NCBI GenBank assembly: GCA_963575645.1
Contig: OY754467.1
Location: 20,295,001-20,359,000, forward strand
DNA from: Xanthostigma xanthostigma
Taxonomy: Eukaryota; Arthropoda; Insecta; Raphidioptera; Raphidiidae
DNA: 64,000 nucleotides
Direction of reading: 5' to 3'
Shown here one piece after another: positions 1 through 64,000 of this stretch. The notes under the pieces are model-generated. The model was given only the letters and a program-made list of their open reading frames with translations. It did no database searches and was not told where the DNA came from. Each line of letters opens with the position of its first letter. Within the stretch, counting starts at the first letter, position 1. The position numbers and the translations under genes were made by a program.

Positions 1-668
1 GGCCCTGGGCTGCAGCCCAAAAAGCCATTATATAGATCCGCCCCTGGCTAGAAGTACCATAGAATTTTGATGATCAGTGGAGTGTGTCAGTGACAAAATT
101 AAAGAACTTTGACTAGCGATAATTCGTAAACTACGAAGTATAATTATTAGGTATTTGGCAATATATCCAGTTATAGTATGTTCTCTTGATCACTAAAAAA
201 TTAAAACTTCTTGCTCTATCCGCAACGAAGTTACACAGGATTCAAAAGTGCCGTGATTAGCTTCGAGAAAAGGATGGTACGGCAGTGCTCGACTTGGCGG
301 GGACATTGCCGTTATCCCTGATTTTATAATAACTGCAATATTATTGTAGAGAAATTAATTTTATGATTAAACTAAAATTTGTTATTATTCTTTGTTTATT
401 ATTCTTTGAGCAATTAAACGATCAGCATTTAACTATTATACCTGATTACATTTTTGTGGTCAATCTGGTTAATCTTACAATGATCACTATGAAAGCTTAC
501 GATGTCAAGAGTATGTTAGTTTACAATTTTGAAGGACCAGAGGGATGGCATGATACTGATGTTGATTTGGCTGACATCTACAGGTCAGAATGTAAAAATA
601 ATAATACGGATAATATTAAAAGAAGGTAAATAAACTTTTAATTTAAACGGTTTTATCGTACAATCGAT
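1..668. other. AT-rich sequence without a recognised gene
   Basis: I recognise no family in this stretch. A short open frame of 88 codons at 363-629 begins with a hydrophobic run that could imitate a signal peptide. It is very AT-rich and lacks recognisable motifs, so I do not call it a gene. Confidence 0.4.
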
Positions 669-896
669 AATGTACTAAAAACTAGAAAATAATAATGAGT
701 CACCATAGAGGGCTTTGATTAAAATAAAATAAAATTATAGTTACATTATGATCGAAGAAGACAGTCTAAAGCTAAATATGATTTCCTATCTCAATAAATA
801 AAAGTTTTCTACTATATATGCGCCCCTAGATTTTAATTTAGTTTAATCAAAGCTCCCTATGATGATCCATTATTATTTGCTAGTTTTTAGAACCAT
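669..896. mobile_element. MITE with about 53-bp terminal inverted repeats
   Basis: Bases 671-723 match the reverse complement of 842-894 with a few mismatches; both arms contain CTAAAAACTAG and CTTTGATTAAA. The roughly 118-bp centre is AT-rich and has no coding potential. Size and structure fit a non-autonomous DNA transposon. I could not assign a superfamily because no clear target duplication is visible. Confidence 0.7.
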
Positions 897-1317
897 AAAT
901 ACGTAACAATGAAAATTGGTTTCACGGTCGTTGCAAATTTTTGGTAATACTGAAGCTAGAAGCAATTAGTCAATCAGGCATTATTTACACATGGTCACAT
1001 GCTACACGAATGTTAAATTAACTAAGACATCGGACATTCATTTATATCCGTCTTTGTCGTAATCTGTCTGAAATTGTTTCTCACTAGTTCTTGTTTCATG
1101 CATTAATCAAGTCTATTCTATACTGTACTTAGTGTGGGGTCACTCAGTATCAATAAATCGTCTCTTAAGCAAGTCTGTATATAGACGAACTATACAAATT
1201 ATTCTTATATACAAACTCTAAAATCGTCACAGTGCACTGACTTCAATTAATTATTTATAGATATTTTGTGAATTCCAGACTCCTTATAAAGATATAAACG
1301 AGAGTTACACCCAGTGC

Positions 1318-1660
1318 CGGATTTAACTTTTTGGTGCCCTAGGTTTTTATATAGCGCCTTAGTTTCTTTACCATTCCACCACAAGTACCGGAATGGTACT
1401 AATATAGGTCTACATTCACTTTTAAAAATTTTACAATAATTTTGCATTTTGAGGCTCCCCGAATCCAAAAAACATATTTTTGAAAAAATTCTGTTAGTCT
1501 GTCTGTTTGTGAACACGACACAGGTCAAACGGATGAGCGGATTGAACCAAATTTTGGAAGATATGCTAATATGAAGCGTCCTATTGTTTTGGGGAAAATT
1601 GGCTCACGCGCAGAAGAGGTATATGCTATAACGTCTTATAATAATACTGATCATTAAAAA
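1318..1660. repeat. Degenerate repeat mosaic with one GCGC-array unit
   Basis: The left part contains a decayed segment reading CCAGTGCCGGATTTAAC. From about 1490 the sequence matches the flank and one unit of the 123-bp family seen at 17.5-18.4 kb: a GGATGAGCGGATTGAACC-like stretch, then GGCTCACGCGCAGAAGAGG, then an ATATGCTATAAC-like tail. It is a single diverged unit rather than an array. Confidence 0.55.
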
Positions 1661-1890
1661 GTGCCGAAACCATAATTAAATGAGCAAACATATCATTTTT
1701 AATCAGAAGTCTAATAACCTATATAGTTCTAAGTATAGGATGGTGATGCCTTAGGTTGGTGCCCAGTGTGCCTTATTATAAATCCAACACCCAATAGTAG
1801 ACTATATTTGGCAATATTAGGCTCCAAACTTAATACCGAATATTCGGCAATTTCTTTACGAGTTACTCAAACATGTTAAAACAATTATTA

Positions 1891-2611
1891 TACACTAGCA
1901 GTCCCGCCCGGTTTCACCCGGTGGAAAAGGAACGAATGGGGAAGGGAGGGACATGAGTACGCATATTCATTTTATTTTATCGAGATGAATGCTGTGTCCA
2001 AATTTCGTAATGATCAGAGTTACCGTTCAAAAGTTTTTGTTGTTAAAAAGCAGTATTTATACTTTTTTATAAGTAATAAATTTCTTTTAAAACAATAATT
2101 ACTGTAATTAATAAAATATAATAAATATATAATTGAAAACACTGTAGGAAAATTATTTTTATATAGGTACCTATAGTTGTAACAGTTTTCAAATGAGATA
2201 TTAATTAGATTTATTTAATTTTAATTAGTCGTAATAAAAAAAATAAAAAAATATTCGCCGACGTGGGACTTGAACCCACGTCCCTGGCATTAAGAGCCTC
2301 ATGCTCTACCGACTGAGCTAGCCGGGCTTGTGAATGTGAGGCGCTATAATAATTGCAATATTTAGTTAGGACATTTCACCTGATAATATTTGTCGGACGG
2401 ACAAATTTTGAGATACATCTTGCAACATTTTTCATTGATTCTCCGCTCCAATTGGTCGTAGCGTGATATTATATAGCCTATAGCCTTCCTCTATAAATGG
2501 TCTGTCCAACAATTTTTTTTTTTCAATTCGAACCAGTAGTTTCTGAAATTAGCGCGTTCAACTAACCAAACAAACAAACAAACTCTTCAGCTTTGTATAT
2601 TAGTATAGATT
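1891..2611. mobile_element. RepA repeat, long copy with internal tRNA-Lys-like sequence
   Basis: The element opens with ACTAGCAGTCCCGCCCGG and ends with TATTAGTATAGAT. It shares blocks with copies at 10815, 24465, 51235 and 54996, including a GAATGGGGAAGGGAGGGACA-like block, GTAGCGTGATATTATATAG, an (AAAC)n stretch and the terminal motif. Related ACTAG...TTAGTATAGAT repeats are widespread in insects, but I cannot place this one in a named class. A tRNA-like sequence lies in its middle on the opposite strand. Confidence 0.65.
2256..2327 (-). tRNA. tRNA-Lys(CUU)-like sequence inside RepA, probably a pseudogene
   Basis: On the minus strand the D arm is perfect (TAGCTCAGTCGGTAGAGC, which also matches the Pol III A box). 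The anticodon loop reads CTCTTAA, giving anticodon CTT for lysine. The T arm is GTGGGTTCAAGTCCCAC, a near-consensus B box. The 5' acceptor GCCCGGC is canonical, but its 3' partner and the anticodon stem carry mismatches. A T-run follows directly, as expected of a Pol III terminator. It may be a functional-looking relic carried by the repeat. Confidence 0.7.
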
Positions 2612-3357
2612 ATTTTAACTTGGGATTTTTGCATTCAATTTTTGGATTATTATAAAATTAATTTTAAACTAGAAAATGCAGAAATTCAAGGCTCCACATG
2701 TCTTTCAATTTTGTTCGAATCAATGTATAGTTCCTCAAAAGTGAATAAATATGTATTCAGTATACGACTGAATAGTTGCCCAATATATCTATTCGATAGA
2801 ACTCTAATAATTCACAAAGATATTCTGATGGCTTAGTTTGATATGTTGATATTTCCACATAAATTCATCTTTAATAAAAATCGAAAGCCCTGCTTCGCAA
2901 ATGATTTATTTTATCATACCGTAATGTATGCACCGATGATTGTTCTTCAACAAATATTACACCTGTGCCTGTGCATGTCATAATATATTCATAATATTAT
3001 GCACAGTATTCTAATATTACAACCGTATATACTGGCAAGTTGTTCCAAGGAGGAATAAAAAAAATCAGCACTGCTAGTGAAAGTAGATATCGGTGTTGCA
3101 GGTAAATATACGGTAAACTGTGAACATATGTCAAATATAATGATTAGCTTAAAATTGTGTTAATGTTTACGCGCCGCTACGTTAATGTTTCTTAAAATTT
3201 CCAGTAAAAAAACTACCGAGGAGTAGTGATTGGCTGGCTGTGCTTATCTTTTAAATGAATATAAAAACTTTCTTTTAGGTTATTTCTCCCCTTCAGCTTT
3301 CCATTAGTTGAAAAGTATAAAACAGTAGAAAAGTAATTTGTGTTTTATTATCAAGCT
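2612..3357. other. AT-rich intergenic or intronic sequence
   Basis: I see no gene, RNA or clear repeat structure here apart from short AT-rich stretches such as local TAATATT repetition near 2980-3030. Confidence 0.4.
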
Positions 3358-3358
3358 G

Positions 3359-3722
3359 CAATTTTAGGGTTCCGTATCCGAAGCGTGCCTAATGAGACCC
3401 TATGACTAAGCCTCCGGTGTCCGTCTGTCCCTCTGTCTGTCAGCGGGCTGTATCTCATGAACCGTAATAGGTAAAGAGTTGAAATTTTCACAGAGTGTGT
3501 ATTTCTGTTTCTGCTATAACAACAAATAACAAAAATCAAGATGGAGAATTTCAAAATGGCCACCACTCAAATTAGAAATTAAAATCTTCAATTAAGCTGA
3601 TATTGGGCATGCGTGTTCAGTTCTATTAAAATTACAGGAGAATGGAAAAAACCAAGACACAAATTTCAAATGTGCGGAATCCTACGTGTGCAGTCCGACT
3701 CGCACTCGACCGGTTTTTTCTA
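3359..3722 (+). mobile_element. GGGTTCCGTAC-family element, near full length
   Basis: It starts at TTTTAGGGTTCCGTATCCG, contains a (CTGT)n-rich stretch and TCATGAACCGTAATAGGTA, and ends with CAGTCCGACTCGCACTCGAC followed by CCGGTTTTTT. This order of blocks is the hallmark of a non-autonomous repeat I know from many Lepidoptera and some other insects. Partial copies occur at 4988, 8541, 9868 and 10037. Confidence 0.75.
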
Positions 3723-4008
3723 AGATTCAGAGTTAATGCTTAATTAATTTTTAATTTTTTGGGGTAATTTAAAACTAAATTTGACAATTTACTTCAGTGA
3801 GTGTTTGATGAAAAATAGTAATTATACAATATATCAATTATTTTCTGTTAGATGTACAACAATTTTTGTGAATGAAAAAATATTTGCATGTTGATAATAA
3901 ATACAAACAATATGCGAAAGTTAGTATTATAGAGACTAATTCAGAACTAAAGACGGGAAAAAAATTCACAAATCAGATGGCTTATTAGTCCCGTCACTTT
4001 AGAGTTTC

Positions 4009-4708
4009 ACCTCGGAATAAATCGGAAAAAGCTGAATATTTGCATAAACCTTTATTTTGACATTCTTAATGTTGTCTCAAAAGTTTCATAAGGTTACGTG
4101 TGAGCGTCTTTAGATATTCAAGGTCAAAGGTTGCAAAAATCAGTTTTTTTGAAATATCTCGCTTCCTTTGCCTCAAATCGTATTTGCATTTATTATAAAA
4201 GTTATAGAGTATAAAATTCTCTACCAATTTAGTCTTAACCAATTTTTTACACGTTTAACCGTTTATAAGATAGCCATACATGCCATAGCGCAATGACAAT
4301 CGCGAATCCCAGTTCATATAAATATAAATGATTTAATTATAATTAAAATATAATGTATTAAATAGTCAATTAACTAGAATTTAACGAATAATTAAGTTGA
4401 AAACCGTACTATGGACTGGGATTTTTGATTGACCTTGGCATTTATGGCTGAGCGCTCCACACTCTTCGCGCTCTATCTCAAAAACGGTTAAAATTTTTTG
4501 AGACGAAATGTGTGGACAATTTTATACTCTACAACTTTTATAATAAATGCTAATATGATTTGAGGCAAAGGAAGCGAGATATTTCCGAAAAAACAGATTT
4601 TCGCGACCTTTGACCTTGAATATATGAGACTTTTGAGATAACATTTAGAATGCCAAAATAATAGTTTATACAAACATTCAACTTATTTAGTTTTATTTCG
4701 AGGTTGCC
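4009..4708. mobile_element. Foldback element with about 200-bp arms
   Basis: Bases 4009-4225 match the reverse complement of about 4508-4708. Both contain ATATCTCGCTTCCTTTGCC or its complement, a CAAGGTCAAAGGTYGCRAAAA block, and the terminal CCTCGGAATAAA-like stretch. A smaller inverted pair (GAATCCCAGTTCAT against ATGGACTGGGATT) sits near 4313 and 4410 in the centre. One arm of the same family recurs alone at 21398-21590. Confidence 0.75.
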
Positions 4709-5488
4709 CCCTCTTTTCAGCTTATTTGACTGTACCGTATGTAAAAGCACCATTCTAAAATATAAGAGGAAAAAAATGAAAAAGTTTTGTTGAAAAAAAT
4801 ACCCGGCACTGGCGATTTAAATTTTATAATAGATTAACTAAATACAAGTCTTCATCACTGATTATGTAACTGTTATAAAATTTGGTTAAAATACATAATT
4901 TTATAATCAGTCATTACCGATTGGTCTGTCGTGATAGTCATAGTACCTACAATACGGCATACTAACGAATACTGTAAATGAAGACGTGTTTTTAGGGTTC
5001 CGTACCCGAAGGGTGCTCAAACGGAACCCTATTACTAAGCCTCCGCTGTCCGTCTGTCTGTCCGTCTGTCTGTCTGTCAGCGGGCTGTATCTCAAGAACC
5101 GTAATAGGTAGAGAGTTGAAATTTTCACAGAGTATGTATTTCTATTGCCGCTAGAACAACAAATAATTAAAAACCCCCCAAAACTCCCAAAAGAGGAGCA
5201 AACTAAGTTTTTTGCTTATAATTCGCTCAATTTAAATCAGATCGTTTCGAGACCTGTCTTAAACGAAAGAGGAGAAAATTTTACATAGATTTTGTATAAC
5301 AGAATTCGTCGAAACACTTTTTTTATACAGCTTTATATAGAAATATAATGTATAAATTCAATTTTGTCTAATCCATAGCATACACGGGGATCGTCTGTCT
5401 TCGTTTGTTGCATAGTGTACTATGGGAATTTAAAAATTGCGTATGTTTTGTCTTAAAAAAAAAGATTGCATTTGTTCAAAAATGAATT

Positions 5489-5517
5489 GCACATACCGCT
5501 AAACTAGCGGTATGTGC
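5489..5517. repeat. Perfect 13-bp-stem hairpin
   Basis: GCACATACCGCTA is followed by AAC and then by its exact complement TAGCGGTATGTGC. The same hairpin recurs at 6978-7006 and, with a diverged left stem, at about 6209-6232. It marks the edge of the insertion in FB1. Confidence 0.85.
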
Positions 5518-5737
5518 TTTATTATCGCTTTGTGCGTCAGAGCTGACTTTCGTTCATATAAGAAGTTATATTATTTAAGTTAATTTCACACGAAATCCAT
5601 TCAAATTGAAGCTTTTTGAAAAGAGGAGATTCTAATCTATAAAATAGAACCATTTTCAAATCAATTTGAGTTCATAAATACTATTAAAATTGTAATTGAA
5701 AATCACAAACAGCAGTTGTCGGTTGGTCTGTACGTAT

Positions 5738-5757
5738 GTACGTACGTACGTACGTCA
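5738..5757. repeat. (TACG)n microsatellite, short allele
   Basis: About four uninterrupted TACG units lie in the left arm of the inserted palindrome. The mirrored position in the other arm (6718-6768) holds a much longer run, so the two arms have diverged by slippage. Confidence 0.8.
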
Positions 5758-6392
5758 CGACTCTACAGATCGCAATTTTGGTCGGATTGCCTTGGGTTAT
5801 ATTTTATTCACTTTGTTTACTATCAGACCAGAACCCTATTTAAATTCACTAAAATGTGTTCAGTAGTTTAATTTTTATAAACAGTTTTATTTTTTATTAT
5901 TTTTGACAGCTAATAGTTTAAAATAGTTGGCAAAACCAAAAGTGCACATCCCGCAAGTTTTCCACTGTACATTATATTATTATAATGAAAAAAATTGAGA
6001 AAATAGATTAAAACAAATAAAAAAAAAATAAAAATATACGAGAAACATTAGTAAAATAAGAAATTTTTTTTAGCAATTATGCACGGGTTTTGCTTTCAAA
6101 AATCCCGATTTTTTGAGTTTCTTGTCCTAGTTTATTGACTTTCTAGTTTATCGAAGAACGCATTTTATAGACACAATATCCCAAAACACTATTTTTCAAG
6201 AATATCCCACCGCTACACTAGCGGTATGTGCAATAGATTAAAAAAAACAATTAAAAAATTAAAATGAAAAAAATAAAATGAAAAAAAAATAATAATAATA
6301 AAAAAAATATATGAGAAATATATTATATATAATATATAAATATTAAGTGGAATTAAGTGGAATAAAATGGAATATAAAAAAAAAAATTCTTA

Positions 6393-6466
6393 TGTCAGCG
6401 GGAATCGAACCCGGCACCTTGGGATTACAGGACTTACGCTTTAACCGTTCGGCCACACCGATGCCG
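6393..6466 (-). tRNA. tRNA-like sequence, anticodon possibly GTA, likely pseudogene
   Basis: On the minus strand a D-arm-like GTGGCCGAACGGTTAAAGC precedes a loop CTGTAAT, giving a possible GTA anticodon. The T arm contains a consensus B box GGTTCGATTCC. The anticodon stem does not pair well and the 3' acceptor is poor, so function is doubtful. A long T-run follows. A related copy on the opposite strand lies at 7103. Confidence 0.5.
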
Positions 6467-6717
6467 TACAACGCCTTTGTTATTATGGTATAGAAGTGTA
6501 GCAGTTATTTTACGTATCTTAATTGAGTATATTTATTATGTTTTTTGTTTTTTTATTTTAATTAGCTGTCAAAAATAATAAAAAAAAAACTGTTTATAAA
6601 AATTAAACTACTGAACACATTTTAGTGAATTTAAATAGGGTTCTGGTCTGATAGTAAACAAAGTGAATAAAATATAACCCAAGGGGATCCGACCAAAATT
6701 GCGATCTGTAGAGTCGT

Positions 6718-6768
6718 GACGTACGTACATACGTACGTACGTACGTACGTACGTACGTACATACGTAC
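6718..6768. repeat. (TACG)n microsatellite, long allele
   Basis: Roughly twelve TACG units with two TACA interruptions occupy the right arm of the inserted palindrome, opposite the short run at 5738. Confidence 0.85.
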
Positions 6769-7102
6769 AGACCAACCGACAACTGCTGTTTGTGATTTTC
6801 AATTACAATTTTAATAGTATTTATGAACTCGAATTGATTTAAAAATGGTTCTGTTTTATAGATCAGAATCTCCTCTTTTTAAAAAGTTTCATTTTGAATG
6901 GATTTCGTGTGAAATTAACTTAGATATAACTTCTTATCTGAACGAAAGTCAGCTCTGATGCACAAAGCGATAATAAAGCACATACCGCTAGTTTAGCGGT
7001 ATGTGCAAAAATATAATAATTGCTGTGTAAACTGTAAATATAGTGTAATCCATAAAACAAGTGCTACACTTGTATACCGTGATAACACCACTACAGGTAT
7101 TA

Positions 7103-7174
7103 GGCAGCCGTGGCGTAATGGTTATGCCGTTGGATCCCCAAGGGCAAGGTCCTGGGTTCGATTCCTTACGATAT
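7103..7174 (+). tRNA. tRNA-like sequence of uncertain identity
   Basis: The sequence begins GGCAGCCGTGGCGTAATGG, with a D-arm-like fold, and has a perfect B box GGTTCGATTCC. The anticodon region around GGATCCCCAAGGG cannot be folded with confidence. The downstream T-run and the next AT-rich block resemble those after the minus-strand copy at 6393, so the two form one inverted pair. Confidence 0.45.
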
Positions 7175-7520
7175 CATTGATTTTTTCTTTTTTTTTTATT
7201 TTTATTTTGTTTTATTTTATTCCACTTGATATTAATTATATATTATATTATGTATAGTTCTTAATTTTTTTTATTTTTGCAAACTTAAAAAAAATATTTT
7301 TTCAATTTTTAATTATTTATTTCTTTAAATTTTTAAATCTTTTTAAATTTATTAAAAATATTTTTTAATTGTTATTTTTTTATCATACAGTGGAAAACTT
7401 GCGGGATGTGCACTTTTGGTTTTGCCAACTATTTCAAATATTAGTCAGTCTTTTGACATTAGTATTTTGTGAAATGCAACGCCTTCTGAGTTAACGATTT
7501 GAATAACTAATTAATTAATT

Positions 7521-7694
7521 CAATAAATCAAATTATCGACCAATTTTTCAGACAATATATTAACAAACAATATAAAATTAATACATTAACGTTAATGTAT
7601 TAATTTTATATTGTTTGTTAATATATTGTCTGAAAAATTGGTCGATAATTTTATTTATTGAAGAGTTCTAATCAGACGTTAATCAAAGATTTTA
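7521..7694. mobile_element. Palindromic MITE inserted in FB1 left arm
   Basis: Bases 7521-7660 form a near-perfect palindrome centred on ATTAACGTTAAT, with CCAATTTTTCAGAC and its complement in the arms. The following AATCAGACGTTAATCAA extends the element on one side. AATTAATTAATT flanks both sides, and the right FB1 arm shows the empty site, which supports a simple insertion with target duplication. Relatives occur at 19288 and 43130. Confidence 0.8.
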
Positions 7695-7839
7695 ATTAAT
7701 TAATTATTAGAACATATTGCTTTGACAGATGCAAACGTCATTTTTGATATTTTTTACCATTCCAACACCATGCATGAACAGAATGAAACCAAATTTTGGG
7801 AGGGTTTTTAATATGCAAATATGAAGAGGCCTATTGTTT

Positions 7840-8330
7840 TTGAGAGACGTCGGCGCAAGCGCAAAAGAAATATATATTATATTGTTGTTTTTATAAGATA
7901 ATAGTATACTTTTCATAATATTATTTTGTTTTACAGTTTTGTAAAATAAATTTTTGAAAAAAATCAGCGCATGCGTAGAAGAAATATATACTATAAGGCT
8001 GTTTTTTATATAATAACGGCATACTTTTCATAACGGTTTATTATTCTATCTGTGTTTACAAAAGTTTGGAATTTTTTTGGGAAAAATTGGCGCATGCGCA
8101 AAAGAAATATATGCAATACCGTTGTTTTATTTAATGATAGTAGGTATATATTTCATAATGGTTTAATAGAAAGTTTTGTAAAAAGTTTTAGGGGGAAAGG
8201 CGGCGCATGCGCAGAAGAGATATGTGCTATAACATTGTTTTTATATAATAATGGTATATTTTTCATAATGGTTTAATATTCTAAAGTTTTGTATTTTTTT
8301 TTTGGGGAAATCGGCGCTTGCGTAACAGAG
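7840..8330 (+). repeat. GCGCATGCGC tandem array, left arm of FB1
   Basis: Five diverged units carry the core at 7853 (GCGCAAGCGC), 7977, 8090, 8203 and 8314, with spacing of 124, 113, 113 and 111 bases. Each core is followed by an AAAAGARATATATGC-like stretch and TATAATAATGG-like sequence. The mirrored array is at 8835-9330. Confidence 0.85.
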
Positions 8331-8540
8331 ATATTTGCACATAACGTTGTTATTTGATATGATGGTATATTTATCAAAACTTTATATTTTTTTATTCTAC
8401 AAGAAATTTTTGTAAAAAAAAGTGTTATAATATAAAAACGCCGGGGTGTATTATATAAAATTTCACGCCTTGAAATTCTTGAACTACTTGCATACTCCCA
8501 CTGGGTACATATTGTTATAGCGCCTCTCTTGTTTCTTTTA

Positions 8541-8615
8541 AAAAAAACCGGTCAAGTGTGAGTCGGACTCGCACACGAAGGGTTCCGTACACTATGTACT
8601 TTTTAAATACTTTTT
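8541..8615. repeat. FB1 loop with a GGGTTCCGTAC-family 3' end
   Basis: The loop between the palindrome arms is the reverse complement of the 3' end of the GGGTTCCGTAC element: CCGGTCAAGTGTGAGTCGG, then GGACTCGCACACGAAGGG. The same end, in the other orientation, lies just outside FB1 at 10037-10105. Confidence 0.75.
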
Positions 8616-8834
8616 TAAAAGAAACAAGAGAGGCGCTATAACAATATGTAACAATATATGTGGGAGTATGCAAGTAGTTCAAGAATTTCAAGGCGTGAAA
8701 TTTTATATAATACACCCCGGCGTTTTTATATTATAAACACTTTTTTTTACAAAAATTTCTTGTAGAATAAAATAATATAAAGTTTTGATAAATATACCAT
8801 CATATCAAATAACAACGTTATGGCAAATATCTCT

Positions 8835-9330
8835 GTTGCGCATGCGCCGATTTCCCCAAAAAAAAAATACAAAACTTTAGAATATTAAACCATTATGAAA
8901 AATATACCATTATTATATAAAAACAATGTTATAGCACATATCTCTTCTGCGCATGCGCCGCCTTTCCCCCTAAAACTTTTTACAAAACTTTCTTTTAAAC
9001 CACTATGAAATATATACCTACTATCATTAAATAAAACAACGTTATTGCATATATTACTTTTGCGCATGCGCCAATTTTTCCCAAAAAAATTCCAAACTTT
9101 TGTAAACACAGATAGAATAATAAACCGTTATGAAAAGTATGCCGTTATTATATAAAAAACAGCCTTATAGTATATATTTCTTCTACGCATGCGCTGATTT
9201 TTTTCAAACATTTTTTTTACAAAACTCCTGTAAAACAAAATAATATTATGAAAAGTATACTATTATCTTATAAAAACAACAATATAATATATATTTCTTT
9301 TGCGCTTGCGCCGACGTCTCTCAAAAACAA
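8835..9330 (-). repeat. GCGCATGCGC tandem array, right arm of FB1
   Basis: This is the mirror image of the array at 7840-8330. Cores TTGCGCATGCGCCG, TGCGCATGCGCC and TGCGCATGCGCC occur near 8838, 8949 and 9061, with weaker cores near 9187 and 9302. Some cores differ from the left arm by one base, for example TTGCGCATGC here against GCGCTTGCGT there. Confidence 0.85.
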
Positions 9331-10036
9331 TAGGCCTCTTCATATTTGCATATTAAAAATCCTCCCAAAATTTGGTTTCATTCTGTTCATCCATGGTGTT
9401 GGAATGGTAAAAAATATCAAAAATGACGTTTGCATCTGTCAAAGCAATATGTTCTAATAATTAATTAATTAGTTATTCAAATCGTTAACTCAGAAGGCGT
9501 TGCATTTAATGTCAAAAGACTGACTAATATTTGAAATGACATTCGTTTTTGAACAAATGCAATCTTTTTTTTTTAAGACAAAACATACGCAATTTTTAAA
9601 TTCCCATGGTACACTATGCAACAAACGAAGACAGACGATCCCCGTGTATGCTATGGATTAGACAAAATTGAATTTATACATTATATTTCTATATAAAGCT
9701 GTATAAAAAAAGTGTTTCGACGAATTCTGTTATACAAAATCTATGTAAAATTTTCTCCTCTTTCGTTTAAGACAGGTCTCGAAACGATCTGATTTAAATT
9801 GAGCGAATTATAAGCAAAAAACTTAGTTTGCTCCTCTTTTGGGAGTTTTGGGTTTTTTTTAATTATTTGTTGTTCTAGCGGCAATAGAAATACATACTCT
9901 GTGAAAATTTCAACTCTCTACCTATTACGGTTCTTGAGATACAGCCCGCTGACAGACAGACAGACGGACAGACGGACAGCGGAGGCTTAGTAATAGGGTT
10001 CCGTTTGAGCACCCTTCGGGTACGGAACCCTAAAAA

Positions 10037-10106
10037 GTATTTAAAAAGTACATAGTGTACGGAACCCTTCGTGTGCGAGTCCGACTCACACTTGACCGGT
10101 TTTTTA
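10037..10106 (+). repeat. 3' end of a GGGTTCCGTAC-family element
   Basis: The stretch reads GTACGGAACCCTTCGTGTGC, then GAGTCCGACTCACACTTGAC and CCGGTTTTTT. It directly abuts the 5' end fragment inside FB1, so the palindrome edge lies within this repeat. Confidence 0.7.
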
Positions 10107-10499
10107 TTGTTATATTGTGAAGTTATCGGGAAAGCACGTAGACGGTTGCGGTGTGCTGTCGTGTCCCTGAAGCACGCACATTTTAATAAAATTGTACACC
10201 ATTTGTGCTTTCTATTGTGTCCAATGTTTTGTGTAAGTACATGCCTTATTACATTAGTTGTTCTGTTTTTTTTATTTGGCGGTTATTTTGAAACGGTGAC
10301 GGCGCGTGAACATTTTAAATGGGAGGTATGCATTCTAAATATGATTTCGATGTGTTTTGTACCGCTCTATCTACATTTTTGAAACTGACCTCTATGAAAC
10401 ATCAAATCTAATGAAGTAATAATATTCTAAGTAGCTTACGTAACACAACAAGAAAAATAGATAGTTTTGTAAAATATTGCTTGAATTGATAGTGTCATC

Positions 10500-10776
10500 T
10501 AAGGCCTAGCACACATGAAGAGCGTTCAACGCGCGTTAGCCCAACGCGCGTTGAACGCCTCTCATATAAACTAGGCCTAAGGCCTAGCACACATGAAGAG
10601 CGTTCAACGCGCGTTTACAACTTCTATACAATTGTATATAACTGTTTACATGATAACGCGCGTTCAACGCGCCACCAACGCGCGTTATCATGTAAACAGT
10701 TTACAATTGTATAGAAACTGTAAACGCGCGTTGGGCTAACGCGCGTTGAACGCCTCTCATATAAACTAGGCCTAAT
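10500..10776. mobile_element. Compound MITE with GCGCGTT palindromes
   Basis: A short palindromic unit (10500-10580) and a longer one (10579-10776) share the termini TTAGGCCTAG...CGTTCAACGCGCGTT and are joined at a single TTAGGCC/GGCCTAA junction. The longer unit contains further inverted blocks (ACTGTTTACATGATAACGCG and its complement). The arms stand out as GC-rich in an AT-rich region. Confidence 0.8.
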
Positions 10777-10814
10777 TGTTAAAATTTCCTACCACTACAG
10801 TGAACACTGTAAAA

Positions 10815-11012
10815 AAACCAAAGTGGGGTGGGACATGAATACGAACATATTTTATCTTACTTTACCGTGATGAATGTTATGCAACATTTTTCATTGATGC
10901 TCCGCTTCTATTGGTCGTAGCGTGATATTATAAAGCCTATAGCCTTTTAATCCAAACCAGTAGTTCCTGAGATCTTCAGCTTTATAACATTAGTAGATAT
11001 AGATATAGATTG
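10815..11012. mobile_element. RepA, internally deleted copy
   Basis: It retains GTGGGACATGAATACG, TTTACCGTGATGAATGTTAT, GCAACATTTTTCATTGATGC, the GTAGCGTGATATTATA block and the TTAGTAGATATAGAT-like end. The central part that holds the tRNA-like sequence in the long copies is missing. Confidence 0.65.
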
Positions 11013-11131
11013 CTTTGTAAGAGTATTTTATTTTATGAAAATATTACCTATTACATAAACAAATTTGTTATATAAAAGTATATTTTTACGATAACTTATA
11101 TTCATATATTGTTTATTTTTTACGATTCTAG

Positions 11132-11214
11132 TACGAGCTTCGATATTTCCAAGGAATGGAGAACTTTGGCGACACTCTCCTCATCATTGCCAAGAAAATT
11201 TCCAATGAATGACG
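11132..11214 (+). CDS. Candidate internal exon, product unknown
   Basis: The 83-bp segment follows a good acceptor (pyrimidine-rich tract ending TTCTAG) and ends at ACG|GTAAGT, a consensus donor. One frame, taken after the first base, is open throughout and begins T-S-F-D-I-S-K-E-W; it stays open past the donor. Base composition is richer in GC than the surroundings. I do not recognise the peptide. It could belong to a gene whose other exons lie outside the window, or be a chance splice-like segment. Confidence 0.35.
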
Positions 11215-11281
11215 GTAAGTCAAACTGTAAGTCTTTCATTTTCGTAATGCATCGGTGTTGTTATCACAATTTTCTAATTAG

Positions 11282-11870
11282 TATTCGCCATGCGAACTGA
11301 TTCTAGTTATCTCTGGTGGCAGAAAACAAAAGCTGTATATGCTTTAATCACATTTATATATTTCATCTGACTGTTTATTGTAATGAAACTAAAGAAAAAA
11401 GAATTTATTCTTGTCTGAGATCTGTACATGTTATAGTTTCTAATGCATTTATATCATTGCTTTAAATAAATTTTAAAAAAGGATAGAAATCTAGGATTTA
11501 GCTAGGTTAAAAAGGATTTCATAATGACAACAAATTTTCATCGTTATGGAATATTTTTTATTTAATAGAAAAAATGAAAAATTAAATTGATGTAGGTATA
11601 AAAACACTAAAAGAAAAGAACTAACCGATTAAGAAGAATCAAAGTTCCAATAATGTACTTTCTCCTGACTTCGCTTTAAACAACTGTTCTCCTTCTTTTA
11701 GATGTCTTTTAGAATTACCCAAATACTTAGTAATATCAGTAATATTTATTTCGAATTTATTATTCATTATAAATAAATTATGTGACGTTTACTTTAAAAT
11801 TGATTAAAGCATATACAGCTTTTATTTTCTGCCACCAGGGAGCACTAGAATCAGTTCCCATGGCGAATAG
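11282..11870. mobile_element. MITE with about 69-bp terminal inverted repeats
   Basis: Bases 11282-11350 match the reverse complement of 11801-11870. Shared blocks are TATTCGCCATG, GAACTGATTCTAG, CTGGTGGCAGAAAA and AGCTGTATATGCTTTAATCA. The 450-bp centre is AT-rich and without coding potential. It starts 67 bases downstream of the candidate exon donor. Confidence 0.75.
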
Positions 11871-12239
11871 CTTGCGTGCTTCGGGCGTCGGAAATTAGAA
11901 TAACCTTTATTTTAAAGTGGGGAGTACATTCAAGACTTGTAAGCCCCTTGTAAGATATACTGCCAGAATGTGCGACTATTGATAGAATTTTTAAGATTTT
12001 CTTGTAAGATATACTGCCAGAATATTGATCGAAAAGGAAACCACTCAGGAGCTTGGAAAGCCGGACGAAAATGGCTTCCTACATGGTGAGACATGGCAAC
12101 TTCATTCTTGTGTTCTTATTTTTATCTTTTAGATGGTTATTACTTAACAATACCATTACCGTCCTTAAAAAAGACGACTAATTATACCATTATAAATAAA
12201 AATTATTAAAAAGACACTAGTCTGACCCTAATTGAGAAA
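11871..12239. other. Unassigned sequence with a short direct repeat
   Basis: A direct repeat CTTGTAAGATATACTGCCAG occurs at about 11948 and 12001. No gene is recognised. An ATG in good context at 12071, followed by a GTGAGA donor-like motif, is too short to support. Confidence 0.35.
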
Positions 12240-12690
12240 TTACTTGTAGTGGCGGTCTCCTTTTTTGATGCAACCTTTTTTCGCCTGTTCCGCAGTTCAT
12301 TTTACCATTCCATCTCTCAAGTGGGGAATAGTATTAGTTTAGGTCAAAAATCACTTTTCAAAAACTTTCCAATATCTTTTTGGAAAAACTCTATGCATCT
12401 GTTAGTCTGTGAGCACGATACAGGTTATAGGGATGAGCGGATTCTAACCAAATTTTGATACGCAAATATGAAGAGACCTATTGTTTTTGGGAAAAATCGG
12501 CGCGTGCGCAGAAGAGATATATGCTATAGCGGCGTTTTTTGTATAATAACGATATACTTTTCTTAACGGCTTAATATTCTATTTGTTTTTTGAAGAAAAT
12601 TTCGTTATTTTTTTTTCTAAACTTTATAGTTTCGGAAATATTTTTAAAATAAAAAAAATAGCCGTTGTTTTGTTTTGTAGATCTGTCAAA
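12240..12690 (+). repeat. Single GCGC-array unit with flanks
   Basis: It contains CATCTGTTAGTCTGTGAGC, GGGATGAGCGGATTCTAACC, one core reading GGCGCGTGCGCAGAAGAG, and the ACTTTTCTTAACGGCTTAAT tail. The order matches the flank, unit and end of the family at 17.5-18.5 kb and the fragment at 63480. Confidence 0.65.
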
Positions 12691-12724
12691 AATAATGGCA
12701 ATGAATAGCAAATATCATATTGAA

Positions 12725-12990
12725 TACTAGCCATTACCCGCGTCAACTCACGCGATATTAGAAATTTTATTTCCTTTGTTATACGATGTATAACAAACGT
12801 CAACATTTTGAAGTTGTAATTGTTCCGTGACCCAATTGGCTGTAATTTTCTACGCCAAAATCGAGATCATATTATGTCCAACATCGCTGACTATATTATT
12901 ATTGTGAATACGACTTAAGTCACGGACCTGCCGAGAGTGAAAGCACAAAAATACATACATGCACACAAACATACCTACTGATACAAAGCG
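12725..12990 (+). repeat. ACTAG-end repeat fragment (TACTAGCC...)
   Basis: It opens TACTAGCCATTACCCGCG and contains GTATAACAAACGTCAACATT and CAATTGGCTGTAATTTT. A second copy at about 14007-14880 is split by the Tigger-like MITE, which makes this intact copy a useful reference for the empty site. Confidence 0.6.
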
Positions 12991-14059
12991 CATTGGCACA
13001 GCGCGCGATTTAAGTGGCAATGAACGACTCTGTTCACATTTGCCCGCTATAAAACGTTTTGTCCGTGTGTAAATAATTTATCAGGTGAAATATGTTTGCA
13101 GGTATTACGTACAGAGTATGTGCCCAATCTCAAGTACCTCTACCTGCTGAAACATAATTTAATCCCGCGGTAATATATTATTACAGTTATTCTGCTACAG
13201 GCCGATTTATTATTTTTGAAATGGTTTTTAACAGATTTACGTTGAACTAGGGAATACGTATTGGAACTTTGACCTTAAACATAAGGCATTATCAACCATG
13301 GTAAAAAATAATGCCCCATGCTTCTCGCCACTACATGCAGTCTGATTTTTTGACGTGATAACGTCTTATAAATTGATAAAACACCGGCTGCATGCACGAA
13401 AAAGTGTAACGTTCCTAAATCCTAACGTTCGTAACGCGTAACGCGTAACGTTCCGCCTGACCCTGTGCGTGCTTTTTGCTAATTTCTCGCTCAATTTAAA
13501 TCAGATCGGTTTGAAACCAGTCTTAAACGAAAGAGGAGAACATTTTACATAGATTTTGTATAACAGAATTTGCCTAAACAGTTTTTTTATACAAATTTAT
13601 ATAGAAAAATAGCTGTATAAATGCAATGTTGTCTAATGCATGGCGCGACGCGGTCGGTCGTCTTTGTTTGCCGTACATGGAAATTAGAAGATAACGTATG
13701 TCTTGTCTTAACATGAAACCGGCTGCATTTCTAATGTTTAATTCAATTTTTTGACATTAGTATTTTGTGAAATGCAACGCCTTCTAAGTTAAGTATTGGA
13801 GTAACTAATTATTATTAGAACATAATACTTTGACAGTTGCAAACGTCACTTTTGACATTTCTTATCATTCCGACACCAAGGATAAGCGGATTGAAACCAA
13901 ATTTTGGGAGGTTTAGGTTATGTATTACGGAATACGTTATCACGTAAAACTATCGTCCGTAAACCGACTTTACAGACAACCAATTTTTTTTTGGGATTTT
14001 ACTAGTCGTTAATCGCGTCACCGCACGCATTAACAGACATTTTATTTTCTTTATTTATA

Positions 14060-14781
14060 CAGTAAAGTCTCACTAATTTGGCACTATTCAAAACTAGGGG
14101 GTGCCGGATTATTGTAATGTTCGGATTATTGGATTGTAGTATAGAAAAATTCATAATGTGTAAATAAAATTATAATAATATGTAAATATAAAATATGTTT
14201 AACAAAAAAATTGAACCGACTTCACACTAAAAAGTAAAAAATAATTGCGTATTGAAATGTTTTGGAATCGGTGTCAGCCAAAATGAAATCTATTCCGAGA
14301 ACTACACCGACTCCAAAACATTTCAATACGCAATTATTTTTTACTTTTTAGTGTGAAGTCGGTTCAATTTTTTTGTTAAAAATATTTTATTTTTCTCTTT
14401 TTAGTGTTAATCTAACACTAAAAATCGGTGAACATACATAAAAAACATTATGCGTTTCTTTGAAATTTGAGAGTTTCCCTCGATTTCTCCGGATTCCACC
14501 ATCAGATCCTGACTTGGTTCCGATGGGACCACCTCTGAGGGGCACTCTTTCGAATAAAAAAAAATTTGAAAATCGGTCCATAATTGACGGATAAATCGGT
14601 GAACATACATAAAAAAAAAACAAAAATAAAAAAAAATATATACAGACGAACATAGAATCTCCTCCTTTTTGTTGAAGTCGGTTAAAAAAGAGTAGGGAGG
14701 GGTGAGGGTGGCGTGAGCGAAGAGTGCCGGATTATTGGACGTACCGGACTACTGAAGTGCCGGATTAGTGAGACTCTACTG
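14060..14781. mobile_element. Tigger/pogo-like MITE with TA target duplication
   Basis: The left end CAGTAAAGTCTCACTAATTT and the right end complement CAGTAGAGTCTCACTAATCC form about 26-bp terminal inverted repeats, flanked by TA on both sides (14058-14059 and 14782-14783). CAGTA-type ends, a CCGGAT-rich subterminal part and TA duplication are typical of the pogo/Tigger group. No transposase remains. A palindrome of another family is nested inside. Confidence 0.75.
14201..14377. mobile_element. AACCGACTTC-family palindrome nested in the Tigger-like MITE
   Basis: Bases 14201-14275 match the reverse complement of 14304-14377; both hold GAACCGACTTCACACTAAAA and GCGTATTGAAATGTTTTGGA or their complements. 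Further sequence of the same family (TCCACCATCAGATCCTGACT, then GAAGTCGGTTAAAA near 14674) continues to about 14690. This family is well known from lepidopteran genomes. Confidence 0.7.
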
Positions 14782-14989
14782 TAATATGGTAAACGTCAAT
14801 ATTTTCGAAGTTGGAATTGTCTTGTCGCCCATTTGGCTGTAATTTTTTTTTCATCACCATATTAACTTGATGATGATAATTTTCACATAGTAAACATACA
14901 AACAACCCTTTGTAAAAAAATGTCAACCACTCCCGATTTATAGATATACAATATATTATAATACCTACTCGTATGTACACGAACACAAT

Positions 14990-15364
14990 GCATGCAGAAT
15001 GTCAGTTTTCTGTGTGGGGCTCCAGAAGTCGTTTGACCGCGTACGTACAGAGAGCGCTGGCGGCGGCGACGGCCCACAACGCTTTGTGTCACACGTTGCT
15101 ATGCGCACAGTGGGGCTCTGCCCCTTAAACACCTCCAGGCCATACCTATATATATATATAATACACCTGTCTAACGGTAAGACGGCACCACAGCTACTCT
15201 GCGCATTTTTGCAGAGCGGCAGTGCAGTGGCGCTACAGAACAACAAAAGACTCTCGCTCCAATAGCAGTTGTCACTTTCATGATGACCTTGAATCTTATG
15301 CCCTTGTTTTCACAATTTTTCACTCTGCGGCGCTTTATAGAAAACAACAAAACGCTTCCCACCT
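14990..15364. other. GC-rich block inside FB2, unassigned
   Basis: This stretch is clearly richer in GC than its surroundings (for example GCGCTGGCGGCGGCGACGGC) and contains CGGTAAGACGGCACCACAG and a short (TA)n run. Several frames are open on both strands, which is expected for GC-rich DNA. I recognise no protein, so it may be an unclassified repeat or captured host DNA. Confidence 0.35.
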
Positions 15365-15547
15365 CTACTAGGGTTGGAAAGTAGGTCCTGCTTGTCTCGT
15401 GTTTTTAACAGTATCTATAGAGTCTTCGAACAGGGACTTCCGAACTTTGACGGTTGATAGCGGCCAACTTGTTGAAGCTACATCTGATAAATTGGCTGTC
15501 ATTTATTCAGTTTGTTTTGCCAAATCACAATAGACGGATATAGCGTT

Positions 15548-16238
15548 CAACAACAGCAACGTGTGTTTGCTGAATGGGCTCTGGAGCAGTTGGCAACTGA
15601 CCTTAATTTTCATATAAAAATCATCTTCAGCGATAAGGCCTATTTTTGGATGAATGGATACGTTAACAAACAAAAATTTTGGATTTGAGACGATACCAAT
15701 CCACATAAAATCCAAGAGCGTCCAATGCATCCCGAAAAAGTCATTGTTTGGTATAGATTTTGGGCTGGCAGTGTCATCGGCCCATATTTCTTTGAGAACG
15801 ACGTTGGCCAGGCCATCGCGGTCAATGACGGGCGCTATAGGTCGATGATTACTGACTTCTTTTGGCCTGAATTGGATGTTATGGACACCAACGACATGTG
15901 GTTTCAACAGAACGGCGCTACGTGCCACACAGTTCATGCCACATTGGACATTCTGCACGAGCGATTTGAGTGCATGGTCATCTCACGTAGAGGTGATGTG
16001 AACTGGCCACCGAGATCGTGCGATTTGACCCCCTTAAACTTTTTCTTGTGGGATTTTTTTTAAGTCACAGGTCTATGCGAATAAGCCACAAACCGCAGCG
16101 GCCCTAAAAGCCAACATAACCCATGCCATCGGTCAAATTCAGCCTGATTTATGCACCAGAGTCATGGAAAAATTGGACATTCGCGCCACCCAGAGAAGCC
16201 GCGGCGGACATTTGAAAGATGTTATATTCCACACATAA
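15548..16238 (+). pseudogene. Mariner-type (IS630-Tc1-mariner) transposase, broken and catalytically dead
   Basis: Only the C-terminal two thirds of a DDE transposase remain; the DNA-binding N-terminus is missing. The first catalytic Asp is kept in F-S-D-K-A-Y-F. The second, in QQNGATCHT, is changed to Asn, where relatives have QQDGATCHT. The third, in LTPLNFFLW, is also Asn instead of Asp. There is an in-frame TGA at about 15688 and a one-base frameshift in the T-run at 16053-16061, after which reading resumes in K-S-Q-V-Y. The conserved WPPRSCDLTPL motif and the R-S-R-G-G-H-L end support the assignment. Confidence 0.85.
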
Positions 16239-16337
16239 TGGCATCGATAGGCCTTTCAGACGAATAAAAAATGTCGATGATATGTAACACACACTTAGTT
16301 TTAAAGATAGGAAGCGCTTAATGAAAGACCCTTTATT

Positions 16338-16545
16338 AGGCGCGAATAGCGTAAGCTAAAGCGCCTATATGTACTCGCTTTGTCTGTGAATCTGTGAGTC
16401 ACGCTTTTTGTATCCAGCGTACAGCCCAAACGCCTTAACCGATTTTAAAAAACTTTTTTTGTTCGATTCGTCTCCGGGTAACTTAAATCCTAACGTCGCC
16501 CGATTTTTGAATTTTGGTCCCAGAGGGGAGAAAATTAAGAAAAAA
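16338..16545 (+). repeat. GCGAATAGCGTAAGCTAAAG repeat
   Basis: The block GGCGCGAATAGCGTAAGC followed by GCGCCTATATGTACTCGC begins a repeat that continues with AACGCCTTAACCGATTTT and TTGGTCCCAGAGGGGAG. The reverse complement of its start recurs at 48300-48358. The TTTTGGTCCCAGAAGGGAG block also occurs in FB3. Confidence 0.6.
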
Positions 16546-17589
16546 AATGGTTGTCTGTAAAGTCGGTTTACGGACGATAGTTTTACGTGATAACGTATTC
16601 CGTAATACATAACCTAAACCTCCCAAAATTTGGTTTCAATCCGCTTATCCTTGGTGTCGGAATGATAAGAAATGTCAAAAGTGACGTTTGCAACTTACAA
16701 AGTATTATGTTCTAATAATAATTAGTTATTCCAATACTTAACTTAGAAGGCCTTGCATTTCACAATATACTAATGTCAAAAAATTGAATGCATTTATACA
16801 GCTATTTTTCTATATAAATTTGTATAAAATATTTTTCTATATAAATTTGTATAAAAAAACTGTTTAGGCAAATTCTGTTATACGAAATCTATGTAAAATG
16901 TTCTCCTCTTTCGTTTAAGACTGGTTTCAAACCGATCTGATTTAAATTGAGCGAGAAATTAGCAAAAAGCGTCAGGCGGAACGTTACGCGTTATGCGTTA
17001 TGCGTTACGCGTTACACTTTTTCGTACATGCAGCCGGTGTTTTATCAATTTATAATATTGGTGATTCATCAATATTTATAAGACGTTATCACGTCAAAAA
17101 AGTTTTTTGCTAATTTCTCGCTCAATTTAAATCAGATCGGTTTGAAACCAGTCTTAAACGAAAGAGGAGAACATTTTACATAGATTTCGTATAACCGAAT
17201 TTACCTAAACAGTTTTTTTATACAAATTTATATAGAAAAATAGCTGTATAAATGCAATGTTGTCTAATGCATGGCGTGACGCGGTCGGTCGTCTTTGTTT
17301 GCCGTACATGGAAATTAGAAGACAACGTATGTCTTGTCTTAACATGAAAACGGCTGCATTTCTAATGTTTAATTCAATTTTTTGACATTAGTATTTTGTG
17401 AAATGCAACGCCTTCTAAGTTAACTATTGGAATAACTAATTATTATTAGAACATAATACTTTGACAGTTGCAAACGTCACTTTTGACATTTCTTATCATT
17501 CCGACACCAAGGATGAACGGATTGAAACCAAAGTTTGGGAGGATGTTTGATATGCAAATATGAAGTGGCCTATTGTTTTTGGGGAACAT

Positions 17590-18345
17590 CGGCGCATGCG
17601 TAAAAGAATATATCTCTTATAATATTGTTTTATATAATAATAATATAGTTTTTAAAACGGTTTTTACTCTATCTATTTTTACTAGAAATTTTTGTAAATT
17701 TTTTGGGGAAAATCGGCGCATGCGCAAAAGAGATACATGCCATAGTTGTTTTTTATATAATAATAGTATACTTTTTATAGTGTTTTATTATTCTACTTTA
17801 CAAGAAAGTTTTGTAAAATGTTTTTTAAGGGAAAGTCGGCGCATGCGCAGAAGAGGTATAAGTTATAAAGTTGTTTGTATATAACAATGGTATACTTTTC
17901 ATAACAGTTTATTATTCGATCTATTTTTACAAGAGTTTTGTATAATTTTTGGGAAAAATCGGCGCATGCGCAAAAGAGATACATGCCATAAGTTGTTTTT
18001 TATATAATGATGGTGTACTTTTTATAATGTTTTATTATTTTACTTTATAAGAAAGTTTTGTGTAATGTTTTTTGAGGGAAAGTCGGAGCATGCGCAGAAG
18101 AGGTATAAGTTATAAAGTTGTTTGTGTAAAACAATGGTATACTCTTCATAACAGTTTATTATTCGATCTATTTTTACAAGAGTTTTGTATAATTTTTGGG
18201 AAAAATCGGCGCATGCGCAAAAGAGATACATGCCATAGTTGTTTTTTATATAATAATGGTGTACTTTTTATACTGTTTTATTATTCTATTTTAAAGAAAG
18301 CTTTGTAAAAAATTCTTTAAGCTAAAGTCGGCGCATATATGCTAT
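17590..18345 (+). repeat. 123-bp GCGCATGCGC array with alternating A/B units
   Basis: Cores lie at 17592, 17716, 17839, 17962, 18087, 18209 and 18331, spaced 122-125 bases. After the core, units alternate between AAAAGAGATACATGCCATAG (17716, 17962, 18209) and AGAAGAGGTATAAGTTATAA (17839, 18087), giving a 246-bp higher-order repeat. The core resembles the published NRF-1/EWG binding site YGCGCAYGCGCR, with one end base off. Confidence 0.9.
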
Positions 18346-18656
18346 AAAGTTGTTTTTATATAATAATTGGGTACTTTTCATAACGGTTTATTTTTCTATC
18401 TGTTTTTACAAGAAAGTTTTAAATTTTTTTTTCTAAACTCATAATTTCAGAAATATTTTGTTCCTGAAGATGTTAGTTAGGTAGCTCTTTGTTTAATTTT
18501 TGCTTGACACAATAACATATTACATAGAGAACCGTGAAATTATTAAAATTATATTTTCCTTTCTGTGTTTCATTATTTTCAACTGTTATTTTTTTCTTAG
18601 AATAAGTAAATTAAGTTATACTATATTAAGCTCCAAGTGTCGTTAAATATATATAT

Positions 18657-18788
18657 CGCCGGGATATTGTCAAACGTGATATTATAATTTCACTTAGTGA
18701 AATTATAATATCACGAATCTTTGTCAATCGTGATATTGTAATTTCACTAGTGAAATTACAAAATCACGGATTTGACAATATCCCGGCG
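18657..18788. mobile_element. Three-way-junction MITE
   Basis: The outer ends CGCCGGGATATTGTCAAA and its complement enclose two further palindromes: CGTGATATTATAATTTCACT with its complement (centre about 18695) and CGTGATATTGTAATTTCACT with its complement (centre about 18749). Folded, a single strand would form one stem with two hairpin arms. It sits in the tail of the FB unit. Confidence 0.8.
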
Positions 18789-19287
18789 ACATATACACCG
18801 ATTTTCAAACAAAACACCGGGGTATATGACGTAAAATTTCGCGCCTTGTAATTCTTGAATTACTTGGGCATATACTCCTACTGGTTTTTAATTGATTTTA
18901 TTCACGTATTTTTAAGTTCTTAGTCCCTACTTCTTACACCAAGTGTCTTCTCCTAGGATGTTCAGCCAGTGAAAAAATACGTTGGAAAATATTTAATCTC
19001 AAAATAATAAAATTTTATAACTGCCACGAAATTACGATGAAGAACAAATTGAAAATGCAGGAGTCGAATAGATTGAAAACACAAGATCTCTACTGTATTT
19101 GATTAACTCCGAATTTAAGAGGGGATATTAATAAATCTTTACTTTTAGATATTCTGTGAAACGATTGAGATTATTTTCTGTTTAATGTGTGCATGTGTAT
19201 AGTTTTAAACTATAGGTATAACAAAAGTTGAATTCAAATTGGTTGAGTAGCTCCTGAGAAAATAGTATAGATGTATATATTCAAATC

Positions 19288-19383
19288 TTGATTAACGTCT
19301 GATTAGTAATAATTATCGATTAATTTATTAGACAATAATAATATTTTTCTGAAAAATTGGTCGATAATTTTATTTATTGTAAA
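19288..19383. repeat. Fragment of the CCAATTTTTCAGAC MITE
   Basis: It contains TTGATTAACGTCTGATTAG and TCTGAAAAATTGGTCGATAA, which match the MITE at 7521-7694 and 43130-43375. The centre is reduced and one arm is degraded. Confidence 0.65.
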
Positions 19384-19426
19384 TGTATATATTATGTTAA
19401 TTTCAGTATCATTTTAACTTATGTAA

Positions 19427-19720
19427 TACTAGCTGTAATCCGCGACTTCGTCCTCGTTAATTTATTTTGTTACGCGGAACCCTAATCCTTATTCTAAAAT
19501 AAAAGTAGCCTAAGTTACTTTTTATAACATCAGCTATCTGCCAGTGAAAGTTCCGTCAAAATTGGTCCACTCATTTCGGAGATTATCAGGATCAAACAGA
19601 CAGACAGACAAAAATTTAAAAAAATGTTTTTTTTGTTATAAGTACCGTATATACTTTCATATGATTATACACTTTAAAGCTGTTATTTGACATTACAAAC
19701 AGGCACTTCAATTTTATTTA
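19427..19720 (+). repeat. ACTAG-end repeat (ACTAGCTGTAATCCGCGACT)
   Basis: It opens with ACTAGCTGTAATCCGCGACT and TTCGTCCTCGTTAATTT, then reads AAGTAGCCTAAGTTACTTTT, GTGAAAGTTCCGTCAAAATT and (CAGA)n. The order matches a very common insect repeat. A reverse copy of its right half lies at 34800-35010, where the match continues past the CAGA run. Confidence 0.7.
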
Positions 19721-20020
19721 TATGGATAAATTAAATTTGCTAGAACGTGACAAAATTAAAACCACTGTACATTCTTACTGTGATCCTACGTAATAGCACC
19801 ATTGATTTTTATGTCTGTTAAAAAAACGAACCTACTAAATTCTTACTTACATTTAAAATCGTAATTCTTAATGGCTCCTTTAAAGGTAAGAAAATCGTAT
19901 GTACCTAGTTCTACTAACAGCGTTATTGTAAAAACAATAAGATAAATCTATATTTTTTGTAATAAAATTTACGGAACGAATCTCCAGAGAAAACTATATC
20001 CAGCAACGATTCATGTAAAG

Positions 20021-20496
20021 GAGTGATTTCCAAAGTGGTCTAGTTCGACCCCCAGGGGTCCATGTCAGCGGAAAAAAAAATTGGGGGTCCATAAAATGAA
20101 AATGGGGGTCAACGATAGTGAATATCCTAACGAAAAAAGAAACAAACTAACTAAATTGATGCCAAATGTTGAAAATTTATTTTAAAGCATCAGGTTCATC
20201 CCTCACACTAAAAGCATTGATTTTTTGCTTAGTTATTTTTATGTAACAGAAAGTAAATTTTCATTTGATTCGTTTAATTTGAATTAATAAATGTATAAAA
20301 CTAAACATTTCACACTACATTTCACACTACCGTTATAAATGTAAATCGTTCAAAGTGAGTAGCACTATACCGGTTGTCAAAAATACATTTGAAATAACGA
20401 ATTTGCAAAAAATCAATATCAGATAAGCAGGGGGTCTACCCAAAACCGAAAAATATGGCAAGTGGTCTACGAGACAAAAAAGTTTTGGGACCTCTG
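20021..20496. mobile_element. hAT-like MITE with 8-bp target duplication
   Basis: ATGTAAAG flanks the element at 20013-20020 and 20497-20504. The left end GAGTGATTTCCAAAGTGGTC and the right end complement CAGAGGTCCCAAAAC resemble the CAGNGGTTCCCAAA ends of hAT elements. Subterminal GGGGGTC-type stretches fit the same group. There is no transposase. Confidence 0.8.
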
Positions 20497-20689
20497 ATGT
20501 AAAGTATTGTAGTTTTTCATCTTGAACAATTTCCTAAGTATACTGAGCTTATTTTTCGTTTAGGGAGGAACAAAAATTGTTTAAATAAACGCTACAGTAG
20601 TGAACACAAAATATGCAAGTTTAGAGTCATATTACGAGTTCCGAGCTCGAGCCATCCTTCGTCTCAAAAACATATTTTCAATATCGATT

Positions 20690-20957
20690 ACTAGCGGCCC
20701 GCTTCGGCTTCACCCGAATTTGTAGAATGCTACCGTTTTTTCGTCGGCCTACGTTGCAAAATTTGCCTCCACGAAAAGCGATTTTATTTTTACGCAATAA
20801 TATTATATAGCCTATATCCCGAAGGTCCGTTCTAAATATTGGTGAAAAAATTTTTGAAATCGGATAAGTAGTTTCAGAGATTACTCTCCGCACACACACA
20901 AACTCACAAAATTCCCACTCTCTCTTTATAAAATTATTATAGTATAGAGTATAGATT
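20690..20957 (+). repeat. ACTAG-end repeat (CTAGCGGCCCGCTTCGGC)
   Basis: It starts ACTAGCGGCCCGCTTCGGC and ends AGTATAGATTA, with ATATTATATAGCCTATATCC and GAAATCGGATAAGTAGTTTC inside. This is another member of the ACTAG...TATAGAT class, distinct from RepA. Confidence 0.65.
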
Positions 20958-21148
20958 ATAAAAAAAAATTAGAAATATAAAAAACTAAAATGTTACTTAA
21001 AACTACTCACTGAACATATATTATTCTCTCTATTCCTTTCAAATCAAATAATTGACTGTCCAAATTGGTGATTTGCAGTGTGAATCGCAATTATTATGAC
21101 GTATCTAATATACAATATTTTTCCAAGGCCTGCTATCCTGTTATCCTT

Positions 21149-21240
21149 AGAACACCGTTTCCCAAAGTGTGGGTCGTGACTTGGCACCGAGTCGTAGAAA
21201 AATTTTGCCGGGTCGCGAAAAAAATTGTAAAAACAAAAAA
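21149..21240 (+). repeat. hAT-like terminal fragment
   Basis: AACACCGTTTCCCAAAGTGT followed by GGGTCGTGACTTGGC resembles one end of a hAT MITE. No matching opposite end is visible, perhaps because the arm copy at 21398 interrupts it. Confidence 0.45.
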
Positions 21241-21397
21241 AAATTAATTTTCTTTAGTTTTAAATGAATATAAATGTTAATTGTTATATATTTCTTATAC
21301 CTATAATTATTTTGCAATTTTTGTGTATGAAATAAGTAACTTGATTTCTATTATAAAATAAAATTTGTTTTGTAAATAGATGTTTTCTTTTGATTTC

Positions 21398-21590
21398 AGG
21401 TAAAGGAAGCCAGATATTTCCAAAAAACTTATTTTCGCAACCTTTGACCTTGAATATCTAAGAACGCTCAGACATGACCTTATGAGACTTTTGAGATAAT
21501 ATTTAGAATGCCAAAATAAAGGTTTATACAAACATTCAGCTTATTTCCTTTCATTCCGAGATTGTCCTTTTTTTTAGCTTATTTGACTGC
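21398..21590. repeat. Lone arm of the 4009-4708 foldback family
   Basis: The stretch holds GGTAAAGGAAGCCAGATATT, CAACCTTTGACCTTGAATAT and TTTATACAAACATTCAGCTT. It matches the right arm of the 4-kb foldback, but no opposite arm is present nearby. Confidence 0.75.
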
Positions 21591-21887
21591 ACTATAAATG
21601 GAAAACTTTAAATTACTTGCAAATGTTCATACTATGTTCTAAAATCTAAATTATTTGATTCCATCTCTTTAAAGGAGCTTTAGGTGTTCAAAAATTGTGT
21701 GTATGCAGTCGAACACCTATATGTAAGACACAGAACCGGATTTATATTTTGTTTATCAGAACGTTCTCAGTGCACAATTTTTATACAAGCACTTTGTGAT
21801 ATTTACAAAATAAAAATAACAGAAAAAGTGCTAAATAAGCACAGCTATGAAAAAAGGAACGTTATGATTTTAACAATCTATACTTAC

Positions 21888-21985
21888 TTTTTATTTTTTT
21901 CTTTACTTTACTTTACTTCACTATTTCTTTACTTTTTACTTTACTATTTACTTTACCTTCACTTTGCTTTACTTTACTTCTCGCA
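21888..21985. repeat. (CTTTA)n-like low-complexity tract
   Basis: Imperfect CTTTA units dominate this tract and create a spurious open frame rich in Phe, Leu and Tyr. Confidence 0.8.
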
Positions 21986-22069
21986 CTCCCTTTTAGAAAA
22001 CTTTGTCAAAAATTTTAAATTCACAACGACCTTAGATTGCGATCATATTTTACAGATTTTATATACATA

Positions 22070-22574
22070 CTAGTGGCCCGGTCCAGCTTCGCGTGGATTT
22101 GCAGATTGTCTATAAAAGATAGATTATTATGGAATAATAGCCGTATTTGCTAAGCATTGCCATATATTTCGCACGCGATTAAGACGAAACACCATTGTCT
22201 CACCTAGCTGTGTTCCGGTCGGCAGCAATAACAGTAGTGGAGCCTAAGGCTCCACCGTAATCCATGTTACAGTCTCGCTTCACGGGGCTGCGCCCCGCTC
22301 AGCACTGACAATAGTAGTTAGTGGAGCCTACGGCTCCACCATATTCTGAATTTATATTCCAGTTTTTCTTTCCACAAAAATCTTATTGGGACTATCATGA
22401 ACATATACAAAAAAATTTCGATTTATTCCATTTTTCGGCTGTTCCTTTGGAATTTTATTTTTTTTTTATAAACCACCCCGGTATTCAGGCGAACAAAACA
22501 AAAAAAAGTATTCAAATCAGTCGAGTCATTTTCGAATTTTTGCCAGTCTATAACGCTTATAATATATAGATGTA
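22070..22574 (+). repeat. ACTAG-end repeat with GGAGCCTAAGGCTCC hairpins
   Basis: It opens TACTAGTGGCCCGGTCCAGC. Two small hairpins, GTGGAGCCTAAGGCTCCAC and GTGGAGCCTACGGCTCCAC, occur at about 22235 and 22322. A related hairpin block lies at 51874-51900. Confidence 0.55.
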
Positions 22575-23355
22575 GTGATAGTGATTTTTGACAAAACACC
22601 GTCATATTGCAGCGATTTTTAGTACGAAATATTTACAAATTATATATGCAAACCTTCCCCGTTTAACGCTCTTTCTATCAGTGAAAACCGTTTCAAAATC
22701 CATTGCGTTGTTTAGAAGAAGTACGCGGATACCATGGACAGAGGGAGACGACAACTTGGTATTAATAGTATGCAGTGATGACAACACCGTCATAGTTCAG
22801 TCATATTTTGTACAAAATAATTACAAATTATATACACAAACCTTTCTATTTATCGATCTTTCTGTTAGTGAAAACCGTTTCAAAATCCGTTGCGTGGTTT
22901 AGAAGAAGTAAGCGGACAAACAGACAAAAGCAGGCGGCAATTTTTTTTCTATATTATGTAGTAATAGTGTTTTTTAACAAAACATCCTCATAGTTCAGCC
23001 ATATTTAATTTAAAATATTTAAAAATTATACATACAAACCATCCCCGTTTAACGCGCTTTCTATTAGTGAAAACCGTTTCAATAACCATTGCGTTGTTTA
23101 GAAGGAGTACGCGGATACCATGGACAGAGGGAAACGGCAACTTGGTATTAATAGTATGTAGTGATGACAAAACATCGTCATAGTTCAGGCATATTTTGTA
23201 CAAAATATTTACAAATTTTATACACAATCCGTCCTCGTTTATTGCTCTTTCTGTTAGTGAAAACCGTTTCAAAATCCGTTGCGTGGTTTAGAAGAATAAC
23301 GCGGACAAACAGACAGAGGGAATTGGCGACTTTCTTTTATACTATGTAATGATGA
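22575..23355 (+). repeat. Four-unit tandem repeat, about 190 bp per unit
   Basis: Units begin near 22590, 22780, 22975 and 23165 with GACAAAACACCGTCATAGTT-like sequence and share AGTGAAAACCGTTTCAAAAT and TTGCGTGGTTTAGAAGAA. Units 1 and 3 share CGGATACCATGGACAGAGGG, whereas 2 and 4 share GCGGACAAACAGACA, so the array may have grown by doubling a dimer. A single related unit ends the element at 39355. Confidence 0.8.
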
Positions 23356-24464
23356 TTGAGGAGCAGTCTAAAGTCATTGTCAAAATTCTCAGAGTGTGCT
23401 TTCGAAAATGCTACAACAAAAAAATCGCTGCTCAAGCTAAATTTTAATCAAAATGCATATGTAGAAATTGTTAAAAAACGATGTTAAATATAATATGTGA
23501 ACGTAGTATAAAAAAATATCGTTTCAATCGATCACCTATTTTTCGTTTTAAAATTTTAAATTAGCAAGGTCACAATGTAAATTTATTTTCTGATAATGCT
23601 TTCTGCAACCGAGCATATGTTATCCCCGTAGGGCCTGATATACTGGGTCGATATAGTATTTTTGTAACTGTCCCCTATATGCAAGCTGATTTTCATCCAA
23701 TTTACAAAATTGTTTATTGTTCAATTTTGGGCAAGACCACTTCTGATGGTAGGCTGCGTTCAATGATCATGCGGTTAGATTATGATTTACTATGTAAATG
23801 GTAGTACGACTACGCTGATTTTACTTTACGCAACTAGTGATAAATGTGTCATTTCATGACCGCTTGACACGCATAAATATAAGTTATTTTAGAGGGGGCT
23901 GTACAAAAAACACATTATTATTTTACGTTTTGGAGAAACATTCGGTATAGAATATTCACTTCATAACAGACGCTTTTAAAGGTTTTAAAGAGACTCCATG
24001 TAGCCTGCAGCTTTCACATTTCCATTATATTCGCTTTAAATGGTTTTAGCGTGCCGCTCGTACAGCTCCAGTCTATATTACGGCATATGGCATCATCATT
24101 GTACATTGAACTATATTTATAATAGTCTACACAAAAGTGGAAGTCTTCCACAAATAACTCAATGCGTTTAGACTGTGCTTTTGTTTTAATAGAAATAAAT
24201 ATTAAAACAAAAAAAAAAAAACGAATACGGTCAACACAAAAGTACAAAACAGACTTGAAATAGGAAAAGTAGTTGGGTAAAAAAAATACCATCACAAATA
24301 TATATGCGAAACAAGAATTGAATTCTAAATGGGTGCCAAGTTTTCTTACACGAGTAATTTATTTATATTATTAAATATGAAAACTAGGCATCCATTTCGA
24401 TCGCTCAATGCTGAAGTGGAAAGCAGTTATTTTATAGGCGGTATATGCAAAAATATATTATACT
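23356..24464. other. No recognisable gene or repeat
   Basis: I see AT-rich, non-repetitive sequence with short open frames only. Nothing resembles a known protein or RNA. Confidence 0.4.
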
Positions 24465-24786
24465 AGCGGTCCCGGAGTATGCACATTTGTCTTAGTTTAC
24501 AGAGATGAATGTTGTGTCCAAATTTCATAATGATCGAAGTTACCGTTTAAAAGTTTTCATCGGAAGGGAAAAATTTTGAGTTAAAATTTGTATTGCAAAT
24601 ATTATACGAGCCTATATTATATTATTATACGTATAGCCTATAACCTTCCTTGATAATTAATGGACTAATAACAAAAAAAAAATTTTTTTTCAATTCTAAT
24701 TAGTAGTTCCTGAGATAAGCGCGTTCAACCAACTAAACAAACAAACAAACAAATTCTTCAGCTTTATATATTAGTACCTATAGATA
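24465..24786. mobile_element. RepA, short copy without tRNA-like part
   Basis: It starts TATACTAGCGGTCCCGGAG and retains GAGATGAATGTTGTGTCC, GATCGAAGTTACCGTTTAAA, ACCTTCCTTGATAATTAATG and the AAACAAACAAAC end. The central tRNA-like part is absent. Confidence 0.65.
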
Positions 24787-25217
24787 TATCTCCTGCGTAA
24801 TAGTATTACGGCTCATGTGATCGTTTACACACGCTGGCGCTCGTTTTAAAAGTAATGTAACTCATTACAACACTAGGTATACAAGTTACTATTATATTTA
24901 TTTAAACTGGACAACGTTTAGAAACCCTTTTTGAAAATTAGCAAAACTATCAGATATAATCTGTGCTAAGAAGTCACGTTCAAGCAACTATTATAAAGCT
25001 TTGTCGTCTCGTGTATACTTCTTAAAGGTGTGTACATGTAAGGAATTTCGTTTGTGATCACAAAATGGAATTCAAAGAATCTTTTATCTCTAGTTTTCTT
25101 GCGGTTTCTTATATAAAATAAAATACCAAATCGAGCGTTAATACAATGTATAGGCAGTTTTAAGAACCTCATCAAAAACCACAGGAAATATTTTTCTAGT
25201 ATAAATAACTTGTAATA

Positions 25218-25332
25218 TATTGAACTTTTATAAAATTGTTATAAATTTTAAAATAGGTACCTACATTTTTATATATTATTTTATATATTGAATTTTTATA
25301 AAATTGTTATAAATTTTAAAATAGGTACCTGC
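25218..25332. repeat. Tandem duplication of about 70 bp
   Basis: TTTTATAAAATTGTTATAAA followed by TTTTAAAATAGGTACCT occurs twice, at about 25226 and 25296, with only small differences. Confidence 0.8.
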
Positions 25333-26616
25333 ATGTTTTTGACGAATTTGTTTAAACAATGGATATATACATATAGTAGTACATATATACAGAGGCTGAG
25401 TTATTTTAATCTTCGGATGAGATTATCTTTTCAGGGTAGGGTAAAATCGAAAAATGGTTCAAGGCAAAGCTGATTGGTTCAAAGGGGGACATCGGATGCC
25501 ATGATCACGGGTCGGTAGCTCAAGGTCATTCAGGATCAACTTGTTTTTTTTTTTTTAAATAGGAACCCTCATTTTTCACATCAGCATTCGATTGGCTGTG
25601 AAAAAACATTTTACTCCAAACCCCGTATTTTCCGGGATATCCACGGTCCAAAATTTGAATATCCAAAGTTTAATTTTTGCTGCCGAAGCGTAGATTTTTT
25701 TGAAAAATCGCAAGAGACAAAAAGTACCTGGGATTTTTCAAAGATTCAATTTCAATTTTTAAAAAAATTTTGCACACTTTTGTTAACGAAAGAAACTTTT
25801 TTTTTTAATTAAAAGTATAGAGGTGTTTCGACATTTGTCACTAATACCAACAAGTACATAGTATACAAAAAAATAATAATAATAATACATATCAGCTGTG
25901 TGCATTAAATATTATAGTAAAAAAAAAAGAAAAAAAACGGTATTTTTGCATCGATATTGAGATGAGAAGTCAGGAAAGAAACTTTATTCTAACGATTATT
26001 TGTTGATTCCAAGAACTTTTTTTTTCATGTGATTTTTCAAAAAAAATATACGATTCGATGAATAAAATTTTTAAGTGGTCCAACACTAAAACTGGTAATA
26101 TAGCCAAGTTGGATGGGAAAATTCCAACTTATTATTTTTGAGTTTTAAATTTCAAAGTGTAATGCTTATATCTAATAAAATCTTATCTTACTTAATAATA
26201 CAACGGCGTACTGTTACGATACATCATACCTTTAATAAACGGACTGAGCTGTAATTTGAAAATTTGACACACACAGTTATGAATCATTTTTCAAAATGAA
26301 AATGAAATAATAAAGTAAATAAAACGTATAAAAATATAAAGTGTATGTTAAGGTTCAATTTATACAATGTAAACCCAATCAAAGTCTATTTTCAAAGTAA
26401 GCTGTCAGGTTTATTTTTATTATCCTCTCTATAGAGGCCATTCCATTAAATAGGTAGTAACATAAATCCACTGCGATAAAAATCCGACAGTTTTCTTTAA
26501 ACCGAACAAACTTTGTGCATATGTGGAGAGTAACTTTGGGGGAGTAAATGTCAGTGTCGGCGAATTATCCTATCTATAAACTGTGAATGCGTTGCTAAGC
26601 TCCAAAATTGCAGATT
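25333..26616. other. No recognisable gene
   Basis: AT-rich sequence with poly-A and poly-T runs. The region near 25440-25560 (GGGGGACATCGGATGCC and neighbouring GC-richer text) looks like a decayed repeat, but I cannot name it. Confidence 0.35.
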
Positions 26617-27513
26617 AGAGATGTCGACAAAGTAACGATACGATACGAAACTACTCGTTACTCTAGAATACCCGAAGTAACGATTACCGATTTGAAAAGT
26701 AAATCGTTACTTTTACTTGAATGATTACTATTGATTATTGATTACTATTGATTATTGATTACTATTGATTATTGATTACTATTGATTATTGATTACTATT
26801 GATTATTGATTACTATTGATTATTGATTACTATTGATTATTGATTACTATTGATTATTGATTACTATTGATTATTGATTACTATTGATTATTGATTACTA
26901 TTGATTATTGATTACTATTGATTATTGATTACTATTGATTATTGATTACTATTGATTATTGATTACTATTGATTATTGATTACTATTGATTATTTTATTA
27001 TGCGAGTATAAGGATATTCATTGAGTTCCTGCGAACCTTAAGATTTCGGAGCACTACAAAGGAGCCGCTGATACGTATAGGTAATATAAATATGCCGCCG
27101 ATATCAATAACCCTTAGCAAATTAACTGTGTGTTATTGTATTGTTGATATGTTGATATTTCGCGGTCAGTAATCGTCTTGTGTCGATATTTATTTTATTC
27201 AGTACGTTTTTATACGCAATAATTAATTATTTGTTGGTTCAGACACTACGTACTACATTTTATGTATGTAACTTAAGTAATCAAAGTAACCAGTAGTTGA
27301 AATGATTACTTAATATCCAAGTACCTATAGTAGTAACGAATACATAAAAGTAACGATAATCGACATCACTAGTATGTAACCTAAGTAATCAAAGTAACGA
27401 GTAGTTGAAATGATTACTTAATACCAAAGTAGCGAGTAGTTGAAATGATTACTTAATACCAAAGTACCGAGTAGTAACGAATACTTAAAAGTAACGATAA
27501 TCGACATCACTAT
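26617..27513. mobile_element. GATGTCGA-end MITE containing a minisatellite
   Basis: The left end AGAGATGTCGACAAAGTAAC and the right end complement TAGTGATGTCGATTATCGTT form inverted termini. The right end is duplicated: AACGATAATCGACATCACTA occurs near 27353 and 27494, and GTTGAAATGATTACTTAATA occurs three times. A 17-bp minisatellite fills the left part. Confidence 0.65.
26723..26993. repeat. 17-bp minisatellite, about 16 copies
   Basis: The unit ACTATTGATTATTGATT repeats with almost no variation for about 270 bases, which suggests recent expansion or ongoing slippage. It is not a CRISPR array because there are no spacers. Confidence 0.95.
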
Positions 27514-27890
27514 TGCAGATACACTAAAATATGTCTTATTATTCAATATAATATCAAATATCAAATTCCCACACTCAGTTCCCTAATGGAACTAAATCTA
27601 TTAAAAATAGAAAAATCTAACAGATATTTGAAATTATAGTTTAAATAATATAAAAAGAACGCTTATAATAACGCACGAAAAAGAAACAAAAAAAAAAGAC
27701 AAGAGATGTCGTGGAACACCCCCCCGATTGGAACGAAGTTATTTTTGTTAATTATTATCTATCATATAATTTTTTTACCAATTTGTCTATAAATTATTCG
27801 AAAATTTTATTTATACTAAAATATGATTATTAACCAAAATTAATCTCTAAAACACTTAAACTCAAAAAATATAAAACTAACATTTGTTGC

Positions 27891-27962
27891 GCATCTGTCG
27901 GGTATCGAACCCGGGTCACCCGCATTGCAGATGAGTATTCTACTACTGAACCATTGACAATC
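27891..27962 (-). pseudogene. tRNA-Gly-derived pseudogene in FB3 left arm, anticodon changed to GCA
   Basis: The minus strand reads TGGTTCAGTAGTAGAATACT, loop CTGCAAT, and GGGTTCGATACCC. The framework matches tRNA-Gly(GCC), which I know as TGGTTCAGTGGTAGAATGCT with loop CTGCCAC. The 5' acceptor does not pair with the 3' CAGATGC end. A T-run follows about 20 bases downstream. Confidence 0.65.
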
Positions 27963-28320
27963 GCTGTTTATATAGGTTTAATAACAAATCGTGAAGCTAG
28001 AAGGCGTTGCATTTCACAAAGTATTAATGTCAAAAACTGACAAATATTTGAAATGGCATCCGTTTTTGAACATATGCAATATTTTTATTTCAAGACAGAA
28101 CATACGCAATCTTTAAATGTCCATAACACACCGTGTAATAGAAAAGGATAGCCGATTCACGTGCGCGATGTATTAGGCAAAATCGAATTTATATACAGTG
28201 TTTATTCCTGTTTTCTTATGTAGAAAAAAAAATTGGTTGTCTGTAAAGTCGGTTTACGGACGATAGTTTTACGTGATAACGTATTCCGCTCGAATATCAT
28301 ATTTAATAATACATTACTGC

Positions 28321-28545
28321 ATTCTCAGCAAGTCCTTTCATTTGAAACCCATATTGTAGGAAAGCATAATAAAATTAGTCCACCATCTTTAGAAGTCCGT
28401 CATATTGGATTTAGAGTGACGTCACTTTATTTTTCGAGTTATTCTCAGCAAGCCCTTTCAGTTGATACCCATATTGTAGGAAAGCATAATAAAATTAGTC
28501 CGCCATCTTTAGAAGTCCGCCATATTGGATTTAGAGTGACGTCAC
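28321..28545 (+). repeat. Two-copy 120-bp tandem repeat
   Basis: ATTCTCAGCAAGTCCTTTCA starts the first copy at 28321 and ATTCTCAGCAAGCCCTTTCA the second at 28441. Both continue through CATATTGTAGGAAAGCATAA and GATTTAGAGTGACGTCAC. Copies differ at only a few positions. The motif is a familiar insect repeat, and it keeps a frame open across both copies. Confidence 0.85.
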
Positions 28546-29814
28546 ACAGCTAACCATGCATTGTCATTCAAACTAAACGTGTATACAAATTTTCATCTCA
28601 ATCGGTTGATGATATCTGCTTCAAAATTACCGAAGGCATTCTAGTCGCTCACTTAGTAACGTCAGGAACGTTAGGAACGTTACACTTTTTCGTGCATGCA
28701 GCCGGTGTTTCATCTTTTTTTTTTTTTTTTTACATAGGTGGGTCGACAGCTAGGTCATTCATCTTTTTATTTTGACGTGATTCATCAATTTATAAGACGT
28801 TATCACGTCAAAAACTATTTGAGCGATTTCTGTTATACGAAATTTATGTAAAATATTCTCCTCTTTTGTTTAAGACAGGTTTCGAACAGATCTGATTTAA
28901 ATTGAGGGAAGTATAAGCGAAAAGCTTTTTTGTTTTCAATTTGCTCCCCTCTAGCACAAAAATTCAAAAATCCGATTCTGTTATATTATAAGTGTGCCAA
29001 ATTTCAACTTTCTATGTCTACGGACGGACATACAATAGGAAATTAGATTAGATTTTTGTTACAAATTTTCTTTCCGCCTTTTCTTTACGCTTTTTTCTTA
29101 CGTTTTTTTTCCAGCCCTCTCCATTCATATCTATAACGTCCCATAAGGAACTTCGTTCCAAAACGACTTCCTCTTCTATAACGTTAAAGAAAGTTGGGCA
29201 CTCATTTTGACGTATTTCATTTAATTAATTGTTCAGCGTTATAGAAGTGTTCTTTAAACGTTAATGTAAACGCGTTTTAGATGTCTTTAAGACTCGAAAT
29301 TATATTTTAAAATTTGTAGTCATTATAATATAATATTATGTTATTTAAAGTTTTAAACGACTTGAGACACGTTTTTCCACCATCAAAACCGTACTCCCAC
29401 CACCTTTTTTATTTCCGTTTTTTAAGTTGTTATATGAATAGTATTATAAGCAAATTATCAAAAAAATTGTATTGTTATAAAAACTACATACAATAGCAAA
29501 GTCTTATGTCAATGGGATATTTGGCATAGAGGGTGAAAATCGAATTGCTTGATTTGTTACATACCTACAACATACATAAAAGATATAACGTACAAATCAA
29601 GCTATTATCATTTAAAAATATTCTTTTTACTCTCTGCTTTATCCCAATATTTCATTTATTAACTTGGGAAGTTATTGTAATGAGTCCGAAAATCGAAATA
29701 AAATTTTTAAAATATTTTTGTTTCGAGATTACTGAAATATTTTTACACTATTTTTGAAAATATGTCTCTGCACTGCACGTTATTTCAAACAAAATCTCGA
29801 GAATAAAAATGATA

Positions 29815-30310
29815 TCAACTACATTAGAGCGCCACACGACGCGTAATAACGTAAATGTAATCTGAAGGAATGTTTTCAAAATAGATTCAGCTGTTCTTTT
29901 TTTACCAAAAAAACTCCAGAAAAGTAGATATTGCTAGAAAAAATTATATGGACTTGATTAGGATATCAATCAAAGAGTGTTAATGTCATTTTGACCGAAA
30001 GATATTTTTTAAAAAAGACTGCAAAAAAGGATTTTACACGAAATCTTGCGAAAAAAAAACGATATCGACTTCGTCATTCGAAGCGTATCAACATAAATAT
30101 GATCAAAATTTTGTTTCTTCAGAATCAGTATAGCTGTTTTTTGTTTTTATAAAAATATTGCAAAAAAGATGAAATTTCACAGGAAATATCGTCAGTAAAA
30201 AAGGATACCTATCGACTTTCGAAGTTTGTTAATGTCAGTAAGATCCGAAAGAAATTTAATCAAAATAGGTCCAGTCGTTTTTTATTTAGACAAAAAACTT
30301 CCACCTCAAA
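29815..30310. repeat. Degenerate tandem units of about 110-190 bp in the FB3 loop
   Basis: Similar blocks recur: an AGCTGTTYTTTTTTTA-like motif, AAACTCC or ATTGCAAAAAAGAT, then a GATATCGACTTCG-like part and GTTAATGTCA. Three or four decayed units can be followed. The signal is weak but ordered. Confidence 0.45.
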
Positions 30311-31316
30311 AATCAAAACCAGAAATATGCTGCTATTGTTAACCAGGTTAATTTATCGATTTTGTTAAGAATAAAAAGCAGACATATTTTTTTTAACTTA
30401 GTCATAGTAAAAATTTGAAAATGCCAGATAACCGTACTAGTGTGAACCAGGCCGGAAATATAAAATTTGTCGAAAGCACGTGTTGCCTGTGGTTTGAATT
30501 ACAAAACACAAACCATCCCATCTATTTTGGTTTATGTGGTTAACCTCAGGGGTAAAACAGTGCTACAATTAATAGTGAGTATTAAAATTCTAAGTACTAT
30601 AGTTACGCTTATATAATCTAGGACACGCAACGCGGTTCAGTATGGCGGGCTACGAATCTTTCTAGTGCACGCCAAGTGATCGAAATTCGACCGTAATTTA
30701 TTAAGTTTTTAAGTTTGAACGTAAGGTCATTATACGAATGTGACGATTGATAAAAAGTGACACCTTCAATGCATTGGTAGCATCATTATCTATCTTCTTC
30801 AACACCTGTTGTATGAAAAAAACATTGCTGTATTGATGAGGAATAACATTGCCAAGGCTCAGTCACACCAAAAATAGATCATCATTTTTGTGTGATATAG
30901 GTAGCTGACTAATAGTTCGGTATAATTTTTAAATGAACAGTGACATCTTTTGGTACCAATATCAAACTCCAGTTCTAAATGACATTGGTATTTACATCAT
31001 GTCATCGGGTGGAGTCTATTTACAATAAAAATACATATAACAAACGTCTGAATCGATTTTACCTGTGTTAATTCGTACACATCGTGATAAAACAAAAATT
31101 GTGCACGCAGTGAACGATGTATGTTTCATCACAGTGTGTGCAAATTAACACACTCAAATCGGTATCACAACTCGTTTCCTTCCCATATTTAATGCTTTAT
31201 AACGGATTCTATACGAGCGTGATGATCGACAATTTTTGTCGCATTATTTCGTGCGGGTTAAGCAGGGGTACACAGTTTTTGAAGTGAAAACTTCTTTAGC
31301 GGCGTTGTACACTTTT

Positions 31317-31423
31317 TTTGTAATGGGTAAAAAACGTTAAACTCGCGTCAGTTTTGTAATGGGTAAAAAACGTTAAACTCACGTCAGTTTTGTAATGGGT
31401 AAAAAATGTTAAACTCGCGTCAG
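31317..31423 (+). repeat. Three-copy 36-bp tandem repeat
   Basis: GTAATGGGTAAAAAACGTTA occurs at 31320 and 31356 and, with one change, at 31392. Nearly identical copies point to recent expansion. A nearby inverted pair, GAAGTGAAAACTT at 31280 and AAGTTTTCACTTC at 31589, suggests it lies inside a small MITE. Confidence 0.85.
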
Positions 31424-32608
31424 GTCAAGTAAGAACTGGGTGAGCGAGAAAACTCTCTCTATGCAATCGACAGGTTTTTAACTACACTATAAGTTGTGTT
31501 TTGGCGACATCAGACGGAATTTCTTGGAAGTTATTAGTTCAAACTTTTCTGCGCTTTGGTCGTTTAACATAGACTTGCCCTAAATGAATCAAGTTTTCAC
31601 TTCTGACGGCACTCCCGGAGTGCAACCCGTCTTTTTTTATCACTTTTTCTAGGTTCCTTGGTCCCTAAATAATCAAATACAAAAAAATATTCGCCGGTTG
31701 TAAAGGGATATAGATGAAAAAGTATTTAATTAATGTAGAGGAAATCTCTAGCTTATAACACAGTGTCCGTGCCATCGCGCAACGCGTCTCTTGTGAATTC
31801 ATGAATCGTGAATGATATAAACGGACGTGTTATTTGTAAATAAATATACATATAGGCACGGAACATAATATGAAGTCCGATGTGTCAGCATCACAGTCCT
31901 GTGAGTACATTTTAATCGATTAACGAACCCGCATATGTGCCAACGACAAATACAAATATATAGTAGATATATTAGTAACAAAAAAGCACAACCGATTACG
32001 TCAATTTTTGGAACGAAGTTCTTTATGAGACGTTATAGATATAATATGAATGGAGAGGGCTGGAAAAAAAAACGTAAAAAAAGCGTAAAGAAAATCTACT
32101 CTAACTACTTTTTGTAGGTCTGTCCGTAAACATAGAAAGTTCAAATTTGGCACAATTATAATATAGGAAATGGGACAGATCCTAACGGAGTCGGATTTTT
32201 GTATTTTGGTCCCAGAAGGGAGCAAATTGAAAAGAAAAAAGTTATTCGTTTATAATTCGCTCAATTTAAATCAGACCGGTTCGAAACTTGTCTTATACGA
32301 AAGAGGAGAACATTTTACATAAATTTCGTACAACAGAATTCGCGAAAATAGTTTTTTTATACATAAAAAAGCAGAAATAAACACTGTATATAAATTCGAT
32401 ACCTATTGCCTAATACATCGCACACGTGGATCGGCTATCCTTTTCTCTTACACTGTGTGTTATGGACATTTAAAGATTGCGTATGTTCTGTCTTAAAATA
32501 AAAAGATTGCATTTGTTCAAAAACGGATGCCATTTCAAATATTAGTTAGTATTTTGACATTAATTCACGATTTGTTATTAAATCTATATAAATAGCGATA
32601 TCTAATTA

Positions 32609-32678
32609 AGTCAATAATTCAATGGTAGAATACTCATCTGCTATGCGAATGGCCCGGGTTCGATTCCCGGCAGATGCG
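32609..32678 (+). pseudogene. tRNA-Gly-derived pseudogene in FB3 right arm, anticodon changed to GCT
   Basis: It reads AATTCAATGGTAGAATACTC, loop CTGCTAT, and CCCGGGTTCGATTCCCGG with a perfect B box. It is the mirrored partner of 27891-27962. The acceptor 5' half is lost. A long T-run follows at about 32692. Confidence 0.65.
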
Positions 32679-32899
32679 CAACAAATGTCATTTTTTTTCT
32701 TTTTAGACTTGCAAATCACACGATCATTTTTTGTTAAATAATCATTTTATTTTAGTATTAACAAAATTTTCGGATAATTTATTTTTATACAAATTAGTAA
32801 AAAAATTATATGATACATAATAATTAGCGAAAATAACTTCGTTCCAACCGGGTAACACGACACCTCTCGTCTTTTTTTATATCTTTTGCTACTCTATCA

Positions 32900-33680
32900 G
32901 TCAAATTCAACAGTCAGTAACGAAACCGTAAGTACTATAGCTAATATTTGTCTTTATAAAATGTTTACAGTTTTCTGTCACAACTTTTTTAAACTATTAA
33001 TTATTTTCCCAAGTTCGGTATAAGCGGGATTTGCGATTTGACTACAGACTATGTAGGTACGTACATAATATTATGTAGTATATCTGGATGGACACTTTCG
33101 TGTACATAGTGCAAAACACTGATAGGCTATTATGCGTGTAAAAAGAATAAAAAAAATCGTGTTCAACAGTATGCCACTATATATCTCAAATCCAATGTAT
33201 GTTCTTATAGTGCTAGAGAACGATACCCTCATTCAGAATAGAAACAAAAAAGAGTAAATGATACGGCTCCGTTTAACTGAATGATGGCGAAGTTTCGTTT
33301 ATCAGTAAACTATAACCCTTTTTGGATATTTCCGAAACAAATGAATAACAAACACATTGTAAGCTCAAACGATTTATGAATTATGAACAAAATCGCTGGA
33401 ACCGTTTCCGATAAAATTACTATTTTTGATTGTCGTTTATCAGTAAACTACCCTTATTTTGGAGTATGTGAAAAATAATGTAAATAACTGAGGAAACATT
33501 TAAAAACTCTAATTTAAAATTTGGTTCCAATCCACTAACCGTATTAGCTAAGCGACTACATATACAAACAGACATCTAAAAATCGCTTATGTATACTCAG
33601 AGTTGTTGGTTTTCTGGGAAATTTTGAAACAGAAAGTTTTTGGGAAATTTTCCAAGCCACTAAATTAAAAAGGTATTATT
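32900..33680. other. Unassigned AT-rich sequence
   Basis: The phrase GTTTATCAGTAAACTA occurs at about 33297 and 33425, about 128 bases apart, which suggests a decayed two-unit repeat. I see no gene. Confidence 0.35.
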
Positions 33681-33684
33681 ATTA

Positions 33685-33903
33685 TTAATTAAACTCTCGT
33701 TCACTAGAGGCTACACAAGTAAACAAAACTGGAATATCTTCATCATCTCGAGATGTGATGCCCTTTTGAGTTTCCCCTTCCAACAGAGAACAATAATTAT
33801 TCCTGAAAGAGAGCAGAATGAATTTTTTTATTTCAATCTGGTGCTGTTTAACTGCAGCAGCCAGTACAGTGGTGCCATATTCTGGCCTCTGCCACCACCT
33901 CAT
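33685..33903 (-). CDS. Possible coding fragment, weakly ankyrin-like
   Basis: The minus-strand frame has codon use unlike the AT-rich surroundings and contains Y-G-T-T-V-L-A-A-A-V-K-Q-H-Q-I-E-I-K-K-F, which loosely follows the ankyrin pattern G-x-T-x-L-x-x-A. A CTCTCTTTCAG|GA acceptor-like site lies inside. I cannot define exon edges and do not recognise the protein. It may be an exon, a processed fragment or chance. Confidence 0.2.
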   Translation of the reverse strand: MRWWQRPEYGTTVLAAAVKQHQIEIKKFILLSFRNNYCSLLEGETQKGITSRDDEDIPVLFTCVASSEREFN

Positions 33904-34438
33904 TACTTTGTTTATAAAATAACAAGATAAATGAGTAGTTCATTTTCTAAGTGCTCTTTTATTAAGAAATAAGATGAATTGATTTGTTATGAGTTCTAAA
34001 TAAAACAATATGACAAAATTTAAGTATAACAGAATCAAACATAAAGTGGATTACAAAGTTACAATTTATAACCTGTAGTTTTTGTTTGAATTGTAGGTGT
34101 AGGTACAGAAATTAACGTGGACACTAATTTTGCAACGTAAGTCGACGAAAAAACGGTGACAATCTACAAATTCGGACGAAGCTGAACGAGACCGCTATTC
34201 AAAATATAAGTACCTTGAAATGTTTAAACTGTTGTTTGTGTTATTTGAGAACACTAGATCTCGTCATTTTAATTTTTCTTCAGTGCGTAGCAGAGAATTT
34301 GGTTTCATCTTTCGCTACAACAGCGTCACATTGCAAACTGTAGCGGTTAAAGTACTTAGATTACTTGTTTTACTATTAAACGCGGCTGTATACCGTTTTT
34401 TATCTGTTTTGACATTTCTGGAGACATTTCGTTAAATC

Positions 34439-34540
34439 TCAGAGCTTCAATTGCTTAGTAGAACCCGAGAGAAGTTGGGCATCTCAGAATTTCAACTGCT
34501 TAGTAGAACCCGAGCGAAGTTGGGTTCGCAGCTAGTATAA
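34439..34540 (-). repeat. ACTAG-end repeat fragment, minus strand
   Basis: On the minus strand it opens ACTAGCTGCGAACCCAACTT. The block GCTTAGTAGAACCCGAG occurs twice about 60 bases apart, so the 5' end is tandemly duplicated. Confidence 0.6.
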
Positions 34541-34799
34541 AAATGTTTTATGCGGAACAAACAGTATGAGAATAGTGTCTTAGGAAATGCTTGCTACTAG
34601 GTAGTATACTCTTAAATATTAGAAAAGAAAAAGCTTTTAAAATATAATTGGAAGTTTCACAAATAAAAAGGCACGTACTTAAAAACACATAAAGTCAACT
34701 AAATACCTCACTCTTGTTCCAGTTATTCAATAGGTACAATTTTTACAAACTACAACAAAAATGCGTGGAAACTTTCATATTGGAATATTAATCTAAACA

Positions 34800-35010
34800 G
34801 ATAAATAAAATTGAAGTGTCTTTAATGTCAAAATAACAGCTTTTTACTAAATATGAAAGTATATATGTGCACGGTACTTATAACAAAAAAAATGTTTAAA
34901 GTTTTTGTCTGTCTGTCTGTTTGTTCCGGCTAATCTCCTAAATGACTGAACCGATGTTGACGGGACTTTCACTGCAGAGAGCAGGATTAACTTAGGCTAT
35001 TAAAAACTGT
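34800..35010 (-). repeat. ACTAG-end repeat, right half, minus strand
   Basis: The reverse complement reads TAGCCTAAGTTAATCCTGCT, GTGAAAGTCCCGTCAACATC, (CAGA)n and GTTATAAGTACCGTGCACAT. It matches 19500-19700 in order. Confidence 0.7.
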
Positions 35011-36435
35011 AGCTCGTTAAAATACATATGCATTGCAAAAATAATTAATATCAATAATAGATATCACATTGTTACAGTTACAATACTATATGATAAGAAA
35101 AATTTACTTCCCAACAGTGTTACTGTCGGGACTTTAACCCGAAACTTCCACTCACCGCTTCCCCCTCCAACGACTTAATATCCCAAAGGCTGCCTGTCGC
35201 GCGGGCTATTGCGGATGTTTGTGTCTCAACGCGCGCTTTAAAAAATTGTTTTCTGGCAGTTAGATCATACTTTTTTGTTTGCTTGGGTATTTTTTATTTG
35301 TTCCTCTATATATAATATATTTATAGCCGAAAGCTTCACTACTTTTGTCGCTACCGTGTTTCATCACAATTGCCTGCGGAGCCGCGGGGAGCAGTCAATT
35401 TCAAATCTTTATACTTAAATGTACTTTTCAATATTTGGTATATGGTTTATTATAATTTTACGAAACATCGTCAACTAACTAATTACTGGAGTTTTTTTCC
35501 TACAAAAAAATGTATGAAGTTGCATAAAAGTAGATGAAAGCATTTTTTTAGTCTTGATTTCAACGCACTAAGCTGTAGGTATGTTAAATATCAATTTTTG
35601 TTAAAATTTTAATGAACTAAAATTTTGATAGTTTATTGTGAATTAATTCAGTAATTAGCGCAGCAGTGGTTCACAATATAAAGGTAAACGCTAATGAACT
35701 CTGGTACCGAGCGTATATAATTGGAGACACTATTTTTAAACCAACACATCAATATATTCAAGCTGAAGCCATAATAGTATTAAGCAAGATCATAACAAGC
35801 TTATATACTTCAGTTTTCATAGTAATATTGTGTTAGTTATATTCTTTATTTTGTTCTAACCGTTTAGTAGAGAGGTGAGTTCCTATTCTTTAAATATTAG
35901 CAATGTTAAAGGATTTTTTTTGTTATCTAAGGCTTCCAAAAAGATACATTTTCTATTATATAAAAACCTAGCTGTTAAGTTTACATTGAGGCCGCTACAC
36001 ACGAGGTTGAATGTGCCGCTAGATTCCTTGCTAGATTTGACTACTAGTTTTCTAGCGCTGGTTCTCTTGATTGCTTTTTTGTGCTCGCTTCACACGAGAC
36101 GTCTTTTCAAGCTTATATTGTGGATAGATCTGGTACGCGCGCAGTGACAGTTCAAATATAAAAACACAGAGCCGCACAGTGCAAAACATGTGTTGTCTCA
36201 ACAGAATGACGTCATGTTGGCTTGTGAGCGTTTGCTCATGTCGCCCACGTGACAATATACTGTTTCCTGATTGGTTCTTGCTCAGATCAAGCAAAGGACC
36301 TAGCAAGAAAAATAGCCCATGTTCTGATTTTAAAATCTATCGTGTGAACTAGGAGGCGAGCCCGTAGAGACGTCATTTCCATCTTCGTAGCCAGCCTGTC
36401 GGCCAGCAGAAATCCCAGCAGTATTTCCAGCATCG
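35011..36435. other. Mostly unassigned sequence
   Basis: I recognise no gene. The part at 35985-36120 (GCCGCTACACACGAGGTTGA and CGCTTCACACGAGACG) looks like a decayed MITE related in style to that at 10500. A strong donor-like GAGAG|GTGAGT lies at 35875. Confidence 0.35.
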
Positions 36436-36439
36436 TGTG

Positions 36440-36545
36440 CAGCGGCTTTTAGATATCGTGTCCATCGTGATAATAATACTTTTAAAAATCGCAGGTATGT
36501 GGACAAAAATAATTTGTCCATATATCTGCGATTTTTTTCTTAATA
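36440..36545. repeat. Fragment of the 38.9-kb foldback family with a short palindrome
   Basis: AGATATCGTGTCCATCGTGA matches the complement of 39220-39240. It is followed by a palindrome, AAAAATCGCAGGTATGTGGA with its complement, at 36483-36539. Confidence 0.7.
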
Positions 36546-36724
36546 CTAGCTGTTAAAGATGACTTTTTCCGTATTTGTCAGATTTTTTAAACATACATTT
36601 CTCAAAACAATCTTAGGGATCAACTTTTGCAAACTCAAAAATCATCGGTTTTGAAACATAAGCATAACTGGTAGCGATTGGTTTAGTATCGTTCAAACAG
36701 TAGACATGGAAAAAGTCGTTACTA

Positions 36725-37145
36725 TGTGATCACAGTGACTGTTATTCTAGTTACACAAAAATCACAGTGAAAAATCATTGTGACTTTGTCACGTCGATCC
36801 CGACCGAGCAAAAACTCGATCGGACGTTAACGTCGTCTACTCTGTTGGAGCGAGCATCGTGATTGCAGTGACATAGAACAACATAGTTACGTTACATTGG
36901 AAAGTAGTTCCCTCTTGTCAGATCACATTTATCTTTAGACGGCTAATCCACGCCGAATGCCGCCCGACCGAGTAAACAATCGGTCGGACGTTGGTCGGTT
37001 ACTCGGTTGGAACGACCGCCGTAATTGCAGTGACATAGAACAACATACGTTACTTTGGGAGGTAGTTGGGAGGTAGTTACCTCTTGTCAGATCACAGTGA
37101 TCATTTTAGTTGACTGGTCACAATGATTTTTTCATCGTGAAGCTA
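36725..37145. mobile_element. MITE with internal 167-bp tandem duplication
   Basis: The ends share TCACAGTGAAAAATCATTGT and the complement of CACAATGATTTTTTCATCG. Inside, GACCGAG...CGGACGTT, GCAGTGACATAGAACAACAT and CCTCTTGTCAGATCACA each occur twice, about 167 bases apart (near 36797 and 36964). The unit is richer in GC than its surroundings. Confidence 0.7.
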
Positions 37146-37434
37146 TTTATACCCCCTCTATCAAGCAGCGTTGCATGTACGATTGCGAAGAAATACATAA
37201 ATCATATTTTTTCCTTTGTTTGATTCTTCTTCCAAGATTAAGAATCAGCGTCAACAGTAGATTTCTGCGTCGTCGTTCCATGAAAGTTTTCAACGTATCC
37301 GAATTACGGCATTCCCGAACATTTTTGAAGTGAATACTTCTATAAAAACAGGGGTAAACTCGTTTCCCTATGTAATAGAATTTGTCACGAAATTGTACTC
37401 TTAGTAACCCTATATAAATAATGGTTCTTTGTAA

Positions 37435-37493
37435 GCATTGGTAGCTCAGTGGTAGGATGCATACCACGCGGCTTCGATTACCGTCAGGTGCGC
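37435..37493 (+). pseudogene. Truncated tRNA-Gly(GCC) pseudogene
   Basis: It reads GCATTGGTAGCTCAGTGGTA, then GGATGCATACCACGCGG and CTTCGATTACCGTCAGGTGC. D arm and anticodon-loop remnants match tRNA-Gly(GCC), but part of the anticodon and variable region is deleted and the T arm is mutated. It lies 110 bases before another foldback. Confidence 0.65.
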
Positions 37494-37599
37494 GCGACAA
37501 TTTGCTTTTTTATTTTCTTTTTTTTTAAATATTTTTAAGTAGTATACCTATTATGTATGAAATTTTCGACTAATTTTTCAGAATAATACTTGAGCTAAA

Positions 37600-37905
37600 A
37601 AAACAATATTTGCAGTAAACCTGCGGAAATATTGTTGTCTGCTTGTGTTTTCTTATGTATTATTTGCAGTAAACCTGCGAAAAAATTAAAAATGTGTTAT
37701 GAGAACGCATTACAGATTGCATTTGGACAAGTGGAAAAAATGTGTTACGAGATAATATAGTTTCACGTTCAGATATTTCGTCTGTACAAGTTAATCTGAA
37801 CGTGAAACTATGTCGTAACACATTTTTTCCACTTGTCCAAATGCAATCGTATGATTTGGAACTAGAAGTTTCATTCGGTAAAGCGTTCTTATAACACATT
37901 TTTAA
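37600..37905. mobile_element. Foldback element with about 90-110-bp arms
   Basis: Bases 37686-37776 match the reverse complement of 37793-37902: CATTTGGACAAGTGGAAAAA and TAGTTTCACGTTCAGAT with complements. A separate palindrome (ATATTTGCAGTAAACCTGCG and partner) lies at 37602-37636, and GCAGTAAACCTGCG recurs at 37664. Confidence 0.8.
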
Positions 37906-38670
37906 ATTTTTTTAAAGTTAGCGAAATTTTACGGTATCTAAATATCGTTTTATGTGAAAAATTGGTACTATATTATGAAACCATTTATTGCGGACTATAT
38001 ATTATGGTATTTTTATGGGGCCATGTGAAAATGGTGACACTAGTTAAATAAGACAAAAACGTTTTAAAAAATAATCTGGTCTAATTCATTTTTTAATAAT
38101 ATCGATGATGGTTGAATCATTTGCAGATTGATTAACAGCCGAACACCTGTGTTTGAACGTGTTCTGAAGTTTGACAGTTTAGTATTGTGATGCGAGGAGT
38201 TCAATTTCAAAAACAGTTTTGTCGATCTGAACCTAATCCTGTAGGTACTTACAGTTAATATACTCAAAGCATGTACTAATTACATTATAAACTTATAACA
38301 ACGTCAATGAAGCAGAAGTTGACAGGTTACAGGTGAGCCAATTCTGTTGTCAATTCTATTTGAAAAACTAAAGTTGTGATGGTTTTTGTTCAGAGAAAAA
38401 GTCTCTCCTTGACAGTTTATGAGCATATAAATGCGCTAAATATCTTTTAATTTTCTCATATTGAAATAAGCATCTAGCCTCAAAAAACTAGTTGAACGGC
38501 GGGTCAATAATACATTTTTTAAATGTGTGAATCATTGGACTGTGAGATCATTTTGCGGGTTGCACAAATATTGGAGAGAATGTGATCATATATATCAAAA
38601 CACCTCGACTCATTCTCGAGAACTATTTGAAATAACTAAAGAAAACCATAGAAAATTATAGTCAAATTAC

Positions 38671-38855
38671 CTGACAATGAAACTACCGATGCTTTCTTGG
38701 AAAGGTGCATCAGGAGAGAGTCTTTTGGATTCAAAATCCCTTCCGCATCTGGTAGATTGTAGATTATAGACGCTAAACAGATGAGATCATCAACGTCTAT
38801 TCTTTTGCACGTGAGCAACCACTGCGCTAACTGACTTTGACATACATTTTTTCCA
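38671..38855 (-). CDS. Candidate internal exon on the minus strand, product unknown
   Basis: The segment lies between an acceptor (ATATTTTACAG) and a donor (TGTCAG|GTAATT). Taken after the first base it encodes 61 residues without stops, including W-L-L-T-C-K-R-I-D-V-D-D-L-I-C-L and N-P-K-D-S-L-L-M-H-L. Mixed hydrophobic and charged residues and balanced codons look like real protein, unlike the AT-driven frames nearby. The first base and the last base each leave a partial codon. I do not recognise the family. Confidence 0.45.
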
Positions 38856-38917
38856 CTGTAAAATATTGATGTCGCGCGTCTCTCGAATTTCGTGGAAAAT
38901 ACAAACTTTGAGGTTAG

Positions 38918-39248
38918 TTATAAGAAAAATCGCAGAATTGTGGACAAAAATATTAGATTTATTTAATGTACGACGTTTTGTTTATAGATTTAGACTTTTT
39001 TTCCAGTACATACAGAAAATTAAAAACAATAATTTAGAAAAACAACATTAATTACTAACCATAGCAATTAACATAAGTTTGGGTGCATAATTTATGTTGA
39101 TTTTTATAATTATTGTTTTTAATTTTCTGTATGTACTAGAAAAGTCTAAATTTATAGACGTCACATTAAATAAATTTAATATTTTTGTCCACAATCCTGC
39201 GATTTTTCATATTATTATTATCACGATGGACACGATATCTAATATATA
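38918..39248. mobile_element. Foldback element between 12-bp direct repeats
   Basis: Bases 38921-39050 match the reverse complement of about 39085-39210, with AAAAATCGCAG, GTGGACAAAAATATTA and TACATACAGAAAATTAAAAA or complements. CTTTGAGGTTAG flanks both sides (38906-38917 and 39249-39260). The right end extends further than the left, so the left tip is deleted or the repeat is not a simple target duplication. Confidence 0.75.
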
Positions 39249-39354
39249 CTTTGAGGTTAGGCTGCTAGTTACCCATAAGTTACACTATGTGTTATTAACT
39301 TCTCTCTTTTGTGATCCATACCTTTTAATTTAAATGTCCTTTTCTTTTCATAAA

Positions 39355-39706
39355 ATACTAACGGCCAGTTTCACCCGGGTTCAAAACTGTTTTGGAAATA
39401 TTATATTGACCTTCCCATCTACACACCAGAACTATCAAAGTGCATTGTTTTGATGTATCTCTAAAGATTTGGCCAGCGTTAGCCATGTAAGCGTACGAAA
39501 ACAGTTTTTTTTTTGATAAAACACTATCATAGTTCAGCGATTTTGTACAAAATATTTACAAATTATATACAGAAACCTTCCTCGTTTATCGCTCTTTCTA
39601 TTGGCGAAAACCGTATAAAAATCCGTTCGGTAGTTTTTGAGTTTATCGCGTTCAAACAGACAGACGCGGCGGAGGGACTTTGTTTTGTATATTATAATAA
39701 TATTAG
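39355..39706 (+). repeat. ACTAG-like repeat ending in ATATTAG
   Basis: It starts ACTAACGGCCAGTTTCACCC and ends TATTATAATAATATTAG. The second half matches one unit of the tandem array at 22575-23355 (TTACAAATTATATACA, GCTCTTTCTATTGGCGAAAA). Confidence 0.65.
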
Positions 39707-40475
39707 TTCATTGAAATAGTTGATCATCATAAATATACAACAGCTGTATTTCTAAATTGATTTTTTTAATTATAAACTACACTAAAAATTTCAAGAGATG
39801 ACAAAATCACGTTCATAATTTGTACGTGACAATGCGTGACACAGCCAAATGATATATCCACGATTTTCCCCAAGGAAACGGAACATCCCAGACAATAACG
39901 TGTTAAATTCCCAGAATACTGACGACGTTTTTTCGAAGCTGTTCGTGCCATTCCTAAGCGCCAGTATTTTCAAAGTGTAAAAACGTATGTGTCACTCGGT
40001 TTTTTGAAATCAATCTCCTCTTGTTTTGACAGGCATATATATTCATGTAGGTACATATATTATGTACACTTCATTGTCCTATATATGTGAAGTAGAATGC
40101 GCTTTAATATTGATTAATGCTAAATTTAATTATGAAAATTGAAACGCATGTCACGACTGTATGAATAGTCCTCTTGGGAAGTGTCTGCCATCTAACGACA
40201 ATATTTTGTTACCTAATATGTATATACTCACGGCACTTAGTTCTAATTAAGTGGTCATTTTGAATTAATTAAAAGAAAATTAAGTCGGTCCTGCGCTAAT
40301 CCTAAGTTTAGTCTAATATAATTTTGGAATATTCAGCTATTTTTTGTGTTCTATGCGAAACATAACACGTGCGAGTCATTTCGGTGTTCCGGTGCCCCTC
40401 CGTCCATCTGTCATAGGTTAATTTGGAATTGGAAAAACTATTTCAAGGATTTCAAGAATTCAACAATATATATAT

Positions 40476-41060
40476 TGTAACAAAACTGTTCTATTCCATG
40501 GTGAAAATTATTTATTTACAAAAATAAACGTTTAACAAAACAGTTAAACACACAAACGAAAGCGTACTTCTTTAACTTAACAGAAATAATAGTACGTTAA
40601 CAGAAACAAAACTAATAGTTCTAAATAATAAAATAAAAGACTAAGTAACAGAGAATATAGAGTCACTAAATTATGTACACAAAATATTTACAACACTCAA
40701 ACACAACAAAGATTATCTAGTACACTTATTCACACTATTATTTACAAAAAAGTCACTTATGTTAAACCAGATTTATATAACTGCACTTAATGATTTATGT
40801 CACAACGCACTGGCACTGTATAAACATATGAACGCCTCACGAACAACTGACTTCTTGCCAACCACTCCGCTCGTATTTTATAGCTTCGTCCCTCGCCTGT
40901 CAAATGTTCTGGAAACACCGAGATCCCTTCCTTTACATGCATTGGTTTCTCCCAGGCAATTCTAAGAAGGTCGGGTTTTGTTGGCTACCTGTTTTCCATT
41001 GTTGTTGTTGCTAGAAGATTCTACAGAAGCCATAGTCGTCCCAACAGGGGGTGCGCAACA
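40476..41060 (-). mobile_element. Solo LTR of an LTR retrotransposon
   Basis: The 585-bp block begins and ends with TG...CA (minus strand TGTTGCGCAC to GTTTTGTTACA) and is flanked by ATAT on both sides, although the AT context weakens this. On the minus strand it has a TATAAAA box (complement of 40876-40882) in the expected mid-LTR position and an AATAAA signal near the 3' end (about 40511). No gag or pol lies next to it, so it is probably a solo LTR. Which superfamily it belongs to is not clear. Confidence 0.65.
40876..40882 (-). promoter_or_regulatory. TATA box of the solo LTR
   Basis: CTATAAAATACG on the minus strand is a strong TATA box. The GC-richer stretch downstream (about 40840-40870) would hold the start site. 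Confidence 0.5.
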
Positions 41061-41298
41061 ATATATAGGTACCTATATGATGTACTTTTTAATTTTTTTT
41101 AATATATTTTTGGGAAAAGCGTTTAAAAGTTACTCTTCCCACCCTTAATACCAAAAAGATCGCTTAGAAAAATCTAGAAAGAATCGGGTTGAAAAATTCT
41201 AACGCGATTGGTTGTTATAAACAATTTAGTGAATGAACAAATAAATGAATGTCAAACCGGTAAAGTTCTAAACTCATAATAGCTTAAGCAACGAATAA

Positions 41299-42453
41299 TT
41301 CTAGATGGAAAAGTCGAAAGCCGAACATTTGACTTAGGAACTTTGTTTGGACTATTTAGGAGATAAACATACTAAAAGTCCTTACCCCTCCGAGGTACGC
41401 CCGAAGGGGGGGAGCACAAAGAAGGTCCCGTTTTTTGGTATTTTTCTTTCATCTCGAAAACGGTACGTCGTACGAAATTTTGTTGGAATACATAATGAAA
41501 GCTGATAAAATTCTCTACAACTTTAGTTTTCACACTTTTTATCTATCTCCAATCTTTGCCTAGCTATGAGCTCCGAAAAATGGTCGATTTTCAAAAATGT
41601 GTTAAATTCTCTGTAGCACATTGTAACAATACGAATTTGTCAAAATTATTTCGTATCGCTCATCCACACTATTAAAAACACCCACACACTATTAAAAAAT
41701 AACATAAGCTGGGAGTACCTCCACACAGGGCCCTCTTTCCCACTGGGCACTCTGGCACGTGCCCAGGGCCCCGCGATCGATAGGGACCCCCTAGTTTAAT
41801 GGTATACTAAGTACCTAAACTGTTTTAAACAAAAATTATCAGTGAACTATTTTTTTTGTGTCCTTCATGTTAAAATTGGGAACATGGTCCTTTTAAATAT
41901 ATGCATTTTATATCACATTCCTCGACATAGAATCTAGAACCTTGTTTATCTATTTTCTTTGTCTATTCTAACAAAATAGTGCTCTGTTAAGGTCATAGGG
42001 GCCCCATAATCCTAATGTGCCCAGGGCCTTCAATAGGTTAAAGCTTATGTTATTTTTTAATAGTGTGTGGGTGTTTTTAATAGTTTGGATGAGCGATACG
42101 AAATGATTTTGACAAATTCGTATTGTTACAATGTGCTACAGAGAATTTAACACATTTTTGAAAATCGACCATTTTTCGGAGCTCATAGCTAGGCAAAGAT
42201 TGGAGATAGATAAAAAGTGTGAAAGCTAAAGTTATAGAGAATTTTATCAGCTTTCATTATGTATTACAACAAAATTTCGTACGACGTACCGTTTTCGAGA
42301 TGAAAGCAAAAAACCAAAAAACGGGACCTTCTTTGTGCTCCCCCCCTTCGGGCGTACCTCAGAGGGGCAAGGACTTTTAGTATGTTTATCTCCTAACTAG
42401 TCCAAACAAAGTTCCTAAGTCAAATGTTCTGCTTTCGACTTTTCCATCTAGAT
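41299..42453. mobile_element. Foldback element with two 412-bp arms
   Basis: Bases 41299-41710 and 42042-42453 are inverted copies with few mismatches and identical length. Shared blocks are GATGGAAAAGTCGAAAGC, GGTACGCCCGAAGGGGGG or close variants, AAACGGTACGTCGTACGAAA and TTCGTATCGCTCATCC. The 331-bp loop contains decayed text reading GTGCCCAGGGCCCC twice. Confidence 0.85.
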
Positions 42454-43129
42454 GCCCCTTATGAGCACTCATTGACTAAACTATAAGTGTGTGGTCGTGG
42501 TTACGAATTCATATAAAAACATATGTAACCATTTTAATTTATTATTTAGCACTACCAGCGTTTAACGCTCAAACATAAAAAACTCAACGTCGAATTTTTT
42601 AACTGTAATTAAATTTAGTTAACTTTTTATACACATTTTTATATTATGATCAATTCTGTTAATCTATTTTAAAAACAGCTCGCATTGCTGATAATTTTTT
42701 TTACAAATAAAATTCAAGTGCTACTTGAATACCAATAAATATATTATACGGAATGTCTCATTGAAAAATATGTTATTCTCAGTATATTTGATTTCATTTA
42801 TTAGTGTATTTGCCAATAATTACGTTGGAATCTGATGACTGCTATATATAACCTCAAAAAATGTGAACTTTTACAGTAATATGCGAGCATAGATATAATG
42901 TTCTGTATTGGTGGACCCAACTAGGCTCGAAGGAAGTTCTACATTCTATAGAACCTGTAGAACTGTCCTCTACAAGGGTGACTTTCTTGATATAGCAGAA
43001 ATTGAAGGGGAATGCCAGACGTTTACAGCAATTAAGGGTAACATTATTGTTCCTTACGATTTACGAACGTGTTTTTAGAGACAATTCACTGTGCTTTTTT
43101 TATTAAGTTAGATAAAAAATAATATATAT
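42454..43129. other. No recognisable gene or repeat
   Basis: AT-rich sequence. The GC-richer stretch at 42905-43040 (GGTGGACCCAACTAGGCTCG) has no recognisable content. Confidence 0.35.
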
Positions 43130-43375
43130 AAAATCGTCGACCAATTTTTCAGACCATATATTAACAAAATTATAAAATTATAATATTTCGATATTATAAA
43201 AAAAATCTCAAATTGATTTCTATTAGAAACTTAGCTCAATTTTTAAGAAGTTCCAAATCCGGACCGAAACGTCAATTATTTGATTAGTAATTTTATAATT
43301 TTTGTTAATATAGTGTCTGAAAAATTGGTCGACAATTTTATTTATTGAAGAGTAATCAGACGTTAATCAAATATT
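43130..43375. mobile_element. MITE with CCAATTTTTCAGAC termini
   Basis: AAATCGTCGACCAATTTTTC near 43131 and its complement near 43318-43340 are inverted termini, and the right side continues into AATCAGACGTTAATCAA. The centre of about 150 bp is longer and unlike that of the 7521 copy, so the two are separate lineages of one family. Confidence 0.7.
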
Positions 43376-44754
43376 TGAAAAATAATATAATCTTGCTGCA
43401 TAAAAATACCTAAACATTTTCAATATTTTTATATAAATGAAATTTAATGAGAGACTTGACGTGAAACTTTTCTTGTGTTTTTCAATTCTGGCAAATTTGT
43501 GCAGTTCGTAAATATAAGTTAGGAAGGTAGTAACATAAAGTTGATATAACGAGAAAAGCTGTAGTTTACGGAACTCATTATTCTTGATAAAAATGGATTT
43601 TAGTGGTATTACATTTCTTGTAAATTATTCTCAATTTCGGAACTTTTACGCAACACGTTGTTCTATACAAAAACATTCTATCAGAAGTTTTGTAATATTT
43701 TTTTAAAAGAAGTCCACGAAAAAGTGAAAATATTTAGGCTTTAAATATTAAATTGTGTTCTGTTTCGTATTCGACATAAAGTACGTTGTCCAAAGTAAAC
43801 ATGAGTGGAATTCTAAAGATCTAGTCTAATTAATGATTGGGGATTTGATCCATTGGTGCCCACTTCAGATAAATAATTGAAAAGGATATACGCCATCTGT
43901 CCGCCATCTTGGAAAAATGGTTCTAACAGTTTTTGTCCGATATCTCCATAACGGTACATCTTAAAAATAAATGGTTAAAAGATTTTTTGTTTAACATCAA
44001 ATTTTCTACAACTGTTCTAGATAAACTTTTTGTCGTAAATTGCAAAATTAAAACAGTAATAAAGAAGACATAAATTTGTCGCAAAATTTTTAGCACGATA
44101 ACTTTCGACAGACTTAATCGATTTGAACAAAATTTGGTTCACAACCATCACCGCACAAATCCTATTAAAAATGGGCCTGTTCTGGATATTTTAAGGATGG
44201 TTGGAAAATAATTGTTCTTTAATTATCCTATCCTACTCTCCGCTCTTCAGAATTATTTGTAACTTTTATTTACAAACTTTGAGAATATAAAGATGTCTGC
44301 GTAATATGAAATACGACCCTGTATTAAAAGAAAATACCTAGACTAACCTTAAATCAAATGTTAAGTAATAAAAAATATTTGTTATCTGTTTAAATGTATA
44401 CGTAGCCGTCAATATATGCACTAAATTTAATTGGTGTAATGTTTTTAACAATAATTCTTTCTAAAAACTCAATTCAAGTGTTTTTAACTAATGATATTGA
44501 TTATATACAACATTAAATTAGTGAAGCCCATATAATACCAATATACAAGGTATCCAAAAAAATTCAGTTGGTGAAACCAGCCCATAAAAAAATACTAACA
44601 TTGTCACTAAAATGTTATCTTGTAATATTTTGGCATCTGTTGAACCGGTTTTTGCTCAAAATCTAATTTTCAGATCGAAGTTAAATGCTAATAATTACGA
44701 TAAAAAAACGCATGACCGTATGTTGCTCCGTTTTTATATCGAAGTAGATAAATT
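43376..44754. other. No recognisable gene
   Basis: AT-rich, with a part at 43880-44130 (GTTTTTGTCCGATATCTCCA, CTTTCGACAGACTTAATCG) that has the style of decayed insect repeats, but no clear partner in this window. Confidence 0.35.
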
Positions 44755-45390
44755 TTACAATGGCTAATAATAATCATTAGGATTAAATTTAAGTATACAG
44801 CATATATTTTCACTGAATTAGAAGGCTTATATGCCTATATGTATGAAAAATTGAAATGTCAGTGTCGGAGCTTGAACCCGAAACAACCAATTTTCGTGTT
44901 GGCTGAGTTACATTACTCTACAATGCCCACGACAGTTATTTTTTATTTTTCTTATATATAGCACAATGCAACGCAGAATCGACTACCCGCGAGAGCTAAT
45001 ATTTTAATAATAACACTACAAGAATGTTGACTTTCTCCATTTGGCTGGACTGGCTTAATGAAACTAATAAACCATGGAGAAATTCAACATTCTTGTAGTG
45101 TTGTTATTAAATAATTAGCTCTCGCAGGTAGTCGATTCTGCGGTGCATTGTACTATATATAAGAGAAATAAAAAATTAACTGTCGTGGGCACTGTAGAGT
45201 AATTAAACTCAGCCAACGCGAAATTGGTTGTTTCGGGCTCAGTGACATTTAAATTTTTCTTATATAATTATAAGCCTTCTAAAATATTATGACGATAATC
45301 GTTTAATATTATGCTTTCACTAATGCAGTGAAAAAATATGCTGTATACTAGAATTTAATTGTAATGTTTATTATTAGCCATTGTGATAAT
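44755..45390. mobile_element. Foldback element with tRNA-like text in both arms
   Basis: Bases 44755-45040 match the reverse complement of 45075-45390. Shared blocks are GTATACAGCATATATTTTCA or complement, GAGCTAATTATTT, AGTCGATTCTGC and ACAACACTACAAGAATG. Each arm holds a segment reading CTGAGTTACATTACTCTACA or its partner with a GGTTCAAGCTCC-like box, which resembles a decayed tRNA but has no clear anticodon. Confidence 0.8.
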
Positions 45391-46716
45391 AATGCAGTAA
45401 ATAAAATCTTTCTCATGGTTTATTAGATTTAAATTTTATCTCCACAAATCTCTACACACACCATAAATTAGACATCAATCACAAAATGGTATTTAATCCC
45501 ATTTTCTGATTGATGTCTAATTTATTATCAACATTTATCAAATTGTTTCCGAGATGTGTCGCGGAATCTGCAAGCGCCGAACTTTCTGTTCGAAACGGAG
45601 ATAGAATTTGATCAATTTTTAACGACTGGTGATGTTCTGATTAATACTATATATTCACATTGCGGCAATAGTCCTTACTTTAACTTTAATTATAATATAT
45701 TGCATTTACTAAACAATGACGAGATTTACCAAATTAATATAAATATAGTTTTGAAAAAAAAAATGAGAATTTCTGAAATTTTATTCTTGATTTACAGTTG
45801 AAAAATTCATTCGATTTCAGATTTTTCTTTGTTCTTAGTGATTCGTTCATAACAAACACCCTATTAAGGATTTGCTAGAGTCTGTTTGCTTGATGACTTT
45901 TTTTTATCAGAACGTTTCTCCTATTTTAACTTTTTTTATAGATTAGAGAAACTGCTTCATACATTTGCACTTTTCTGTACCATTCTGAACAAGATGCAAT
46001 CTTAAATATCTTTTCTTCTCTTCCTCCTCTTTCTTTTTCCACCTCTTCTTTTTTTCTGCATCATTTACTACTCTAGTTATACCGCTAACGCAGCGTTTAG
46101 AAGTTGCTTCGAATCCTAAGAAGTTATTCTTATACTTTTCTCTATTCCTGGTTAGGCACGCCGCAACCTGCCTCACGAGTCACGACCTTCCCTCACGTGG
46201 TACTCGGTCTGCCTACAGGTCGCTGCCCCTGTGGCTTCGCCGCAATGAATTGGCGTTATTTTCGCTACTCCTCCATCCTTGAAACATGACCTCCATTTTT
46301 GGTCGTCCATTTTCCTGACCAATATCTCGGAGAAACTTTTTTTATTTTCAGTGCGTTCTTTCTTCAGTCGTCTAGACTCTAGGAGTTAGACTTACAACAA
46401 ACATCCAACCGTTATTCAATATTGTTTTGTACATATTGTAGATAAAAGTATAGCATACATGAATAACTGTGCTATGTATTTTTACATTACCTACGTAGGC
46501 TTCCTGTGTCCATGCCATGTTAGATTCACTGGTCAATGGACATTACAGTGCATATAGACTATGAGTGGCTGAATAGTCTATAGCCAACGGCCGTTTGATT
46601 TAATGTACAGTTCGCGCCGACCAATGATAATAAACGGACAACAGTTAACTGTTAAAGTGTAATCATTTTAACCGCGAACTAACCTCACCTTACTCATCCA
46701 AACGTGCCAAAAAGGA
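45391..46716. other. Unassigned sequence with one GC-richer patch
   Basis: The stretch 46150-46240 is GC-rich (GCCTACAGGTCGCTGCCCCT) and gives an open frame, but I recognise no protein. The purine-rich minus-strand tract near 46005-46060 produces Lys/Glu-rich open frames by composition alone. Confidence 0.35.
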
Positions 46717-46791
46717 AGTTTCAGTGTTTGCACGAGTTTTTTTCTCTTCGTCAAGTGTTTTCTTCAGTATATACTAAAACAAAAAAAGAAG
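46717..46791 (+). promoter_or_regulatory. Candidate transcription start and non-coding first exon
   Basis: TTTCAGTG at 46719-46726 matches the arthropod initiator TCAGT, and AAGAAG|GTATGT at 46786-46797 is a good splice donor 70 bases further. A CCAAT motif lies upstream at about 46620. No coding sequence follows nearby. This is motif-based inference only. Confidence 0.25.
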
Positions 46792-47388
46792 GTATGTGTT
46801 AGTATACAATTCACAGAAGGATACATGTTTCGCAATAATTACATTTTCTAGTGCTTCCGTTGCCGGTGCGTGTTTTTCTTTTACTTGTTTGTTATGTTTT
46901 CCTTTTTGGTAATGATTTTTTTTTCGGTTATATTTTCGCTAACTAAATAACAATCAAATTATCACAGCACGTAACATGATTTGATGTTAATTGAACTGAC
47001 AATGAAAATAATAAATTTTTATTTGAAATTGGCAAGCACTAGGCTTAACGTGTATATAAAGTATCAATTTGTTGATTGACTTATTGTCAACTTAATCAGG
47101 ATGAACAATAATGTTTGTATAATAACCAGTTATATAATCCCTTCTAATAATTTGAAGTGAAAGGATCTTAGTCCGAATTAATTTGTTTAATATTAGTTTA
47201 GGATTAAATTAATAATTAATAGATTTAGAAATAAATATAATTTATATTGTTTGGCAATCTTAGTGAAAGTAAAATTTTCTTTTAAAGTAACGACTATGAC
47301 CACCGCTTGTGCCTTACATGAAACATTTATTGAAAATATTTTGAGAAATGTGTTTTCTTTTTCAGAGCCAAAGGACCCCGCATATACC

Positions 47389-47888
47389 TTATGGAATTTG
47401 GTTCTCGGTTAAATTGATCGAAAATGGTTTTATTTTATAGTTTAAAGGTCACTAAGAAAAAGTGTCCGTGGGCGCATAGCCTAAAAACCAATAATTTTTA
47501 GCTACAGTCTTACAGATATGTTTAGCGAGATTTTGGATATAGGGATATCCACTGAATTCACAGTCTTAAAAAAATCCTAAGCTCTGGAAATATGTTTTCG
47601 AGTGCGCTGTATCCGAATATGACATTATTGTTTTATATAGAATGACACTTTCCAACATTACCTAGTTTTTGACAATTTTTTGATTTCTAAAAAAAAACAC
47701 AAAAGTTACATGAAGCATGTTAACCAATTCAATGGATTACCCTATATCTAAAATCTCACTAAGCATATCAGTAGCTAAAAATTTATTAGTTTTTAGGCTA
47801 CGCGCCCATGAACACTTTTTCGTAATGACCTTTAAACTATAAAATAAATCCATTTTCGATCAATTTAACCGAGAACCAAATTCCATAA
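47389..47888. mobile_element. Foldback element of about 500 bp
   Basis: Bases 47389-47570 match the reverse complement of about 47728-47888. Shared blocks are TTATGGAATTTGGTTCTCGG, AAATTGATCGAAAATGG, ATAGTTTAAAGGTCA and GGGCGCATAGCCTAAAAACC-like sequence. The loop is AT-rich. Confidence 0.8.
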
Positions 47889-48299
47889 AGTTTGGGCGTT
47901 TGGTAGTTAACTGTATTTTAACTACATTATGGTTCTAGATCTAAACAATGTGATTTTATGTTAATGTATGTATTGATCCTAAACTAATATAAATTTATTT
48001 TGTGTCTACTTTTTTCCAAGTATTTTCAAAATTTATCGATAAATTAAAAAAAAAATAATCAGCATATCTATTTAAGATCAGTATTTTGGACAGTTGACTT
48101 TTTTTAAATGCATTTAAAACAGATAACTTATTAGAACCAAAAATGGTGAGCTATTGTCGAGGATTATTTTATAAATTTGAGTTTAGATCACATTACGCTC
48201 TTCTAAGATAATTTTACGTCAGCTTTGTTAAGGAAGTGGATAGCGCGCAACGTCTAAGTTTCTTATGAAAATTTTATATGCATTTATAGAGAATAAGAT

Positions 48300-48358
48300 T
48301 CACAGATTCACTGAATAAGCGAGTACAGGCTCTTTAGCTTACGTTATTCGCGCCTAAA
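48300..48358 (-). repeat. Copy of the GCGAATAGCGTAAGC repeat
   Basis: The sequence GCGAGTACAGGCTCTTTAGC then TTACGTTATTCGCGCCT is the reverse complement of the repeat start at 16338-16385, with small changes. Confidence 0.6.
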
Positions 48359-49305
48359 AATGGATATTTCGAAATTGTATATATTAGTTTCCGATAGTAA
48401 ATCTTGAGTTAAACAAAATACTGTTTAAACTTTTTTCTTGTATCTAGTAGGATACACCATTTTCGGTGAACACACTTGTCAATGGCAGACTTCATTATAT
48501 TAATACTTGTAATATATAGATGTTAAATGGTCGCTTTGATGTGGAATATTATCCTTATTAAATAGTTCTAACTATTGTTTATTGAGCTTATATTATTACG
48601 TGCGAGTTAAGAACAGATCTTATAGTTTCCGTCAAACTTTATAACCATTTCACTGAATGCAAACATTCGTACCTATTTACGTGTCTATCAAAAGCAAACT
48701 AATCAACAGTTCCAGAGAACTTATTGTTGTAAACTTCACAGATTGAAAACTGAAAGCAGTGAACAAAATCTCTTGCAATTAGTTTGACTGTAATTTCGTT
48801 TAGTACAGACAAACTAATCAAACAATACTTAAATATACATGAGTAATAAATGCACTAACTTAAAATTTAACGATTAATAATTATTTTACGTTTTACTTTA
48901 TTCTTTATTGTTACTTAATGGATATTATTATCTAAAATGTTGGTTACTAACTTACTGTATTTAATATTTTGAAAAATAATTTATATGGATTAATAGAATA
49001 TTTGTCCAAGCTCTTACCGTATAAAAGTCTGCTGGATAAGTGCCTGTTCTAGCCGGATACCGGAGCTTATTAGTCGGAAAACTAATTTTTGAAAAACATT
49101 AACATTTTCCATAATCTGCATAGACATCAAGTAGTGTTGAGCTGAATGTACCGATTTGTTATTTTCCATTAAGTGTATTATTTCTTAAATTTAATGATAA
49201 AATTTTAGTAGTGCTACCCAATAACTTTTGTAAACATTTTCAAACACTGCTGAGAACAAACTACAATAGATACTATAACACTAGTCACTACTGCCATGAG
49301 CCGTG
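48359..49305. other. No recognisable gene
   Basis: AT-rich sequence with no clear repeat or coding signal. Confidence 0.35.
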
Positions 49306-49308
49306 TAT

Positions 49309-49948
49309 CATATATCGCACGTTGAAAACAATAGTGACACTAAACAAAAAAGTTAACTTTTCACCTTTTGTAAGATTCATGTTTTACTGCAAGAGTGTCA
49401 CTATACGAAAATTTCCGTTTGCTCATAAATCCACTTATTTCCGCTAGATAGAGCTAGTGTCACTTTATATTTTGGAAGAATTGCCCATGGTCGTGTATGA
49501 TATAACGACACTATTTTAATTGTGTCAAAGCAGTTGTTTGGTACGTACGTCGCTGTAAGTGAAAAAGTGACACATTTTGTTAAATGACAGTTTACTGATT
49601 ACAGTTGCTACAAAAATTAATGCAAGTAAGTAAATACATAAAATGACACATTTTGTTCAGTGACACTTTTTGCAGTTGAAGTCTCCAATTTACTGGTTAT
49701 AGGTTATGACAACAATGACACTAAACAAAAAATTATTGTTGAAAGGTCTTTTTTTTAATAACTTTATTTTTAACATTGTGGTCAACAAATAAATTAAATT
49801 GTCTCATTATTAACAAAAGAATCTCTATAAGCAGTATTTAAATAGTAACTTTTTTAGGACAAAACAATATTATTAAAACTAAAAAGTGCTCTACTGTAAA
49901 ATGTAATTTTTTGCTTAATGTCACTTTTGTTTTCAACGTGCGATATGT
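49309..49948. mobile_element. MITE with repeated GTGACACTAAACAAAAA motifs
   Basis: The ends ATATCGCACGTTGAAAACAA and the complement of TTGTTTTCAACGTGCGATAT are inverted. GTGACACTAAACAAAAAA or close forms occur at about 49332, 49717 and, inverted, at 49914. GTGACACATTTTGTT variants occur at 49566 and 49643. Repeated subterminal motifs fit transposase-binding sites. Confidence 0.75.
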
Positions 49949-51234
49949 GTGTGTGCCGACATACGTTGAAGTAAATGTCCCTAAGATGCCTACATCAACT
50001 TATATTTTTTAGATTCACATCAATGATGCGATAAGGATTCTTATGAATGTGGCTTCTCTCTATTCTTTTCTGTACACGTTTACGGTACTATTTTCAGAGA
50101 GAGATAGAGATTGACCAAATTCTTGGGGCTAACTTTTAAGTCGATCAGTGCCATGATAACATATAGTAATTTTGCTCTTCAACCACAAAACATCAAAACA
50201 TTAACACAGGTCGCGGTCAGTTATACCTATTTTATAAAAAAAAAGAAATTAAAATGTTTATATCTCTCCAGATATATGGCTAAATGTAGCCAAGAAACAT
50301 CTTAAAATGTTTAGGATTTCATGATTTCCGAATTTCTTAAAATATAGTTGAACGTTTAGTGTAAAAGGCCAGATTTAGCCATAAATGGCTAGCGTAGGCA
50401 ACACTGAATAATGGTATGCATAATCTACGTACACATGATTGATTTTCAATTTAAGAAAAATTATATAATGCCAACATTCTGTAACGGCATCATTAATCTT
50501 TTGCCCCACTTTCAGTGTGCGTGAAAGGATGATTGGGTCACAAACGATGTTTGCGTGTCCCACTGTCTACAGAAATAGCTAGAATATCTAAAAAATGGCA
50601 TACTTATCTAAGAATAAGAAAAGACAAAACGAAAAACTTGTAACATAAAAAGCATTCGATGTTCAGTTCGTTATACAATTTTTCTTTAGAAAATAGGTTA
50701 AATTTTTTATACCGAGTGCTTCCCGAGCGTCCTTATTTTCCATCTCATATATAGAAGTGATGCATTAGTTGACTTTAACTTAATCAAAACAGACGTCTCA
50801 TAACAAATACCACTGAAGAAAACAAATAGCTAAAGAGAAATGGAAGAGAATCCACAAAAATACCAAAACAAAAACACACAGCAACAATCTTCTGTCTTTA
50901 TTCATACGATAAATACGAACAAACGAAGAGAGAGTCTTTCAGTGAACATAACTCTTTCCAAACAGCACACACTGTACAGATATATTTAACAAAAGACTTC
51001 TAGCGTCAGAGACGTATCCATTTTTTTTTTAATTTATGACCCAAAATTAGATCAAAACTACAAGTAGAACACTTGAAAAGTGAAGATAAAACGGGATCGC
51101 ATTCACTCGCTCGCTTGATCAATAATTTTACAATGGAAGTAGTCATCAGTATTGATTTATTTTTACAAAAAAATAAAATCACAGTGCGGCTTCTAAAAAG
51201 ATTTTACTTTGTTATAATATGTAGTTCTAAGCTT
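49949..51234. other. No recognisable gene
   Basis: AT-rich sequence. A few purine-rich runs near 50610-50890 give short open frames without recognisable content. Confidence 0.35.
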
Positions 51235-51672
51235 ACTAATTTCACACATCAACCCGAGTGTAAAAGAACGAATGGGGAAGGGAGGAACATGAGTACACAC
51301 ATTCATCTTAGTTTACCGAGATGAATGTTGTGTCCAAATTTCATGATGATCGGAGTTACCGTTCATTAAAATAAAAATTTTATTTTTAATTGGGGCTCGA
51401 ACCTACGACCCTGATATAGACAGTCGCTAATATGAGTATATTTAGTTAGTGCATTTTACCTCAATAGAAGCTTATTTTTGAGATACGTTTTGCAACATTT
51501 TTCAATAATGCTCCGCTCCTAATGGCCGTAGCGTGATATTATATAGTCTTCCTCGATAAATGGGATATCCAACAAACATTTTTTTTTTCAATTTGAACCA
51601 GTAGTTTCTGAGATTAGCGCGTTCAAATAAACAAACAAACAAACAAACTCTTCAGCTTTATTAGTATAGATG
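51235..51672. mobile_element. RepA copy with a tRNA T-arm remnant
   Basis: It has GAACGAATGGGGAAGGGAGG, TACCGAGATGAATGTTGTGT, GTAGCGTGATATTATATAG and the AAACAAACAAACAAAC end. At 51391-51410 the text GGGGCTCGAACCTACGACCC is the T arm of the internal tRNA-Lys-like sequence; the rest of the tRNA is lost. Confidence 0.65.
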
Positions 51673-52319
51673 AATGTTTATTTTGTTTGTTACCTAGCGT
51701 TCCTATACCATTCATCCGTTTACGGTAAAACTTTGGTGAGTTATTGTGCGCGTGCTTGTAAAGGTTCTCATTGAAAAAAAATCAAAAAGTATTTTAAAGT
51801 GGTGCTGCAACAATATGGAGCCACTACTGTAGTCGCTGCCGAGCGAGACGCAGTCCCCTGATAGAACATTGTAATACAGTGGAGCCAATGGCTCTACTAC
51901 TTCTCGCAGCCATTCAGTCGCGCGCGGAGCACATTTAATATTTTTTTAAATACATTTTTGCGTAATTCTATCAACAGCGATAACTATGATTAAAAATACA
52001 ACTAGAATTTTCAAAAGATATAGCTACTACGTCATTCATCTAATAGATGAAGCCATGCGAATGCATAAATTTAATTAATGCTTCATGAGGATTAGATAGT
52101 TCAATAAGCTGCAGTTTTTTTATTACTCGTCACAAGTTTTTTTAACGTCTAGACTGAAAGATTTGACATAATTATTATTATGATAAATCCAATTTGTAGA
52201 AAAACGTTTGATAAGAATATTCATAATGAATGTTAAAGAATTGAGCTAATTGCACAAAAAAGTAATTGAATACAATTACAATTACTTGGTAATGTTGAAT
52301 GTGGGCATACATGTAATAG
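51673..52319. other. Unassigned, with one hairpin block
   Basis: GTGGAGCCAATGGCTCTAC at about 51881 resembles the hairpins at 22235 and 22322, which suggests a decayed copy of that repeat at 51760-51960. The remainder is AT-rich. Confidence 0.4.
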
Positions 52320-52768
52320 TGCGAGATCTGGTATTAGAAATATATAATCCTCCTCTGTTATTTGATGATGACAAAGATTATATTATGTTAGAAAATATTA
52401 TACACATTGATAAATAGCACATGGGTTGCCCCGATTGGTTAACCATAAAAATCGAGCCTAAGATGAGAGAATATGACACAAAGGACTCGGAAAATTACAG
52501 GTTGCCTAATTTACCCGCAGCCTACGAACGCCACTGGGATCAGCCGAAAGTTCTCTCATCTTAGGCTTGATTTTTATGATTAACAAATCGGGGAATTTGA
52601 TCCGAAAAAGTGAAATAGAATTTATTTAATTTAACAGCATCAATACGCAATTTAACTAGGCAGCCCATGTGCGATTTATCAATGTATATATTATCTAACA
52701 TAATATAATCTTTGTCATCATCAAGTAACAGATTAGAGCATATATTTCTAATACCGGATCTTAGACTA
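52320..52768. mobile_element. Foldback element of about 450 bp
   Basis: Bases 52322-52430 match the reverse complement of 52661-52766 (TGATGATGACAAAGATTATA, ATTGATAAATAGCACATGGG). An inner inverted pair reads AAAAATCGAGCCTAAGATGA at 52447 and its complement near 52555. Confidence 0.8.
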
Positions 52769-54640
52769 TATGCACCTATCGTGATCCTTTCAACATAAAT
52801 GTGATTAATTTTGGAACTAGCGACAGACCGACAGATTATTAGATTAAGAATCTGTGATATACCGTGTGAATCTGTTAGGTAGGAAGCTCGCTGCTCCTCA
52901 GGTAAGACAGTAATTATAAAATTAGATTACATATTATGTTATAATAAGACTTGTTTATTTATGACTTTTTTATAGTTTTTCTTGTGATTCGTTATTTATT
53001 CTCATTAAATTCCCGGTTTCATCAACACCATAAATTTACGAATCGAATCTTTTTATAATTATATATTATCATAATTTAATAAAATAAGTAACGAATTGGC
53101 GAATTTTCGGATTTACTGAATCTTCTTTTTTACTTTCAAGTGCAATATTTCTAACGGTACGATTAAAAATATAGTATTTTTTAGTTTGGTCGGATGAGAG
53201 CAGTAGGATAAGATATTGCTATAGGTATATATATTATCATTTTATTTCAAATCAGTGTATACTGTATCTAAACAATTTTGATATTAACGAAAAAACCACA
53301 ACATTTGGTTGCAACATTCCGAGTCCAATGCTGAAGCAATCTGACTCGTTTCATAGTAAAAGAGTGAAACTGGTCATATACACTAAAGTCGGAGCTATAG
53401 CAGTATAGCTCTCTGCCTGCCTGATGAGATATACGCCGCTACCAGACTTGCTGGCAGTTGCTTTAGTTAAGGATGGAAGAAAAGTAGTTATTTATCCGTC
53501 GCATGTAGGATGTGTGAAATCAATCTTGAAAATTGTTAACATTTAAAAGAAATTTTATGATTTTTCTATTAGAATAACAGCAATGTGTCAACAGTACAAA
53601 AAAGTGGCGTCGGTATGATTGAAAAACGAATATAATTGGTTTTTGTCACCTTTCAAAAAAACAGTCAAGTTAACAGTGAACGCGAAGAAAATTTATACTT
53701 ATTGCTTAAGAAATAGCGAATACCTACCGACAATAGCAAGTTCAACCATTTATTAAAAATTGTTAAAACTGTAAATAACTAATGAAGCGTACAAACAATA
53801 CAAAGTACCCAACGAAAACTTTCGAAAGCTACTCTAGAGCCACCAAATATTCTGCACGAAGTCAGTATTAAGATTAATTTGACAATATATTTTAAATGTT
53901 TTTTGTACTGATGCTTCACAGTTTTATGAGAAGGCAGTTTAATAATTAAAATAAAATAATTAAAAATTTGAGCTAAATATTTTGGTTATGATCTAGAATA
54001 AATCATTTTGTAATAATGCAAATAATTTATTGTATATAGGACATGAAACCTATTATTATTTATTAATGGTGACATAAAAATCAGTTTGAGTACACGGGAC
54101 TTATTTATTTTGCCCATCACTTATTTGGAATATCAGAAATACAGGAGTAAATTTAACGCCACCACGCAGCATAGATCGCGACCTCTTTCTCCTCTTTCTC
54201 CCGACCTCCCTCACCAATAAATGGGAGGTGGCGTGGCAATACGACTTATGTACGTACGCACCCTCATACATGATTTTTATCTCTGTTATATAAGTTGAGC
54301 CATAACATTTATCGATAAAATATTTATAGATTATTATTAAAATTATTATTATTAGGTATAGTGCATCTTATAACGATTCACTTTATCTAAAAACAATGTG
54401 GAAACATTGTCGAAAAAATACATCAAAATCGGACATCTACCATTTTATTTAGTTTAGAGCTTTATGTTCGTCAAAATTATTCAACTTTACCTTTTTATTC
54501 ATCTTGAAAAGAACTATCAGATATGTGGTTAGGTTACAGATACATCAAATTGAAAATCATAATAAATATTTTGACAATAAAATGAAAAAAATCGTTTTGT
54601 TTAAGAAAAAAAATTAAACTATTTGATTTTTCACTTGCTT
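52769..54640. other. No recognisable gene
   Basis: Long AT-rich stretch. A GC-richer patch at 54155-54240 contains an imperfect inverted pair (ACGCCACCACGC and GGTGGCGTGGC). No coding signal. Confidence 0.35.
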
Positions 54641-54649
54641 TCGTTTGAA

Positions 54650-54733
54650 TTTAGGAAAGATAATTCGGTAAATCGTCAATAAAATAGAAAGTGAAAACAA
54701 GGGTCCCAAATTACTACCTTGAAGTACACCAAT
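54650..54733 (-). pseudogene. LINE reverse transcriptase motif fragment, inverted
   Basis: On the minus strand the text encodes G-V-L-Q-G-S-N-L-G-P-L and, after a one-base frameshift, I-D-D-L-P-N-Y-L-S. These match the conserved GVPQGSxLGPLLF...NDLP region of Jockey/CR1-like reverse transcriptases. The fragment points away from the C-terminal fragment that starts next to it. Confidence 0.65.
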
Positions 54734-54995
54734 ATTTTTTCAGATTTATATTTTGACCAAGTATTGTTGAGACATGAAGTTAATTTTGACATTCTTAAAA
54801 TGCTCTACTTTGCACATTTCCAATCAAATTTAGGATATGGTATAGTTACTTGGGGAAATGCTTGTGGGGTACAAAGAGTTTTTAAAATGCAAAAAAAAGG
54901 CTATACGCCGTATGCTTGGACTTAGCTGTGATACTAGCTGTAAAGCTTATTTTAAAAAGTATAAGATACTAACTTTACCAAGTTTAAATATATTA

Positions 54996-55795
54996 TACTA
55001 GCGGTCCCGTCCGGTTTCACCCGGGTGCAAAAGAACAAATGGGGAAGGGAGGGACATGAGTACGCACATTCATCTTAGTTTACCGAGATGAATGTTGAGT
55101 CCAAATTTTTTGCAGTTTTCGGCAGTTCCCTGCTTTATAACTTAATTTAAACTCAAACCTCCATTTTTCATGAAAATATTTTTTTAAGTAATAATTAATT
55201 ATTTCTTTTAAATCAATAATTACTGTATAATTAATAAAATATAATAAATATTTAATTGAAAAAACTGTAGAAAAATTATTTTTATATATAGGTACTGTAA
55301 TAGTTTTCAAATGAGCTATTATTTAGATTTATTTAATTTTAATTAGTTGTAAATAAAACTAAAATAAATTTAAATGATAGCCTTAGAAAAAAGCAATGTA
55401 GAAAATAAAAAAAAACACATTAAAAACATATTCTTCTAAAGTGGGGCTCGAACCCACGACCCTGAGGCTAAGAGTCGAGCGCTCTACCGACTGAGCTAAC
55501 CGAGATTCGGTACGTGCGCCGCTAATATTGGGATATACTGTTAGAGCATTTCACCTGAATATAAGTATATGGTGAAAAATGTTGACTGACATTCTGCAAC
55601 ATTTTTCATTGATTTACCGCTCCTGTTAGTCGTAACGTGATATTATATAGCCTATAGCCTTCCTAGATAAATGGGCTATCCAACAAAAAAAAATGTTTTT
55701 CAATTCGAACCAGTAGTTCCTGAGATTAGCGCGTTCAAACAAACAAACAATCAAACAAACAAACTCTTCTGCTTTATATATTAGTATAGATATAG
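54996..55795. mobile_element. RepA copy with tRNA-Lys-like sequence, inserted in the LINE
   Basis: ATTA lies on both sides (54992-54995 and 55796-55799), and removing the element restores the LINE frame across the junction. It opens TACTAGCGGTCCCGTCCGG and ends TATTAGTATAGATATAG. This is the clearest view of RepA boundaries in the window. Confidence 0.75.
55434..55505 (-). tRNA. tRNA-Lys(CUU)-like sequence inside RepA, probably a pseudogene
   Basis: Minus strand: D arm TAGCTCAGTCGGTAGAGC and T arm GTGGGTTCGAGCCCCAC are intact, and the anticodon loop CTCTTAG gives CTT. The acceptor (TCTCGGT against TTTAGAA) no longer pairs and the anticodon stem is weak. A T-run follows 14 bases downstream. 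It corresponds to 2256-2327 in the other long RepA copy. Confidence 0.65.
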
Positions 55796-55891
55796 ATTAA
55801 ACGTGTGCCTATATACCAAGCATAATATTAAAGATTTTGAAACATTACAGCAACCTCATTATTACAGCACAAGGAAGCATATCATAGGTAA

Positions 55892-56613
55892 GGTGAGGAA
55901 AAAGTCCCGGAACGGTTGAATATCTCGCATACTACGCATCATATCAAAAAAAAAAAAAAATACGTGTCAAATATTTTTCGCAAAACTATTTTTTGATACC
56001 ACACATGACTTCCCACCCCCCACCCAGTTGGTGGGGGGAGGGGCAACTTTAAAATTTTAAATATGAACCCCTATTTTTTATTGCAGATTCGGATTCTACG
56101 GGAAAAATTACATCAATTGTATGTAATTTTTTTTTTATTTTAATATTACTATCAATACAACAAATTAAATTCACCCTTCACTAAATAAATCCATATCTAC
56201 AAACTAACGTTTTCATAAAATTTTTAAGTCTGGTCCTGTCGGGCCGATTTTAATAAAATTTTGGTAGCACATTTTAATTATTACTAAAGGGTTAAATTTC
56301 AATTTTGAAACGATTCGGAGAAATTTTTTGGTATTTTCGGGCCCAAAAATATTTTTCAACCCCTAAAACCCACGGGAAAAATTACATCAATTGTATGTAA
56401 TTTTTCCCGTAGAATCCGAATCTGCAATAAAAAATAGGGGTTCCTATTTAAAATTTTAAAGTTGCCCCTCCCCCCACCAACTGGGTGGGGGGTGGGAAGT
56501 CATGTGTGGTATCAAAAAATAGTTTTGCGAAAAATATTTGACACGTATTTTTTTTTTTTATATGATGCGTAGTATGCGAGATATTCAACCGTTCCGGGAC
56601 TTTTGCCTCATCC
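55892..56613. mobile_element. Foldback element nested in the LINE
   Basis: Arms 55892-56130 and 56372-56613 are inverted copies: AAAAGTCCCGGAACGGTTGA, ATCTCGCATACTACGCATCA, a C-rich and G-rich tract around CAACTGGGTGGGG, and ATTCGGATTCTACGGGAAAA. The loop (56131-56371) holds an ACCCTTCACTAAATAAATCC-type block that recurs outside any palindrome at 63285-63480. Confidence 0.85.
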
Positions 56614-56836
56614 GGTATAATAACTTACAAAAAACTCCCTGCTGAGTACAAAACTATAAGCACATAGAAATTCAAGAAATGTTTTATAAAAATTTTAATT
56701 GATAAAGCATATATTATTCTTTTAAAGAATTTTTAGATGATTTTAATTCAAATTATATACATTCTGTAATCTGACTTTGGCTACACATTGTTTTAAGTAT
56801 ATCTAACGGCCTCAATAAATTATTATTATTATTGTT

Positions 56837-57409
56837 TGTATGAATTTTTGCATGCACCGAAGTGATATTTCGATTGTAATATAAAAATTTTCGGTTTTCT
56901 TTATCTAGGACTGTTTTCATTTACTTTTTGTGAAAAAAAATCAATTTGTGGTCGTGACCTACTTTCTTTAAAGTTTTGATGCAAACTGTATCTGTGAGCA
57001 TACAAAGAAATCAAGTCCCGACCTATACTATCAAAGAAATTTCCTTTCTCCAAAAGCTTTATCACATAACTTAATCTGGAAAAGGGCGAACTGTTCGTAG
57101 ATATTTCGTTTCACTTGTGAAGATAGAGGCTGCTATATATTTCGTCTGATGATTCGCCATTACATTCAAACGAATGAATGAATGCACTATGTATACTGAT
57201 AAATACGTTTTTTATGTATTTTTTATTAATAAAAAAATATAGGTCAGTAGGGAATCATTAAATAGAACCAACTCAAAACGTAAACAAAAATAAAACGTAA
57301 GTAAACAATATTGTTTTTTTCGTATGGTGGCTGAGCGCGTGTGTGTGTCTGTTTATGAAATTATTTCTTTTTACAATTTTAGAAAAATATGCCAATGTGA
57401 ATTATCTAT
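56837..57409. other. No recognisable gene
   Basis: AT-rich sequence without clear repeat structure. Confidence 0.35.
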
Positions 57410-57417
57410 AAAAATAA

Positions 57418-58153
57418 GGTAATTATACACTTTCGCGGTCACCTGGTTTTTTGGATCTAGAAAATCGAAAAATCATCCGATTTCGATGAATTTTTTTTTA
57501 AATCTTCGTTTTTATGGCGGATTTATGGAAAAAAATACGAAAATTGAAAAAATCAATATTTCTCACAGTTTCATGACTTTAAATGCAAAAAAAAATTGAC
57601 TTTCTACATATAATCCTTTATAACTGTTTCTGACGTCGTGGAATCAAGTTCGTATATTTTTTTTCGCAATCTACATAAAAAATGAATATTTTTGAAAAAA
57701 AAATTTTCAAAAAAGTTAATTTTTCGGTATTTTACAGCCTAAAATGTATTCTATTTCACATTCTAAATCACATGTACACGAATGTTCCAATTTATGCATT
57801 TTGATAAAAAAAAATTTCAAAACAATTCCGGGGTGAACGATAAACGGGTATGCGAATTGTAATTCCGGGGTGAACGATAAACGGGTATGCGAATTGTAAT
57901 TCCGGGGTGAACGATAAAGGGGTATGCGAATTGTCTCGCAGTGAAACGGGAAGGGGCAAATGTGGAGTTTTTAAAAAAACAATTCCGGGGTGAACGATAA
58001 ACGGGTATGCGAATTGTAATTCCGGGGTGAACTAATTTTTTTCATAAATCCGCCGTAAAATGGAACTTTTTGAGACCGAGATCATTGAAATCCATCTATT
58101 TTTCGATTTTCTAGAGCCAAAAAACCAGGTGACCGTGAAAGTGTATAATTACC
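57418..58153. mobile_element. DNA transposon (non-autonomous) with 8-bp target duplication and 37-bp internal repeats, copy 1
   Basis: The ends GGTAATTATACACTTTCGCG and its complement are inverted, followed by GGTCACCTGGTT. AAAAATAA flanks both sides (57410-57417 and 58154-58161). Inside is an array of 37-bp units opening AATTCCGGGGTGAACGATAA. The 8-bp duplication fits hAT or Merlin; the GG start favours Merlin, but I cannot decide. No transposase is present. Confidence 0.85.
57825..58040. repeat. 37-bp tandem repeats, copy 1
   Basis: Three full units are followed by CTCGCAGTGAAACGGGAAGG and then one full and one partial unit. Unit differences are confined to a few sites, such as AAACGGG against AAGGGG. 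Confidence 0.9.
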
Positions 58154-58161
58154 AAAAATAA

Positions 58162-59490
58162 ATATGCCCGTTTGTCCAGAATGTGAAATCTCCGAATTTT
58201 CTTCACCGATTGCTTTGAAATTTTGATACAACGTTGCATTCGAATACGCGTGTGTTATTATATAACTATTACATAGATGTCGCATCTGTGACAGGTGAAA
58301 ATATTATTTTTTTGAAAAACAACGCCATCTGCTGGACGCTAAAGCAGCACACGTTATACTAAATATTTTACGGCAATGGAGGCGCCATCTGTTGAACGCA
58401 ATACTCATGCCGGACAGCGTGCTTTATGACAGTTGGTGTAACTGCATTTTCAATGTTTCCGAGTGCATTGTTAAATTGAATTTTTTAGATCTAGATTTCG
58501 TCTCACATGGACAATTATATTATGCTGCGTGTTCTAGAGTCGTCAAACCAAACAATCTTTATATCTGGAACAGAAAAAATTATTGTATATCTACAAACAT
58601 TGTAAAATTAAATATATTCTTTTCCAACCAGACTGAGCCACAGCAACGTAAATAAAAACATTGATATTTTGTTAACACTACGCACTACAGAAGTGAAAGC
58701 AAAATCTACACCTACATGTAATAAATTGACATTTACAGAATAATATAATTTGTTTTTCGTTGCCAATGCTACACTGGTAGCGTTAAATATTTAACGCAAA
58801 TTTTACACGATCTAAAACATGCATAAGAAGTTACACTTCAAAAATAACGATGTACTCAGAACGTTTTTAACGTCATCTACCTATAATCAAAAATTTATCA
58901 AGCATTCCATTGACATATAAAAGTCTTGTCAACATGTTTTATACAAATAATTGTAAGCATACAAGAAACTAGACGGATAACCGAGTATCGACTATATCCA
59001 TAACATAACTTTTATATCACACAGTTTGCACCGATTTCGGTAATAATTCGCAAGCTTTTACCCTCTTTGTCGTACCACCTGCCAGTGTAATAATTATTAT
59101 TAGAGGAACACCGGAGCACATGGCCCTCATTAAAAGTGATAAATGGCTGCCGAAAAGCAAAAGTTTATTAACACGTTTTGTTTTCGTCTTATATTAAAAC
59201 TACAATCGCCTTTTATATATCCTTACTTTCTTGCCCTTTCTCTATTTTATTACAAGCTTTTATTTAGCTTCACAAGTTTACCAGTCAGTCTGTCAGTTTT
59301 GGTCAAATCTTGCAAGTCGAATTTGAACCATTTCCATTTGATCTATTTATTTGAAGTTTTGTATTCTTATGTAGTATCGATGACAATAATTTGATAAAAA
59401 CGACATGATAGTCAGCTTAACTAGGTAACTTTTTAACAGCCTATGATAGATGCACCACGTTTTGGCTGAATTCTGCTGATAATAAACACA
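58162..59490. other. Unassigned, with small known-style repeats
   Basis: CGCCATCTGCTGGACGC and GGCGCCATCTGTTGAACGC at 58323 and 58382 are fragments of a motif common in insect repeats. The rest is AT-rich without recognised genes. Confidence 0.35.
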
Positions 59491-59735
59491 TGAGGCCACT
59501 TGTTAACGACAACGGATAACGGCCCGATTTTTATGACGGGCGACGGGCCGACTCGCAGTGTTCAATAGGTTAGTGCGGGTGTTTGTTAACGTGACGGGAG
59601 TTTTGTTGCAACGGTTACATGCCCGTCGCGTACAAACACCCACACTAACCTATTGAATACTGCGCGTCGGCCCGTCGCCCGTCATAAAAATCGGGCCGTT
59701 ATCTATTGTCGTTAACAAGAGGCCTGAGGAGTCAC
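59491..59735. mobile_element. GC-rich foldback element of about 245 bp
   Basis: CTTGTTAACGACAACGGATA, ACGGCCCGATTTTTATGACG and CAATAGGTTAGTGCGGGTGT in the left arm (59491-59596) are matched by complements in 59633-59731. The stems are far richer in GC than the flanks. Confidence 0.85.
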
Positions 59736-60731
59736 TCTCATGTAAAATTTTGTATAATATTTATTTTTTTCAATATATTTGGAATGTTTGATCCTTGAAG
59801 AAGGTGTTGTTAAAATGTTATTGAAAAATGTCAAGTATTTCGGCTTCTATAGTCATTTATATATTAAAAATACTACAAACCAATACCTAATATAAACCAC
59901 CCCCGCCAGCTGACCATAACGCGGCAGGAGCGTTGCGTTTGATTCACAAAAAGTGTTAAAAAACAAAAGAAAACAATTTTTATTTTTATTTTTTCGTGCA
60001 CTGTTTGAATGTATAAATAAACGTTAAATATTTGTTTTTCATAATTCCTGATTATCACGAAAGAAATAATTTCTGAAAAAATGTCCTTTTTTCCTGTTCG
60101 CATGAGAATGACCCCTTAACAGCCTATGGTAGATCTAGACCACGTTTGGACTGGTTTTGGTCAGCAAACGATTCTGATGATAATACACCCATGCTATGTG
60201 CTTATAGAGTAGATGGAAATAAGAAAATATAAATAAAAAGCCTTTTATAAACAATTAATACCATTTTATCATTGTTGACCTTACCTTAAAAAATGTCTGT
60301 TGCGAGATGTGTTCATAAAAAATAATAATTTAAACGTCTCGCAAAAAGAGTAAAGTCTGGTCAGCAATGATAAAATGATTTTGATTGTTTGATTGACGAA
60401 GAATATCGGTTTATTACTTTTCAATAAAAAATCTTTTTACTTATATTTTCTTATTTCCGTTTTTTTTTAGTTTCATAATTTTGTTAATTAACCTTACAAA
60501 TTAATCGATGGATACAAATTAACTCTCTATTCACCTCAGTTATCGAGCATCTAGAATCAACGGTGCTAATTAAAACGTTAATATCTCTGAAAAACTTGTT
60601 ATCTATCAAAACATCTTATTTTTGTACTTTTCGTAACGGTACTGACCAGTGACAGATTTAAGGGAAAAGGCCCAAATACCAAACATTCCGAGGAATTTCT
60701 TTTTATGTAAGTGCTAAATCGCAATTAAAAT
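59736..60731. other. No recognisable gene
   Basis: AT-rich sequence. The block GGTCAGCAATGATAAAATG at 60359 and the complement of ATTTTATCATTGTTGACC at 60264 form an imperfect inverted pair, which suggests a small decayed MITE at about 60225-60440. Confidence 0.4.
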
Positions 60732-60971
60732 AATTCAAAATTAAGAATTCATACAAAAAATTCGTAGAAAAAGTATTGATTTTTACAGGCAGTTTTTTAT
60801 TAAGAAGTATTAGTATTTAACATGACAAATTGTCTATAATTATGTAACTAGAATTCAAAATTAAGAATTCATACAAAAAATTCGTAGAAAAAGTATTGAT
60901 TTTTACAGGCAGTTTTTTATTAAGAAGTATTAGTATTTAACATGACAAATTGTCTATAATTATGTAACTAG
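60732..60971. repeat. Perfect 120-bp tandem duplication
   Basis: Bases 60732-60851 and 60852-60971 read identically. Each starts AATTCAAAATTAAGAATTC (with one flank base shift) and ends TTATGTAACTAGA. Either it is very recent or it is an assembly artefact. Confidence 0.95.
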
Positions 60972-61565
60972 AAAAACATGTGTGATAGGATGATAATAAA
61001 TAGCAGAGTTAGATGACAGAATTATGAGAATAAGTTGCTGCGACAGTAATTGCAATTAGCAAGGAAACGTCCAACTTGGACATTTTTTAACCTGTCCAAA
61101 TTCCCTGCGATTTCAACATCAATAAGACTGTCGACATGAATATACCAACAAAAAGTATGTTCAAATAATTTAAATTTAATCGAAAAACGAAAGTTGGTGC
61201 AAATTTGAACAGTGTTTTTATGTTCGCATGGTAATTGAAAAACAATTATCGATGACATGCATTATTTTTACATTTATCTACTTCAGACACATTTTCGATT
61301 GTCATAGTATCAAGTGACATTACTTTTTTTCAAAAGAATTTTACATACCGCATGTTCACAGGATTAAAGACTGTACAAAAGTTTGCTGGACAAATAATTC
61401 AATTTTTAAGCATTTTTTGTTGTTCGTTTCTCAAATACAGCTCAACACTATTCGTGATGAAACTTATACAGATTACGGAGAAATATTAATTATATAATAA
61501 ATATAGTTTTAAAAAAAAAATAAAAAACACGATTTATATCGAACTAAAAAATAAAAAAAAACTTT

Positions 61566-62447
61566 GGTAATTATACACTTTCGCGGTCACCTGGTTATTT
61601 GGCTCTAGAAAATCGAAAAATCATCCGATTTCGATGATTTTTTTTTTAAAATCTTCGTTTTTATGGCGGATTTATGCAAAAAAATACGAAAATTGAAAAA
61701 ATCAATATTTCTCACAGTTTCATGACTTTAAATGCAAAAAAAAATTGACTTTCTACATATAATCCTTTATAACTGTTTCTGACGTCGTGGAATCAAGTTC
61801 GTATATTTTTTTTCGCAATCTACATAAAAAAATGAATATTTTGAAAAAAAAAAATTTTCAAAAAAGTTAATTTTTTTTTTTAAAACAATTCCGGGGTGAA
61901 CGATAAACGGGTATGCGAATTGTAATTCCGGGGTGAACGATAAAGGGATATGCGAATTGTAATTCCGGGGTGAACGATAAAGGGATATGCGAATTGTAAT
62001 TCCGCGGTGAACGATAAAGGGGTATGCGAATTGTAATTCCGGGGTGAACGATAAAGGGGTATGCGAATTGTCTCGCAGTAAAACGGGAAGGGGCAAATGT
62101 GGAGTTTTTTAAAAAACAATTCCGGGGTGAACGATAAACGGGTATGTGAATTGTAATTTCGGGGTGAACGATAAAGGGGTATGCGAATTGTAATTCCGGG
62201 GTGAACGATAAAGGGATATGCGAATTGTCTCGCAGTGAAACGGGAAGGGGCAAATGTGGAGTTTTTAAAAAAACAATTCCGGGGTGAACGATAAATGGGT
62301 ATGCGAATTGTAATTCCGGGGTGAACTAATTTTTTTCATAAATCCGCCGTAAAATGGAACTTTTTGAGACCGAGATCATTGAAATCCATCTATTTTTCGA
62401 TTTTCTAGAGCCAAAAAACCAGGTGACCGTGAAAGTGTATAATTACC
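61566..62447. mobile_element. Non-autonomous DNA transposon with 37-bp repeats, copy 2
   Basis: Same ends as copy 1. The flanks AAAACTTT (61558-61565) and ATAACTTT (62448-62455) agree at seven of eight bases, consistent with a target duplication. It is 146 bp longer than copy 1, because it carries more 37-bp units. Confidence 0.85.
61885..62332. repeat. 37-bp tandem repeats, copy 2
   Basis: About five units, then CTCGCAGTAAAACGGGAAGG, about three units, the same linker again, and one and a half units. The linker plus units form a larger repeat of about 170 bp. Proline-rich minus-strand frames here come from the repeat, not from genes. Confidence 0.9.
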
Positions 62448-62630
62448 ATAACTTTTTTAAAAATAAGCTTAAAACAAAATAATGAATAAAAAATACTAGT
62501 ATTATTGTGAAAAAAGCGTGGGGCGCTTTGTTCCACATTTTCGTACATCGAGCGCCCCACGCTTTTTTCACAATAATACTAGTATTTTTAGTCATTATTG
62601 TTTTAAGCTTATTTTAAAAAAAAAATTATT

Positions 62631-62762
62631 TACTTTTTAGTTCGATATAAAGCGTGTTTTTTAGTTTTTTTTAAACTATATTTATTTTTCACTTTTTAGT
62701 TTGATATAAAGCGTGTTTTTTAGTTTTTTTTAAACTATATTTATTTTCCACCTTTTAGTTCG
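62631..62762. repeat. Two-copy 67-bp tandem repeat
   Basis: CTTTTTAGTTCGATATAAAG and GCGTGTTTTTTAGTTTTTTT occur at about 62633 and again at about 62700, with one or two changes. Confidence 0.85.
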
Positions 62763-62807
62763 ATTTATTGTCAAAAATTTGCCGAAAAACAACAAATTTT
62801 TTATTTT

Positions 62808-62896
62808 GGCGTGGACGGGATTAGAACCCACGACCGGTGAATCTGAGAGTTGACGTCAACGAAGACTAGCGCCTTAGACCGCTCGGTCAACAATTG
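62808..62896 (-). pseudogene. tRNA-Leu-like pseudogene with long variable arm
   Basis: The minus strand has GACCGAGCGGTCTAAGGCGC, the D arm of a tRNA-Leu, a long variable region, and GTGGGTTCTAATCCC. The anticodon stem does not fold, so the anticodon cannot be read. A T-run (minus strand TTTTT) follows. It lies immediately after the palindrome that ends at 62770. Confidence 0.6.
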
Positions 62897-63284
62897 CTCT
62901 TACAGTAATGGCATAACATACTAACAGTAATAAACCACTTGCTGTAGTCCAAACGAGGTTACAAACAGACATACATACATACAAACTTACAAGTGAAACT
63001 AATATAAAGCGTGTAAAAATGTCATTATAACATGTCTTGCAATTTTCTTTTTTTTTACTTATATTATGACAGACGTCAGTTAAAATTGAAAAGTCTGCAA
63101 GATATGCAAAAAAATGCAAGGCAGACAATAATAATTGTAAAAAAACTCGGGTCGTAGTGCGAAACCCTGCCGACAATAAAGTGTATTTTTTGCTAATACA
63201 GACAGTGTAGCTTTATTATGTGAACTTAACCTTTTTGTTTTTGGACAAAATAAAAATTCTAACCCCTTAAAATAATATATCTTT
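62897..63284. other. Unassigned, with a short (CATA)n run
   Basis: A (CATA)n-like run occurs near 62965-62985. No gene is recognised. Confidence 0.35.
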
Positions 63285-63480
63285 TCTTAATTTCAATATT
63301 ACTACCAATTTATCAACTTAAGTTCACCCTTCACTAAGTAAATCCATATATCTTTAAATTAACGTTTTTATAAAATTTTTAACTCCGATCCTGTCGGACC
63401 GATTTTAATAAAAATTTGGCAGCACATTTTTATCTTTACTAATAGATTAAATTTCAATTTAAAAACGATTCGGAGAAATT
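63285..63480. repeat. Repeat shared with the loop of the 55892 foldback
   Basis: TTCACCCTTCACTAAGTAAA, CCTGTCGGACCGATTTTAAT, GGCAGCACATTTT and AACGATTCGGAGAAATT occur in the same order as at 56165-56325. Confidence 0.8.
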
Positions 63481-63690
63481 GTTTTTTATATAGGTAATAA
63501 TAGTATACTTTTCATAACGGCTTATTATTCTATTAATTTTTTTAAGAAAGTTTTGTAAAAAAACTTTTTTTTAATATTTATCGTTTCGGAAATATTTGGA
63601 AAATAAAAAAAAATTACTCAGCTGTTCTTTTGTTTTGTAAAAAGGATTAATAAATATTATGTTATCTACATAATATTTATTAATAGACCA
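63481..63690. repeat. Tail fragment of the GCGC-array family
   Basis: ACTTTTCATAACGGCTTATT, AGAAAGTTTTGTAAAAAA, GTTTCGGAAATATTTGGAAA and CTGTTCTTTTGTTTTGTAAA follow the order seen at 12553-12680. It abuts the previous repeat without a gap. Confidence 0.65.
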
Positions 63691-64000
63691 GTAATTATAG
63701 CAGAGAAAATTGAAAAAAAAAATAAAAATTAGTTACAGCAATCCGACACCGGGATATTGTAGAATAAGATATCCTAGAAGAGGGAAAAATAAATCGAACA
63801 GTCTGCTGCTATCCGGGGTGGAATGGGGTGGCTTTTTAGGGGTTGAAATCAGTTTTTCACGATTTCCGGCTAAACGATGCATTCTATCGAAAAAAGTTAA
63901 ATGTAAAAGTTGTATATAATAAAAAGATCTACAACTTTTGTACCAACCATTTTTACCCTAACCTCAAAATTTTTCGAAAAAAATGCAAAAAACCGATTTT
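63691..64000. other. Unassigned repeat-like sequence at the window edge
   Basis: The GC-richer part (GGGGTGGAATGGGGTGGC, then AAAAGATCTACAACTTTTGT) has the style of insect foldback arms. Any partner would lie outside the window. Confidence 0.35.

Follow-up and report, generated by a model that had tools for sequence, protein, structure and literature searches.

Why so many tRNA-like sequences occur in one repeat-rich stretch of DNA, and whether they are bound up with the inverted repeats around them, is the question raised by this locus of Xanthostigma xanthostigma. The window, that is, the whole stretch analysed, comprises 64,000 nt of the forward strand (assembly GCA_963575645.1, contig OY754467.1, positions 20,295,001 to 20,359,000).

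tRNA-like sites and their repeat families

The tRNA-like sequences that the initial annotation had pointed out were borne out at 11 sites by B boxes, calls of Rfam and ARAGORN, and membership in repeat families. Exact B boxes (GGTTCRANNCC) were found seven times in the window, at 2266-, 6401-, 7155+, 27901-, 32657+, 51393- and 55444- (signs denote strands), against a mean of 0.26 and a largest number of 2 in 100 dinucleotide shuffles; allowing one mismatch added those at 44868- and 62818-, but among 29 matches against 11.7 by chance. Above the cut-off, the Rfam tRNA model (RF00005) matched 2256-2327- with 38.0 bits and 32615-32670+ with 33.7 bits; more weakly, below it, it matched 55434- (27.4 bits) and 27898-27953- (22.3 bits). 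ARAGORN called a single gene in the window, a tRNA-Lys(CTT) at 2255-2327-. Sites 6393, 7103, 37435, 44870, 45200, 51391 and 62808 received no call from either program in the window, and their identification is based on A and B boxes and family relatives; in the 45200 arm the alignment shows the B box to be lost.

In the genome of 623 Mb, these sites sort into six repeat families, A to F. Ten of the 11 sites lie in families with many genome copies, as found by direct search or by alignment to a searched copy, and site 6393 was assigned to family D because it matches the 7103 copy at 67% and because an end motif of the D type lies at 6221-. A TTTT run begins +6 to +18 past the module in the consensuses of A to E (five of five), and TATATAA-like boxes start 21-28 nt upstream of the module in C, F and B. 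Both the B box and the T-run are frequently retained in the modules.

The window's tRNA-like sequences look like mostly damaged copies of tRNA genes, passengers of several mobile DNA families. Capture of tRNA by the elements, one of the explanations offered initially, gained support because the module is internal to the elements of six repeat families and because hundreds of matches exist to patterns that cross its border. With at most three mismatches, such patterns were found in the genome in 410 copies for A, 381 for B, 325 for C, 662 for E and 1828 for D, whose pattern includes just 6 nt of flank as compared with 10-17 nt in the other families; the reversed pattern gave 0 copies in each of the five. 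The modules are internal, the borders of the elements are sharp in A to E, and the target-site signatures separate two mechanisms.

Probable rolling-circle families

Family A (2256, 55434, 51391) is a non-autonomous Helitron carrying a tRNA-Lys. Its 715 bp copy at 1895..2609 on the minus strand, delimited by end search and recovered in the genome sample as L036, runs from TCTATACTAATAT to CTAG and contains the tRNA-Lys(CTT)-like module at 2255..2327 (minus), the one called by ARAGORN and by Rfam RF00005 at 38.0 bits. A second-subfamily copy, identified by its ends at 54998..55790 (minus; L079 and L080 are similar), shows 73% identity to 1886-2610 over 814 columns, and its module at 55434..55505 (minus) retains exact A and B boxes, with the sub-cut-off Rfam score of 27.4 bits. 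The third copy, aligned at 51252..51670 (minus; 5' end at 51658-), has an internal deletion and keeps only the 3' part of the tRNA, with the B box at 51393-. The borders of the family are sharp in a 31-row alignment. Helitron ends, a 5' TC (TCTATACTAATAT) and a 3' CTAG conforming to CTRR, were both found in 20 copies of the 32 loci examined, in a search that tolerated 2 mismatches; in these 20 copies, A precedes the 5' end in 18 and T follows CTAG in 19. A target-site duplication was not apparent, since a flank word of at least 8 nt was common in 1/20 copies as against 1/380 mismatched pairs, and the CCCGG/CCGGG stem at the 3' end (-5.4 kcal/mol) folds no better than shuffles (z -0.23).

As described in the accessible text of PMC3789558, silkworm Helitrons share with family A the 5' TC, the 3' CTAG, the A^T target and the amplification of a host gene piece along with the element, but the piece captured here is a tRNA gene, unlike the captures described there. 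The silkworm captures were identified through BLASTX matches to proteins, a method blind to tRNA, so that tRNA capture would be missed in that count. Another parallel, in the accessible part of PMC10701932, is the putatively Helitron-linked tRNA-Cys cluster of Arabidopsis, in which tRNA genes overlap annotated Helitrons; an element over these tRNA genes received no confirmation from three Helitron predictors, and a real capture, according to the authors, would be the first case for a non-coding RNA. Family A, by contrast, has recognisable ends and target and is dispersed in hundreds of copies. Searchable literature listings yielded no account of rolling-circle elements that recurrently carry tRNA.

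Three further families, C (27891/32609), D (6393/7103) and E (62808), appear to be HINEs, derived from Helentrons, and F (37435) is probably another. One copy of C occupies 27704..29164 on the minus strand (5' motif 29148, 3' motif 27728) and is interrupted at about 28231-28809; its tRNA-Gly-like module at 27891..27963 (minus) has an A-box match and the sub-cut-off Rfam score of 22.3 bits. The second copy, at 32005..32872 (plus), carries its tRNA-Gly-like module at 32609..32682 (plus), with the Rfam match of 33.7 bits over 32615-32670; the termini of both copies are approximate. Alignment of six genome loci revealed subterminal inverted repeats near both ends of C, GGAACGAAGTT and AACTTCGTTCC.

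Family D is represented by a rearranged cluster at 5487..7430, defined by end motifs (5487+, 5926-, 6221-, 6996-, 7416+), in which a RepA copy harbours two or more HINE-like copies. The module at 6393..6465 (minus), identified by B box and alignment, is type II Leu/Ser-like and an older relative, in which the A box at 6438-6455 has 2 mismatches (0 expected); the young version lies at 7103..7171 (plus), as seen from its B box and border pattern. Borders of D were derived from eight genome loci, and its subterminal inverted repeats near both ends, GCACATACCGC and GCGGGATGTGC, differ by one mismatch. Family E at 62440..63019 (minus; end search, borders approximate) has a 3' hairpin at 62453-62622, subterminal inverted repeats ACACGCTTTATAT and ATATAAAGCGTGT near both ends, and a type II Leu-like module at 62808..62896 (minus) whose B box has 1 mismatch. 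The Rfam tRNA model gave no match at the D module (L066, L070, L072) or at the E module (window, L081-L083); the modules of D and E, which no program calls tRNA, are identified by box matches alone. Finally, the older HINE-like family F at 37320..37915 (plus; borders approximate) has GAAGTGAATACTTC near its 5' end and a long 3' hairpin at 37715-37848, detected as an inverted repeat, and its tRNA-Gly-like module at 37435..37500 (plus), with TATATAAA upstream, was delimited by aligning six genome loci and the window copy.

A flank word of at least 8 nt, as a sign of target-site duplication, was found in 0/7 loci of D and, with ends placed approximately, in 0/4 of C and 0/5 of E. The consensuses of C, D and E show a microsatellite and a 3' palindrome; in folding, the 5' palindrome of D is strong (z -7.6), and for the 3' stems of D (z -1.05) and C (z 0.78) no clear advantage over shuffles was found. 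HINE/DINE-1 elements, according to the accessible text of PMC4067079 and PMC7492417, likewise insert at a T-rich target without duplication and have subterminal inverted repeats, along with a microsatellite and a 3' palindrome such as the consensuses here show; C, D and E differ from them by their tRNA-like module, the word tRNA occurring 0 times in either paper.

Family B and the inverted repeats

Family B (44870/45200), judging from its sequence features, is a Penelope-like non-autonomous retroelement. In the window, two units are arranged head to head at 44755..45429 (L006; inverted pair 44757-45384), with modules near 44870- and 45170+, and a 9-nt word, TAAATTTTA, is common to both flanks. 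The unit is about 385 bp, and no coding part was seen in it. Target-site duplications of 9-15 bp were detected, with a flank word of at least 9 nt in 17/30 loci as against 30/870 mismatched pairs, and of at least 10 nt in 15/30 as against 13/870; the remaining 13/30 loci had no flank word of at least 9 nt in common. Two loci of this sample, L028 and L029, are one and the same. Among the 100 matches listed, the first of 381, all nine inverted neighbours within 600 bp were head to head and four tandem steps measured 379-387 bp. Inserts end mostly near unit position 373-394 or 425, as judged by eye. Head-to-head palindromes are a habit of B.

In the accessible text of PMC3846280, Penelope-like elements show the same head-to-head and partial tandem copies, a short target duplication, an optional short tail (31 nt there, about 40 nt in B) and TATATATA, but B is unlike them in its unit of about 385 bp, the lack of a visible coding part and the tRNA-like module. 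Helenus/TRIMp3 (PMC10886601, accessible text) is also non-autonomous and contains a tRNA-like sequence, but belongs to the LTR elements and makes duplications of 4-5 bp (4 bp in animals); those of B measure 9-15 bp. A ribozyme-bearing Penelope or retrozyme was considered for B and rejected, as Rfam scans detected no hammerhead motif in the window (E<=10), in L006, L009, L015 and L028 (E<=1), or in L009, L015 and L019 (E<=10).

The claim that nearly all tRNA-like sites lie in palindrome arms did not hold. With arms defined as at least 80 nt long and at least 70% identical with a spacer of at most 5 kb, which cover 19.0% of the window, only 4/11 sites lie in arms (27891, 32609, 44870, 45200), and adding the diverged 6393/7103 pair (67%) brings the number to 6/11. 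In the genome loci fetched, which are the best-scoring matches and thus a non-random sample, scored with D left out, the tRNA-overlapping centre lay in an inverted repeat in 6/30 B, 3/30 A, 1/7 weak-tRNA and 0/5 real-tRNA loci; counting pieces of at least 45 nt, 14/30 B loci (13/29 distinct) held unit pieces on both strands. The association of tRNA-like sites with inverted repeats is weak, and the inverted repeats are a by-product, in part of the habit of B and otherwise of opposite-orientation or nested elements in a repeat-rich window.

Passengers or working parts

It is very probable that the tRNA genes are passengers of non-coding mobile elements, of which at least six families carry them internally. 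The passenger unit would consist of a tRNA body and a terminator-like T-run, with an upstream TATA-like box in three families, and four or five of the families would be rolling-circle elements (A a Helitron; C, D and E HINEs; F probably), with B Penelope-like. A tRNA may have been taken up once or a few times per family, possibly through template switching or filler capture in the vicinity of tRNA genes, and then copied with the element to hundreds of places by Helitron/Helentron and Penelope enzymes presumably encoded elsewhere, so that the module may now do nothing for the element. In B, one of the five families tested for this, a 10-nt repeat, TATATATAAG, lies on both sides of the module (as long or longer in 5/300 shuffles), so that the tRNA of B could stem from a retroposed transcript rather than from DNA capture.

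A different explanation holds that the modules are useful: a promoter bound by Pol III or TFIIIC would keep the element open, seed ssDNA or an R-loop, or serve as a stop for replication, so that rolling-circle carriers repeatedly win. At least five unrelated families in one window carry tRNA, B box and T-run are often retained, C, F and B have their TATATAA-like boxes, and the modules follow the 5'-3' direction of the element in 4/4 well-bordered rolling-circle families (A, C, D, E; chance 1 in 8). Furthermore, variability of the tRNA is below that of one flank in A (3' flank, p 0.011; other flank, p 0.69) and in B (5' flank, p 0.027; other flank, p 0.45). The tRNA in A and B nevertheless lacks consistent extra conservation: non-CpG divergence is 0.038 for the tRNA and 0.034 and 0.058 for the flanks in A, 0.022 against 0.036 and 0.023 in B, and between the A subfamilies the tRNA is 78-82% identical as against 82-86% for the remainder. 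RepA relatives in the window appear to have tandem repeats at the position of C's tRNA, so the module seems dispensable, and since the families were chosen for holding tRNA, their recurrence lacks an all-family baseline. Usefulness of the modules is on this evidence rather unlikely. The same low probability attaches to the specific proposal that a Pol III unit benefits rolling-circle transposons in this lineage, with bound TFIIIC or a transcription bubble keeping the element open or halting the rolling-circle copy, and that complete tRNA genes are for this reason acquired time and again in the 5'-3' direction of the element; if true, Helitrons and HINEs would have the tRNA module as a recurring working component, and a Penelope-like lineage would have converged on the same trick.

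A SINE nature of the modules, or an origin from SINEs inserted into other elements, is very unlikely. True tRNA-headed SINEs are present in the genome (L074-L078), and the 10-nt repeat surrounds the tRNA of B, but the tRNA is internal in A to F instead of forming the 5' head, the TTTT run follows within 18 nt in A to E with no SINE body seen after it, and duplications flanking the module do not exceed shuffles in A, C, D and E. Transcription of palindromes into hairpin RNA from tRNA promoters, which the initial annotation had also raised, is still less probable: three module pairs of the window do lie in or beside inverted repeats, but it found no support because the modules point apart (-/+) in all three, as in all nine inverted B pairs found close together in the 100 listed matches (of 381), and because T-runs end the unit at once in A to E, with the hairpins of E and F beyond them. 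Targeting of tRNA genes, as by Dada, has the slightest chance of all. The border patterns show tRNA and element to be tightly associated, and Dada is likewise tied to tRNA genes, but it inserts into them with duplications of 6-7 bp (PMC3706591, accessible text); here the tRNA is internal, the flanks are unrelated between copies, and duplications are lacking in A, C, D and E (flank words of at least 8 nt) and measure 9-15 bp in B, so this suggestion too went unsupported.

A caution follows for sequence annotation: a tRNA-like match beside a palindrome is not necessarily a sign of a Pol III hairpin, and passenger tRNAs could account for many of the false tRNA predictions in genomes of this kind. 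In families with clear ends, a tRNA has been spread to places that number in the hundreds or thousands, and this provides countable capture events with exact junctions and thereby makes the mechanism of capture testable.

tRNA-like signal in the window and the genome

The tRNA-like sequences that the initial annotation had listed (2256, 6393, 7103, 27891, 32609, 37435, 44870/45200, 51391, 55434 and 62808) are real: seven exact B boxes occur in the window against 0.26 in shuffles. A-box matches, with patterns based on tRNAs, were found at 2303, 55481, 6438 and 27933 on the minus strand and at 32615 on the plus strand, shuffles yielding 0.06 or 0, while ARAGORN found one gene in the window and Rfam gave two tRNA matches over the cut-off and two under it. 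On the basis of these ARAGORN, Rfam and box results, among the repeat families that hold the sites (A to F), tRNA identity is well established in A, in C and in the older copy of D, and less so in the young D module, E and F.

The search was extended from the window (G000:C4:20295001-20359000) to the genome of 623 Mb in 28 contigs. Since the loci fetched were the best-scoring matches (for A and B, 30 out of 40 scored; for C to F, six to eight), they tend to be young, well-kept copies. With ARAGORN, 13 of the 30 A loci gave a tRNA-Lys gene, and 19 of the 30 B loci a tRNA gene, Ser(CGA) in 18 cases and Ala in one; its sole call among eight D loci (L068) falls outside the module, that is, the tRNA-like part of the element. 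A naive count gave seven window copies against 0.37 expected. Since the window itself had supplied the families and part of the patterns, this count does not show that they are enriched locally. A SINE family with a tRNA head that begins near ACCGAGCGG was also encountered at genome loci L074-L078 (Rfam tRNA match of 39-45 bits) and is absent from the sites listed in the window.

Probable rolling-circle families with a tRNA-like module

Family A (2256, 55434 and 51391) was aligned from thirty loci of one search and the window copy at 55434. Its borders are sharp, with TCTATACTAATAT at the start and CTAG at the end, and both ends were present in 20 copies (of 32 loci) measuring 526-936 bp. The 5' end is preceded by A in 18 of the 20 and the 3' end followed by T in 19, and a flank word of at least 8 nt was shared in 1/20 copies against 1/380 mismatched pairs. 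Such ends, an A/T target and flanks that hardly ever share a word characterise a Helitron. The module resembles tRNA-Lys(CTT), runs in the element's direction some 280 bp inside it, counted from the 5' end, and is followed by TTTT 6 nt downstream; its junction occurs 410 times in the genome. Two subfamilies both hold the module, which suggests that it was present before they split. The resemblance of family A and of (GTCY)n elements to known ones would point to an insect-like host, probably a moth or butterfly.

Families C, D and E carry a motif close to the 5' end that returns as its reverse complement close to the 3' end (in D with a single mismatch), as well as a short microsatellite and a putative palindrome on the 3' side; these are features of HINEs, non-autonomous elements derived from Helentrons, as given in PMC4067079 and PMC7492417. 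The fetched D loci (8 of 40 scored) are 96-99% identical within the query region, with a visible 3' end in 8/8 and a 5' end in 7/8, and C and E (six loci each) behave similarly, both ends being placed in 4/6 and 5/6. No flank word of at least 8 nt was common to the flanks in seven D, five E and four C copies. Two of the 3' stems among these families were tested and fold not clearly better than shuffles. The border patterns recur 325 times for C, 662 for E and 1828 for D, the last counting modules more than junctions because it includes only 6 nt of flank. Two E junctions in the same direction, 257 bp apart (G000:C3:47165341 and 47165598), are a possible tandem HINE.

Family F (37435), an older repeat, showed 80-89% identity in 40 scored matches, with 754 loose candidates. 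Its module resembles tRNA-Gly and is preceded by TATATAAA, and the element has a long hairpin on its 3' side; it is regarded, with reserve, as HINE-like.

Copies of RepA, a repeat named in the initial annotation, at 13366-17608 have part of the C element in common and apparently carry tandem repeats in place of the tRNA. A 1.78-kb palindrome at 7693-9471, 95% complementary, is built of 111-123 bp repeats that recur at 17576-18431 and may form the central part of HINEs of the RepA type. Among further repeats, 26722-26994 holds about sixteen perfect copies (100% matches) of the 17-bp unit TGATTACTATTGATTAT, while two separate arrays at 57824-57934 and 61887-62326 have the 37-bp unit AATTCCGGGGTGAACGATAAACGGGTATGCGAATTGT in common and belong to a larger repeat (57410-58032 and 61558-62169). 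A 120-bp unit at 60732-60973 is duplicated in perfect tandem and therefore probably recent. The overlapping open frames at 15503-16063, which had no Pfam match, resemble a broken mariner-type transposase; nothing exceeded the Pfam cut-off in 10 of 17 listed ORFs of the window.

Family B and the inverted repeats

Family B (44870/45200) has a unit of about 385 bp, from thirty loci of which 29 are distinct (L028 and L029 are the same locus). Judged by eye, its inserts are whole units, tandems or head-to-head pairs that mostly stop at unit position 373-394 or some 40 nt beyond, with some loci truncated elsewhere. A flank repeat of at least 9 nt was observed in 17/30 loci against 30/870 mismatched pairs, and 13/30 loci had none. 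Neighbours less than 600 bp apart, counted in the first 100 junction matches out of 381, were head-to-head in nine cases and tandem in four (379-387 bp), and the sole tail-to-tail pair was 2033 bp apart. The same habits are found in Penelope elements, for which PMC3846280 describes pseudo-LTRs, a head-to-head inverted copy, a tail of 31 bp, duplications of 8-10 bp and a box with the sequence TATATATA. In its structural features, family B works like a Penelope element. In its consensus, a 10-nt direct repeat, TATATATAAG, stands on both sides of the module (5 of 300 shuffles reached at least that length), so the module may have arisen by retroposition of a tRNA transcript.

The proposal that tRNA-like sequences gather in or beside inverted repeats held in part, for this window and as a habit of B, and is not general to the modules. 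By one criterion, inverted-repeat arms cover 19.0% of the window and contain four of the 11 sites, and the 6393/7103 pair, of lower identity, would bring in two more. In the genome the tRNA site lay in an inverted repeat at 6/30 B loci against 3/30 for A, a small difference; the B unit occurs on both strands in 14/30 loci once shorter pieces count. By eye, in about 100 places listed per family, no inverted pair less than 600 bp apart was seen in A, C, D or E.

Probable capture of tRNA by mobile elements

Of the readings first offered, capture of tRNA by the elements was upheld; targeting of tRNA genes, as by Dada transposons, and Pol III transcription of hairpins were both rejected. A SINE was rejected, as the tRNA is internal and no body was seen, as was a retrozyme bearing a hammerhead, as Rfam scans found none; Helenus/TRIMp3 was rejected for B. 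According to PMC10701932, no non-coding RNA would have preceded a tRNA as Helitron cargo, and such a capture was not confirmed there; captures in silkworm Helitrons were found via protein search (PMC3789558). The tRNA in LTR elements described in PMC10886601 is a parallel, yet a different case. Animal Helitrons, HINEs or Penelope elements carrying tRNA did not appear in the titles and abstract openings searched; such absence is no proof, as the search covered mostly papers outside subscription, and not Repbase reports.

Selection on the tRNA, sought in A and B and between A subfamilies, left no consistent sign: in A and B the module is less variable than one flank and not than the other, and between A subfamilies it is conserved no better than the rest of the element. 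On the simplest view, the module is a passenger. Several unrelated rolling-circle families hold one, in identical orientation in all four with good borders, and this recurrence and shared orientation could reflect a bias of capture in the neighbourhood of tRNA genes, or elements that make use of Pol III factors.
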